NCBI GenBank assembly: GCA_001972305.1 | Contig: BDDD01001809.1 | Location: forward strand, 266,488-330,487 | Length of the DNA stretch: 64,000 nt | Direction: 5' to 3' | DNA from: Cephalotus follicularis | Lineage: Eukaryota; Streptophyta; Magnoliopsida; Oxalidales; Cephalotaceae | Shown: positions 1-64,000 of the stretch, piece after piece | Numbering within the stretch: the first letter of the stretch is position 1 | How the letters are laid out: each line of letters starts with the position of its first letter | Notes under the pieces: generated by a model | Seen by the model: the letters and a program-made list of their open reading frames with translations, nothing else | Database searches by the model: none | What the model was told of the DNA's origin: nothing | Translations under genes and position numbers: made by a program

Positions 1-451
1 TAAATAATACAATGCATAAAAATGCAATGATAGTGATAGCTTGATAAAGAATTAAAAAAATGTAAAAAAAAAACGTGATCTACCATTTTAAAAATAGTAA
101 GAGGATATTTTTACCTAAAAAATCAATCAACACTCCCTCTTATCTAATAAGTGATGTAAATAAGGCTTGTTGAATAAGAAGTAATAAGTAATATTCAGTA
201 ATTATTTTAAAACTCAAACAAATACACTATTTGGATCTTTTACTGATCCATCCAGTATAAGTAATCATCAGCACATCAATAAGTGTAAACAAATGGACCA
301 TAAGCGTATTGATAATAAGATTTAGGGATCTTAAAAACATATCCAAGTGTTTTTGGTCCAGTCTGATCTTATTGGGTTCAAATTTAGTCATGTTTTCGAC
401 CGATATCTTAGAGTAGACGTTTTGAGTTTGTGTAATAAGTACTTTTACATA
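1..451. other. AT-rich flank left of element A, no gene recognised
   Basis: AT-rich DNA before the left target duplication of element A. There are short poly-A runs and no convincing coding frame. The open frame beginning at 347 runs straight into the LTR of A and has no recognisable domain. Positions about 210-360 contain phrases resembling the ends of small non-autonomous DNA transposons (aactcaaacaaatacact and aagtgtttttggtcc), but I could not pair terminal inverted repeats with a target duplication. This may be host DNA or an older decayed element. Confidence 0.4.
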
Positions 452-456
452 GCTAC

Positions 457-958
457 TAATATGGGAGAAATTTGGCCCATAAATACCGCCACGTGTCCTT
501 GGGAGAATAGGTCAAGTGTCCTCCAGGGCTACAGACACGTGGTCAGGCGTTATTCAAAATCTGGCAAGATAGCGCACAATAACGTCCATACGCCAAATCC
601 GGTGAAGAATCAGGGGAATGCCGAGATACTCGGCATTTCCTTAGGGAAACGCAAATCACCTCTGCAAGTCAAGTAAGGCAGTTACAATCCATCTCATATA
701 AATACAAGAATCAAAGACATAAGACAGGTCCGCCATTTTTATACAGAAAAGCACCTTGTGATTGTTTTCTCTGCCTTTCACTGACTTAAGCATCGGAGTG
801 TCCCCGGGAGAAAACCCTCCCGGACCTTCGACTAGTGTGTTCTATTTGAGCAGGGAAAACCATCATCATCACCCTCTTGGAGCATTCACAGCGTTTCTCC
901 TAACAAATCAAACCCTTCCACGTAAGGAACTGTTGAGGAGAGGATTTTTACATCAACA
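457..958 (+). repeat. 5' LTR of element A
   Basis: A 502-bp LTR. It matches 48614-48809 plus 57985-58289 along its whole length. The first dinucleotide is TA here and TG in the 3' copy. The end is CA, directly followed by the primer binding site. A TATA box (TATAAAT, 697-703) is followed by an AAGACATAAGAC stretch where transcription probably started. The 5-bp duplication GCTAC lies immediately to the left. Confidence 0.92.
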
Positions 959-978
959 GTTGGCGCCATCTGTGGGAA
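959..978 (+). other. Primer binding site of element A
   Basis: The sequence right after the 5' LTR reads gTTGGCGCCATCTGTGGG. This TGGCGCC-type site is characteristic of the Tat/Athila group of plant Ty3/gypsy elements and marks where minus-strand synthesis was primed. The short leader up to the first gag ATG near 1013 follows. Confidence 0.8.
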
Positions 979-1012
979 ACGCTTCGAAAAGATTTCAGAC
1001 AAAGACTGAGTC

Positions 1013-2640
1013 ATGCCTCCTAGAAGAGACAACAATAACTCTATAGCTGATGGCAGCTAGGTTGCTACTGGGAATCAACCACCTGCCATCGGCTAGGTTA
1101 TTTCCACAACCGAGCAAGCTCCCATCACAAGAGAGCAATTCAACCAGTTGTTTCAGGAAGTGGGGCGCTTAACTACCCTTTTGGCAACCAATCTCGCCAA
1201 CCAGGATCAGGTCGGACCTGCCCGACCAATCATCCGAGAGCAATCTGGTCCGAGTAGACCAGGCGGTCGGGGGTTGATACACCCCTAAGGAGGAGACCAG
1301 AGATTAATACATCTAAGAGAGCAGAGTCCTCGACTGCCAGGGATCACAGCAACAATCCTCGGTCCAAGCATCCCGAGCGGGAACCAATGGAAGTGGATCA
1401 CCCGAGAGATGCCGAGGAGACATGACCGCGCTCTCGCTCTTCGCGCAAGACTGAGACAGTTCGTGGGAGTATGTTTGCCTATTCCGCCACATTGGCAGGA
1501 TAATCACAAGTTTCTAGCAAGACTAGGAACATTGAGGATGTGGAGCAAGTAATGAACATGAGGCTTATCGAGATGGAGAGAAGGCTTTGAGGAGCCGAGC
1601 AGTGAAAGGGGTACTTGTCTGAGGTACGTAATATCATTGCTACGCCTTTCACATTCGAGATCATGAAGGAGCATATCCCTAGGGGATTCCAGTTCCCGAG
1701 TCTCAAGGAGAACGATGGGTCCACGGATCTAATCCAGCACGTGCGCTACTACATCTAGGTCATGTTAGTGCACTAGGCCTCAGACGTGATCCTTTGCCGA
1801 GGATTCCTGGAAACACTGACTAGAGCTGCCCAGTCATGGTATTCCACTCTACCAGAGAGTTCGGTGGCAAATTTCGAACAGTTTACGGAACTGCTCGTGA
1901 TCAAGTTCCTCAATAGCACCACGAAGAGGAGAAATTCAACTCATTCGATCAACGTGATGCAAGGGAAAGATGAGTCACTGAGAGACTACCTTCCCAGGTT
2001 CAACAAGGAGTCGTTGACAGTGAAAGATATGGAGCCATCATTCGCTCTAGCAGCTCTGAATAGTGGACTAAAGGACAACTCTCCTTTCACTTTCTCTCTG
2101 ATGAAGAAGCCCACGGTGGATATAGCAGACCTGCTAAGGAGAGCAGAGAAACATGTCAATGCCGAGGAGGCGAGGGCTGCCTAAAAAAAAAAAACTTCCT
2201 AGTCTGGCCAACAAGTGGAGAAAGGGGAGCAGTTACGAAGCGCTCCTGGGAAGAAATAGAAGAGGAAGGAGAGGTCAGAACTACCAAAAGATGACCTCAT
2301 ACACAAGCTTTCCAAAAGGGAAGAGTCCCCAAAAAGGGGAACACCAATTCCAAGCTACAACAATTTTGCTCCCATTTTGGAAACTCGGACTAGGATACTA
2401 GTAGTAGAGAAGGACAAAGTCCCGATTCAATGGCCATCACCATTGAGATCCGTGTCAGTGAAGAGGGACTCAGATAAATATTGCCGGTACCATCGTGACC
2501 ACGGACACGATATAGAGGAGTGCAGACATCTAAAGAATCAGATTGAGGACCTGATTCATAAGGGTCATCTACGCAAGTATGTTGACAAGAATGCTCCTCA
2601 GGAAAGGAGGGAGTGCAGAAAAGAAGCTCCACAATAACCC
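1013..2640 (+). pseudogene. Element A gag remains
   Basis: Gag is the structural protein forming the virus-like particle. A first ATG lies near 1013. The gag core is clearest at 1786-2184, with residues such as AAQSWYSTLP and FNKESLTV and a conserved RRAEKHVNAEEA end typical of Tat-type gag. At 2490-2580 there is a zinc-knuckle-like CRYHRDHGHDIEEC, the CX2-3HX4HX4C arrangement usual for this lineage, followed by a basic segment. The region is broken. It sits directly after the leader and before protease, the standard order. Assignment to Tat is from motif style, not a database search. Confidence 0.8.
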
Positions 2641-2759
2641 GAGGAGCAGCAGCCTAGAGGTGTCATCCACACCATCTCTGGAGGTGTCGTGTCCGGGGGC
2701 GACCATAATAGGTCTAGGAAGGCCTATGCAAGACAAACCTTCGCTGCAACAGTACCAGC

Positions 2760-3010
2760 ATAGAAAAAGATTGAAGACTGGTGGAGATGAGAAGGTGATA
2801 TACTTCTCCAAGGCGGACTATGAGGGAGTACGTCTCCCTCATGATGATCCAGTGGTGGTGACTCTTATGGTAGAGATTTTCACTATGAAGAGCATCCTTA
2901 TTGATAGCGGGAGCTCGACGGATATCCTGTACGAGTATGCTTTTGATCAACTGAGGATACCGACCGACCAGCTCAGGCCTGTAAAAACCCCGCTGGTGGG
3001 CTTTGTATGA
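2760..3010 (+). pseudogene. Element A protease remains
   Basis: Aspartic protease portion of pol. The frame covering 2579-3010 reads VIYFSKADYEGVRLPHDDP, then ILIDSGSSTDILY, which contains the DSG active-site triplet of retroviral-type proteases with the usual hydrophobic residues before it. The enzyme cut the polyprotein within the particle. It lies between gag and reverse transcriptase as expected for Ty3/gypsy. Fossil, not functional. Confidence 0.8.
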
Positions 3011-3164
3011 TAGATGATCCATCCTCTGGGATCCATCGACATGTCCGTGATTGCAGGCACGACCCCATGTCAAACTCAAGTACAAATGACCTTCCATAGC
3101 AAATATGAAGCTCAGAGGGGAAGTGGAGCATGAGCGTCCACAGCCTGTTGAAGATGTGGTGTAA

Positions 3165-4133
3165 GTGCCCCTGGAGGAGGGCAATGCAGAAAGAGTATTC
3201 CAAGTCGGCTCGCAACTTGGAGAGGTGGAGAAAGGGGAACTTATAATGTTCCTCAAAGATAATAAAGATGTGTTTGCTTGGTCGACAGAGGAGGTCCCTG
3301 GGATTAGCCCAAAGGTGACGGTCCATAAACTAAGCGTGGATCCTATGAGGCCTCCGACCAAGCAAAAGAAAAGGAACTTTACTCCCGGGAGGCAGCAGGT
3401 AATAGCAAAGGAGGTGAGCAAGCTATTAGAAGTGGGGTTCATCAAGGAAGTGCATTATTCTGACTGGTTGGTGAACCAAGTCCTAGTCAAGAAAGCAAAT
3501 GGCAAGTGGCGGATGTGTATTGATTTCACTAACCTCAACAAAGCTTGCCCGAAGGATCGCTTCCCTCTCCCAAAGATTGATCAGTTGGTGGATGCGACCT
3601 CAGGTTATAGAATGTTAAGCTTATTGGACGCATACTAGGGTTATAATCAAATCCCCATGTATAGGCCCAACGAGAACAAAACATCTTTCATTACTAACAG
3701 GGGCATGTATTGCTACAAAGTCACGCCCTTCGGATTGAAGAATGTTGGGGCAACCTACCAACGGTTGGTCAACAAGATCTTTAAACCTCAGATCGGGAGA
3801 ATTATGGAGGTTTATATTGATGATATGCTCATCAAGACACCAGCGAGAAGCCCCCACATTAAAGAGTTGGAGGAAACTTTTGAAGTATTAAGGAAATACA
3901 AAATGAAGCTCGTTCCTTCTAAGTATACATTTTGGGTCACTTCTGGTAAGTTCCTCGAGTTCATGGTCTCAAGCAGAGGGATAGAGGCCAACCCGGATAA
4001 ATTTTCAGCAATTCAGAGCATGAGGCCACATCAGACCATCAGGGATATACAGAAGTTAAATGGTAGAATAGCAGCACTGAGCAAGTTTGTTTCAAAATCA
4101 GTAGAAAATGCCTTCCTTTTTTCAAGGTGCTAA
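3165..4133 (+). pseudogene. Element A reverse transcriptase remains
   Basis: RNA-dependent DNA polymerase domain. Visible motifs in order are NGKWRMCIDFTNLNKACPKD followed by FPLPKID, then VTPFGLKNVGATYQR, the catalytic VYIDDMLIKT near 3812-3841, and the thumb region with FEVLRKYKMKLVPSKYTF. DFTNLNKACPKD, with YIDD at the catalytic turn, is characteristic of Tat/Athila reverse transcriptases rather than the chromovirus-like DYRELN type seen in F, H and I. Broken. Confidence 0.88.
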
Positions 4134-4580
4134 GAGATCCCAAGGGTTTTTCTTGGTTGGATGAATGTCAAGCAGTCTTCGACAAGTTGAAGGAATACTT
4201 GGCTTTCCCTCCTCTGATATCAAAACCTAAGGATGAGGAAGACTTGTATTTGTACCTTACGAAAACATCAGGAGCAGTGAGTGCAATGCTTGTCAAGGAA
4301 GAGGAGAAAGTTCAGGGGCTAGTGTACTATGTAAGCAAGGCCTTAAATGACGCTAAAGAGAGGTATCCAGAAGTACAAAAATATGCTTATGCTCTGATTA
4401 TAGCTGCGAGGAAGTTAAGGCCATACTTTCAAGCCCATACCATCAAAGTCTTGACCGACCAACCATTAAGACAAGTCCTAGAAAAGTCAGATGTCTCGGG
4501 AAGATTGATCAAGTGGTCGGTCGAGTTGGGCGAGTATGACATAAAGTTTGAGGCCAGACCAGCAATAAAGTCATAGGTCT
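4127..4580 (+). pseudogene. Element A RNase H remains (gypsy type)
   Basis: The frame 4127-4576 begins FSWLDECQAVFDKLKEYL and continues LYLYLTKTSGAVSAMLVKEE, VQGLVYYVSKALNDAKERYPEVQKYAYALI and HTIKVLTDQPLRQVLEKSD. This is the RNase H fold that follows reverse transcriptase in Ty3/gypsy elements and degrades the RNA strand of the hybrid. It is adjacent to, and in order with, the reverse transcriptase remains. Confidence 0.85.
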
Positions 4581-4649
4581 TGGCCAATTTTGTGGGAGAC
4601 CATACACTTACGGAGTGTATGGAAGAAGATAGCTGTGAAGATGAGAAGG

Positions 4650-5130
4650 GGTTATGGAAGTTGTCAGTAGATGGCTCATCCTGCATCTCCGGTAATGGAG
4701 CATGATTGGTGTTAAATAGTCCAGATGGGTGGACCTTGGAGTATGCTCTGAGATTCGGATTCAAAGACACAAACAACGAAGCTGAATGGGAAGCTCTGAT
4801 CGTCGGGCTGACAATTGCAAAGCACTTAGAGGTTAAAAAAAAATAGAAGCCTCTAGTGATTCTCAGCTAGTAGTTGGTCTGATCAGCGGGGAGTATGAAG
4901 CTAGAGAGGATTCCATAGATAAATACTTAACACATATTCAGAGTTTGAAGTCGGCTTTCCAAGTGGTCAGAGTCTTGAAGGTACCCGTAGTAGAAAACGC
5001 CCGAGCATACCAATTGTCTAAACTGGCCACAGCAGAGGAGTTAGAAAGAAATCAAACATTGCTAGTAGACTATCTTGATAAGCCCACCATTTCAGAAATG
5101 GATTTTATGGACATAGAAGCACCATAGGAG
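4650..5130 (+). pseudogene. Element A second RNase H-like domain remains
   Basis: After the gypsy-type RNase H there is another RNase H-like region: LSVDGSS around 4662, GWTLEYALRFGF, then NNEAEWEALIVGL around 4776, and the SAFQVVRVLKVP and NARAYQLSKLAT remains near 4946-5030. DGSS followed by NNEAE(Y/W)EAL is the signature of the additional 'archaeal-type' RNase H that is known in Tat-lineage elements. This supports the Tat assignment independently of the antisense frame. Broken. Confidence 0.8.
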
Positions 5131-5139
5131 CCAAACTAG

Positions 5140-5465
5140 ATGACTCCATTTATCAGTTGGTTAAGGGATAAGATTTTGCCCGAGGACCCCACAGAGGCGA
5201 GAAAACTAGTGTATAGATCGAACAGATATCAATTCCGAGAAGGGATCCTCTACAAAAGGTCTTTTTCTTTTCCTTGGCTGAGATGCTTGACTCCCCTAGA
5301 GGCTGATTATGCTCTAAGGAAAGTTCATGAAGGAGTATGTGGCAACAGCACGGGGGGCAGAACCTTGTCCAACAAATGGTTGAGGCAGGGCTATTTCTAG
5401 CCGACCATGCACCAGGATACCATTGATTTTGTGAAGAAGTGTGATAAGTGTCAGAGGAATACTAA
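5140..5465 (+). pseudogene. Element A integrase remains, first segment
   Basis: Start of the integrase region, reading PFISWLRDKILPEDPTEARKL, a helical segment, then LRKVHEGVCGNSTGGRTLSNKW and a CDKCQR zinc-binding end near 5440-5457. H...H...C..C is the N-terminal zinc domain of retroelement integrases. Solo LTR K interrupts it at 5465/5466. The last five bases, ACTAA, are K's target duplication. Confidence 0.8.
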
Positions 5466-8118
5466 TGTAACGCCCGGTATTTTCCTGAATGTAATATTTT
5501 GATTTATGATGTAATCATTAATCTTGATTTAATGAGAATGTTGAGCTTTTGGACTCAAAAGATGCTTGCAAACCCTAGTCATGGACTTAGAAATGAAGTG
5601 TGTATGTTAAAGCTTGAAACGGCGCTGTTTTGGCCAAAAGACATCGACGTCTTTTGGAAAGACGTCGACTCCTTTGTGAGCTAGGGCACACGTGAATGAA
5701 TGGGCATGCACGTCGACTCGAGAAGGAGGAATCGACACCTTCTTACGAACGGAAAAAGACATCGACGTCTAGGGAAAGACGTCGACTCCTTTGTATGAAT
5801 GGCCAGCACGTTCTTCGTCTGCAGAGGCAACATGCACGGGATTTGTTTAGGGGCTTACCTAACGCCTTTTTGAGTGCTCTGTGGAGTGTTGTGCATGTGG
5901 GTGTGTTGCCAGAACATGCCTCACATGGTTCGTGCAAGGGGAATCCTCACCTGCTACCTGCAATGTAAAGAATGGTTAAAGAATGTAAAAGAAATGCAGA
6001 AAAAGGAGTGGGTGAGAGAGAGTTGGATTTTGGCTGTCAAATGCCAGAAGGGGGATGTCGGGGGAGAGCCTTCTGCATAAAGGACACCCTCCCCACTTGT
6101 CTATCTCGTTTTACAACACCAGAAGAGAGAGAGAGTGTGAACCAGTGACTGTGTGTATTCCACCATTGTTGAAGCTTGGAGCTTGGACCTTGAAGCTACA
6201 GGTGCAGCTAAGGGACGGATCAAGAAGGGATGCTGTGACTTCGTGGAATACTAAAAGAGGTGGACTTTCGGTTTCTAACTTGAAACCAGAGGTAAGGGAA
6301 AGCCATACTGTAATTTTGGGTTTGATATTAATACATGGTTTATGGTTTTGAGATGTATAAAAATGCATGTTTCTTGTACTGGATTTGCTACTGAATTGAT
6401 GCCATGACATGCTAGATATGTTTGGAGTATCTGTGTGTTGGCTTGTTGCTATAATAAACCCGTTATTATGCACGATTTCGGATTGTTATGGCCACTGTTC
6501 AATGAATCGTGAGGTTGAAGACGACCCCGTCGAAAAGACATCTACTCCTTTATAATGACATCGACGTCTTTTACGTTTTATCTCGTTACTGACTGAGAGG
6601 GATCGACGTCTTTGGGGAAGACATCGACACCCCAGGTTGCTTACCTGGTTACTGTTGAAAAAGGCATCGACGCCTTTTAGTTAGACATCGACGCCATTTC
6701 ATGATACGTTGCCGTTTTGAGGTTCCTTCTGTAAGAAGAACAGGCTGACACTGAGACTCGAAATTTGACGCATGACCCGAAGACATCGACGTCTTTGGGA
6801 AAGACGTCAACGTCTTTGTTACTATTTGGAGCTACCTTTACCAAATGATACGGAATGATCTCAATTCCTATTAGGGTGCATTTGAGCATATGTATGCATT
6901 GCATATGTACTGTTTACTGCCTGATTGTGTACTGTTTGTGTATTGTTTAAGATTTCAAAAGTGTTGATACTCTAGAAATGCACAATGAGCTCGGAATAAG
7001 ATATTTTGAGTATGAAAATATGTATTGATCAAATAACGTATTTTCAACCGAATGATTTATACTACTGAAACTGTCACTGATATTTTCTATTGAAATACTT
7101 ATTTTCAAATGTTGTCGATTTTGGAAACATTTTGGAAAATAACTGCCTGTTATTGATCAAATCGATCACCACTCTTTACTGTACTGTTACTGTTTAAATG
7201 CACTGTGTGCTCTGTGAATTGCTTGTGATTGTGTTTGAGCTGCTAGTTGCGTGGCGGAGGTTGCCAATGATGACTAGTGGTAAGGGCGGGCCTAGGGGCC
7301 TGGAGCATGGCTAGGTGTCCCACTGTACTGTTGCCTCACCAGATTGCCCGATGTGGGGATCGTCGTGGGAGTGTAGCGTGGGGCCAGGAGTTGGCGGCGC
7401 TATAACTGTTATTGTGGTCCTATGTGGACATACTGACTGTTGTGGTCCTATGCGGACATACCGTACTGTACTATTTACTGGTCCTTTACGGACATTACTG
7501 ATTGTTGACGTAGCCCTGGCCGGGTTACTACTGCACTGTTACTGTACACATATATATTTTTTTATATATGTAATACTGATATTTTACTGTACTGATATAT
7601 GTATTTTCATATATGTATAAATTGGATCTCTACTGCACTGCATCATTTATGCATTCATATCATGACATGCATTATGTTAATCCCGATTTACTGTTATGAC
7701 TTGGCCGAGTGAGGACAAAGGCTAACCCCCTACTTTACAGATTGATGCAGTGGACTGTGGGATCAGCATGGATGAAGACCATGTTATTATTCCTATTTTG
7801 ATTATTATCTTGTTTTGTAATAAACCCATATGGATTATTGATCCAGATGTGACATCTTTATGGTTCTGTTTCTGAAGGAATTTTATTTTGTACTGTATCG
7901 CTCACGCTCCGTTTTATGGGCGATTGACTTTTATGACCTGTATTTGGGTAGCGTACGGTATGGGACGTGCGTTACGTGTTGACAGCTTATGTTCTTTTAT
8001 GCTTCCGCAACTGTTATGCTTGGAAAAGTTTTAAATTTCACGGTTTCGCATGAGCTGTATTTTATGTTAATTGCTTTTACCGCTTTAATGCTGCGTCTAT
8101 TGTAAACGGGGTGTGACA
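5466..8118 (+). mobile_element. Solo LTR K, family 1 (chromovirus-like gypsy)
   Basis: A 2653-bp LTR without internal sequence. It begins TGTAACGCCC, ends GGGGTGTGACA, and is flanked by the perfect duplication ACTAA (5461-5465 and 8119-8123). It is homologous over its length to D, L, M and to the LTRs of H and I. Parts: first TCGA-word cluster (about 5637-5790), leader-like stretch with CATTGTTGAAGCTTGGAG (about 6165), donor-like GAG/GTAAGG at 6291/6292, second word cluster (about 6529-6815), a TACTG-rich block (about 7175-7640), acceptor-like TTTACAG ending at 7740, AATAAA-type signal at about 7820, and end. Inserted in A's integrase. Confidence 0.93.
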
Positions 8119-8578
8119 ACTAACATAAGCAGAAGACCCTTAGAGCCTTTGACGTCTATCACAGCCCCTTGGCCCTTTGCACAATGGGGGAAAGACTTCG
8201 TCGGACCATTCCCAGTAGCAACAGGGCAACGAAAGTATGTCATTGTGGTAGTGGACTACTTCACCAAATGGGTAGAAGCCAAGCCCCTGGGCACAATAAC
8301 GGAGAAGAACACGTAGAGCTTTGTATGGAAATCAATCATCTATAGATCCGGAGTCTCGAGGATAATAGTGTCAGATAACGGGAAACAGTTTGATTGCGAA
8401 GCATTCTGTGACTTTTAAAAAGAGTGGAGAACCCAGAGCAATGGTCAAGCCGAGGTGATTAACAGAGAGATCATCTCGAGCTTAAAAAAGCGTCTCAAAG
8501 ATAGATAGGGTAGATGGACAGAGGAGCTACCAAGTGTACTATGGGCATATATAACCACTCCTCGGACCACGACTGATG
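8119..8578 (+). pseudogene. Element A integrase remains, catalytic-core segment
   Basis: This segment reads PLTSITAPWPFAQWGKDFVGPFP, then KYVIVVVDYFTKWVEAKPL, the opening of the integrase catalytic core (DFVGP carries the first acidic residue of the D,D-35-E triad in the family). Further on come GVSRIIVSDNGKQF-like and NGQAEVINREI-like remains around 8350-8470 that correspond to the other core motifs. It begins with K's right duplication and ends with the left duplication of the Cassandra-like LTR. Broken. Confidence 0.8.
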
Positions 8579-8979
8579 TGTGACACCCCGCTTAAAAATG
8601 GGCAAGGAGATAGAACTCTCCATGTAGATTAAGCCATCCCGAGGAAAGAGCCCTTGATGCCATCCAAAAGAAAGAGCTATCCATGAGATGAAGCCGCCCT
8701 TGTGACAGGAATGAACCGGATCCATCAAAATGGGGGAGAAGTATAGCTATGTTATATAAGAAATGATCCTAGAACCTAATCATATGAGACGCATTTTGAT
8801 GAACTGGCTGAGGAGTTAGTGGAAACTCCAAGGTTAAGCGTGCTGCGCTCAGGACAAAACTAGGACGGGTGACCTTCTGGGAAGTCTAACCAATCCATCA
8901 AGTAGGACAAAACTGTGATGCCCGTGGGGAAAAAGCGGACAATCTCTCATGTGGTTAAGGATCGGATCAGGTCTTTACA
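8579..8979 (+). mobile_element. Cassandra-like solo LTR with 5S rRNA-derived segment
   Basis: A 401-bp insertion in A's integrase. It starts TGTGACACCCCG and ends TTACA, flanked by TGATG (8574-8578) and TGGTG (8980-8984), 4 of 5 matching. Inside, 8824-8886 closely resembles the internal control region and 3' part of plant 5S rRNA (GGTTAAGCGTGCT for box A, CTAGGACGGGTGACC for box C, then CTGGGAAGTC). Near the right end AAAAAGCGGACAAT resembles the AAAGCGGACAAT phrase I associate with Cassandra TRIM LTRs. Cassandra is the TRIM family whose LTRs carry 5S promoter sequence. No second LTR or internal region is seen, so this is called solo. Exact right edge is the least certain point. Confidence 0.72.
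8824..8886 (+). other. 5S rRNA-like segment with Pol III box A and box C
   Basis: About 60 bases matching the downstream half of plant 5S rRNA with several differences. Box A is recognisable in GGTTAAGCGTGCT and box C in GACGGGTGACCTTC. The upstream half of 5S RNA is missing, so this is not a 5S gene. It is part of the Cassandra-like LTR. Confidence 0.8.
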
Positions 8980-9291
8980 TGGTGAGTCCCTATACAACCT
9001 TTGTTGTGGAGCAGAAGCTATGATACCGGTGGAAATTGGAGTACAATCACCAAGAGTTGTACACTTCAGTGAGCAGAATAATGAAGAAGGATTGATGAAC
9101 CTCGTCGACTTAATGGAAGAGCTCAGAGATAAGGAAGCCATCAAAGTTGCAGCCTACCAACAGAGGGTGAGCCGTTATTACAACAAAAGGGTAAACCCCT
9201 GATAATTAAGGGAAGGAGATCTAGTCCTCTGCAACTCGGCTATTGCAGATCTGACCGGTACCCGAGGGAAATTAGCTCCGAATTGGGAAGG
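8980..9291 (+). pseudogene. Element A integrase remains, third segment
   Basis: This segment reads SLYNLCCGAEAMIPVEIG, then RVVHFSEQNNEEGLMNLVDLMEELRDKEAI and VAAYQQRVSRYYNKRV. These are the end of the integrase core (Y..EAMIPVEIG) and the following C-terminal helices of Tat polyproteins. It is cut at 9291/9292 by solo LTR C. The final five bases, GAAGG, are C's target duplication. Confidence 0.82.
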
Positions 9292-12200
9292 TGTTAGGTT
9301 ATGGGTGTCCCTGTATGCCATGATATGGCTCGATTGTATATAAACACTATTGATTTAATACAATTCTAAATTCCTTCTATATTCTATATGCATATTTTAT
9401 TTAATGCAAGGCTATATGGCTCATCCCAACCAACCAAAAGGAACAAAATAATTATACGTAATTAACTGTATGTCATATAGTGCCCTGTCACACCAAAGGG
9501 TTGGATCTCGTGCCGAGAGGGCTATGAGAATGAGATCCTTATTCCCTGTGACAAATGTTCCAAGTCATAGGTTCACTTTCTTTGGGTCATTGATGAACCG
9601 TGAAGACTTGTCACATTAAGCTTGCTACCGGGTTAGCAGTGGAGGTTGGTTATCTCGTAGCCAATTGGGTTTACCCCTAAAGCTAAATGTGAGGTGTATG
9701 CTAGAGTGCATGACACTGAACATACCCACCAATAGAAAACCTATTTGGATATTCAATACCCAATGTCAATAGGATTCTGTAACGCTCGGGATTTTCGTAT
9801 AATGTAATATTTGAATTTCAAATGTAATATTATTATGGAATTAATGAGAATTATAGAATTTCTGACTTTGATGATGTTTTCCAATTCATAATGTTGAATT
9901 TTGAAAGGAAAAATGATTAAGAAATGTGAAAGGTGCATTATAAGTCAAAACGGCATAGTTTTAGGTTGAAAGCATTGACGCCCTTATGAAAGCGTTGACG
10001 CCCATGGAATCGAAGCGCATGTAAGTGCATACACATGCACGTCGATGCCTGTTGATAGTGTTGACACCCTTGAGGTAAAACGCGATAAGCGTCGACGCCT
10101 GCATGTAAACATCGATGCTTAGCGTCGAATCTCAAACACGTTTATGCACTGACAGAAAACGTGGTGCAGAGGGCAATTGGGAATCATTTCCAGGCGCCTT
10201 CACATGCGGGTTATGACGTGTTATGCATGCAATATGAGACCCTGACTTTCCAGGACTAGAAAGGATTGAACAGAGGATGCATGTGAGTGCATGCAACTGC
10301 CTTGGCAGCAAGGGGAGGACACCTGGTGCGCCATGCAACCAGGTGTGAAGAAGGAGTAAAGTTGGGCAATTATGCAGATGGAAACAAAATGCTATCTGCA
10401 TAAAACACTTTGCTCCCCTTAAAACCGAACCTAGAGAAGGAAATAACACAAAGAGACAGTGAGAATCGGTAGAGAGAAGGAGAGGGATAAACACTTTCCT
10501 CCATTGTTGGCCGATCGGAAGCTTGGGGAGCTTGAGGATTGGAGCTGCTCGAACCTGGGAGCTCAAACCACCACTATTCTAGGACTTAAAGAGGTAGACA
10601 TTCTAGTTCCTAACTTGGAACAAGAGGTAGGGGAAAGTGGTGAACTTTATACATGCAATGTTGAGTTTTAAGTTAATGTAGGGCCATTGATGATATGCAT
10701 GAATTGCATGTTGATAGGGATGAATTGGGATTGTTGTTATGGCTACTGTGATATACAAATTAACCATGCATGTGTAATCTAAATGATAAATTGAACTAGA
10801 TTGGTATGTTAATTGGATTGTTTTCCCCTAGTTTTGGTTAAAACGACGATAATGACGCTACTGGACTGTTTAAGTGTCGACGCTCAAGTTAAGCGTCGAT
10901 GCCTTAATGTGTAAAAGGCAGTAGACGTCGACGTGTAAAGAAAGCATCGGCGCCTTATATGAACAATTGTGGAAGTGTGATATTGCTTGCGGGTTGCATG
11001 TAATGATCACTTATGGATTGTATGGATTGTTGGTAGATTGATGAACTGGTTACATATATGGATAACCTGTGGTGCATACTACTTCTGTAAGGAACATTGA
11101 TGGGATTGCATGTAAGTTTGGGGTTTGGATTTCTCCCTGGAATCGAGACTGCTGAGATGATATCTCTTGATATCACAAAAGCGTCGACGCCTTTGGGAAA
11201 GCGTCGACGCCTGTGGTTCTGCTACGCCTGGGATTAAATGCACGAGACGTTGATGCTTAGAGGACATAAGCGTCGATGCCCAGCGGATAAGCGTTGGTGC
11301 TTATGCCCCTGGTTTGGATAAATTGACCCGAATTGGACCGTTAACTCTGAAACAACTCTAGATACGGCTCTAGGCACGTTTAAGCATATGATTGCATTGC
11401 ACTGAATCTAGATTGTGGATTGTTGGTTGAATTGGATTGTTACTTGCTTTAAAAATGAACTATCATTTTTAGGGAGTTGCACACATGATTTATTATAAAT
11501 CATTATTTTGTATAAATTTCTATGTTCAAACCAAAATGCAATTTTGAAAATGGATTGAAGTATGTTTTGAATGAACATACAGTTTAAAAAGGATTGTTAC
11601 ATATTTTGACAAATATGTGGTTTCAAGTATTTTATAATGCATAATTTACTTGGAAAATGGATTGTTAGATATTTCGACAAATATATATATGTTTTCAAGT
11701 GTTTATATTCGTAAATGGCTTGAAATGGACTGTGGATTGTCACTGTTGGTCACATGGTGGAGGTTGCCATGGACGGCAAATGGCGGGTTTCTCTCTAGGT
11801 GCCAGGAGTTGGCTAGAGTTACCCATGGTGGATTGGTTACTTAGCTGCATGCTAGTAACATTGGATTGTGGCCTGCTCCGTGTTGTCCGGGAGTCGGGAC
11901 AGGAGTAAGGAGTACGGCATCTGGCCCAGGAGGTGGCGGTGTCTTCATAGCATTTGTGTAATACCCTGCTTGTTCGTATATGTGTTTTACGGACTTTTTA
12001 TATTTATATATATGATGTTTTCGGGCTTTTAAATATTGTTTTGTTTTTAAGTCCGATGCCCTGTGTTTTGGGCCTATGTGGTTTGGGCTGATTGATACCA
12101 GTATGAATTTTTGGATATGTTAATGCAATGTTGGGTTGGGCCTATGTTTATAACTTTTAAATTATCAAACCAATTCCCTTTTTATTTTAAAATTCTTTTA

Positions 12201-12371
12201 TTTTATTTTATTTTTCTTTCTTTATTTTTCTTTTCCTTTTCTCTCTTCTTTTCTTTCCTTTCTTCTCCTCCCTTCTCCCGTAACTCTCTCCTCCCCTCAT
12301 CAGTTCTACACGTCTTCGATCCCTTCTTCCTTATTAATATGATTCTTGTCTCCTTTTCTTCCTTATCAATC

Positions 12372-13751
12372 TGTAATATCCCGTTTCTATGTTGATATGT
12401 TTATATGTTTATCGTTGGGATTATACCCTTTTGATTTATGCTATGGTTTGTGGATATCTTTGATTTTTGTTTGAATTCCTTTTATTTTTGTTTTCTGGCA
12501 CAAAGCGCCGACGCTCTCATTAGAACCGCCGATGCTTTGGCTTCTGTGTGGCACGTCGACGCCTAAATGTGTGACTTTGACGCGTTTTGTATTTAAGTGC
12601 TTAACCGTCGACGCTTTAAGTAAACAGTCGACGCTTTAGTCGGTTTTCCATATCAGTTTGGACGGTGACAGTGTTTTTGGAAGGTTGGATTCTTTCCTTT
12701 TTCTGGCTATCCGATTTCCTCAAGTTTTTGACGCGTTTTGATCAGTATAATAATGTCTTAAAATACTAATTTGTCAATTAAAAACATGGATTTTCGCATT
12801 TAACCAGACAAAATCGTTTTTTTTAAAGCATAAACCCTTTCTGCGTTTTTACAAACGAACAGCAACTTTGCAAGCCATTTTCTACACTGATTTCGACGTT
12901 TTCTGGAGGTAATTTCTAAACGGAAGTTGTAGTTTGTACTATGTAGTTTCTATATCATCTTTTAATTTGTATTAAAACCGACTATAATTCGATTTCGATC
13001 ATGTTTTTAGAAGCCTGTTGAAACTAAATTTCTGCTAATATGTGTTCATGGGTTTTGTGCATAATTTGTAATATTGATGATTAAAAACAAGAAATCATGT
13101 CATTGACGTATGTATGTATATATATATTACTGTTTTACCTTGCACCTATATATGTATGTATGTCAGAAATTCTCTGTTATGGAATTATGAAATCAGATAA
13201 TATTTTTAATTATGATGTTATGTTTTCGCAAAGATATGATGATTTTACAACTGCTCGCTTTTAAATATTCTGTTTTACTTTTCAAGAATATTTACTATGT
13301 TACTTTACTGAATTTAAAGTTCAAATTATTCTGTCTACCGTTTACTGTTTTAATTCCTTATCCGTACTAAGGTTTGCTCAGCCGCGTTTTTGTTTCTATG
13401 CGACAAGTTTTCAGGAGCATGGGGAAAACGTGTGATGAGAGTTACCCAATGGTCAGAGGACTATCTAGGAATTGGTCCTTGTGTTTTCCAGTAGAATCAG
13501 ATTAATTTTCGTTAAAAACAATTTCAGATTTTGGTTTTGTTTCGGTTATGTTTTCAGTATTTGGACATCGGATTATGATTCATTTTTATTTATGATTGAT
13601 TAAATTTTCAGACCCTGTTTTATATCAGTTTATTATAAGATATGCTTTCAGACCACCACATCCGTTTCGTATCAGTCTTTTGTTTAGATTTTCGTTATGT
13701 TTCAGTTTGGTATTATGATCTGTAAGGGCTCCCACCATCGGGGGAGTTACA
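12372..13751 (+). repeat. 5' LTR of element F
   Basis: It begins TGTAATATCCCG and ends GGAGTTACA. It is 1380 bp, shorter than the 2513-bp 3' LTR at 25097-27609 but collinear with its two ends. Words of the CGTCGACGC dialect lie at about 12503-12640. A donor-like GGAG/GTAATTTC lies near 12907 and an acceptor-like TTTTCAG/GAGC near 13414. Both are shared with the 3' LTR. Confidence 0.9.
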
Positions 13752-13756
13752 GATTG

Positions 13757-13770
13757 TGGTATCAGAGAGA
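13757..13770 (+). other. Primer binding site of element F (initiator tRNA-Met)
   Basis: TGGTATCAGAG appears a few bases after the 5' LTR end. This matches the complement of the plant initiator methionine tRNA 3' end, the usual primer for plant chromoviruses and Copia elements. It fixes the LTR/internal boundary and the + orientation. Confidence 0.9.
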
Positions 13771-13924
13771 TTGGTTTTGTTTCCTTAGAAGACCTGACTA
13801 GGTTTGACCTGTGAGATTGGGTAGACACTGGGTTAGGACTTCTTCGTTACGATCTTTTGATGTGTCTTTCCTTTTGATCTTCTGACTCTTTTGTCCTTAT
13901 CTTGCCTTGAATTTTGTTGCGTAG

Positions 13925-14990
13925 ATGGCACGAACAAGGAACACCCCACAGAGGACCGAACCAGTTGTGGCTCAGGATGGAGTAAGAAATGAGCCTGCAA
14001 TTGACGATATGGTTCGACAGACTGTGGCTCAGGAAGTGAATCGAGTGATGCAGCAATAGCAAAATCATGAGCAGGGTCATCGTGAGCAAGTAGCTGAGGA
14101 GAATGTACCAGTTGATGCTCATGCAGCTAGGGGAGCTGGGGACCATCTTGAAACTCCAGTTCATGTATGGCTGGAAAGGTTCCAAAAACAGAGACCGCAA
14201 TCCTTTATTTTGGCGCCAACACCAGTGGAGGCTGAGCATTGGATTGCTCATTTGGAGAAGATCTTCGATGTGCTGGAATGCGGTGACAATCAGAAGGTTA
14301 AATTGGCTGCGTATAAGCTAGAGGGCGATGCCCAGACATGGTGGAAGACATTGAAGACAACTAAGGGTGGAGGTTTTGTTGAGACTTTGTCTTGGTCTGA
14401 TTTCTGTGAGATCTTTTATCAGCAATATTTCCCCACTGCTGATAAAGAGGCCTATGCTAGGGAGTTTCTGATGACCAGACAGAAGGAAGGTGAGTCTGTT
14501 ACGGAGTTTTTAGCACGGTTTACCAGATTGGCGGGTTTTGCGAGACCTGCAGCGGGGTCAGCAGTGGAACAAGCAGAGAGGTTTAAATGGAAGTTGCATT
14601 ATCAGCTTAGGGTTGTGTCAGAGGTTGCAAACGCTGCGAAGAACATAGAGATGGAAAGATTGGATTTTCAGGCTGCTCGTTTAGAAGGAGAAAAGAAGAG
14701 AAATAGGGGAGACTCTCAAGGCCAAACTTCGGGAAAGCAGAGTAAGGGCCGAAATGGTAAGCAGCAAAAGAAGAATACTGGTGGGGGTAACCCCAATCTT
14801 AAGATTGCACAGTGTGAGACTTGTGGGAAGAGACATCCGGTTGGGACTTGTTACAAAGCTACGGGGGCATGCTTTGTGTGCGGACAGCAGGGCCATCGTT
14901 TCATGGATTGCACAGATCCTCGAGCAAAGGAGAGGAAAGGTAATGGCGGAGACGCGGGACAGCGCAATGTAGGTGGCCGAGTCTTTGCTT
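13925..14990 (+). pseudogene. Element F gag remains, unit 1
   Basis: The first ATG at 13925 begins MARTRNTPQRTEPVVAQDG, a common chromovirus gag opening. The gag core follows with [42 protein letters not shown] and [14 protein letters not shown] basic [13 protein letters not shown] stretch precedes a [13 protein letters not shown]-like motif and the zinc knuckle [14 protein letters not shown] (about 14870-14912). Gag formed the particle and bound the RNA genome. The part from 14614 onward is duplicated in unit 2. Broken. Confidence 0.87.
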
Positions 14991-15832
14991 TGACTACTCA
15001 TCAGACAACAGGTGCTCCAGGTACTGTTTCGGGTTATGTCTCTGTTTGTTGTAGTATGGCTTATGTTTTGTATGATATTGGATCGACTCACTCTGTAGTA
15101 GCGAGATCTTTTGTTTGGCATCTTGGGATGCCATCTCTATCTCTGGATCCAGCTTTGGTTCTTTCGACCCCTATGGGTACATCTGTTGTGATATCTGAAT
15201 GTTTTCGTGTTTTTCCTATCTCTTTTGATGATCGTGTTCGAGATGCGGATCTTCTTCCAATAGATATGTATGACTTCGACATGATTCTTGGCATGGATTG
15301 GTTAGATCGCCATCATGCCACGATTGACTGTCACACTCGGAGGGTTTTGTTTGGGGATGTGGATAGACCCGACTTTGTTTATCAGGGTTCACAGCCGACA
15401 AAAGAAGTTAAAGTTATTTCTGCATTGAAGGCTCGAAAGTTGGTAGCTAAGGGTGCTGAGGGTTACCTAGCTGTTGTGAAAGACGTCTCTAAGGATGAGC
15501 CTCGCCTTGAGGACTATCCGGTCGTTAGAGAGTTTTCAGATGTGTTTCCAGAGGAGTTACCGGGTTTTCCACCGCAACAGGAAGTGGAGTTTACCATCGA
15601 GCTCATTCCTGGAGCGGCACCAATATCTAAAACACCTTACAGAATGGCACCATTAGAGTTGCAAGAACTGAAGGAGCAATTGCAAGAATTGTTGGATCGG
15701 GGTTTTATCCGGCCTAGTGTTTCACCGTGGGGAGCTCCGGTTCTTTTTGTCAGGAAGAAGGATGGGTCTATGAGATTGTGCATAGACTACAGAGAACTGA
15801 ACAGGATTACCATCAGGAATAAATACCCTTTG
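14990..15832 (+). pseudogene. Element F protease and reverse transcriptase start, unit 1
   Basis: The protease region spans about 15030-15330 and ends [19 protein letters not shown], the usual chromovirus phrase after the aspartic protease. A linker with [17 protein letters not shown] leads into reverse transcriptase, with [21 protein letters not shown] then [20 protein letters not shown] and [18 protein letters not shown]. At 15832/15833 the domain is interrupted by Copia solo LTR G. The last five bases, CTTTG, are its target duplication. Confidence 0.88.
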
Positions 15833-17066
15833 TGTTGAGTCACAATCATGGGGAGATTGTTGAGTCTCAATCATATGTTTTAATGATTACAAATTTGCAT
15901 CTAACAAGTTTACTTGATGTGCAAGATATTACAAAATTCCACAGAAGGCAAAACCCATATGCAGGGAAAAGACATTGATCTTCCAGAAATGACATCGACG
16001 TCCGTACAAAAGAAGTCGATCCCTTTCAAGAAGACATCGACGTCTTTAGTGCCAGAAGTTACAGGTCAATTTTTAGTGAAGACATCGATCCTTATCAGCA
16101 AAGACATCGACGTCCGTACAAAAGATATCGATCCTTTTACTAAGACATCGACGTCTTTCCAGACCAATCTGCCAAAGCCAAAAAAGACATCGACCCATGA
16201 AGAAGAAGTCGACGTGATGTTCATATATTCAAAGCCTGGACATTTCCCAGAAATGACATCGACGCCTTTAAAAAGACATCGACGTCTTTTTAAATGGATT
16301 AACCCGGGAAACACGGAACGGCTACTTGGCGCACTTACAACGGGTAGTAACAGTCAAAGACATCGACGCCTTTATGAAGACATCGACGTCTTTCTACCAG
16401 CAGAGACAAAAACAAGGCTGCATCAATATATTTTTATATCCAATATGCCCAAGACTTTTGCAACGGTATAATCTGAAGAATGCTATAAATACAAGCCAAG
16501 AAACAAGCTCAAAAGGACTTGGAACAATTCTTGAACATCCAATCACAAAAGCTCAACTTGCACATCTACAAAGAGAAGAACATCAAGCTTTTGCTAAACA
16601 CTTTCATACCCAAAGCTTGCAATTTGTGTACACTTTTATATCCAACCTTTGAGAGGTTACTTGTAAACACATATTATCTTTACAATTCATTCATTATAAA
16701 AGAGGGGAGTGAACCCTTGTAAGGTGTTTGATTGATTTGCACCCGGAACCCAAAATCAAGTGTAAGGTGTTTGAATGATTTGCACCTGGAACCCAAAATC
16801 AAGTGTAAGGTGGTTTGCTTTGATTTGCACCCGTAAGCCAAAAATCAAAGGTTGCTAGTGGTACCTAGTGGAATCTCAAGGGGTTTTTGAGAAAGTGGAC
16901 ATAGGCACGGATTTGCCGAACCACTATAAATTCGTTTGCACACTCTCGAACTCTTATCTCTTTACTTACTATTGTATTAATTGTTTTCTTGTGTGCTTGT
17001 TTATGTTCATTGCTTAATTTGTAATTTCCGCATACATTATTTAAGGTTGCCATATAGGATATTTCA
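15833..17066 (+). mobile_element. Copia-type solo LTR G (SIRE/Maximus-like), copy 1
   Basis: A 1234-bp LTR, TGTTGAGTCACAATC to GGATATTTCA, with perfect duplication CTTTG (15828-15832 and 17067-17071) in F's reverse transcriptase. It has a TATA box (TATAAAT, 16484-16490), a 3-fold 43-bp repeat (16719-16850), and the phrase CCGAACCACTATAAATTCG near 16917. I associate that phrase with the 3' part of SIRE/Maximus Copia LTRs, so the lineage is by recognition only. About 14 TCGA-centred words of the GACATCGACGTC dialect lie between about 15970 and 16395. No PBS, internal sequence or second LTR follows, so it is solo. Frames open across it only translate the word array and are not genes. Confidence 0.87.
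16719..16850 (+). repeat. Three-copy 43-bp tandem repeat in LTR G, copy 1
   Basis: Units start at 16719, 16762 and 16805, each beginning GTAAGGTG and containing GATTTGCACC and a CCAAAA(A)TCAA end. The first two differ at very few positions and the third is more divergent and slightly longer. It lies about 50 bp upstream of the conserved 3' block of the LTR. Confidence 0.9.
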
Positions 17067-18336
17067 CTTTGCCTAGGATTGATGACCGTTTTGATCAACT
17101 CCAAGGTGCACGGTATTTTTCTAAGATCGATTTAAGATCGGGTTATCATCAGCTACGGGTGAAAGATGAAGACATAGCTAAGACTGCTTTTCGTACACGG
17201 TACGGACATTATGAATTTCTGGTGATGCCATTTGGACTTACAAATGCACCGGCACTCTTTATGGATCTGATGAATCGGGTGTTTCATGAATACTTGGACA
17301 AGTTTGTTATCATGTTTATTGACGACATTCTTGTGTATTCCAAGTCGAGAGAAGAACATGAAGCTCAACTTTGAATAGTGCTGGGTATTTTGAGGAAGAA
17401 TCAGCTTTATGCGAGGTTTTCAAAATGTGAATTTTGGTTGGAGCAGGTAAGATTTTTAGGCCATGTGGTCACAACAGATGGTATTAGTGTGGATCCTGCT
17501 AAGGTTGGGGCTATTACCAAATGGCTGAGGCCTACTACAGTAACGAAAGTTAGAAGCTTTTTGGGTCTGGCTGGCTACTATAGACGATTTGTGAAAGGCT
17601 TTTCCTCCATAGCCTTTCCACTGACACAACTTTTAAGAAAAGGAGTCAAGTTTGTGTGGAACGAAGAAAGGGAAGCAAGTTTTGAGAAATTGAAGAACGG
17701 TCTGGTGTCTGCACCAATTCTTCGATTACCGTCTTGGTCAGGGGGATACCAGATTTATAGTGATGCTTCCAAGAAGGGTTTGGGATGTGTTCTTATGCAG
17801 CACGGTCATGTGATAGCTTATGCTTCAAGACAGTTGAAGCCTTATGAAATGAATTACCCTACACATGATCTGGAGTTAGCAGCTGTGGTTTTTGCGTAAA
17901 GATCTGGAGGCATTATTTGTATGGAGAAACTTGTGATATCTTCACTGATCACAAGAGTCTCAAGTACATCTTCACGCAAAAGGAGTTGAACATGCGACAG
18001 AGGAGATGGTTGGAGCTTTTGAAGGACTATGACCTGAATATTCAGTACCACCCCGGTAAAGCAAATGTGGTCGCTGATGCTTTGAGTAGGAAGAGTTCTG
18101 GAAGTGTGGCGGCTTTGCTTACTCAGCCGCAGTTGATAGCAGATATGGAGCTTTTGGATTTGAATTTGTTTGTTCGGGGTTCTGGAGGTTATATGGCTAG
18201 TATGAGTATAGAGCATACCCTTATATCTCGGATTAAGACGGCTCAGAGTGATGATGGTGAACTATGGGCGTTAATCCAGAATGTTGATGATGGTAAACAG
18301 ACAGAGTTCCGTGTGGATGAGCATGGAGTTATCTAG
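17067..18336 (+). pseudogene. Element F reverse transcriptase and RNase H remains, unit 1
   Basis: Reverse transcriptase resumes with [39 protein letters not shown] and the catalytic [14 protein letters not shown] (about 17310-17345). The connection follows with [19 protein letters not shown] and [15 protein letters not shown]. RNase H is recognisable in [18 protein letters not shown] (about 17750), [20 protein letters not shown] and [20 protein letters not shown], ending in [16 protein letters not shown]. All are standard chromovirus motifs. Broken in a few places. Confidence 0.88.
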
Positions 18337-19650
18337 TTGGGTAGTCGGTTGTGTGTGCCGGCAGATACTACTATCAGAGATGCTGTTTTGTCTGAGGCGC
18401 ACAGTTCTTCGTTCTCTATACATCCTGGTTCTACAAAAATGTATAGGGACTTGAAGCGTAATTTCTGGTGGACTGGAATGAAGAGGGATGTAGTAGAGTA
18501 TGTTGGGAGGTGTCTAATCTGTCAGCAGGTTAAGATTGAGCACCAACGAGTCAGTGGATTGTTACAGCCCTTGGAGGTTCCAGTGTGGAAATGGGAGAGC
18601 ATAGAAATGGACTTTGTTACAGGATTGCCAAGGACGTTCAAGAGAAATGATACCATCTGGGTAGTGGTGGATCGTTTGACTAAATCATCACATTTCTTGG
18701 CTATCTGGGAGAGCTTTTCTGTAGACCGGTTGGCGGAAGTTTTCCAGCGAGAGATTGTGAGACTACATGGGACACCTGTATCCATTGTTTCGGATAGGGA
18801 TCCTCGTTTCACGTCTAGATTTTGGAAGGGATTCCAGAAAGCTTGGGGGACACGGCTCAATTACAATACAGCTTTTCACCCACAGACAGATGGACAGTCG
18901 GAGAGGACCATTCAGACTTTAGAGGATATGCTGAGGTCTTGTGCATTAGAGTGGGCTAGAAACTGGGATGAGTATTTGAGCTTAGTGGAGTTTCCATATA
19001 ACAATAGTTGGCATGCTAGCATTCGGATGGCTCCGTTTGAGGCACTGTATGGGCGAATATGTCGATCTTCGACATGTTGGGATGAGGTTGGCGAGAGAGC
19101 TATTGAGGGACCTGAGCTAGTTCAGATCACCACTGAAAAAGTGACTGTAGCTAGAGAAAGACTGAAAGCAGCTAAATCCCGACAGAAGAGTTATGCAGAC
19201 AAACATCGAAGGGAATTGGAGTTTAGAGTTGGTGAACACGTATTTCTGAAAGTTTCACCATGGAAAGGAGTTCGAAGGTTTGGAGTTTAGGGAAAGTTGA
19301 GTCCACGGTTTATTGGACCGTTTGAAATTCTGGAAAAGGTTGGAGCGGTTGCTTACCGGTTAGCTTTGCCTCCACAGTTATCTCATGTCCATAATGTGTT
19401 CCATGTGTCTTTATTGAGGGGTTACCAGTATCATCCCTTGCACGTGGTTCACTACCCTTTTGATCGCGTTCGTGAGGACTTGTCTTGCGATGAGGAGGCT
19501 AAGGCTATTTTGGACAGACAGGAGAGGGTTACTCGTAGAAAGACTACTCCTTTTGTAAAAGTCTTGTGGAAGAATCATCCCGAAAGTGAAGCTACTTAGG
19601 AGTTGGAAGAGCATATTCGTGAGGAATATCCTCGTCTGTTTGAATAAGGT
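18337..19650 (+). pseudogene. Element F integrase and chromodomain-like tail remains, unit 1
   Basis: The integrase has an N-terminal zinc domain (IHPGSTKMYRDLKRNFWW then CLICQQVK), a D,D-35-E core (IEMDFVTGLP, VVDRLTKSSHF, SIVSDRDPRFTSRFW, FHPQTDGQSERTIQTLEDML) and a [21 protein letters not shown]-terminal domain. [11 protein letters not shown] and a chromodomain-like end with VKVLWKNHP and REEYPRLFE follow, up to about 19645. Such a tail is what directs chromoviruses to heterochromatin in related families. Broken. Confidence 0.87.
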
Positions 19651-19683
19651 ATGTGTATGGTTGTGATTTCAGGACGAAATCAT

Positions 19684-19701
19684 TTTTTTAGGGGGGGTGG
19701 A
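19684..19701 (+). other. Polypurine tract of F, unit 1
   Basis: Reads TTTTTTAGGGGGGGTGGA immediately before the TGTAATATCCCG start of the first 3' LTR copy. It primes plus-strand DNA in LTR elements. The identical tract recurs at 25079-25096. Confidence 0.85.
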
Positions 19702-20008
19702 TGTAATATCCCGTTTCTATGTTGACATGTTTATATGTTTATCGTTGGGATTATACCCTTTTGATTTATGCTATGGTTTATGGATCTCTTTGATTTTTGT
19801 TTGAATTCCTTTTATTTTTGTTTTCTGGGCACAAAGCGCAGACGCTCTCATTAGAACCGCTGACGCTTTGGCTGCTGTGTGGCACGTCGACGCCTAAATG
19901 TGTGACTTCGATGCGTTTTGTATTTAAGTGCTTAACCGTCGACGCTTTAAGTAAACAGTCGACGCTTTAGTCGGTTTTCCATATCAGTTTGGACGGTGAC
20001 AGTGTTTA
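19702..20008 (+). repeat. Partial 3' LTR of F inside the duplication
   Basis: It begins TGTAATATCCCG and is nearly identical to the first part of the complete 3' LTR at 25097, then passes directly into gag sequence at the duplication junction. The CGTCGACGC word cluster is included (about 19836-19970). Confidence 0.92.
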
Positions 20009-21227
20009 TGTGTCAGAGGTTGCAAACGCTGCGAAGAACATAGAGATGGAAAGATTGGATTTTCAGGCTGCTCGTTTAGAAGGAGAAAAGAAGAGAAATA
20101 GGGGAGACTCTCAAGGCCAAACTTCGGGAAAGCAGAGTAAGGGCCGAAATGGTAAGCAGCAAAAGAAGAATACTGGTGGGGGTAACCCCAATCTTAAGAT
20201 TGCACAGTGTGAGACTTGTGGGAAGAGACATCCGGTTGGGACTTGTTACAAAGCTACGGGGGCATGCTTTGTGTGCGGACAGCAGGGCCATCGTTTCATG
20301 GATTGCACAGATCCTCGAGCAAAGGAGAGGAAAGGTAATGGCGGAGACGCGGGACAGCGCAATGTAGGTGGCCGAGTCTTTGCTTTGACTACTCATCAGA
20401 CAACAGGTGCTCCAGGTACTGTTTCGGGTTATGTCTCTGTTTGTTGTAGTATGGCTTATGTTTTGTATGATATTGGATCGACTCACTCTGTAGTAGCGAG
20501 ATCTTTTGTTTGGCATCTTGGGATGCCATCTCTATCTCTGGATCCAGCTTTGGTTCTTTCGACCCCTATGGGTACATCTGTTGTGATATCTGAATGTTTT
20601 CGTGTTTTTCCTATCTCTTTTGATGATCGTGTTCGAGATGCGGATCTTCTTCCAATAGATATGTATGACTTCGACATGATTCTTGGCATGGATTGGTTAG
20701 ATCGCCATCATGCCACGATTGACTGTCACACTCGGAGGGTTTTGTTTGGGGATGTGGATAGACCCGACTTTGTTTATCAGGGTTCACAGCCGACAAAAGA
20801 AGTTAAAGTTATTTCTGCATTGAAGGCTCGAAAGTTGGTAGCTAAGGGTGCTGAGGGTTACCTAGCTGTTGTGAAAGACGTCTCTAAGGATGAGCCTCGC
20901 CTTGAGGACTATCCGGTCGTTAGAGAGTTTTCAGATGTGTTTCCAGAGGAGTTACCGGGTTTTCCACCGCAACAGGAAGTGGAGTTTACCATCGAGCTCA
21001 TTCCTGGAGCGGCACCAATATCTAAAACACCTTACAGAATGGCACCATTAGAGTTGCAAGAACTGAAGGAGCAATTGCAAGAATTGTTGGATCGGGGTTT
21101 TATCCGGCCTAGTGTTTCACCGTGGGGAGCTCCGGTTCTTTTTGTCAGGAAGAAGGATGGGTCTATGAGATTGTGCATAGACTACAGAGAACTGAACAGG
21201 ATTACCATCAGGAATAAATACCCTTTG
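20009..21227 (+). pseudogene. Element F gag (partial), protease and reverse transcriptase start, unit 2
   Basis: Duplicate of 14614-15832: gag C-terminal part with the [14 protein letters not shown] knuckle, protease region ending [14 protein letters not shown], and reverse transcriptase through [18 protein letters not shown]. The translated sequence looks the same as unit 1 throughout. The open frame starting at 19989 reads from LTR sequence into gag across the junction. That is a by-product of the duplication and not evidence of a new gene. Confidence 0.88.
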
Positions 21228-22461
21228 TGTTGAGTCACAATCATGGGGAGATTGTTGAGTCTCAATCATATGTTTTAATGATTACAAATTTGCATCTAAC
21301 AAGTTTACTTGATGTGCAAGATATTACAAAATTCCACAGAAGGCAAAACCCATATGCAGGGAAAAGACATTGATCTTCCAGAAATGACATCGACGTCCGT
21401 ACAAAAGAAGTCGATCCCTTTCAAGAAGACATCGACGTCTTTAGTGCCAGAAGTTACAGGTCAATTTTTAGTGAAGACATCGATCCTTATCAGCAAAGAC
21501 ATCGACGTCCGTACAAAAGATATCGATCCTTTTACTAAGACATCGACGTCTTTCCAGACCAATCTGCCAAAGCCAAAAAAGACATCGACCCATGAAGAAG
21601 AAGTCGACGTGATGTTCATATATTCAAAGCCTGGACATTTCCCAGAAATGACATCGACGCCTTTAAAAAGACATCGACGTCTTTTTAAATGGATTAACCC
21701 GGGAAACACGGAACGGCTACTTGGCGCACTTACAACGGGTAGTAACAGTCAAAGACATCGACGCCTTTATGAAGACATCGACGTCTTTCTACCAGCAGAG
21801 ACAAAAACAAGGCTGCATCAATATATTTTTATATCCAATATGCCCAAGACTTTTGCAACGGTATAATCTGAAGAATGCTATAAATACAAGCCAAGAAACA
21901 AGCTCAAAAGGACTTGGAACAATTCTTGAACATCCAATCACAAAAGCTCAACTTGCACATCTACAAAGAGAAGAACATCAAGCTTTTGCTAAACACTTTC
22001 ATACCCAAAGCTTGCAATTTGTGTACACTTTTATATCCAACCTTTGAGAGGTTACTTGTAAACACATATTATCTTTACAATTCATTCATTATAAAAGAGG
22101 GGAGTGAACCCTTGTAAGGTGTTTGATTGATTTGCACCCGGAACCCAAAATCAAGTGTAAGGTGTTTGAATGATTTGCACCTGGAACCCAAAATCAAGTG
22201 TAAGGTGGTTTGCTTTGATTTGCACCCGTAAGCCAAAAATCAAAGGTTGCTAGTGGTACCTAGTGGAATCTCAAGGGGTTTTTGAGAAAGTGGACATAGG
22301 CACGGATTTGCCGAACCACTATAAATTCGTTTGCACACTCTCGAACTCTTATCTCTTTACTTACTATTGTATTAATTGTTTTCTTGTGTGCTTGTTTATG
22401 TTCATTGCTTAATTTGTAATTTCCGCATACATTATTTAAGGTTGCCATATAGGATATTTCA
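21228..22461 (+). mobile_element. Copia-type solo LTR G, copy 2 (copied by the duplication)
   Basis: Same as 15833-17066 at an offset of 5395, with the same CTTTG duplication on both sides (21223-21227 and 22462-22466). It is a product of the tandem duplication, not a second insertion event. The 43-bp repeats are at 22114-22245 and the TATA box at 21879-21885. Confidence 0.9.
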
Positions 22462-23731
22462 CTTTGCCTAGGATTGATGACCGTTTTGATCAACTCCAAG
22501 GTGCACGGTATTTTTCTAAGATCGATTTAAGATCGGGTTATCATCAGCTACGGGTGAAAGATGAAGACATAGCTAAGACTGCTTTTCGTACACGGTACGG
22601 ACATTATGAATTTCTGGTGATGCCATTTGGACTTACAAATGCACCGGCACTCTTTATGGATCTGATGAATCGGGTGTTTCATGAATACTTGGACAAGTTT
22701 GTTATCATGTTTATTGACGACATTCTTGTGTATTCCAAGTCGAGAGAAGAACATGAAGCTCAACTTTGAATAGTGCTGGGTATTTTGAGGAAGAATCAGC
22801 TTTATGCGAGGTTTTCAAAATGTGAATTTTGGTTGGAGCAGGTAAGATTTTTAGGCCATGTGGTCACAACAGATGGTATTAGTGTGGATCCTGCTAAGGT
22901 TGGGGCTATTACCAAATGGCTGAGGCCTACTACAGTAACGAAAGTTAGAAGCTTTTTGGGTCTGGCTGGCTACTATAGACGATTTGTGAAAGGCTTTTCC
23001 TCCATAGCCTTTCCACTGACACAACTTTTAAGAAAAGGAGTCAAGTTTGTGTGGAACGAAGAAAGGGAAGCAAGTTTTGAGAAATTGAAGAACGGTCTGG
23101 TGTCTGCACCAATTCTTCGATTACCGTCTTGGTCAGGGGGATACCAGATTTATAGTGATGCTTCCAAGAAGGGTTTGGGATGTGTTCTTATGCAGCACGG
23201 TCATGTGATAGCTTATGCTTCAAGACAGTTGAAGCCTTATGAAATGAATTACCCTACACATGATCTGGAGTTAGCAGCTGTGGTTTTTGCGTAAAGATCT
23301 GGAGGCATTATTTGTATGGAGAAACTTGTGATATCTTCACTGATCACAAGAGTCTCAAGTACATCTTCACGCAAAAGGAGTTGAACATGCGACAGAGGAG
23401 ATGGTTGGAGCTTTTGAAGGACTATGACCTGAATATTCAGTACCACCCCGGTAAAGCAAATGTGGTCGCTGATGCTTTGAGTAGGAAGAGTTCTGGAAGT
23501 GTGGCGGCTTTGCTTACTCAGCCGCAGTTGATAGCAGATATGGAGCTTTTGGATTTGAATTTGTTTGTTCGGGGTTCTGGAGGTTATATGGCTAGTATGA
23601 GTATAGAGCATACCCTTATATCTCGGATTAAGACGGCTCAGAGTGATGATGGTGAACTATGGGCGTTAATCCAGAATGTTGATGATGGTAAACAGACAGA
23701 GTTCCGTGTGGATGAGCATGGAGTTATCTAG
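22462..23731 (+). pseudogene. Element F reverse transcriptase and RNase H remains, unit 2
   Basis: Duplicate of 17067-18336, with the same motifs ([64 protein letters not shown]). No difference from unit 1 is apparent in the protein. It was as broken as unit 1 when copied. Confidence 0.88.
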
Positions 23732-25045
23732 TTGGGTAGTCGGTTGTGTGTGCCGGCAGATACTACTATCAGAGATGCTGTTTTGTCTGAGGCGCACAGT
23801 TCTTCGTTCTCTATACATCCTGGTTCTACAAAAATGTATAGGGACTTGAAGCGTAATTTCTGGTGGACTGGAATGAAGAGGGATGTAGTAGAGTATGTTG
23901 GGAGGTGTCTAATCTGTCAGCAGGTTAAGATTGAGCACCAACGAGTCAGTGGATTGTTACAGCCCTTGGAGGTTCCAGTGTGGAAATGGGAGAGCATAGA
24001 AATGGACTTTGTTACAGGATTGCCAAGGACGTTCAAGAGAAATGATACCATCTGGGTAGTGGTGGATCGTTTGACTAAATCATCACATTTCTTGGCTATC
24101 TGGGAGAGCTTTTCTGTAGACCGGTTGGCGGAAGTTTTCCAGCGAGAGATTGTGAGACTACATGGGACACCTGTATCCATTGTTTCGGATAGGGATCCTC
24201 GTTTCACGTCTAGATTTTGGAAGGGATTCCAGAAAGCTTGGGGGACACGGCTCAATTACAATACAGCTTTTCACCCACAGACAGATGGACAGTCGGAGAG
24301 GACCATTCAGACTTTAGAGGATATGCTGAGGTCTTGTGCATTAGAGTGGGCTAGAAACTGGGATGAGTATTTGAGCTTAGTGGAGTTTCCATATAACAAT
24401 AGTTGGCATGCTAGCATTCGGATGGCTCCGTTTGAGGCACTGTATGGGCGAATATGTCGATCTTCGACATGTTGGGATGAGGTTGGCGAGAGAGCTATTG
24501 AGGGACCTGAGCTAGTTCAGATCACCACTGAAAAAGTGACTGTAGCTAGAGAAAGACTGAAAGCAGCTAAATCCCGACAGAAGAGTTATGCAGACAAACA
24601 TCGAAGGGAATTGGAGTTTAGAGTTGGTGAACACGTATTTCTGAAAGTTTCACCATGGAAAGGAGTTCGAAGGTTTGGAGTTTAGGGAAAGTTGAGTCCA
24701 CGGTTTATTGGACCGTTTGAAATTCTGGAAAAGGTTGGAGCGGTTGCTTACCGGTTAGCTTTGCCTCCACAGTTATCTCATGTCCATAATGTGTTCCATG
24801 TGTCTTTATTGAGGGGTTACCAGTATCATCCCTTGCACGTGGTTCACTACCCTTTTGATCGCGTTCGTGAGGACTTGTCTTGCGATGAGGAGGCTAAGGC
24901 TATTTTGGACAGACAGGAGAGGGTTACTCGTAGAAAGACTACTCCTTTTGTAAAAGTCTTGTGGAAGAATCATCCCGAAAGTGAAGCTACTTAGGAGTTG
25001 GAAGAGCATATTCGTGAGGAATATCCTCGTCTGTTTGAATAAGGT
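23732..25045 (+). pseudogene. Element F integrase and chromodomain-like tail remains, unit 2
   Basis: Duplicate of 18337-19650: zinc domain, D,D-35-E core, [20 protein letters not shown] and chromodomain-like tail in the same order and condition. It is followed by the second polypurine tract (25079-25096). Confidence 0.87.
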
Positions 25046-25096
25046 ATGTGTATGGTTGTGATTTCAGGACGAAATCATTTTTTTAGGGGGGGTGGA

Positions 25097-27609
25097 TGTA
25101 ATATCCCGTTTCTATGTTGACATGTTTATATGTTTATCGTTGGGATTATACCCTTTTGATTTATGCTATGGTTTATGGATCTCTTTGATTTTTGTTTGAA
25201 TTCCTTTTATTTTTGTTTTCTGGGCACAAAGCGCAGACGCTCTCATTAGAACCGCTGACGCTTTGGCTGCTGTGTGGCACGTCGACGCCTAAATGTGTGA
25301 CTTCGATGCGTTTTGTATTTAAGTGCTTAACCGTCGACGCTTTAAGTAAACAGTCGACGCTTTAGTCAGTTTTCCATATCAGTTTGGACGGTGACAGTGT
25401 TTTTGGAAGGTTGGATTCTTTCCTTTTTCTGGCTATCCGATTTCCTTAAGTTTTTGACGCGTTTTGATTAGTATAGTAATGTCTTAAAATACTGATTTGT
25501 CAATTAAAAACATGGATTTTCGCATTTAACCAGACAAAATCGTTTTTTTAAAGCATAAACCCTTTCTGCGTTTTTACAAACGAACAACAACTTTGCAAGC
25601 CATTTTCTACACTGATTTCGACGTTTTCTGGAGGTAATTTCTAAACGGAAGTTGTAGTTTGTACTATGTAGTTTCTATATCATCTTTTAATTTGTATTAA
25701 AACCGACTATAATTCGATTTCGATCATGTTTTTAGAAGCCTGTTGAAACTAAATTTCTGCTAATATGTGTTCATGGGTTTTGTGCATAATTTGTAATATT
25801 GATGATTAAAAACAAGAAATCATGTCATTGACGTATGTATGTATATATATATTACTGTTTTACGGATTATACACAGGAAAAATCAGATTATAGTTCATGA
25901 TTTTGTAAGCTATTTTAAAACCATATTTTGACATGAAGACACTATGCTAAACTTGTTATTTTCAAGATTTCGTGTTTATAATCACCATACTGATAATTAC
26001 AGACTCATATGACATGTTTTTAAGTTTGGTTATTGCTATTATAACTTCTGAATATGAAAAATCCGAATTGTTCATGAAATTGAAATTGCTTTCTGCATTG
26101 GTATTATGTGTCTAACGCAAACCATCGACGCTTAGTATTTGAGCGTCGCCGCTTTGTACTGTTTTGTGCTTTGGTCAGTCGACTCTTTGCTCGACGCTTT
26201 GCCCCTTTGTGCGATTAAACCGTCGACGCCTAAGAACAAACTGTTGACGCTTTATGGCAGTTTTGATGTTTGCTACTTTTTATGTTATGTGATGTTTGGA
26301 CTCGTATGTTTAGGTCTTTATATCGTCCCTGGTGAAGTTTAGGACACTCTAGGATACTTTTGTCCGGTATTCGTGTTTGTTTAGATTTTTTGATCAGTTA
26401 AGGTACGGATTCTTCGTTCTTTGGTACTCCTTCGATTAAATTATTCGATAATTTTGTACGGATTTATGTTTCTGGTTTTATTCGAAATAAAATTCATATT
26501 TCGATTGGATATTGTCATTTTGATAATAATTTTATTGAATGAATTTTAGTATTGTTACATCGGATATTGGTTTTGATATGCGTGCTTTTCACTATCAAAA
26601 ATATTAACATGGCTTCCACTTTTGGAGTATGTTAACTTCAGATACAGTTAAGATTTTGTTTTCAGATAAGATCAGAAATTGTTTGGAAAATTATTAAAAT
26701 TGTTTTAGATTAAAACAATGTTTTTAGCATAATAACATACAGAGAAAAACCCTACCTATGAGGTATCATAGGCATGTTCTTTGGCACGGAGGACATGACA
26801 CCTACCGTGGCGGTGTGATCGGTCTACGGCGTCTCTTTTAAATATGTATTCTGAGGGTAGGATATGGATCCTTTTGAGGCGTATGAGTATACTCTAGTTA
26901 AGTCAGAATTCAGAAATTCAGAAATCCAGTATTTGGGATTGTTTGTGTAGTGCCGTACACGACTTTTCCGTCATAGCATGTGGGCCTCGCGAACCCTTTG
27001 CACCTATATATGTATGTATGTCAGAAATTCTCTGTTATGGAATTATGAAATCAAATAATGTTTTGAATTATGATGTTATGTTTTCGCAAAGATATGATGA
27101 TTTTACAACTGCTCGCTTTTAAATATTCTGTTTTACTTTTCAAGAATATTTACTATGTTACTTTACTGAATTTAAAGTTCAAATTATTCTGTCTACCATT
27201 TACTGTTTTAATTCCTTATCCGTACTGAGGTTTGCTCAATCGCGATTTTGTTTCTATGCGGCAGGTTTTTAGGAGCATGGGGAAAACGTGTGATGAGAGT
27301 TACCCAATGGTCAGAGGACTATCTAGGAATTGGTCCTTGTGTTTTCCAGTAGAATCAGATTAGTTTTCGTTAAAAACAGTTTCTGATTTTGGTTTTGTTT
27401 CGGTTATGTTTTCAGTATTTGGACATCGGATTATGATTCGTTTTTATTTATAATTGATTAAATTTTCAGACTCTGTTTTATATCAGTTTATTATAAGATA
27501 TGCTTTCAGACCACTACATCCGTTTCGTATCAGTCTTTTGTTTAGATTTCCGTTATGTTTCAGTTTGGTATTATGATCTGTAAGGGCTCCCACCATCGGG
27601 GGTGTTACA
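25097..27609 (+). repeat. Complete 3' LTR of element F
   Basis: A 2513-bp family-2 LTR from TGTAATATCCCG to GGGGTGTTACA, followed by the CAATC duplication. It holds word clusters of the CGTCGACGC dialect at about 25231-25360 and 26124-26250. A donor-like GGAG/GTAATTTC lies near 25634, and an acceptor-like block with TTTCTATGCGGCAGG near 27265. It shares the block CCGTACTGAGGTTTGCTCA with E. Confidence 0.9.
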
Positions 27610-30600
27610 CAATCCCTCAAATCACTCTTTTCTTTCCTGTTTTAAGTATGCCACTGCCTTGTGTTATGCCATTCGTTCCTCTAGCCTGTCAATGCCGAAT
27701 TCTGCTTTGTTGAAGCCTGTGTTGATTTCTTGTGGAGTTGTGTCATCAATTTACAAAGGTAATTTCCTTTGGTTGTTTTTGGTTGGGTTTCCTTTGGTTT
27801 GTTTAAGGCTGTGTATGTATTCTTTGTTTTCTTCTCTTTGTTTTCTTCTCTTTGTTTTCCTACAAACAGCCATTTAGCATTGTTGTATGTGGTGTTCTCT
27901 CTGCTGTTTTTCAGTGTCTTTAACATAATTACAGGTTAGTAATTCTTGCTGTGATGGTTACTTCTCCATTGTTATACAATTGGTTTCGTTGTTAGTGCCC
28001 CTTGATTTTTATCCCTGTCTATATGTTCTGTCATTGTATTCCTAAGCCTGTCAGCATGTTTTAAACACCATGGACATGTCATAATCTGGTTTTAATGACT
28101 GCAAGTGGTAATGGACAGAAATTTAGACTCATATGTATGCATATGTTGAAAAGTTCTTTCTTTCTATTGAAGTTAGTCACTGCCAATACTCTATTCCATG
28201 TCAATTCTGTGTTTTTGTGTCATCTAAATATCGTACAATGTCATATGTATATGTTCATATGTCTCTGGTGTAATATTATACTCGTTTGGACAAGTTCTGC
28301 ATAAAAATGTTGTGTTTCTACTGTTCTATCATCCAGAACAATCGGCTGTTCTTGTGGATAGTGGGCTAGTTTGGTTGTATAGTCGACTGCCTATTGAAAA
28401 CAGTCGACTGTCTTGTGTTGTGTAGTCGGTTGCCATATGAAACAGTTGACTTCCTTACTATGCACAGTCGACTAGACCTCTGTCACAGTCGACTGCGTGC
28501 AGTCTGGTTTGAGTAGTCGGCTGGCCCTTATGATTGGTGGACTGCCAAGCTTCCAACAGTCGACTGGAGCTCTGTAACAGTCAGCTGTTTTGCCCAAAAA
28601 ATTTCTGTTTTCAACTGTTTTGATTCGTTTGTTTCTTGAATCAAATTGGGTCTTTTCTAAACACTGTAAGGAGTCTGTTTTATGTCTCTAATGTTTCTTA
28701 GACCCTTATATGAATAAGTTTTGGTGTCTTTTAGATTGTCGTGCTTCAAAAGGGGAGTTGAATTAACAATCTTTCCGTAAGTGCTTTTGTGAACGCATAA
28801 GGTACAGATTTCTATCGTTCTTTGGCTATCTGGTTTTATCGAAGCCGTACACTGCAATTCTGATGGGCATGTGGAATTAGCGCCTCCCTTGCCAATATAT
28901 GTTATGAAATGTGATATGTATGTGGCTCAGTATGACTTTATCAATCATGAAATGATGTTTTTGAAATGTTTCATAAATGTTTCGAAAGATATGAAATTGG
29001 TATTTTATGGAAATTCGAATATGATTAAACTGTTTTAATTGCTTAAGATTTCTGTTATGAATTTTATTGAGATCTTACTGCTTTTAAACTTATCGTTTAC
29101 TGCTTTTACCTTCTTTATCCGTACTGAGGTTTGCTCAGCCGTGTTTTTGTTTTCCATGCGGCAGGTTATTAGGAGCAGCGGGGGAATGTGTGAATGAGAG
29201 TTGGCCACTTTTATGTCGTGGATCCCTAGGAGTGTGATCCCTATATTTGTCTTCTGTTATAGTGGTCATGAACAACATGTTATTTTGGTTTATGTTTCGG
29301 TATTTGACTTTTGAAATATGTTAAGTTTTAAGTTTTGAACAGTTTTTGAGTTATGCTATGACCGCCATGTCTTGGCTAATAAAGTAATGTTTATGTTCAG
29401 CTAAAGTTATGCCTATGTTCAGATATGTTTTGTTAAGTTATGATATGTATTATGACCTGTGACGACTCCCACCGTCTAGGGGTGTTACAATTTGTCTGCA
29501 TATTGGATTGTAGCCAATCGGCATGTTTGCTCTATTGGCAGTTATACATGTATATACACACATATATATTTTTTATTATCGGATACTATGTACTGCATCA
29601 ACGATTGCATTCATTACATGACATGCATTATCTTTAATCCCGAATTGCATTTATAACTTTACTACTTAGCCGAGTGAGGATAAAGGCTAACCCCCTAATA
29701 TTTCAGATTGATGCAGCTGGTTTATGGTTGCGAGCACTAGGGCTTGAAGAGAAGGCTGTGATGCCCTCTCTTATATTTTGTAATTGGATAATGAACAATG
29801 TTTTATTATGTTTGGGATTACTGTACTCATGATAATATGTTTATCATGTTTAATGGATATCGTTTTGTATTATTACTCACACTCCGTTTGAGGGCAATGG
29901 ACGATGTTGTTGAGTATTGTTATGGAACAATTTAGTATCACATAGTATGGGATGCGTGACATGTGTCTAAATTCAGCTTATTTATATAATGCTTCCGCAA
30001 GGTTCGATAAGGTTCAAAATTTTTAATTTATTCATATTTCTGCATAAGCTGGATTATGTTATGTTGATTGCTTTTACCACTTGAATGTTGTTTAAATGGA
30101 AAACGGGGTGTGACAGATTCCTATGGTCTCGGTAGTGTATAGTCTATGGTGACTAGTAGGTCTATAGCCTGCGTTGTCTCCTTTGACCTGAGCGGCTACC
30201 ATGCATTGTGTGGTGACTGCTTTACTTTAATTTTCGCCTTCCCCAGCACTAACCAGGTGCTGGTAAAAGGGTTGTCTTTGGGTCTTGTAGGAGCTACATT
30301 GAGATGTATGGGCAAGTGCGCAATAGGGGATCGTCACACCCGGGCTGAGGGTGACCGGCTCTATTTATCTATGTACGTTGTAGACTTAAAAGTTCTGATC
30401 AGGCATAGGTGGACTGGGAACGAGAGGTTTCCGTGGGAGGTCTACCAATAGTCTCAGTGCGATCATAGATTCATAGCTATCGCAGCAATACTAGGGGTGA
30501 CATTCATCCAAACCCTAGGCTGTGATCGAAGCCAAATATGACGAGGGAAACATGACACATATGCCGATGACTGGATAGAGCAACTGGCTATTTGGACCAT

Positions 30601-32098
30601 GATTGATAGACGTGATAATACATGGATCCGGGGGACGACTGGCGCTCACACCGGGGCTGCTTTGATAGTTGGTGTACTGTTGGAGTGGTCGTGCCAAAAA
30701 TCGGGATGTTCTGGCAATTTATCATCATACCGGAGATCGACAGGCTTTCGGGTCCTGCCTGACTTTGAATAGGTTGATATGTGGTGGTACACATATCATT
30801 TAGTGAAAGGACAACATCAGGGAAGATGTTTCTTGGCTAGTGAGTATTTCATTTGATGGATTTAGGTCCATGCAATGACACGATGAAATATTCCATGCGA
30901 AAGCTTTTGAAAATGAGAAGAGATTGTCTTTTTGTCTTTGGGCATCGACGCCATCTCTAGTTAAAGTTACTGGGCGTTGATGCGAAGGGATTGCATTAAC
31001 ACTGGAAAAACCAGTAGCTTTTCCCGTAGATGCCATGAGGGCTACACGTCGATGCCATAACTAGAGAAAGCCGCTGGGTGTTAACGTTAAGGAGAGCATG
31101 GCGTTGACGATTTAAAAACCAGTAGGTATGCGGGTTGACGCTATGGGTTTTACGCGTCGACGCGAAGACAAATGGACTCGACGCCTATTTCATCTTATCC
31201 ATGGCGTTGACGCGTAGATAATATGAGACGCATGGCGTTGACGCCTAAACAGGCTGATGCACGCTACAGTAGGAGAGAGAAAGTCAACACTTTAAAAGGC
31301 TTGAGAGAAGATTGTTGAACACACTTGAGACTTCCTCTTTCTCTCTCTTCCCTGGCGTGCTGTCTCTTCTTCATGCTTGCGTACGCGTCGACTCCTATGC
31401 CTACATGTTGAGGCCTACGTCGCCTGGTGCGAATTGCAGCCATTTTCAAGCCTCCTTTCACCACTCAAAAGTCATAATAGGTGGAGATAACTTGCACACT
31501 GCTCTTTATCTTTACCTAGAGTGATTTAGACGAGGTTAAACACTTGGCCTTCATATTCCTTATTCGTGGTTCGAGGATTTGCTTGGAGGAGCTTGGAGTT
31601 CTTGGATTCAAGTGGAGAGGGAGCTTATATTGAAGGAAGAAGTCTTCACCATTGGTAAGAGTCTCTTCTTCTTCTCCCCTTGTGTCGCCATGGCAGTGGG
31701 TGCTGGCAAGGATTTTGGAAAAACCCTAGCCGAACCTCCATGGGTTTTATTTGTGCTTGCTTTTCATCACTTAGGGTTAGGGATATGTGGAATTGGGTTC
31801 CTTGGGCATTAGGCTAGGGTATTGTGTGTTTGCCTTGTGAGTCTTTGTGTGTGCCCATTTGTTAGGGTTTACAGCAACCCTATTCGAATCCCGAATTCCT
31901 TGTGCTTGGTTTTGGTTTTGGTTTATTTGATTGTTGATTAGAGTTCCTTGGCATTTATTAGGACAATTCGAACATAGATTAGGGCATCCCATTGCTTGGG
32001 GATTAATCTATTAGTGGAAAATTAAAGTTAATCGACCCTAAACCCTAATGTCTAGATTGATAAGTTTTCTGCTGCGCGTGGGCCACGCGTTCCCGACA

Positions 32099-32179
32099 GA
32101 AGGACCCTACAAGGTGAAGAGAGTGCTCCGACCAGGAACATTTTGGAATGCCGAGCGTCTGATGAAGTACTACCAATGA
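32099..32179 (+). pseudogene. Element A pol C-terminal end
   Basis: Right of solo LTR C, A's pol frame reads PYKVKRVLRPGTFWNAERLMKYYQ and stops at 32179. This PY.V.....GTY.L....L...W/YN ending is the normal C-terminus of Tat integrase polyproteins. The first five bases are C's right duplication GAAGG. Confidence 0.82.
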
Positions 32180-33230
32180 TCCAATGATTTTTGTAAGTGT
32201 ACAAAAATTATAAATATCAGTAAAGTTGAACTTTTTCTCCAAAAAAGTGTTGTTCAAGATTATAGTTACAAGTTGGCAAGGGACAGGAGGCCTAATGTTC
32301 ATGTCGTTAAAACCTCAGAACAGCCGCCGATCAACTCCCTCAATAAAAAAGCTTTAACACAAGTATATCCGACCATGCTCCTGAGGGAGCAATCAAAGCA
32401 GGCCTTCATACAGGACCCGAGCTCTCCAAGTCTTACGAAGGCATAAAACTCCTAAGGGAGTAAAACAAATACAGGCTAAAGGTATCGAACAAAACAATGT
32501 CTCAAATAAAAAAAGACTCCTTCCGAGGAGCATTAAAGACTCCTCCCGAGGAGCGCTAAAGACTCCCATCCGAGGAGCACCTAAAAATTCGTCGACAAAA
32601 GACTCCTAAGGGAGCAAAGTTAAAAAGACTTCTAATGAAGCAATAAGACTCCCAAGGGAGCAAATATTGGTCGGTAATTCCATAAAAACTCGTCCGACCA
32701 GACCGATATCGTGTCTTGAGAGGCGAATCCATAAGAACTCACAATGATCAAGTTCGTTGGATTGAGCACTTTGAAACAAGTGTCCGTATGAGGACTGTAA
32801 GCTCAGACGACCTGGTCGGGGAATGCCTGACCAGACGAGATCCTGCTCGGAAAGCCCGTAAGAACTTGTCTGAGCAGACCTAAAACTTGGTCTATGAACC
32901 CTTAAGAACTTGTAAAGATTAAGTCTCTTTGCCTAAGTGCTTTTTTATACAAAGTGTCTTACGGGGACCAGAAAGTTTAGGTAGCTTGGTCTGAAAAATG
33001 TAAGACCACAATACAAATCTATAAGTTAGACTAAATTGAGGTTCCTAAGCGGAATTACAATGCTCACTTGAAGCACATGTCAAGTTACTTTGAGATTTCC
33101 TAAGGGAAATTAAAGTGCTCGGAAATAGCTCAAGCATACAATACAAAAAAGCGAAGAAGTTCATAAAGTAAAGACAGGATCCAATGATGCCAAAAAATTT
33201 CATATCTTATTACTTGAAAGAGAGTACAAG
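32180..33230 (+). repeat. Element A post-pol spacer with short inverted-repeat array
   Basis: Non-coding spacer between A's pol and its antisense frame. Between about 32380 and 32665 the phrase GACTCCTnnCGAGGAGC, or GACTCCTAAGGGAGC, recurs about seven times at irregular 20-40-bp spacing. Each occurrence is a small imperfect palindrome (CTCC...GGAG) that could form a hairpin. From about 32690 to 32900 another phrase repeats, variants of AACTCGTCCGACCAGACC and TTGGTCTGA. Tat elements are known to carry repeats in this spacer. I see no open reading frame of note. Confidence 0.65.
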
Positions 33231-35351
33231 TTACATTGCGGAAATTATGACATAAAAAGCAAATAAGAAGCAAAAAAAACTAGGGCTCTGGGAGAGATGG
33301 CTCTTGTTCGTCCACCAGCGAAGGAGCTGCAAAGGGTTCCAAAGCTGGAGGCTGAGGAGCATCAAGCTCTGAAGTAGGTGGCAAAGAAGAGGATTCCACA
33401 GCGGGGTCTGAGGGTAGGATGACCACATCCGGGGACCCATTTCCCGGTGCCTTGTCTTCTTCCTGAGCAGGACTATTCTCTTCTTCCAAGGCCATGTCAA
33501 CTTTGTCCTCCTCTGCCTCGATGCCCTCAGGATGAAGGCAAAAGCTTTAGCAGCCGAGCAGCTAACGATGCTGGTTAAAGGAACCTTGGGATGAAGTAAT
33601 GAGACCCAGTTCCGGCAAGCGTAGAAGCCCCGACGGAAGTACTTAAAAACTTCATCACCAAAAGCATCAGAAGCTTTGTAGTCCTCTACGGAGGCCTCCA
33701 TCAGTGATTGGAATTCCTCCGAGGACTTGAACTCTGGCAGAGCCTTCTCCACTGCCTTCTTCATCCGAGCTTCATCTCGGCTCCGGTAACCATGAAATTT
33801 CTCCTCCACAGCTCGCCACAACTTACTGATGCGCAAGAACTCCTTCTCTGCCTGCTTCTTCTCCTCAATGGCCCGCTCCCTCTCCTCAACAATGGACTCC
33901 TGGGCCCTGAGGACTTCTTCCTCTTGAGCCTTGGCCAAGCGAGCGGTCTCTTCGAGCTCTGCTACTTCTCCCCTCAGCTTGTCATTCCTCTCTAGAATGG
34001 CCGAGAAGTTCTCCACCAGTAGCTGAGTATCGTTTAGAGCCTGCCAGAGAAAGACGAGTGTTAGAGGAAAAGCAAAAAGAATGTGTTCGAAAGAAGACAG
34101 AAGAAATCACTTACCCTAAAGTGGCTCCGAAGGAAATTGTGCATCAGCGCCTCATTGGTCCAGTCCTTCCTTGCTTTAATCTCGGTTGAGAAGAAGCACA
34201 GTTGGCTGAGAGCAAGAGGAACCCCAGGAGTGTTCAGGCTCAAACTTGAACTCCCCAAGGATTCCAATTCGTCGATCATACTGTTAACATCCTGAGGAGA
34301 CGGCAACATAATTAGATTTCGTGGGCTAGCACCAAGAGCAATGATGTCCTCGGCTTCTTTTCCCTTTTTTCTTTTCTTGTTCGGAGGGATGGGAAGAGTA
34401 GCCGAGGGGCGTTCTTCTACAGCCCGCTTGCCCGTTTCAGACCTCCTCTCGGCCGTAGCAGTCTTTTCTTTCTACTTTGACCCCTCGGCGGTAGTCTTTT
34501 TCTTCTGCTTGATCCTTTGGCAGAAACTTGCTACTTATTTGCCTTGGTAACCTTCAGAATGTCATCCAAGCTGCGCCGAGATGTCATTGCTACAAAAAGC
34601 CACAAAGATTAAAAGATCAAAAGCATAGCAAAAAATGATAAAAGAATGGAAGAAATATAAGAGTTATAGGTGGAGGAGACGAAGGGTTTATACAGCTCTC
34701 TTCCTTGGCCAAGGGCCGAGCCTCGGGTTTATCCCGAACATCATCATCTCTCTCTCTCACCATCCCGACGAGAACCTCTACCTCCTTATCCAAAGAGAAT
34801 CACCGACCTGGGGACATGCTCAGTCCAACCCGGCGAAGACGGTCCTCCCAGACGGTGTCATTCACCTCATCGGGCTCAAGAGTGGTGAGCCTTGCCAAAT
34901 CGACCTTCTTGGCCAAAGATAGTTCGGACCTCTTGTTGAGATGTTGAATATCCAGTGAGTCCGACCATGGGTAAGGGATGAAATCGGGGAGATTCCTAAT
35001 GAGAAAGTAACGCCCTCTCCAACCCTTGACGGATTTAGTCAGGTTCACCATAAGTTTCGTGGTCAGCCCAGGACGGGACTTGAAGTAGTACTCGTGCTTG
35101 CCGGGCGAGACAGCCAGGATGTGGAACTCTTTGAAGAGTCTGACAGTGGCATCCGTATCAGATTCCAAGCACTTCACCAAAAATCCTATGATGAAGGCCC
35201 ATGATTGCAGTTGGAACAGCGAGGGGTGAATCTTGAAATGCCCGAGGAGCTCAGTGATGAAAGGTGGAAACGGGAACCTTAGACCGTGCTCCAGAGCATC
35301 CAGAAACACCGAAAAAAGCCCAGGCCTGCACTCGGTTACCTCCTTGGGATC
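33231..35351 (-). pseudogene. Element A antisense reading frame, main part
   Basis: On the minus strand, opposite to A's gag-pol, a long coding-like region lies downstream of pol. Reading from 35351 down: a globular segment with FPFPPFITELLGHFKIHPSL, then SWAFIIGFLVKC and KGWRGRYFLIRN, a pattern often labelled 'putative plant transposon protein'. A lysine-rich, NLS-like PNKKRKKGKEAED lies near 34384-34345. A segment at 34309-34115 precedes a candidate 74-bp intron. Then comes a coiled-coil-like stretch with EVAELEETARLAKAQEEE and EERERAIEEKKQAEKEF, ending in an acidic, proline-rich tail near 33495-33280. Antisense frames at this place are known for several Tat elements; their function is unknown. 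Solo LTR J interrupts it. Broken. Confidence 0.75.
34041..34114 (-). other. Candidate 74-bp intron in the antisense frame of A
   Basis: On the minus strand the coding-like sequence ends TTTAGG and is followed by GTAAGTGATTT (near-consensus donor). At the other side TTCTCTGGCAG (pyrimidine-rich acceptor) precedes GCTCTAAACG. Coding character on both sides resumes outside these signals. The size suits a short plant intron. It suggests the antisense frame was transcribed and spliced in its own right. Confidence 0.6.
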
Positions 35352-37759
35352 ATTGGTGTAACACCCTCGAAGGTGGGAGCCTTTACTGGTACAATAACAG
35401 AACTTAAACATAATAGATCATAATACTGAGCTTTATTCAAAACTTAACTTTATTCAAAATGTGATGGTCTAAGACATATCATAACTGAACATAAACTAGA
35501 ATATGTATCTAAAACATAGTCTGATATCTTTACTTAATCAATTTCAAAACCATAATCTGAAAACCTAAACCGAAATCTTAACATCGTTCAATTTACTGGC
35601 CCAAACATGACCATGAAATAACGAAGAGAAAACTGGATCGAATCCTAGGTGATCCTCAGACACAAAGTGGATATCTCTCTCACACATTCCGCTGATGCTC
35701 CTGAAAACCTGCCGTATAGAAACAAAAAGCAGCTGAGCAAACCTCAGTATGGATAAGGAAGGTAAAACAATAAACAGACATTTAAAAGATAAACAATTAT
35801 CTGAACTTTAGAAGAAACAAATAACATGATTAAATATTCTTTATAATGTAAAACAGAATATTTAAATAAAACAGTTATACAGATTTTCACAACTTTCTAA
35901 AAAAAACATAGTATCATAAACATAATTCAAATCTTTATCTAATTTCATAATTCCATAACAGAGAATCTGATGTATACATATATATAAGGTTTGCAAGGGT
36001 TTCGCGAGGCCCACATGCTCTGACTGAAAGACGTGTACGACACTACACAATCAAACCTCTGAATCTGAATTCTGAATCTGAAAAATAACTAGAGTCGACT
36101 CATACGCTTCAAAAGGATCCATACCCTACCCTAAGGATACATATAAAAAGAGACGCTGTAAACCGATAACACCGCCATGGTAAGTGTCATGTCCTCCGTG
36201 CCAAAGGAACATGCCTATGATACCTCATAGGTAGGTTTTTCTCTGTATGTTATTATGCTAAAACATTGTTTTATTCTAAAACATTTCAAAACATACATAT
36301 GTATACTATCTCAAGACATATCTGAAATTATTTAATAAGAATCACCAACATACTTTCAAATAAGACATATCTGAAATCATAATCTTATATGTATCTAAAA
36401 GTTCAACATACTTCCGAGAGTGAAAACCATGTCTAAATAACATATTTTCGATAGTGAAAATCATGCACAGAATATAAAATCAGTAATATTAAACTTAGTA
36501 ATAAAATAGATTTTATTCAAATAAAACTGAATATCTGAGAAATCCATTTCAATAAAATCAAAGAATAGCAGAAAGAAATGAGAAATATCCGTACCTTAGC
36601 TGTTCGAAAACTAAACCTGAATACAGAACAAAAGCAAACAAGGAGTATCCTAATCTCCACCACGGATGATATCAAAACCCTAATCAGATTAATCAAAACA
36701 TTACCATAACGTATGAAACAAAAATATCAAACAGCCAGAGTAAAGCGTCGACATGTAAAAAAAAGCGTCGACATGCATGTCAAAAGCGTTGGTGCTTATC
36801 GTAGGCGTTGACGGTTTTGACACAGCAAAGGCCAAAGATTACTGAACAAAGCATCGACTAACACATAAAATAACACAGTGGAAAGCGTCAACGTTCAAAG
36901 AAAGGCATCGACGGTTTTGACATAATAGTAGATGCTAAAACGCATGCATGGCGCTTTAAATACTGACTTTACACATGAAGGCGTCAACGCTTACTATAGG
37001 TGTCGACGCTTAACGTCGAAACATGAAACTAGTTGCAGAAAATTAGTTGAAAACCATGGCCATAATCTTATTTTTTTCTTAAATACAAATCATAAATGAC
37101 AATTTACAGGTTCTGAAACATGGCTTATAAGTTTAAAAGCATCAGTAGGTACATATATTAATGCATGATCATATACAAAATGCAAGACACATGTATGTAT
37201 AGCAACTTTAGAAAATATTTTTTGGTATAATAACAGTTTGAATAATCATGAACTACAATTCAATTTCTTTGGCATAAATCATAAAATAGTGATATGCAAG
37301 TGATTAAACATGACTCTACGACCACTAGATACCAGTATGACGTTTAAAACGCATGGATGCTTGGACATACAATTGAAAATGGCAGCAGAAATATCCTTTT
37401 AAAACAAGAGAAATAGGTTCTAAACTCCTTGATCAAAAAGAATTTCTAACATGTTTATACACAAACTAAAAGTTAATATAAAAACTATAACATAAAATTA
37501 ACAACTTTCGTTCAGAAGGTACCTTACAAAGATGTCGAAAATAATGCAAGAACAATGTAAGAAAGTGGCTGTTTCAGTTTGTAAGAAATACAGAAAATGG
37601 TTAAAGCTTTTAAAATAAAGGGTCTGATTAATGCACAAATCTGTGTGTTTAATGGTAAAAATCGGTGTGTTAAAAACATACCAAACAAGCCAAAAACGTG
37701 TCAGATACAAAAGGAAACCGGATAGCCATAAGAGGGAAAGAATCTTTCTTTCCAAAAAC

Positions 37760-40405
37760 TATCACGCCCCCGTTTTTCCAAGAAGGAAACATAAAAGGTA
37801 AGGCAATCAACACAACATAATTCAGCTTATGTGATAAAATATAAACAAAAACCTTCAGTAGCAGAAGCAATAACATGAAGTAAGCTGAATTAAAATATGT
37901 ATCACGCATCCCATACTACGTGATACCCACAGAGTTTATATAAAACCCAACATCATTGTCGATCGCCCATAAACGGAGCGTGATGATACAGTACGAAATA
38001 AAATAAACCCACGTTACAATAATCCAGTTTACATAGTCATTGTTCAGTAATCCAGTACATAAAATAAGGGAAACAACTTACTCTTCTCCTTAAGTCTCCT
38101 TGCGTGCTCCATATCAAAACCCACTCCATCAATCTGTTACAGTAGGGGGTTAGCCTTTGTCCTCACTCGGCTAAGTAGAAAAGTTCATGTATACAGTTCA
38201 AGGTCAAGGTAATGCGTATCATGAATGAATGCATAGTGATGCAGTATGACATGTAATTTTCACAGTAATTATATCTTCGTATTTACATATAAAAACATAT
38301 GCATGTTCACAGTACAGGTATAACCCCATAAGGTTATATCAAACACAGGTAGTAAGTATGTCCCCAAAAGGAACCAGACAAGCAGGTCGTCATAACCGTC
38401 GCCACCTCCTGGCCCCAACGTCATGCACTCTTACCCCATCCCCGTTTGCGAACGGCTTGGAGCAAGTCCTCCGCATGTTGCTTAGCATAGCGGCTAAACC
38501 AACAGCAGGTTACTAGCACAGCGGCTGAGTAATCAGTAGGTTACAAACACAGTACAATACAAGTCAAGCAACAAAATATGATCACTTGATCAAAATATAT
38601 TTGTTTAAAATATATCACTCCATTATCAGGTTGTTATAAGTTGTAATACTTAAAACAATACATTTCTCCGTCTTTGGGAATAATCCCCCAATCATTTGAA
38701 AATATAAGTTTATATTTGACAAATATAAATTTTCATGCCCCCAAAATGATTGTAATAATCATGCAAGTTTTCAAGATGGTTAACACATTTAGAAATCAAC
38801 CACAACCAATCACAGTACATTAACAGTTCAGATGCAGGGCAAACATATGCTCAGAATGCACCTAGGGTTGTTGGTAATTAACCTAGACCTATCACCTTCT
38901 CTAAAGGTCCAATTTCTGCTGTAACAGTCGACTGTTTTTCCATAACAGTCGGCTGGATCCTTGAGTCGACTGTTCTTCCCAACAGTCGACTTGTTCATCA
39001 CGAGTAATCAGTAGTCGGCTGTCTTCCTTCGACAGTCGACTGTTCTGGGCAAAAACGAATGCACAGTCGACTGTTCTTACATGACAGTCAGCTGGATCCT
39101 AGAGTCCGTCGACTGTTCTTCCCAACAGTCGACTTGTTCATCACGAGTAATCAGTAGTCGGCTGTCTTCCTTCGACAGTCGACTATTCTGGGCAAAAACG
39201 CATGCACAGTCGACTGTTCTTACATGACAGTCGGCTGGATGATTGAGTAGTCGACTGTTTTACTTAAACAGTCGGCTGTTCTGGGCTGGGCAGTACCAGT
39301 AATTCACTTCTAAATCTATTCAACAAGCAATCGAAACTTATCCACACGTATTCAGACCCCAGTATATCACCAGTAGTCATATCATGGTCTAAAATACAAC
39401 TCAATTCATGCATTATTCTCCGTTTTCATCATAGTTCAAATGAAATCCAAACATGGTATTGCATGAAAACCAATCCAAAACTCCATACAAAATTCAGTGT
39501 GCATGTCAGGTTATTTATTAACAGTAACCACAACATCAATACAGAAATCCACAGCCAAACAACTACACCATTCATTTATAACATCATTACTCTTAAACTC
39601 AAAATGCATGCATAGAATTCTCTACCATTTCCCCTACCTTTGATTTCAAGTTAGAAATCAGAAGTACACCTCTTTGTGTCTCCTTTACAGTATCCTTGAT
39701 CCTCCCAGTAGCTCCAAGAACAGTCCAATAGCTCCAATCCGTGCTCCAAGCTTAATAATGGAGAATCCTCTCAATTTCTCACTATCTTCTCTCTCAATTC
39801 CTCCGGTTCTTTCTTATCAGGTTGCAGGGTGAGAGAGATGAAGGGAAGAGAGCATTTATGCAGTCCCCTCTCCCTCAACCCGTTTTGCATGGCACTAAGG
39901 GCCCTTCTCTCCCATTATCACTTGCATGCACACACACTTGTCACTCTTTCTCTTCCCCTCTGTCCTTGCAGGTCCTGGCGTGGTGGTGCATGCTCAACAC
40001 GTTTTATTGCATGTGATGGCTTCTGAAGATGCTCTTCCCATGTCAGTTTGCATGTGATTTCGCCATTTGTCACAAAAACAGAGCATGAACCAGTCGGCTG
40101 CCCTTCCTTGGCAGTCGGCTGTTCACCTGGAAGTCTGTTGCTAAGTGTCACGACAGTTGGCCAGTCGGCTGGTTCCTCATGCCAGTCGACTGCCCCACAC
40201 CTCAGCCTAACAGTCGGCTGGTATATCGCACCAGTCGGCTGTCCAAGCCAAAATTTCCACAATTATACTTAGAATCACACTTCTAAATGCTCTAAGTTAA
40301 TTTAAATTCAAGATATCAACCAGGAAATTCACCTTTTATTAATTCAAGGTAAAAACTACATCGAGGATTACAATAATACATGAAATCGAATTTCTGGGCG
40401 TTACA
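37760..40405 (-). repeat. 3' LTR of element H
   Basis: A 2646-bp family-1 LTR in reverse orientation, ending TTTCTGGGCGTTACA at 40405. It carries CAGTCGACTG-dialect words in two clusters (about 38925-39290 and 40085-40245). In the first, a 144-bp segment is present twice in tandem (starting about 38964 and 39108). The acceptor-like and leader-like blocks typical of family 1 are recognisable in reverse (for example GGGGGTTAGCCTTTG near 38147). Confidence 0.9.
38964..39251. repeat. 144-bp tandem duplication in H's LTR
   Basis: Two copies of a segment beginning GTCGACTGTTCTTCCCAAC start at about 38964 and 39108 and differ at only a few sites. Each holds five or six CAGTCGACTG-type words. The same two-copy arrangement is seen in the other LTR of H at about 46046-46335, so it predates H's insertion. 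Confidence 0.85.
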
Positions 40406-41213
40406 ATCCCCCCTCCTTCAAAGAAATTCGTCCTCGAATTTACATATACTAAAACAAGTGAGGATAACTCTCCTGAATATCCTCTTCCCGTTCCCAAGTT
40501 GCCTCATCCGGACGATGAAACTAGCATTGAACCTTTCCCATCGGAATGGTTCGGTTCCTCAATACTTGTGTCTTCCGATCCAGGATTCTCACGGGTGACT
40601 CCTCGCAAGAAAGATCATCCCTCACCATAACCGAGTTACAATCCAAGACATGTGATGGGTCTCGGATATAACCTCGTAGCATTGATACGTGGAAGACATC
40701 ATGTACACTCGACAATGTAGGAGGCAAGGCTAGCTGGTAAGCTACCTCCCCAACCCTCTCTAGAATCTCAAAAGGACCAATATAGCGTGGTACTAACTTT
40801 CCCTTCCTCTTGAATCTTTGCACCCCTTTCCACGGAGATACCTTCAAAAACACGTGATCTCCAACACTGAAGGTCAAAGGCCTCCTATTCACACCATCGA
40901 CATAGCTCTTTTGCCGACTCTGCGCTGCTAGCAACTTCTCGTTGATGAACTTGACTTTCTCCGAAGTCTCCTCCACCAAATCCGACCCAAGCAATGGTCA
41001 TTCACCAACCTCGTCCCAACAGATGGGTGACCTACACTTCCTCCCATACAGTGCCTCGTATGGAGCCATACCAATACTCGCGTGATAGCTGTTATTGTAC
41101 GAAAACTCTATCAAAGGAATATGGTCTTCCCATGTCCTAGCAAAATCGATCACACAAGCCCGAAGCATATCCTCGAAGGTTTGGATGGTACGCTCTAATA
41201 GTCCATCTGTTTG
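40406..41213 (-). pseudogene. Element H integrase C-terminal and chromodomain-like remains
   Basis: A polypurine tract (CCCCCCTCCTT on +, 40409-40419) adjoins the LTR. On the minus strand, the integrase core end reads [40 protein letters not shown] and [19 protein letters not shown]. The C-terminal domain follows with [39 protein letters not shown] and SSVHDVFHVSMLRGY. A chromodomain-like end is nearest the LTR. The right edge holds L's duplication GTTTG (41209-41213). Same order and motifs as I. Confidence 0.85.
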
Positions 41214-43150
41214 TGTAACGCCCGAGATTTCCATGTATTATTATTTCACATAGTTTGTACCCTTAAATTGTGGAATTAATAAAAGGATGGTTTTTCTGAA
41301 TTTAGTGATGTTTTCCAATCCTTCTTATTTTGAAGCTTTGGTGTTAAATGTCCAAGGAATGTGTGAAGGGCTAAAACGACGCTGTCTTGGAGGAATGACG
41401 TCGACTCCTTTATGAAACACGTCGATGCCTTTGTGACAGAGTGTTTCACGTAACTGCATGCACATGCACCACGATCCGAACCAAAGACATCGACGTCTTT
41501 GGAAAGACGTCGACGTCTTAAGTTCGAATGTCTTGCATGTTACCTTCTGACAGAAAACGTGCGAGGGGAGAATCGAGATGGGGCTTTTGCAGACGCCTTG
41601 GGGCATGGCTTGGGACGTGTTGGGCATGCACCCTACTCCCTAACCTGCATAACTGAACCCTTGTGGACAAGTGTGTCTTGTGAGGTTACATGCAAGAAAG
41701 ACAAGAAGTATGGGACATGTGTGCTTGCATGGATGGATAGAAGGCAGGGGCACTGTCTGGCATGAAGGAAGGGGAAAAACCAACGCAGTGGCTGCATGCA
41801 GAAGGTGGGTGTGCCCTAGATGTATGTGACCTGCAATAAACACAAAAGAAACAAAGAAGAGTGCATAAAAGACATTCCTCACCCCCCTTACCTTCGGCTA
41901 TTGTTGGGAAAGAACCATACACTTGAAAGAGACGTTGTGACTGTCAAGAAACAGAAAGTAAAGAGAGAAAACACTTCCTCCTTTGACCACCATAGTTGAG
42001 CTTGCTTGGAGCTTGGAAGCTTGGGAGCTAGTGGCTTGCAGCGACGGGAAAAATCTTGGAGCTGCTGTGACCTGTTTGGAAACGAAAAGGGGTGGACTTT
42101 CCTGTTCCTAACGTGGGACAAGAGGTAGGGGAAAGCCATGACTGTATTTCAAGTTAATATCCATGCTTAGTCTATGATTTTGGGTGTATATTATGCATGA
42201 TTCTTGAACTGTTTTTGTTACTGGATTGATGCTATGACATGTTAGATATGTGCTAAGTATCTTCATGTTGGTTTCTTGCCATGATTACCTGTGGTTATGC
42301 ATGTTTATGAAATGTTATGGCTACTGTGTGTTGAGACGCGACGAAGAAGACGACTTCTGTTTAAAAGACGTCGACGCGTATGTTTGGACATCGACGCCTT
42401 TTGCTATCCTGCCTGGGTTTGGGCACGAATCACGTCGATGCCTAAGGTCCCTAGCTTAGTGCATCGACGCCATTATCGGTACGCTGTCGTTTCGAGTTCC
42501 CAGACTTTGAACGTCGACGCGTATGTTTTGACGTAGCCCTGGCCGGGTTACTACTGTACTGTTACTGCTTACGTATATTTCTTATATATGTAACACTGAT
42601 ATTTACAATACTGATAAACCTATATATATTTTCATATATGTATAAACTGGGTTCCACTGTACTGCATCATTTATGCATTCATATCATGACATGCATTGAT
42701 ATTGATTCCGAACTGCTGTTATGCTTTAGCCAAGTGAGGACAACGGCTAACCCCCTACTTTTAAGATTGATGCCGTGGACCTGTGGGACCGACATGAAGG
42801 AGGATCAAGTTGTCATGATCTTGCTTCTGCTTGTACTTTTGCTTTGTCTTAAACCGATGTTGGTTATTGTTCTCGATTGTACTATTGTAATAATCTTGTT
42901 CTTGACAGAATTTTAACTTGTATTGTATTGTTCACGCTCCGTTTTATGGGCGATTAGCTTGACGATTTGTTCTTGAGTAGAGTGTGGTATGGGACACACG
43001 TTACGGTTTACAGCTTATGGTTTGTGCTTCCGCAACTGTTGTGCCTTGTTAAAGGTTTAAGTTTTAATTTTATGGTTCCGCATGAGCTGTATGTTTGTGT
43101 TAATTGTCTTTACCGCTTTAATGCTGCGTTTTTGTAAACGGGGTGTGACA
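41214..43150 (+). mobile_element. Solo LTR L, family 1, inside H's integrase
   Basis: A 1937-bp LTR from TGTAACGCCCGAG to GGGGTGTGACA, with perfect duplication GTTTG at 41209-41213 and 43151-43155. It is in + orientation, opposite to H. It is shorter than other family-1 LTRs but has the same block order: word cluster 1 (about 41395-41525), leader with CTTGCTTGGAGCTTGG, donor-like GAG/GTAGGG at 42124/42125, word cluster 2 (about 42365-42530), acceptor-like TTTTAAG ending at 42765, and the CACGCTCCGTTTTATGGGCG block near 42935. Words mix the GACATCGACGTC and CGTCGACGCC dialects, unlike H and I. Confidence 0.92.
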
Positions 43151-43830
43151 GTTTGAGGGTGAAAAGCAGTACCGAGATGCAATCTCGTTCCGAATGCTGT
43201 CTGAAATCTCTTCCAGAAGTTGGAAGTGAAGATCGAATCCCTATCACAAATGATGCTCACCGGAACACCGTGTAGTCTCAGAATCTCCTTCACATATAAT
43301 CGAGCCAACTTGCTCGCTGAATCAGTGACGTGTATAGGCAAAAAGTGTGCTGATTTGGTGAGTCTATCAACAATAACCCACACGGCATTATGACGATGCC
43401 TAGTCAGTGGAAATCCAGAAACAAAGTCTATTGTGATGTGTTCCCATTTCCACTCTGCCACTGGTAATGATTGCAACAGTCCTGCCGGTCTCTGGTGTTC
43501 GGCCTTGACCCTCTGGCAAGTCAAACACTTCGCGACATATTTTGCAATTTCGCGCTTCATGCCAGGCCACCAGTAAGTCTTCTTCATATCTTGATACATT
43601 TTAGTGCTACCAGGATGAATACTGTACAAAGATTTATGAGCCCCGCGAAGAACCTCATTCTTCAACCCTGGTTCATCTGGAATACACACACGTCCCCGAT
43701 ATCTCAGAATACCATCAGCATGTACTCAAAAATCGGATTCTGAGTCCAGGTTCTCCCGAATTCGTTGCAACTCTAGATCGTGTGGTTGTGCGTCCCTGAT
43801 GTGATCCAGTAACACAGGCTGTACTCGCAT
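43151..43830 (-). pseudogene. Element H integrase N-terminal and core remains
   Basis: On the minus strand: a zinc domain with IHPGSTKMYQDMKKTYWWPG and CLTCQRVK, then core motifs ITIDFVSGFP, VIVDRLTKSAHFLPIH, GVPVSIICDRDSIFTSNFW and TAFHPQT. Solo LTR L then cuts it. RNase H remains lie immediately upstream (higher coordinates). Confidence 0.85.
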
Positions 43831-43831
43831 G

Positions 43832-46012
43832 TCAGCCACAAAGTTCCCCGGTGATTGACCACTCTTGGAAGTCTTCTAACATCTTCCATTGCGACACCAA
43901 CATACTGGCAACCATAGCCTTGTGGCTCAAGGGATCAGCAACTACATTCGCTTTTCCCGGATGATACTGTATACTACGGTCATAGTCATTAAAGAACTCA
44001 ACCCATCGCCGTTGTCTCATGTTTAGTGTATCATGACAGAAAAGATACCTAAAACTCTTGTGGTCAGTGAAAATCTCAAATTGTGCCCCATATAGATAAT
44101 GTCTCGATTTTTGAAGAGCAAAGATAATCGCGGCCAATTCAAGATCGTTAGTCGGGTAGTTCTCCTCGTACGGCTTTAGCTTCCACGAAGCGTAAGCGAT
44201 CCCTCTGCCTCGTTGCATCAACACGCAACCCAATCCCTTACCCGAAGCATCACTGTAGACTGCGAAGCCCTCATTACCCTCGGGTAATGCCAAGATAGGA
44301 GAGTAAACCAACCGATCCTTCAGTTCACGGGAACTAGCTTCACAATCTTCATCCCAGACAAACAAGGTCTTCTTCTGGGTCAGTCTAGTCAAGGGCTCGG
44401 CTATCCTTGAAAACTTCTGGATAAACCTTCTGTAATACCCCGCCAAGCCAAGAAAACTGCGTACCTCTGTCACGTTCTTCGGCTGTGGCCAATCTCGTAC
44501 CTCCTCTGTCTTCGATGGATCCACCGCCAAACCCTCTCCAGATACAATGTGACCAAGGAAGATCACACGGTCAAGCCAAAATTCACACTTACTGAATTTG
44601 GCGTACAACTGCTGCTCTCGAAGAATCTGCAAAACCAACCTCAGATGGCAAGCATGCTCCTCCTCACTCCTTGAGTATACTAGTACGTCGTCAATAAACA
44701 CGACGACGAAATGATCCAGGTACGGTCGAAACACATCGTTCATCAATGACATGAACGCAGCCGGTGCATTGGTAACACCAAAAGGTATCACGAGGAACTC
44801 GAAGTGACCATACCTTGTCCGGAAAGCAGTCTTCTCAATATCTCCTTCCCTCACCCTCAATTGGTGATAGCCTGACCTCAAATCAAGTTTCGGGAATACT
44901 CTCGCTCCTTGTAACTGATCAAACAAATCCTCGATATGGGGTAAAGGATACTTGTTCTTGATAGTTGCCTTGTTCAGCATTCTGTAGTCGATGCAGAGCC
45001 TCATCGACCCATCCTTTTTCTTGACAAATAGTACAAGTGCACCCCACGGAGAAACACTGGGTTGAATAAAACCCTTATCGATCAGATCCTGTAACTGCAA
45101 TTTCAGTTCCCTCAATTCTGCAGGAGCCATTCTATAGGGTGATTTAGAAATAGGAGCTGTACCTAGTATAAGATCAATAACAAACTCCATATTCCTTCTC
45201 GGTGGCAAAGATCCCAAGTCATCGGGAAATACATCTGGAAATTCACACACCACTGGGATCTCCTCCAGGCTCAAACCCTTCTCTTTCCTCCGGTCAATTA
45301 CGTAAGCGAGATATCCTTCGCATCCCTTCTCTAGATACTTCGATGCACGAATGAAGGATATAATCGGTGTAGAGAACCCCTTGTCTCCCTTAAACTGGAA
45401 AACAGTACCATCGGGCAGACGAAAATCAACCGTCTTGTTGTAGCAGTCCATGTAAGCATGATGTGCAGACAACCAATCCATCCCCAAAATAACATCAAAG
45501 TCGCGGATGGGCAATACTATCAAATCTGCATACAAGGAAATGCCTGACATAGACATCTCACAACTCCTATATACGGTATATGTATACATGGAAACTCCAG
45601 CAGGTGTGCTCACATCCAAGGTATATGGCATACAGACGGGTGTTACATCTAAGTATGACGCGAATTGTGAAAAAATAAAAGAATGTGATGCTCCAGGGTC
45701 CATCAACACTCTAGCAGAAAAAACATAAATATACAGTGTACCTCCAATGACCGAGGTAGACTCTGGAACCTCTTTCTTTGAAAGGGTAAAAACTCTACCT
45801 TTCGCAATGCCCTTGCCGGTGTCCCTTCGCTGTGAAGGCCCCGCTACGGCCCCGCTGCTACTAGCTGGTCCAGTAGGTGCTGTAGCCTGACTCTTCGTGC
45901 AATCTCTCACAGAATGGCCAGATGCCCCACACCTCAAACACAATCCGTTCATCCTCCAGCAATCTTTCTATAAGGGGCCTTTACGACCACAGTGATAACA
46001 AGCTCCAGTTTT
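43832..46012 (-). pseudogene. Element H partial gag, protease, reverse transcriptase and RNase H remains
   Basis: On the minus strand from about 46010: two zinc knuckles (first CYHCGRKG near 45990, second [14 protein letters not shown] near 45935), then the protease region with [16 protein letters not shown] and [14 protein letters not shown]. Reverse transcriptase follows with [69 protein letters not shown] and the catalytic [13 protein letters not shown]. RNase H reads [38 protein letters not shown] and [14 protein letters not shown]. One frame stays open from 45952 to 43832 (706 codons), the longest coding remnant here. The order and motifs are Tekay/Del-like. Confidence 0.88.
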
Positions 46013-47514
46013 GACTGTTTTTCCATAACAGTCGGCGGGATCCTTGAGTCAGTCGACTGTTCTTCCCAACAGTCGACTTGTTCATCACGAGTAATCAGTA
46101 GTCGGCTGTCTTCCTTCGACAGTCGACTGTTCTGGGCAAAAATGAATGCACAGCCGACTGTTCTAACATGACAGTCAGTTGGATCCTAGAGTCAGTCGAC
46201 TGTTCTTCCCAACAGTCGACTTGTTCATCACGAGTAATCAGTAGTCGACTGTCTTCCTTCGACAGTCGACTATTCTGGGCAAAAACGCATGCACAGTTGA
46301 CTGTTCTTACATGACAGTCGGCTGGATGATTGAGTAGTCGACTATTTTACTTAAACAGTCGGCTGTTCTGGGCTGGGCAGTACCAGTAATTCACTTCTAA
46401 ATCTATTCAACAAGCAATTGAAACTTATCCACACGTATTCAGACCCCAGTATATCACCAGTAGTCATATCATGGTCTAAAATACAACTCAATTCATGCAT
46501 TATTCTCCGTTTTCATCATAGTTCAAATGAAATCCAAACATGGTATTGCATGAAAACCAATCCAAAACTGCATACAAAATTCAGTGTGCATGTCAGGTTA
46601 TTTATTAACAGTAACCACAACATCAATACAGAAATCCACAGCCAAACAACTACACCATTCATTTATAACATCATTACTCTTAAACTCAAAATGCATGCAT
46701 AGAATTATCTACCATTTCCCCTACCTTTGATTTCAAGTTAGAAATCGGAAGTTCACCTCTTTGTGTCTCCTTTCCAGTATCCTTGAGCCTCCCAGTAGCT
46801 CCAAGAATAGTCCAATAGCTCCAATCTGTGCTCCAAGCTTAATAATGGAGAATCCTCTCAATTTCTCACTATCTTCTCTCTCAATTTCTCACTATCTTCT
46901 CTCTCAATTCCTCTGGTTCTTTCTTATCAGGTTGCAGGGTGAGAGAGACGAAGGGAAGAGAGCATTTATGCAGTCCCCTCTCCCTCAACCCTTTTTGCAT
47001 GGCACTAAGGGCCCTTCTCTCCCATTATCACTTGCATGCACACACACTTGTCACTCTTTCTCTTCCCCTCTGTCCTTGTAGGTCCTGGCATGGTGGTGCA
47101 TGCTCAACACGTTTATTGCATGTGATGGCTTCTAAAGATGCTCTTCCCATGTCAATTTGCATGTGATTTCGCCATTTGTCACAAAAACAGAGCATGAACC
47201 AGTCAGCTGCCCTTCCCTGGCAGTCGGCTGTTCACCTGGAAGTCTGTTGCCAAGTGTAACGACAGTTGGCCAGTCTGATGGTTCCTCACACCAGTCGACT
47301 TCCCCACACCTCAGCCTAACAGTCGGCTGGTATATCGCACCAGTCGGTTGTCCAAGCCAAAATTCCCATAATTATACTTAGAATCACACTTCTAAATGCT
47401 CTAAGTTAATTTAAATTCAAGATATCAACCAGAAAATTCACCTTTTATTAATTGAAGGTAAAAACTATATCGAGGATTACAATAATACATGAAATCGAAT
47501 TTCCGGGCGTTACA
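46013..47514 (-). repeat. 5' LTR portion of element H
   Basis: It matches the 3' LTR of H (from about 38930 to 40405) with few differences and ends TTCCGGGCGTTACA, followed by the AAAAC duplication. It is about 1.5 kb against 2.65 kb for the other copy. CAGTCGACTG-type words lie at about 46025-46370 and 47200-47350. Confidence 0.88.
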
Positions 47515-47819
47515 AAAACAAAGCCACCATCCAGGATAAATATGGAAGACGATCAAAGTGTCGACGGTTATTTTAAGGCGTCGACGTTTACACCCTTGAA
47601 AGCCAAACACGTTGATGACATGACTATGGGCGTTGACGTGTTCCACATTGCCAAAGCGTCGACGTTTCTAATGAAGGCGTCGATGCTTAGCGCATAGAAA
47701 ACAAAACAACGAAATTCAAAATAAATCAAAGAGTCCAAACAACATAGCATATAAAAGAAGGCATAAACACAACATATATCGATAAACATGTAAGCATAGA
47801 AATGAGATATTACAATTGG

Positions 47820-48084
47820 GAAGGCCGTATACAAGACCCCTTAGGAAGGAGAATTTTGTGGCTAATTCCTTCACTTTCTCTCGGCGGAGCATGTTCTTGT
47901 CGAATTCAACCCTAAACACATGGGTCCCCACCCCAGTGGAGGTAGTTCCGGGAGCACCCACAGTGGCAACATCCATCTCCACCTCGGCATCTAGAGGACG
48001 TTGGGCTATGGTCATATCCCTAGTCAGGCGGCTCGCCACGTCCTTGTCGTTAAATTGTCTGGAGGTTTGCTTGGTTCTGGCCAT
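47820..48084 (-). pseudogene. Element A antisense reading frame, N-terminal part
   Basis: On the minus strand, right of solo LTR J. An ATG at 48084 begins MARTKQTSRQFNDKDV and reads through RVEFDKNMLRREKVKELATKF toward 47820, where J's duplication begins. It is the start of the same antisense frame whose main part is at 33231-35351. The start opening resembles common retroelement protein starts (MARTK...), and its promoter would lie inside A's 3' end region. Function unknown. Confidence 0.65.
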
Positions 48085-48613
48085 TTGGATTTTCTAGAGA
48101 GAAAGAAGATGAATAGACTGAGACAAACCCTAAGGAAGTCCAGGCGATTTTTTGAAAATAAATACAACCAGAAGAGAGCCTCACCAGAAATTCTCGAAGA
48201 AGACTAGGAGAGAAGTTAAGTGGAAATCTGGAGACGTCGAGAATCAGGAAATCAAGAGCTCTATGGATTCAAGGAAGCGAAAAGAGACTGCTCTAGGAAG
48301 ACAACATCTTTTAAAGAGCAAGGGATCAATTCCAGACTGTTGGATCTCGGGGGGATTACACGGTTGAGATCACACCCATCAAGTCAGGCGCTAAAGACGA
48401 AGAGGTAACGCATGGCAATGAAAAGACGAAAACGTTACGGATGCTAACTCTGCCTCCATAAGATTGATGAAGAAATTGGGCTAAATGATGCAGACCCAAC
48501 AGCCAAAACGGGTTCAATTAACATATCAACGCGCAGCTCAGAGTCAAGCCGAGCCAGGCCACAAATGGTCCTCTTCCTCTGTCAAGCCTAGAAAAAGAAG
48601 ACCAGGGGGCATA
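48085..48613 (+). other. Element A 3' untranslated region and polypurine tract
   Basis: About 530 bp with no coding frame that I recognise, between the antisense frame and the 3' LTR. The polypurine tract GAAGACCAGGGGGCATA occupies about 48597-48613, directly before the LTR start TGATATGGG. The antisense frame's own leader and promoter would have to lie here or in the LTR; I can point to no clear TATA box for it. Confidence 0.7.
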
Positions 48614-48809
48614 TGATATGGGAGAAATTCGGCCCATAAATACCGCCATGTGTTCTCGGGAGAATAGGCCAAGTGTCCTCCAGGGCTACAGACACATGGT
48701 TGGACGTTATTCAAAATCTGGAAAGATAGCGCAGAATAACGTCAATGCGCCAAATCCGGGGGAGAATTAGGGGAATCCCGAGATACTCGGCATTTCTTTA
48801 GGGGAACGC

Positions 48810-51316
48810 TGTAACGCCCAGAAATTTCAGGAATTGCAATTTCATAATGTAAATGTACTTTATTTGAGGAATTAATAAAAGGATGGATTTTCCGAATTTG
48901 ATGATGTTGATTTTAAATCAATTAAGTACTTAGAAGTGAGATTGCTTAGTAGGTACACTAAGAGCAGTCGACTGGTAAAGTAGACCAGCCGACTGGTTGA
49001 CTGCGTATGGGAGCAGTCGACTGGTGGGATGAACCAGTCGACTGGCCAACTGTCGAGCCACATGGTAACGATCTGCCAGGCGAGCAGCCGGCTATTGGGT
49101 GTGGACAGCCGACTGGATCGTGCTTTGTTTTGTTGCATGTGACAGAAATCACATGCTACAGCTCACAGATGGAAGTGGGTGCCATCTGTGTTTCATGCAG
49201 CTAAGGAATGGAAGAAGAGGACACCTGTGGATCATGCAAACTTCATGGGGGGAAGGAGTTTAGACCTGTAAGTGTGTGCATGCATGTGGAGAAGGAAAGT
49301 GGCATTTAGTGCCATGTGAGGGGAGCTAAGGAAGAGAGGGAGAGAAACACTCTGCATAAAACATCTTCCCTCATCTCCTTCATCCTAGTACTGAAAAGGT
49401 CTAAGAACCAAAAAGGATAGTAGACAAAAACACAAAGAAAATAGGGAAGGGAGTGTTTCTCCATTGTTGAAGCTTGGAGCTCAGGTTGGAGCTTTTGGGC
49501 TGTTCTTGGAGCTGCTGGGCTTGGAGTTGGAACTTCTCGGGAGCCCAAAACGTCACTGTTGGAACACAAAGAGGTGGACTTAGAGATTCCTAACTTGGAA
49601 TCAAAAGGTAGGGGAAGTTGTCATGGTATTTTGAGTTTAAAGTTACTGCATGTTCTATGATTTGAATGCCTGGTTGCGTGAGTTGTAGCTACCGATTTTA
49701 GGACGTGATTGCTACTGTTTTTCATCTACTATGCTTGCTACTGAGAATCAAATGAGATTATGTGCATGCATGTTGAACCTTATCATAGGTGTTGACTTGC
49801 ATGATGAAATGTATGTTGGATGTGGTGTTATATGGACGATATGATAACCTGTAGTTATGTTTCTATCCTTGAGCTTGAATTGTCTGTTTACAACGATCCG
49901 TTGGAGTAGATAGATCAATTTGCATGCAACTGGTTCTCGGGGCAACCGACTGTCGAAGGAAGACAGCCGACTACTCAATGGAACCAGTCGACTGTCAATG
50001 GAAAGCAGTCGACTGTTCATACTTCATCCTGCCCAGAAAGTGGCGGGAAGAGTGATATGGGTAATACTTTTGAACGGGTGTACAGTAACAGTCGACTGTT
50101 GAAGGATAACAGCCGACTGCCTAATGGACAGTCAACTGGTAGAAGGAACTAGCCGACTATCTGGTCTTGCTTGACCCAGAATAGCCGACTGGTAAGGATT
50201 CCAGCCGATGGGTTGGACTGCTGTTGGACTCTTCTTGCTTAAAACAATGCGAAACGATCCCGGTTCCTGCTAGGATGCATTTGAGCATTTGTATGCATTA
50301 CATATACACTATTTACTGCCTGTTCTGGACTGTTTGTAATCGGATTATGATTCTAATGTATTGTTATTTTAGAAATGCATATATAAATTTAAACTACTAT
50401 GTTGTGTACGAAATGAATATTGTTTTCGTATTTTCGAACATCTTTGGAAAGCGATTTCCACTACTGAAACTGTTTAAAAGTATTTTCTACTGAAAATGCA
50501 TATTTCAATGTTGTCACTTTTGGAAACATTTTGGCAATGAACTGCCTGTTGTGGATCTAAACGATCACTACTGTACTGTACTGTTACTGCTTGGATTCAC
50601 TGTTTGCTTTTTGAATTGTAATGTGTTTGTGCTTGAGCCACTGGTTGTATGACGGAGACTGCCAACGCTGGTTGTATGACGGAGACTGCCTCGCTCGGTT
50701 GCCTGGTGTAGGGACCAGAGTGGGAGTGTAGCGTGGGGCTAGGAGTTGGCGGCGTTACATATACTGCCTGTCTGTTGTGGTCCTTTCTGGACATCCTATA
50801 CTGGCTGTTGGTCCTTCTCGGACATTAATGTGCCTGTTGATGTAGCCCTGGCCGAGTTACTACTGTACTGTTGTTGCATACATATATTTTCATGTATATA
50901 TATGCCCCACTGATATTTTACTGTACTGTTAAACATATATATTTTCATATATATAAACTGGGATTTCTACTGTACTGCATTATCTATGCATTCATATCAT
51001 GATATGCTTTAATGTTAATCCCGAACTACTTTTATGACTTAGCCGAGTGATGACAAAGGCTAACCCCCTACTTTATAGGTTGATGCAGCTGACTGGTGGG
51101 ATAGCATGGACGAAGAGCAAGTCTTAGCTTGTAGTTGGCTTATGTTCTTTCGCTTTGTAATAAACTGTTATGTTAAGATTCTAATGTACCGTTCTGTTGG
51201 TTTTGATAAGACTGAGCTTTCTTTAATGTACTGTGATCACGCTCCGTTTGTGGGCTTTTAACAATGGTTTGTAATTGGGTAGCGTGTAGTATGGGATACA
51301 CGCTACGTGTTTTCGG
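48810..51316 (+). repeat. 5' LTR portion of element I
   Basis: Collinear with the 3' LTR 55292-57979 until near its end. CAGTCGACTG-dialect clusters at about 48965-49115 and 49945-50205. A donor-like AAAAG/GTAGGG at 49607/49608 and an acceptor-like TTTATAG ending at 51078. The block TACTGTACTGTTACTG is near 50573. Confidence 0.9.
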
Positions 51317-51740
51317 CATGAAGAGAAGAAGATTCGGAGATTCCTGAGAGGCCTGCGACTGGATCTTCGGTCAAGAATTAGAGCTATGGAACTGAGGACT
51401 TTTGTGGAGGTTGCTCAGAAAGCAAGACTGTTGGAGACAATATCCAGTGAAGACCGGGCTGAGAGAGCTCCCGCACAGTAGAGTAAGCAGAGTCCTACAC
51501 AGTCCCGACTGGCATCGTCGAAATGGCAAGACGGTGGTTCTCCGATGAAGTCATCTAAGAACAAGTCTCAACAGACAGCTTCATAGGGTACTCCTAGCCA
51601 AGGGAGTAATGCCAGATCTGGAGGTTGCTATTATTGTGGTCGTACAGGCCACCAACAGAAAGATTGCTGGAGGTTCAATGGTTGGTGCTTCAGGTGCGGG
51701 GCACCTGGTCATTCGGTGAAGGACTGCCCGAAGAGTTCTG
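51317..51740 (+). pseudogene. Element I partial gag
   Basis: The C-terminal half of gag: RRFLRGLRLDLRSRIRAMELRTFVEVAQKARLLE-type helices, a basic linker, then two zinc knuckles, CYYCGRTGHQQKDC near 51629 and CFRCGAPGHSVKDC near 51690. The knuckles bound the RNA genome in the living element. Upstream gag is not represented. Confidence 0.82.
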
Positions 51741-53290
51741 CTACAGCACCTACTGGGCCAGGGAGTAGTAGTGGTGCGGCGGTGGGACCGACACAGAGGA
51801 AGAACACCGGCAAGGGCATCGCAAAAGGTAGAGTTTTTGTACTTGCTCAGACAGAGGTTCCAGAGTCAACTTCTGTTGTTGGAGGTACTCTATACATATA
51901 TGGTTTTTCTGCTAGAGTATTGATGGATTCTGGAGCATCGCATTCTTTTATATCTGCACGTTTTGCATCTTGCTTAGATGTTGCCCCTGACTGCATGTCT
52001 TACATACTTGATGTGAGTACACCGACCGGGGCTTCTATGTATACTGATTTGATATATAGGAGTTGTGAAATGTCTATGGCAGGCATTCCGTTGTATGCAG
52101 ATTTGATCGTGCTGCCTATCCGTGACTTCGATGTTATATTGGGGATGGATTGGCTATCGGCACACCGTGCTCGTATGGATTGCTACAATAAGACTGTGGA
52201 TTTTTGTCTTCCCAACGGAACGACTTTTCAGTTCAAGGGAGACAAAGGGTTTTCAACCCCGATCATATCCTTTATTCGAGCATCGAGATACCTAGAGAAG
52301 GGATGAGAGGGATATTTGGCCTATGTGATTGATCGAAGGAAAGAGAAAGGCTTGAGCTTGGATGAAATTTCAGTTGTGTGCGAATTTCCAGATGTATTTC
52401 CTCATTACTTAGGATCTTTGCCACCGAAGAGAAATATGGAGTTTGTTATCGATCTTATACCAGGTACAGCTCCTATTTCTAAGGCACCATATAGAATGGC
52501 CTCTGCAGAATTGAGGGAACTGAAATTACAATTGCAAGATCTGATCGATAAGGGTTTTATTCGACCTAGTGTTTCTCCGTGGGGAGCGCCTGTATTGTTT
52601 GTCAAGAAGAAGGATGGGTCGATGAGGCTCTGCATCGATTACAGAATGTTGAACAAGTCGACTATCAAGAACAAGTATCCTTTACCCCACATTGAGGAGT
52701 TATTTGACTAGTTGCAAGGATCAAGGGTGTTTTCCAAGCTCGACTTGAGGTCAGGTTATCACCAACTGAGAGTAAGGGAAGGTAACATTGAGAAGACTGC
52801 CTTCCAGACACGGTATGGTCATTACGAGTTTTTGGTGATGCCGTTCGGTGTTGCCAATGCACCGGTAGCTTTTATGTCATTGATGAATGACGTATTCCGA
52901 CCATACCTGGACCAGTTTGTTGTGGTATTCATCGATGACATACTGGTATATTCGAGGAGTGAGGAGGAGCACGCTCATCATCTGAGGCTAGTGTTGCAAG
53001 TTCTCAGAGAACATCGATTGTACGCCAAGTTCGGCAAGTGTGAGTTCTGGCTTGATCATGTGATCTTTCTCGGTCACATCGTATCTGGGGAAGGCTTGAG
53101 GGTGGATCCGTCAAAGACTGAAGTGGTGCGATATTGGCCACAACAGAAGAATGTGACGGAGGTGCGCAGTTTCCTTGGATTGGCGGGATATTACAGAAGG
53201 TTCATCCAGAACTTTTCAAGGATAGCCGAGCCCTTGACTAGACTGACCCAGAAGAAGCCCTTTTGTCTGGGACGAAAACTGCGAAGCTAG
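51741..53290 (+). pseudogene. Element I protease and reverse transcriptase remains
   Basis: Protease with ARVLMDSGASHSFIS (active-site DSG near 51925) and [19 protein letters not shown]. Reverse transcriptase with [66 protein letters not shown], the catalytic [13 protein letters not shown] (about 52925-52963) and [20 protein letters not shown]. Same domain order and close sequence to H. Broken. Confidence 0.88.
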
Positions 53291-53720
53291 TTTCCGTGAA
53301 CTAAAGGATCGGTTGGTTTCCGCTCCTGTCTTGGCATTACCTGATGGTAATGAGGGCTTCGCGGTCTACAGTGATGCATCAGGTAAGGGTTTAGGCTGTG
53401 TACTGATGCAGCGAGGCAGAGTGATTACGTATGCCTCGAGGAAGCTAAAGTCGTATGAAGAAAACTACCCGACTCATGACCTTGAGCTAGCAGCTTTTAT
53501 CTTCGCCCTTCATAAGTGAAGGCACTATCTTTAGGGGGCGCAGTTTGAGATCTTTACCGATCATAAGAGTTTGAGGTACCTGTTTTGTCAGGACACACTG
53601 AACATGAGACAGCGCAGGTAGGTAGAATTCTTTAATGATTATGTTTGCAGTGTTCAGTACCACCCGGGGAAAGAGAATGTAGTCGCTGATGCCTTGAGCA
53701 GCAAGGCTATGGTTGCCAGT
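53291..53720 (+). pseudogene. Element I RNase H remains
   Basis: [40 protein letters not shown] and [12 protein letters not shown]. Then come remains of TDHKSLRYLF near 53560-53590 and a [14 protein letters not shown]-type end near 53660-53700. This is the standard gypsy RNase H that follows reverse transcriptase. Confidence 0.85.
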
Positions 53721-53879
53721 GCGATGGTGTCGCAATGGAAGATGCTAGAAGACTTCCAAGAATGGTCTCCGTTCAATCAGTCACCGGGGATCTTTGTGGC
53801 TGACATGCGAGTACAACCTGTGTTACTGGATCATATCCGGGATGCACAACCACACGATCCAGAGCTGTAACGAATTCGG

Positions 53880-55262
53880 GGGAACCTGCACTCGGAATCT
53901 GATTTTCGAGTGCATGCTGATGGTATTCTGAGGTATCGGGGACGTGTGTGTCTTCCGAATGAACCAGGGTTGAAGAGTGAGTTACTTCGCGGGGCTCATA
54001 AATCTCTGTACTGTATTCACCCTGGTAGCACAAAAATGTATCAAGATATGAAGAAGACTTACTGGTGGCCTGGCATGAAACGAGAGATCGCCGAGTATGT
54101 GGCAAGGTGTTTGACTTGCCAGACAGTTAAGGCCGAACACCAGAGACCGGCAGGTTTGCTACAGCCTTTACCAATTCCAGGGTGGAAATGGGAACATGTT
54201 ACGATGGATTTTGTTTTGGGTTTTCCTCTGACTCGGAACCGTCACAACACCGTGTGGGTTGTCGTAGATAGACTCACCAAATCAGCACACTTTTATCCTA
54301 CACATGTTACCGATTCCGCGAGCAAGCTAGCTTGTTTGTATGTGAAGGAGATAGTGAGGCTACACGGTGTTCCAGTCAGCATCGTATGTGATAGAGATGT
54401 CATCTTCAATTCCAACTTCTGGAAGAGGTTTCAGACAGCTTTTGGGACGAAGCTGAACCTGAGTACTGCCTTCCACCCTCAGACCGATGGGCAGTCTGAG
54501 CGTACCATCCAGACCTTGGAGGATATGCTACGGGCTTGCATTATTGATTTTGCTAGTAACTGGGAGGATCACATTCCTTTGATATAGTTCTCTTATAATA
54601 ACAGCTATCATTCCAGTATCGGCATGGCACTGTTTGAGGCACTGTATGGGAGGAAGTGCAGATCTCTTGTATGTTGGGATGAGGTCGGGGAGCGACCTTT
54701 ACTCGGGACTGAGTTAGTGGAGGAAACTTCGAAAAAGATCAGGACGATCAAAAGGAAGCTGCTTGCTTCTCAGAGTCGGCAGAAGAGCTATGCGGACAAT
54801 GTCAAGAGGAGGCCTTTGACCTTCAGTGTGGGCGATCATGTGTTCTTAAAGGTCTCACCATGGAAGGGCGTTCAAAGGTTTGGGAGAAAGGGCAAATTAG
54901 CTCCTCGCTACATTGGTCCTTTCGAGATTTTTGAGAGAGTTGGGGAGGTAGCCTACCAGCTTGCCTTACCTCCTGTACTGTCAAACGTGCACGACGTCTT
55001 CCATGTATCTATGCTGAGGAGATATATCCCGGACCCGTCACATGTCCTGGATTATGATACTGTTCCGGTACAAGATGACCTATCTTGTGAAGAGTTGTCT
55101 GTGTGGATTCTAGATTGGAAGATGTAGATTTTGAGGAACAGAGCCATCTCCATGGTCAAGGTTCAATGGTAGTTCCACCGACCGGATGAAGCAACTTGGG
55201 AGCGTGAGGAGGATATCCGAGAACGCTACCCATACTTGTTCTACTCTCGTTTTAAATTTCGA
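53880..55262 (+). pseudogene. Element I integrase and chromodomain-like tail remains
   Basis: Zinc domain with CIHPGSTKMYQDMKKTYWWP and CLTCQTVK; core with VTMDFVLGFP, VVDRLTKSAHF, GVPVSIVCDRDVIFNSNFW and FHPQTDGQSERTIQTLEDML. C-terminal domain with VGDHVFLKVSPWKGVQRFGR, YIGPFEIFERVGEVAYQLALP and NVHDVFHVSMLRRYIPDPSH. A chromodomain-like tail follows, near 55170-55245 (EATWEREEDIRERYPYLF). The polypurine tract AAGGAGGGGTGGA lies just before the 3' LTR at 55292. Confidence 0.86.
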
Positions 55263-55291
55263 GGACGAAATTCCATTGAAGGAGGGGTGGA

Positions 55292-57979
55292 TGTAACACC
55301 CGAAAATTTCATGAATTGTAATTTCACAATGTAAATGTACTTTATATGTGGAATTAATAAAAGGATGGATTTTCTGAATTTGATGATGTTGATTTTAAAT
55401 CAATTAAGTACTTAGAAGCGTGATTGCTTAGTAGGTATATTAAGAGCAGTCGACTGGTACAGTAGACCAACCGACTGGTTGACTGCGTATGGGAGCAGTC
55501 GACTGGTGGGATGAACCAGTCGACTGGCCAACTGCCGAGCCACGTGGTAACAATCTGCCAGGTGAGCATCCGGCTTTTGGGTGTGGACAACCGACTGGAT
55601 TGTGCTCTGTTTTGTTGCATGTGACAGAAATCACATGCTACAGCTGACAGATGGAAGTGGGTGCCATCTGTGTTTCATGCAGCTAAGGAATGGAAGAAGA
55701 GGACACCTGTGGATCATGCAAACTTCATGGGGGGAAGGAATTTAGACCTGTGAGTGTGTGCATGCATGTGGAGAAGGAAAGTGGCATTTAGTGCCATGTG
55801 AGGGGAGCTAAGGAAGAGAGGGAGAGAAACACTCTGCATAAAACGTCTTCCTTAATCTCCTTCATCCTAGTACTGAAAAGGTCTAAGAACCAAAGAGGAT
55901 GGTAGAGAAAACACAGAGAAAAGAGGGAAGGGAGTGTTTCTCCATTGTTGAAGCTTGGAGCTCGGGTTGGAGCTTTTGGGCTATTCTTGGAGCTGTTGGG
56001 CTTGGAGTTGGAACTTCTGGGGAGCCCAAAATGTCACTGTTGGAACACAAAGAGGTGGACTTATAGATTCCTAACTTGGAATCAAAAGGTAGGGGAAGCT
56101 GTAATGGTATTTTGAGTTTAAAGTTATTGCATGTTCTATGATTTGAATGCCTGGTTGCGTGAGTTGTAGCTACTGATTTTAGGACGTGATTGCTACTATT
56201 TTTCATCTGCTATGCTTGCTACTGAGAATCAAATGAGATTATGTGCATGCATGTTGAACCTTATCATAGGTGATGACTTGCATGATGAAATGTATGTTGG
56301 ATGTGGTGTTATATGGACGATATGATAACCTGTAGTTATGTTTCTGTCCTTGAGCTTGAATTCTCCGTTTACAATGATCCGTTGGAGTAGATAGATCGAT
56401 TTTCATGCAATTGGTTCGCGGGGCAGCCGACTGTCGAAGGAAGACAGCCGACTACTCAATGGAACCAGTCGACTGTCAATGGAAAGCAGTCGACTGTTCA
56501 TACTTCATCCTGCCCAGAAAGTGGCGGGAAGAGTGATATGGGTAATACTTTTGAAAGGGTGTACAGTAACAGTCGACTATTGAAGGATAACAACCGACTG
56601 CCTAATGGACAATCAACTGGTAGAAGGAACAAGCCGACTATCTGGTAATGCTTGACCCAGAAAAGCCAACTGGTAAGGATTCCAGCCGACTGGTTGGACT
56701 GCTGTTGGACTCTTCTTGCTTAAAACAATGCGAAACGATCCCGGTTCCTGCTAGGATGCATTTGAGCATTTGTATGCATTACATATACACTATTTACTGC
56801 CTATTCTGGACTGTTTGTAATCGGATTATGATTCTAATGTATTGTTATTTTAGAAATGCATATATAAATTGAAACTACTATGTTGAGTACGAAATGAATA
56901 TTGTTTTCGTATTTTCGAACATCTTTGGAAAGCGATTTCCACTACTGAAACTGTTTAAAAGTATTTTCTACTGAAAATGCATATTTCAATGTTGTCACTT
57001 TTGGAAACATTTTGGCAACGAACTTCCTGTTGTGGATCTAAACGATCACTACTGTACTGTACTGTTACTGCTTGGATTCACTGTTTGCTATGTGAATTGT
57101 ACTGTGTTTGTGCTTGACCCACTGGTTGCATGGCGGAGACTGCCAGCGCCGGCTAGTGGTAGGGTTGACCTAGGGGCCAGGAGTTGGATGGGTGACTCAC
57201 TGTACTGTACTGTTACCTCGCTCGGTTGCCTGAAGTAGGGACCAGAGTGGGAGTGTAGCGTGGGGCCAGGAGTTGGCGGCGTTACATATACTGCCTGTAT
57301 GTTGTGGTCCTTTATGGACATCCTGTACTGCCTGTTGGTCCTTCTCGGACATTACTGTGCTTGTTGATGTAGCCCTGGCCGGGTTACTACTGTACTGTTG
57401 TTGCATGCATATATTTTCATGTATATATATGCCTCACTGATATTTTACTGTATTGTTAAACATATATATTTTCATATATATAAACTAGGATTTCTACTGC
57501 ACTGCATCATCTATGCATTCATATCATGACATGCTTTAATGTTAATCCCGAACTATTTTTATGACTTAGTCGAGTGAGGACAAAGGCTAACCCCCTACTT
57601 TACAGATTGATGCAGCTGACTGGTGGGATAGCATGGACGAAGAGCAAGTCTTAGCTTGTAGTTGGCTCATGTTCTTTCGCTTTGTAATAAACTGTTATGT
57701 TAAGATTCTAATGTACCGTTCTGTTGGTTTTGATCAAACTGGGCTTTCTTTAATGTACTATGATCACGATCCGTTTGTGGGCTTTTAACAATGGTTTGTA
57801 ATTGGGTAGCGTGTAGTATGGGATACACGCTACGTGTTTTCAGCTTATGAATCTTATGCTTCCGCAACTGACATCTTGTTTATAAGTTTAAATTTTTATG
57901 GTAATTGCATGAGCTGAATTTATGTGTTAATTGCCTTTACCGCTTTAATGTTGCCTTCTCGGAAAAACGGGGTGTGACA
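55292..57979 (+). repeat. 3' LTR of element I
   Basis: A complete family-1 LTR of 2688 bp. Word clusters of the CAGTCGACTG dialect at about 55446-55600 and 56425-56695. Leader with CATTGTTGAAGCTTGGAG near 55943, donor-like AAAAG/GTAGGG at 56088/56089, acceptor-like TTTACAG ending at 57605, AATAAA signal near 57686, and end GGGGTGTGACA. Confidence 0.92.
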
Positions 57980-58294
57980 AACGCGAATCACCTCCGCAAG
58001 TCAAGTAAGGTAGTTACAATCCATATCATATAAATACAAGAATCAAAGACATAAGACAAGTCTGCCATTTTTATATACAAAAGCACCCTGTGATTGTTTT
58101 CTCTGTCTTTCACTGACTTAAGCATCGAAGTGTCCCCGGGAGAAAACCCTCATGGACCTTCGACTAGTGTGTTCTATTTGTGCAGGGAAAACCATCATGA
58201 TCACCCTCTCGGAGCATTCCCAGCGTTTCTCCTAACAAATCAAACCCTTCCACGTAAGGGACTGTTGAGGAGAGGAATTTACATCAATAGCTAC

Positions 58295-58410
58295 TATTGA
58301 TCTTTCCCCACAATGGATGCAAGTGACAACGAATGTCACGATATTTGTTACGGAAACTACTACAAAAGAGCATCATCTGTTAACCGTAAAAGATTATCAC
58401 CTTTAATGGT
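58295..58410. other. Short flank right of element A
   Basis: About 116 bp between the right duplication of A and the start of the next LTR-like sequence. It has no recognisable coding or repeat feature. It may be the DNA into which both elements inserted. AATGG at 58406-58410 would be the left target duplication of the next element. Confidence 0.4.
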
Positions 58411-58842
58411 GTCACGCCCCGAACCGCGAAGCCGAACCCCCACGATCCGACGCGTGAGATATCTTCCATTCGATCAATCCATTCATATCATTTATCAATC
58501 ATATTCCAAAAGTGCTATTTCAAATTTATAAAACTTTAAATCAAAGTCATAATACAACAACGGAATAATCAATCCATATAAAAACTAACTCTTGAAATCT
58601 CCCGAAATTTCGGCATGAAGTATTCGTTTATTGGACTAAACCCCCTGTAAAGAAAAACACATTTTATATCTTGGGCTCAGCCCTCAACAACCACACTCCC
58701 GAAGGAGGAAACAACAGTTTATCACAATAGGAGGACCCATCTATATCCTTTACATCAACACACATATAAATCAAGCACTGCCACAAGCCGGCAGGTCAAT
58801 AGCTGAATATAAAACATATCTCTATTTCATCTTTAGATTTTT

Positions 58843-61501
58843 TGTAACGCTCGAGATTTTCATGTGTTATAATTTCATGATGTAAATGTACATTTATTGT
58901 GGAATTAATAAAATGATGATGTTTTCCAAACTCTAATGATATTGATTTTGGGATAAAAATGTAAAAGAAATGTAAAAAGGGCAATTTGAAGTAAAACGAC
59001 TATGTTTTGAGAAAAACGCGTCGACGCCTTTTCGAAACGCATCGATGCCTTTGGAACAGAGAGACGCACATAACTGCATGCACATGCACGTCGATGCAGG
59101 CGAGAACATCGACGCCCTCGTGTAAAAAGGGGAAAGACATCGACGTCTCAAGAAGACGTCGATGCGTAACATCGAATGACGGGCATGTTATTCTGCTGAC
59201 AGAGTAACGTGCTAAGGGAAACAATTCTAGATCGCTTTGCAGGCGTCTAGGAGCACCAAATGCAATGTGTTGTCCATGCGGCCCGATGCCAGACATGCAC
59301 CGAAACATGTCCTCAACCTTTGGCATGCAAGGGGGTTGAACCTTCATAACCTGCAATCTGCAAAAATGAAGAGAAAAGGGACAAAAACAGTAAGTGAAGG
59401 TGGAGGACACGGGGGAGGGTGCATGCAACAGACATAGAGAAGGAGAGAGAGAGTTCCCCAAAGCATAAATGCTCCTCTCTTCATCCTTGGTTCGGCTAAA
59501 ACACCAGAGTAAGAAATAGAAAGTGAAAGAGAGAAGGGAACCACCATTGTTGAACCTTGGAGCTTGGAATTTGAAGCTTGTGGCTAGCAGCAACGGGATG
59601 ATCCTTGGAGCTGTTGGGGACGGTTCTAAGACTAAAATAGGTGGACTTTCTTGTTCCTAACGTGAAACAAAAAGGTAGGGGAAGCCATAACTGTATTCTT
59701 GAGATTAATGTTCATGCCTGGACTATGGTTTTGGTGCATAGATTGCATGACTATTGAACTGTTTTTGACCACTGGATCAATGCCATGTTATGCTGGATAT
59801 GTGATATGTAACTGCATGTTGGTTTCCTACCTTGATTACATGTTATCTTGCATGTATGTGGATTTTGATGGTCACTGTTTGTCACATCGTGAGGAAGAAG
59901 ACGATTGGGGCTCAAAACACGTCGACGTCTTTGAATATCATCGATGCCTTTGAGTTTTCTGCTTGGATATTGACGTATTATACGTCGACGCCTAAGGTTC
60001 CTACCTTAACGCGTCTACGCCTTAAGCAATACGCTGACGTTTAAGGTTCCATATCTTGAGCGTCGATGCATGTAAAGATGGACATCGACGTCTTCAAATA
60101 GTAGGAAGCGTTGACACTAAGGACTTGAACGTCGACGCTGAGGGACAAAGATATCGATGCCTAACAATAGACATCAACGCCTTCTTGTAATGTTTGGAAG
60201 TTTTCTTACTTAATGATACGAAATGATCCCGATTCCGATTAGGATGGTTTAGAGTATTTGTATGCATTGCATATGCACTGTTTACTGCCTGTTTATGGAC
60301 TGTTTATAAATTGATTATGATTTTCTAAGTATTGTTACATTGGAAATGCATATGCGAGTTGAAAACTACTATGTTGAGTACGAAAATATAAAATGAATAT
60401 TGTTATGTTTCTGAACATCTTTGGAAAGCGATTTCCACTACTGAACTGCTTCAAGTATTTTCTATCTATTATAAATACGTATTTCAAATATTATCACTTT
60501 TGAAAATATCTTGAAATGAACTGCTTGTTGTTGATCTAACGATCACTACTGTACTATTTACTGCACTGTTTACTGTGATTATTCACTGTTTACTCTGTGA
60601 ATTTACTGTGTTTGTGCTTGAGCCACTAGTTGCATGGCAGAGACTGCCAGCGCCGGCTAGTGGCATGGTTGACCTAGGAGCCAAGAGTTGGCTGGGTAAC
60701 TCACTGTACTGTACTGTTGCCTCGCTTGGTTGCCTAGAGAAGGGACCGAAGTGGGAGTGTAACGTGGGGCCAGGAGATGGCAGCGTTACACATGCTGCCT
60801 GCCTGTTGTGGTCCTTTTACGGACTTACTGTACTGCCTGTTGGTCCTTCTCGGACATTACTGTGCCTGTTGATGTAGCCCTGGCCGGGTTACTACTGTAC
60901 TGTTATTGCATACATATATTTTCATATATATGTCCTTATAGATATTTTACTGTACTGCTAAAGTATATATATATTTTCAGATATATATATAAACCGGTAT
61001 TTTCTACTGCACTGCATTATCTATGCATACATTTCATGACATGCATGTAATGTTGATCCCAAAGTACTCTTATGACTTAGCCAAGTGAGGACAAAGGCTA
61101 ACCCCCTACTTTACAGATTGATGCAGCGGACTGGTTGGACTAGCTTGGACAAAGAACAAGCCTTCATGTTGTTGTTGTTGGTTTATATTCTTCTGGTTTG
61201 TAATAAACTGGTTTTCTTTAAGGAATACTGACGTACTGTACTGATGGTTATTTGTTGTACTTTATCTTGGGTTAATGTATTGTGATCACGCTCCGTTTCG
61301 TGGACTTTTAATAATGATTGACATGTTTGAGTAGCGTGCAGTATGGGATGCACGTTACGTACTTTCAGCTTATGAGTTTAATGCTTCCGCAACTGATATC
61401 ATGTTTGAAAAGTTTAAATTTTATGGTTTTTGCATGAGCTGAATCTTAATGGTAATTACCTTTACCACCTTATGTGTGTTTGTCGGAAACGGGGTGTGAC
61501 A
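58843..61501 (+). mobile_element. Solo LTR M, family 1
   Basis: A 2659-bp LTR from TGTAACGCTCGAG to GGGGTGTGACA. The flanks are TTTTT (58838-58842) and TTTGT (61502-61506), matching at 4 of 5, in a T-rich site. It is homologous in full to K and D. Word clusters of mixed GCGTCGACGCC/GACATCGACGTC dialect lie at about 59020-59170 and 59925-60185. Leader near 59545, donor-like AAAG/GTAGGG at 59674/59675, TACTG-rich block near 60545-60960, acceptor-like TTTACAG ending at 61116, AATAAA signal near 61203. Confidence 0.88.
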
Positions 61502-62563
61502 TTTGTCTCTTATACAATCACCATAAATACATCCATATTCCACTATCTGTCCTTTTACAAAATCATATTTACACAAAGTAGGTCGGAGGAGATGTAAATC
61601 CTTACCCTGCGATTTAACCTGGCTGGTTACTACTGTGCGTCACCCATTACATTACAATACAATGCAATGGGTCAGCAACCCAAAGGTTGTGTAGGATACA
61701 CATATGTAAGGTACATATAGGAGTGCATCAGATAAGTATGCCATATGAGATGTATGTACAATATGAGAGATGTATGCACAATAATCGATATAAATCCTGC
61801 TATGAAATCTAGCATTTAGGTACTTGCCACTATCATCAACGTCCATATCATTCTAAAATCCTTTCAAGCATATTGGCTCTTCTCGGCCTTTTCTGCCGAG
61901 GTAACAGACTAGGCGCACTTGGCGTCCTAGGCAGAAGTCCTCATTCCACTGGCAATTTAGAGCAGCATCCGTAAGTAAAACAAGGGAGAGAAGATGGACC
62001 TTCTCTAAGGCAGGGCTCTCTAGCTACACCCACCATCAATATCCATACACCATCACAATCCGGACCATCACGATCCATAATGATATGATCCATAGCCATA
62101 TCGTACCCTTTTCGTAACCATTCCATAACCGCATGATTCGTAACCATTTAGTCCATAACCGCTGCCGTACAACCCATATGGAGGAAAGCTATATGATATG
62201 TCATGCGATGCAACAACATAAGAGTATGTGAAGCATGTAACAGGGTAGCAGTATGCTGTGCATGTAACCAATGTAATCATAAGTTATGTGTGAACAATAT
62301 ATATATGTGTATCAATATCCCATGTGATGTCATGTGTATAAATGGCAATCGTGGACAGCTTCAATATACCAGCCGTCCCTAAGTGGGGTATATTTAGCTA
62401 GTCCTAATCACGTCAAGGCCATAGGCCTTTAGACAATCCATATAACAATCCATATCAATCATAGGGACAATCAGTCCATAGGCTCCATTCCACCCTCGAC
62501 ACACTTTTGGTGTTGTGGAGGAGTGAGGAATGAGATAACACTGACCACGTCGTTCATATTGTA

Positions 62564-62711
62564 GTATATTTGGGGCCTTCCAACGAGTGGGGTCCATATA
62601 GTGTATTTGGGGCCTCCCAAAGAGTGTGGTCCATGCAGTGTACTTGGGGCCCCCCAACGAGTAGGGTCCATGTAGTGTATTTGGGTCCTCCCAACGAGTG
62701 GGGTCCACGTA
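62564..62711. repeat. Four-copy 37-bp tandem repeat
   Basis: Units start at 62564, 62601, 62638 and 62675, and a fifth unit's first bases lie at 62712. Each unit reads GTGTATTTGGGGCCTCCCAA then CGAGTGGGGTCCATGTA with one to a few changes. Because 37 is not a multiple of 3, frames running through it on the minus strand repeat a peptide every 37 codons at best and are not genes. It lies in the presumed third-family LTR. Confidence 0.92.
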
Positions 62712-64000
62712 GTGTATTTTGATACTAGATAATGTGGTCTAGCATTCATGACCTTCATGACGGAGGTGAGGATCATGAATGAGAAATCTCATTTAGGTCT
62801 CATACAATACAATCAATAATCCATCCCGTAGTTGTGACCCAAAATCATGTATGCTTTTAAATGATAGGAACCATTTGTAAAGGATCTCATGAATCCACAT
62901 CCCTGAAATCATGTAATATCAATTCTATAGTCATAAATCATTTTTCATATTCAATGGCCATTTTCATTTCCATAATCTATTTTGTAATCAATATTCATAT
63001 ATCATTTGGTTGGTTCCTATCGAAGTTATAATGAATGGAAAGGAAGTCCAAATGGGAGCATTCGTATCAGGATGTCCCATGGAACTATCCTAACCATTTT
63101 GAAATCCGTAAAACAATGGGGAGGAAGCCCAAATAATATATCCACGTCCAGATATCCCAATGCAACTAACCTAACCATTTTTGAAAACCATTTGTATAAA
63201 ATCCCCTTTTTATGAGACTTTCTTTAAAGATTCGTTTGAAGATTGATCCGTAGTTTAAAAATGTCACAAGAGGATTTTCATAGGCTAAAAGGCCTTAGGG
63301 AGGCTTCCTATGAAATCCATTTGTATAGAAATCCATTTCGGATCAACACCATATAAAACAGTTGAGTTTAACTAAAACAGGGCACTAAACGTCGATGCTT
63401 AGCCCTAGGCGTCGACAGTTTTAAAAAGCATAAGTATAAAGAATGAACGGTTTGTTTGAAAGCATAAGGCATCGACTGTTTGGTTTAACACATAAAAGTG
63501 TCGACAGTTAAGAAGAAAGCATCGACGGTTTTGGAAGAAATATCGTTTTGCAAAACAGTTCACAATTCGGTGAAAACCATATCTAAAACAGTTCAAAACC
63601 CTTTAAGATTCATCCCATAGCCCGTGAATTGAGAGAAGGCAAGAACTCATCTCCTCTTAATTCAAAATCTAAACCTTATACCATATGCACATCCATCCGT
63701 ATATTCGTATGTATATATATACAATCATGTATCCATATAATTACAATTCGTACACATATCAATCCATATAACCATTTAGAATGCGTGAATGCAATGCAAG
63801 TAGTATAACCTACTCTAGTGATCTACCATTCGTATACAACCGTCCCATACCAGCGTATACAAACGGGATCAAGGCAACAACCATCTGAGCACCTACCATC
63901 GGAGCAATGTATAGCCTACCTGTTACCAATTGAGTTGTGAGTTGGGAGGGCTTGCAGCAGAATCCACGAACTGCTACCTCCTCTAAGCTTCACTCGTCGT

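Follow-up and report, generated by a model that had tools for sequence, protein, structure and literature searches.

The window analysed here, meaning the whole 64-kb stretch of DNA, contains several long terminal repeats (LTRs) of Gypsy and Copia retrotransposons, within which short TCGA-centred words are gathered in arrays (Table 1). Elements E and H carry Gypsy-type protease, reverse transcriptase (RT) and integrase between their LTRs. Pfam scans, which covered ORFs of at least ~110-180 aa at a few loci, gave no chromodomain match in the scanned ORFs of the Gypsy elements, which we take to be Tekay/Del-like on the basis of their LTR ends. The Copia assignment comes from locus L024, where copia gag and RVT_2 domains lie on the plus strand upstream of a polypurine tract at 9567; this tract and the LTR start are the same as in the word-bearing Copia LTRs, which are presumably SIRE-like. 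An LTR-like array was also observed at L024 1-700 and L026 8823-9486. The two copies of the 5.4-kb tandem duplication in the window are 99.98% identical.

Table 1. LTRs and word arrays in the 64-kb window
Feature	Coordinates	Strand	Remarks
Gypsy LTR A	5466..8118	+	TGTAACGCCCG...GGGGTGTGACA ends, homology; GACATCGACGTC dialect
LTR A word array 1	5640..5789	+	~290-430 bp upstream of TATA-like box
LTR A word array 2	6526..6804	+	~455-710 bp downstream of TATA-like box
Gypsy LTR B, 5' part	9778..11290	+	GCGTCGACGC-type words; arrays 10006-10132, ~10874-10937, 11139-11280
Solo Copia (presumably SIRE-like) LTR	15833..17062	+	ends approximate; sits inside Gypsy pol reading frame
Solo Copia LTR word array	15991-16390	+	cores 100-490 bp upstream of TATAAATA box
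Second copy of solo Copia LTR	21228..22457	+	within 5.4-kb tandem duplication; ends approximate
CAGTCGACTG array and LTR tail	28379..30115	+	array 28379-28567 upstream of tail 29526-30115
Gypsy LTR H, taken as 3' copy	37768..40406	-	CAGTCGACTG dialect; ends approximate
LTR H arrays	40090-40242 and 38924-39338	-	second array with 143-bp tandem block
Gypsy LTR D, probably solo	41214..43150	+	mixed GACATCGACG/GCRTCGAYGC words; arrays 41397-41580, 42367-42521
Partial LTR, taken as 5' copy of H	46013..47515	-	CAGTCGACTG array 46049-46366
Gypsy element E 5' LTR, 3' end missing	48810..51314	+	CAGTCGACTG dialect; arrays 48964-49116, ~49947-50110
Gypsy element E 3' LTR	55292..57978	+	CAGTCGACTG dialect; arrays ~55446-55600, 56392-56581
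Gypsy LTR F	58843..61501	+	mixed GCGTCGACGC and GACATCGACGTC words; arrays 59017-59179, 59920-60161

Exact copies of GACATCGACGTC, CAGTCGACTG and GCGTCGACGCC occur 19, 22 and 4 times in the window; shuffle means were close to zero for all three, and none of 100 dinucleotide shuffles reached the count of any of them. As 6 of the 19 GACATCGACGTC copies sit in the second copy of the tandem duplication, 13 are left. Across the genome, GACATCGACGTC occurs 87,434 times (both strands summed) as against 392 for the reversed pattern, CAGTCGACTG 197,377 as against 939, GCGTCGACGC 73,186 as against 121, and AAAGNNNTCGANNNCTTT 121,192 as against 900; these counts are of non-independent events, because a variant fixed in one ancestor and then amplified is counted repeatedly. 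The genome total exceeds half a million words, and the excess of 135-605-fold over the reversed patterns, together with the window counts, confirms the words noted in the first-pass annotation as real and far more frequent than chance would allow.

The same annotation had described the LTRs bearing these words as not homologous between families, which holds for Copia against Gypsy and fails among the Gypsy LTRs. LTRs A, D and F and the pair of element E are alike at their starts and/or ends and share stretches of 61-79% identity; further relatives are the LTR that begins at 9778 and two tails, one with its end at 30115 (62-65% identity to other Gypsy tails over 29526-30115) and one with its end at 37768 on the minus strand. 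In a comparison of 24 arrays with their words masked, none of the 45 Gypsy-Copia pairs (15 x 3) gave a match at E<=1; the test is weak for short matches because masking leaves little sequence. The annotation gives no positions for its 'LTR G' and 'solo LTR C'; the word-bearing Copia-type LTR identified in the window is the insertion at about 15833-17062, with a second copy at about 21228-22457. Each family examined has one dialect of words or one mixture. Homologous zones of Gypsy LTRs contain different dialects, dialects differ among Copia LTRs as well, and the same word is found in a Copia LTR as in a Gypsy LTR amid spacers without detectable similarity. Words are thus shared without a shared context between Copia and Gypsy, as had been proposed, whereas the Gypsy LTRs owe their shared context to common descent.

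The common denominator of the words is TCGA, most often in the form RTCGAY (229 of 356 clustered sites). A sample of 20 stretches of 10 kb, placed arbitrarily, contained 538 TCGA tetramers; 56 of these form the centre of a perfect 10-base palindrome, as against 0.5-5.3% for the other 15 palindromic tetramers, and among the 16 palindromic cores TCGA alone displays a sustained excess of symmetric arms over offsets 1-5, in clustered sites only. The arms covary: over 38 clusters with 207 TCGA sites the summed complementarity is 3.24, compared with a mean of 2.31 in 1000 shuffles between clusters and a mean of 3.02 (maximum 3.23) in 1000 shuffles within clusters. Distances between adjacent cores peak at 19-22 bp, which accounts for 101 of 352 gaps as against 94 of 1474 for four control cores. 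The spacing, arm-covariation, TCGA-context and adjacent-pair spacer analyses were run with one copy of the 5.4-kb duplication masked by N, and L032, which lacks words, was excluded from the analysis of spacing and word orientation. Dense arrays of short motifs in the same orientation occupy non-coding parts of the elements: non-palindromic word forms have a single orientation in nearly every LTR counted, the exceptions being L023 (3 sense, 2 antisense) and H46k (4 and 1).

The spacers had been called unrelated and the arrays unlike ordinary satellites. In 121 pairs of neighbouring words with a distance of 19-23 bp, the right 9-base spacers are 30% identical as against 28% in random pairing and the left 3-base spacers 36% as against 29%; the 36% of the left spacers equals the maximum over 500 re-pairings, so that a trace of likeness remains on the left; the word arms are 59-65% identical as against 41-42%. 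The spacers are therefore largely unrelated, and head-to-tail repetition of a whole unit with its spacer is confined to local arrays of 20-21 bp and 143-bp blocks detected by Tandem Repeats Finder, which restrict the statement about satellites. A duplicated block was also found within the array of L062, and word number varies between copies. A coding function of the arrays was considered because of the 21-bp period and the open frame at 15905-16468; it was rejected, as the ORF has no Pfam match and small indels between words are seen by eye among copies.

Comparison of copies shows that word letters are steadier than spacers in the replicating lineages of three of the four families. Variants shared between copies affect 4 of 144 word columns and 36 of 312 spacer columns in Gypsy A, 6 of 108 and 59 of 318 in Copia-16k, and 16 of 204 and 59 of 345 in Copia-L012, with no reduction in Gypsy E (15 of 204 and 19 of 319). 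Pooled over the four, shared variants amount to 41 of 660 in words and 173 of 1294 in spacers, while private variants (161 of 660 and 348 of 1294) are not depleted in words; in the two D1 families words have fewer private variants as well, which blurs the contrast between shared and private variants there. Gypsy E has private variants more often in words (73 of 204 against 83 of 319, p=0.019), and its word flanks diverge more than its spacers (5.5% against 3.9%). After insertion no slowing was observed in two LTR pairs, with changes at 10 of 157 word positions and 111 of 2347 others in the E pair, and 13 of 234 and 28 of 1242 in the H pair. Words were defined on the majority letters of each alignment, which gives some bias towards conservation. 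L039, which has the same query match as the window, was omitted from the LTR-pair and variant counts, and the window's 55k LTR from the Gypsy E divergence and variant counts; L067 (no words; Copia pol upstream) and L068 (fewer words) were left out of the shared and private counts and kept in the divergence counts. The suggestion of selection for a common site is supported in three families and not in Gypsy E.

Each of the eight LTRs or LTR-like sequences inspected has words upstream of a TATA-like box, at distances of 50-612 bp; the boxes were picked by eye. We consider it somewhat probable that the words constitute promoter-proximal arrays of putative binding sites for sequence-specific DNA-binding proteins, common to both superfamilies, which would help LTR retrotransposons to get transcribed or to evade silencing. 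Proteins binding these words would probably read them as dimers or from either strand, and the 21-bp spacing, corresponding to two helix turns, may set the sites on one face of the helix. A given dialect would then correspond to a single reader or to a small group of them, and families could have come to share a reader by convergence or by takeover of short array segments.

For the CAGTCGACTG dialect, sequence features suggest that the reader is most likely an AP2/ERF protein of the CBF/DREB type, since the common alternative form of this word contains GCCGAC. The T/C form CAGCCGACTG is present 177,392 times as against 21,361 for the CpG-decay form CAGTTGACTG (repeated counting of amplified variants applies to CAGCCGACTG too, and the T/C change may have run in either direction); the T/C exchange is thus tolerated about 8 times more than CpG decay, which fits an RYCGAC site of the CBF/DREB type. 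Contexts of the RYCGAC type are found at 204 of 356 clustered and 49 of 313 isolated TCGA sites. A universal CBF/DREB rule was rejected, as words with ATCGAT, in which RYCGAC is missing, show no avoidance (25 as against about 17 expected from the clustered-site table), and hence a single rule of this kind does not cover every dialect. The bZIP C-box, to which the first-pass annotation had attached a conceivable regulatory role, is a weak candidate and was rejected as the common denominator: its core GACGTC is present in GACATCGACGTC and absent from CAGTCGACTG and GCGTCGACGC with their 197,377 and 73,186 sites.

The arrays might instead be old minisatellites, that is, 20-21-bp tandem repeats born in LTRs whose spacers drifted, leaving functionless words by descent. 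The short tandem arrays and 143-bp blocks, the duplication in L062, the residual left-spacer likeness (36% against 29%), the homology among Gypsy LTRs and the absence of constraint on words in Gypsy E all speak for this. However, CpG-rich words should be the first to go under neutral decay, yet the T/C form outnumbers the CpG-decay form about 8-fold, and CpG observed/expected is merely 0.27-0.59 outside words; right spacers are near random, arms covary symmetrically, and Copia and Gypsy have words in common without detectable common spacers, so that we regard this origin as quite unlikely. The sharing of words could also reflect the copying of one family's array into others by recombination or template switching, in which case dialects would record a history of transfer. 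Dialects do depart from the LTR-tail tree, whose well-supported branches require the CAGTCGACTG label to have changed at least twice, and one spacer match of 21 bp, in inverted orientation, connects a Copia array with an untyped LTR-like array (95%, E=0.003); but the tree has only ten rows with moderate support for its E-F branch (80/87) and could be distorted by recombination inside LTRs, and no Gypsy-Copia spacer similarity survives word masking. The spacer GTTACAGGTCAA, with 3,038 genomic copies as against 67 backwards, does not settle the matter, and such exchange strikes us as distinctly improbable.

A role of the palindromes at the RNA level, through hairpins or intermolecular pairing in element RNA (dimerisation, packaging, template switching), appears to us highly improbable. 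It would account for the folding of all seven arrays, which is better than that of dinucleotide shuffles (z below -2, from -2.3 to -6.2; +1.7 to -1.5 in four stretches outside arrays), and the downstream array of Gypsy LTRs would fall in the 5' leader if the TATA-like box is correct. Palindromes, however, give low folding energy anyway, and in the two Copia LTRs whose words could be positioned, 13 of 14 words in one and all 16 in the other precede the TATA-like box and hence fall outside the leader. A narrower form of the DNA-binding-site explanation holds that silencing marks are removed by an element-encoded, VANC-like protein that binds the arrays, and that other families have acquired the words and use this protein in trans. 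The single orientation of non-palindromic words in nearly every LTR counted, the differing word number between copies, an extra ORF (PF20167) between the Copia RT and the 3' LTR start in L024, and the similar biology of VANDAL/VANC (PMC5735166) favour it; against it, the three ORFs scanned in element E have protease, RT and integrase domains, with no extra protein, and we consider this version unlikely.

If promoter-proximal binding arrays are the correct reading, the same docking arrays have arisen in, or been acquired by, unrelated retrotransposons time and again, and much of the genome's transposons could be acted on by a single host or element protein or by a few of them. Because dialects differ between related LTRs and coincide between unrelated ones, these LTRs would offer a natural experiment in the coevolution of sites and readers, and the long-standing question of how retrotransposon promoters evade silencing and compete for host factors would become testable. 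It is conceivable, though doubtful, that the two superfamilies converged on a coded system of a few palindromic dialects, each with its own trans factor, in which a switch of dialect is a switch of reader; the arrays, with more than half a million words, would then be interchangeable keys to transcription or anti-silencing shared by competing parasites.

No description of such arrays was found by title or abstract opening among the literature matches listed, which comprise open-licence PubMed Central papers. VANDAL elements are DNA transposons. Their VANC proteins are anti-silencing proteins in Arabidopsis (PMC5735166, PMC10398659), and the first source describes non-coding regions in which short motifs of the same orientation form dense arrays that evolve by tandem repeats and differ between related elements, with the VANC6 motif found in an unrelated element too (PMC5735166). 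The present arrays resemble these in their density and non-coding location, in tandem duplications and copy-number variation, in their differences between related elements and in the recurrence of a motif in an unrelated element. They differ in that the VANDAL motifs are of 8-9 bases, whereas here TCGA-centred near-palindromes lie near a promoter box in LTR retrotransposons of two superfamilies. For insertion sites of LTR retrotransposons a weak preference for palindromes is reported (PMC6911290); palindromes and LTR retrotransposons are common to both cases, the palindromes there being target sites and here lying inside LTRs. CRT/DRE elements, RCCGAC and RYCGAC, are described as bound by CBF/DREB AP2/ERF proteins (PMC7570135, PMC4552142). 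CAGTCGACTG is like them in containing GTCGAC (RYCGAC) on both strands, with GCCGAC in its main variant, while the ATCGAT words do not fit. To our knowledge CRT/DRE sites require neither palindromic symmetry nor a 21-bp spacing. Host-factor sites in plant LTRs include the heat element of ONSEN and the W-boxes of EVADE (PMC12786077). By analogy, the LTR promoters described here may likewise recruit host factors; ONSEN and EVADE are single-family cases, whereas the present words are found repeatedly in both Copia and Gypsy.

The window contains nested LTR retrotransposons, whose short TCGA-centred near-palindromes, here termed words, fall into three classes: D1 (GACATCGACGTC-like), D2 (CAGTCGACTG-like) and D3 (GCGTCGACGC-like), the class used by an LTR family being its dialect. 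The words described in the first-pass annotation exceed chance, with 19 exact D1, 22 D2 and 4 D3 words (11-base form) in the window, against shuffle means of 0.00, 0.01 and 0.00. The searched genome (1.58 Gb, 9746 contigs) contains 87,434 D1, 197,377 D2 and 73,186 D3 words and 121,192 instances of AAAGNNNTCGANNNCTTT, against 392, 939, 121 and 900 for the same patterns read backwards; D1, D2, D3 and CAGCCGACTG total over half a million sites. The open pattern CAGNNNNCTG occurs 653,329 times (186,500 backwards), with TCGA in the middle of 30% of these, where even odds would give 1 in 256. The word pattern is real and strongly non-random, and no description of such a pattern was found in the literature searched.

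Among the 16 palindromic tetramers, only TCGA has arms that stay more complementary than expected across offsets 1-5 (1.33, 1.52, 1.34, 1.26 and 1.14 times), the excess for ACGT being 1.28 at offset 1 only. The TCGA excess is restricted to clustered sites (343 clustered and 307 isolated compared), and the arms of 207 TCGA sites in 38 clusters are more complementary than after shuffling either across or within clusters. The joint notation covering the D1 and D3 forms, AAAGRCRTCGAYGYCTTT, is itself palindromic. Gaps of 19-22 bp account for 101 of 352 distances between neighbouring TCGA sites (gaps up to 90 bp), versus 94 of 1474 for the pooled control cores GATC, ACGT, AGCT and TGCA. The arms of adjacent words agree, while their right spacers are near random and their left spacers resemble each other a little more than chance would give.

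Coordinates of LTRs, arrays and neighbouring features (L012, L024 and L026 are other loci of the same genome)
Feature	Sequence	Position (strand)	Remark
Gypsy LTR A	window	5466-8118	
Gypsy LTR B	window	from 9778	related to A, D, E, F
Gypsy LTR D	window	41214-43150	
Gypsy element E, LTR copies	window	48810-51314; 55292-57978	
Gypsy LTR F	window	58843-61501	
Gypsy LTR H	window	~37768-40406(-)	46013-47515(-) taken as its partial partner copy
LTR tails	window	29526-30115; 37768-38339(-)	related to A, D, E, F
Copia-16k LTR	window	~15833-17062	second copy ~21228-22457
Tandem 5394-bp copies	window	14614-20007; 20009-25402	head to tail, 99.98% identical
PF04195 ORF	window	34803-35417(-)	Transposase_28, putative gypsy type transposon
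37-bp tandem repeat	window	62560-62719	4.3 copies; consensus unit without TCGA
Five further TCGA sites	window	63388-63529	stretch without LTR assignment
PF20167 ORFs	L012; L024	8113-9522(-); 7781-9178(+)	Transposase_32, putative plant transposon protein
CAGTCGACTG arrays	L012	6550-6611; 7641-7723	outside any assigned LTR
Third Copia LTR	L024	at 9573	
Another array context	L024; L026	1-700(+); 8823-9486(-)	AAAGAAGTCGACGTCTTT-like, then TATATAAAC box and TCAATAAA

The earlier claim that the LTRs are not homologous between families fails within Gypsy, where A, D, both copies of E, and F have a common start (TGTAACGCCCG-like) and/or a common end (GGGGTGTGACA) as well as long homologous stretches; it stands for Copia versus Gypsy. 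With words masked, none of 45 Gypsy-Copia pairs (24 arrays compared) matches at E<=1, which upholds shared words without detectable shared context, although short shared segments could escape detection, the masked arrays retaining no more than tens to a few hundred bases each. The best cross-type masked match is an inverted 21-bp spacer that links the Copia array with an LTR-like array of no assigned type (E=0.003). Unmasked, Gypsy and Copia arrays match each other via the words.

Gypsy LTRs A, B, D, E and F carry their arrays in two zones on either side of a TATA-like box (picked by eye), one upstream and one ~450-875 bp downstream, with a few stray cores elsewhere. The same zones hold different words: A uses D1, B uses D3, D and F use mixtures, and E, H and the LTR that ends at 30115 use D2. 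In a tree built from ten LTR tails the D2 label requires two changes, forced by well-supported branches; the nearest relative of E is F, which uses D1 and D3 (80% identity; branch support 80/87).

The Copia insertion in the window breaks a Gypsy pol frame; it consists of a solo LTR belonging to a SIRE-like family, Copia-16k. Nine of ten further copies have exact D1 words and none has D2, the tenth being without words. Its kin in L012, Copia-L012, shares its polypurine tract, matches its U5 at 72% identity over 134 bp, and uses D2 words. Of eight further copies of Copia-L012, seven likewise have D2 words and one, with Copia RT upstream, is without words. The third Copia LTR follows the polypurine tract common to the other two, with Copia gag and RT upstream on its own strand, and has decayed D3-like words, judged by inspection. 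Copia thus uses D1 and D2, with D3-like words in one LTR, and Gypsy all three. Among 40 fetched copies (L029-L068), 21 have exact D1 without D2, 17 exact D2 without D1 and two neither, a purity within families that is expected because copies were selected by similarity. The tandem 5394-bp copies, each with portions of Gypsy pol and the Copia solo LTR nested within, are due either to recent duplication or to an artefact of assembly. Both loci with PF20167 ORFs have Copia-type LTRs with word arrays; in L024 the ORF lies between RT and the start of the 3' LTR, and its predicted product is a candidate element-encoded factor.

Words are constrained in three of the four families compared. Variants present in at least two copies mostly originated in replicating lineages, and private ones mostly later. 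Shared variants in word versus spacer columns number 4/144 vs 36/312 in Gypsy A, 6/108 vs 59/318 in Copia-16k, 16/204 vs 59/345 in Copia-L012 and 15/204 vs 19/319 in Gypsy E. Pooled, they number 41/660 vs 173/1294 (private, 161/660 vs 348/1294), and the shared:private ratio differs between words and spacers (odds 0.51, p=0.0003). In both D1 families words also have fewer private variants than spacers (p=0.013 and 0.007), and in Gypsy E they have more (p=0.019). With the core excluded, flanks diverge less than spacers in Gypsy A (3.1% vs 5.6%; 79/5000 as low) and Copia-16k (5.5% vs 9.3%; 125/5000). In Copia-L012 the figures are 11.8% vs 15.4% (as low in 186/5000 block permutations), in an alignment made uneven by varying word number between copies. 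Gypsy E runs against the trend (word flanks 5.5%, spacers 3.9%). Between the two LTRs of a pair, identical at insertion, words show no slowing in E (10/157 vs 111/2347, p=0.34) and are faster in H (13/234 vs 28/1242, p=0.009).

In methylated transposons CpG decay should outnumber other changes, and CpG is depleted outside the words (o/e 0.27-0.59). By far the commonest D2 single mutant is the T/C form at position 4: it makes up 31 of 54 across the window plus random stretches (core CpG decay 2) and 94 of 158 across all loci (core CpG decay 11). Genome-wide, on both strands, CAGCCGACTG occurs 177,392 times versus 21,361 for CAGTTGACTG (backwards controls 1,330 and 4,173), these counts being non-independent events and the T/C change being possible in either direction. 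CAGCCGACTG, the C form of D2, contains GCCGAC, the classical DRE core, and RYCGAC is listed among CBF-type motifs, according to PMC7570135 and PMC4552142; D2 therefore points to AP2/ERF proteins as putative readers. The case is weaker for D1 and D3, because there is no avoidance of ATCGAT words.

Direct observations are the sharing of words between superfamilies, their position, symmetry and spacing, the constraint in three of four families and the variable word number. The inference drawn is that proteins bind the words, that the spacing would place their sites on the same helix face, that each dialect would have its own reader, and that the arrays may benefit transcription or anti-silencing. 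A role in RNA structure is also possible since the arrays fold better than shuffles, although in the two SIRE-like Copia LTRs nearly all words lie upstream of the promoter box. In their putative working the present arrays are like the motif arrays of VANDAL elements described in PMC5735166; they are not classed with these, since membership would require a reader protein.
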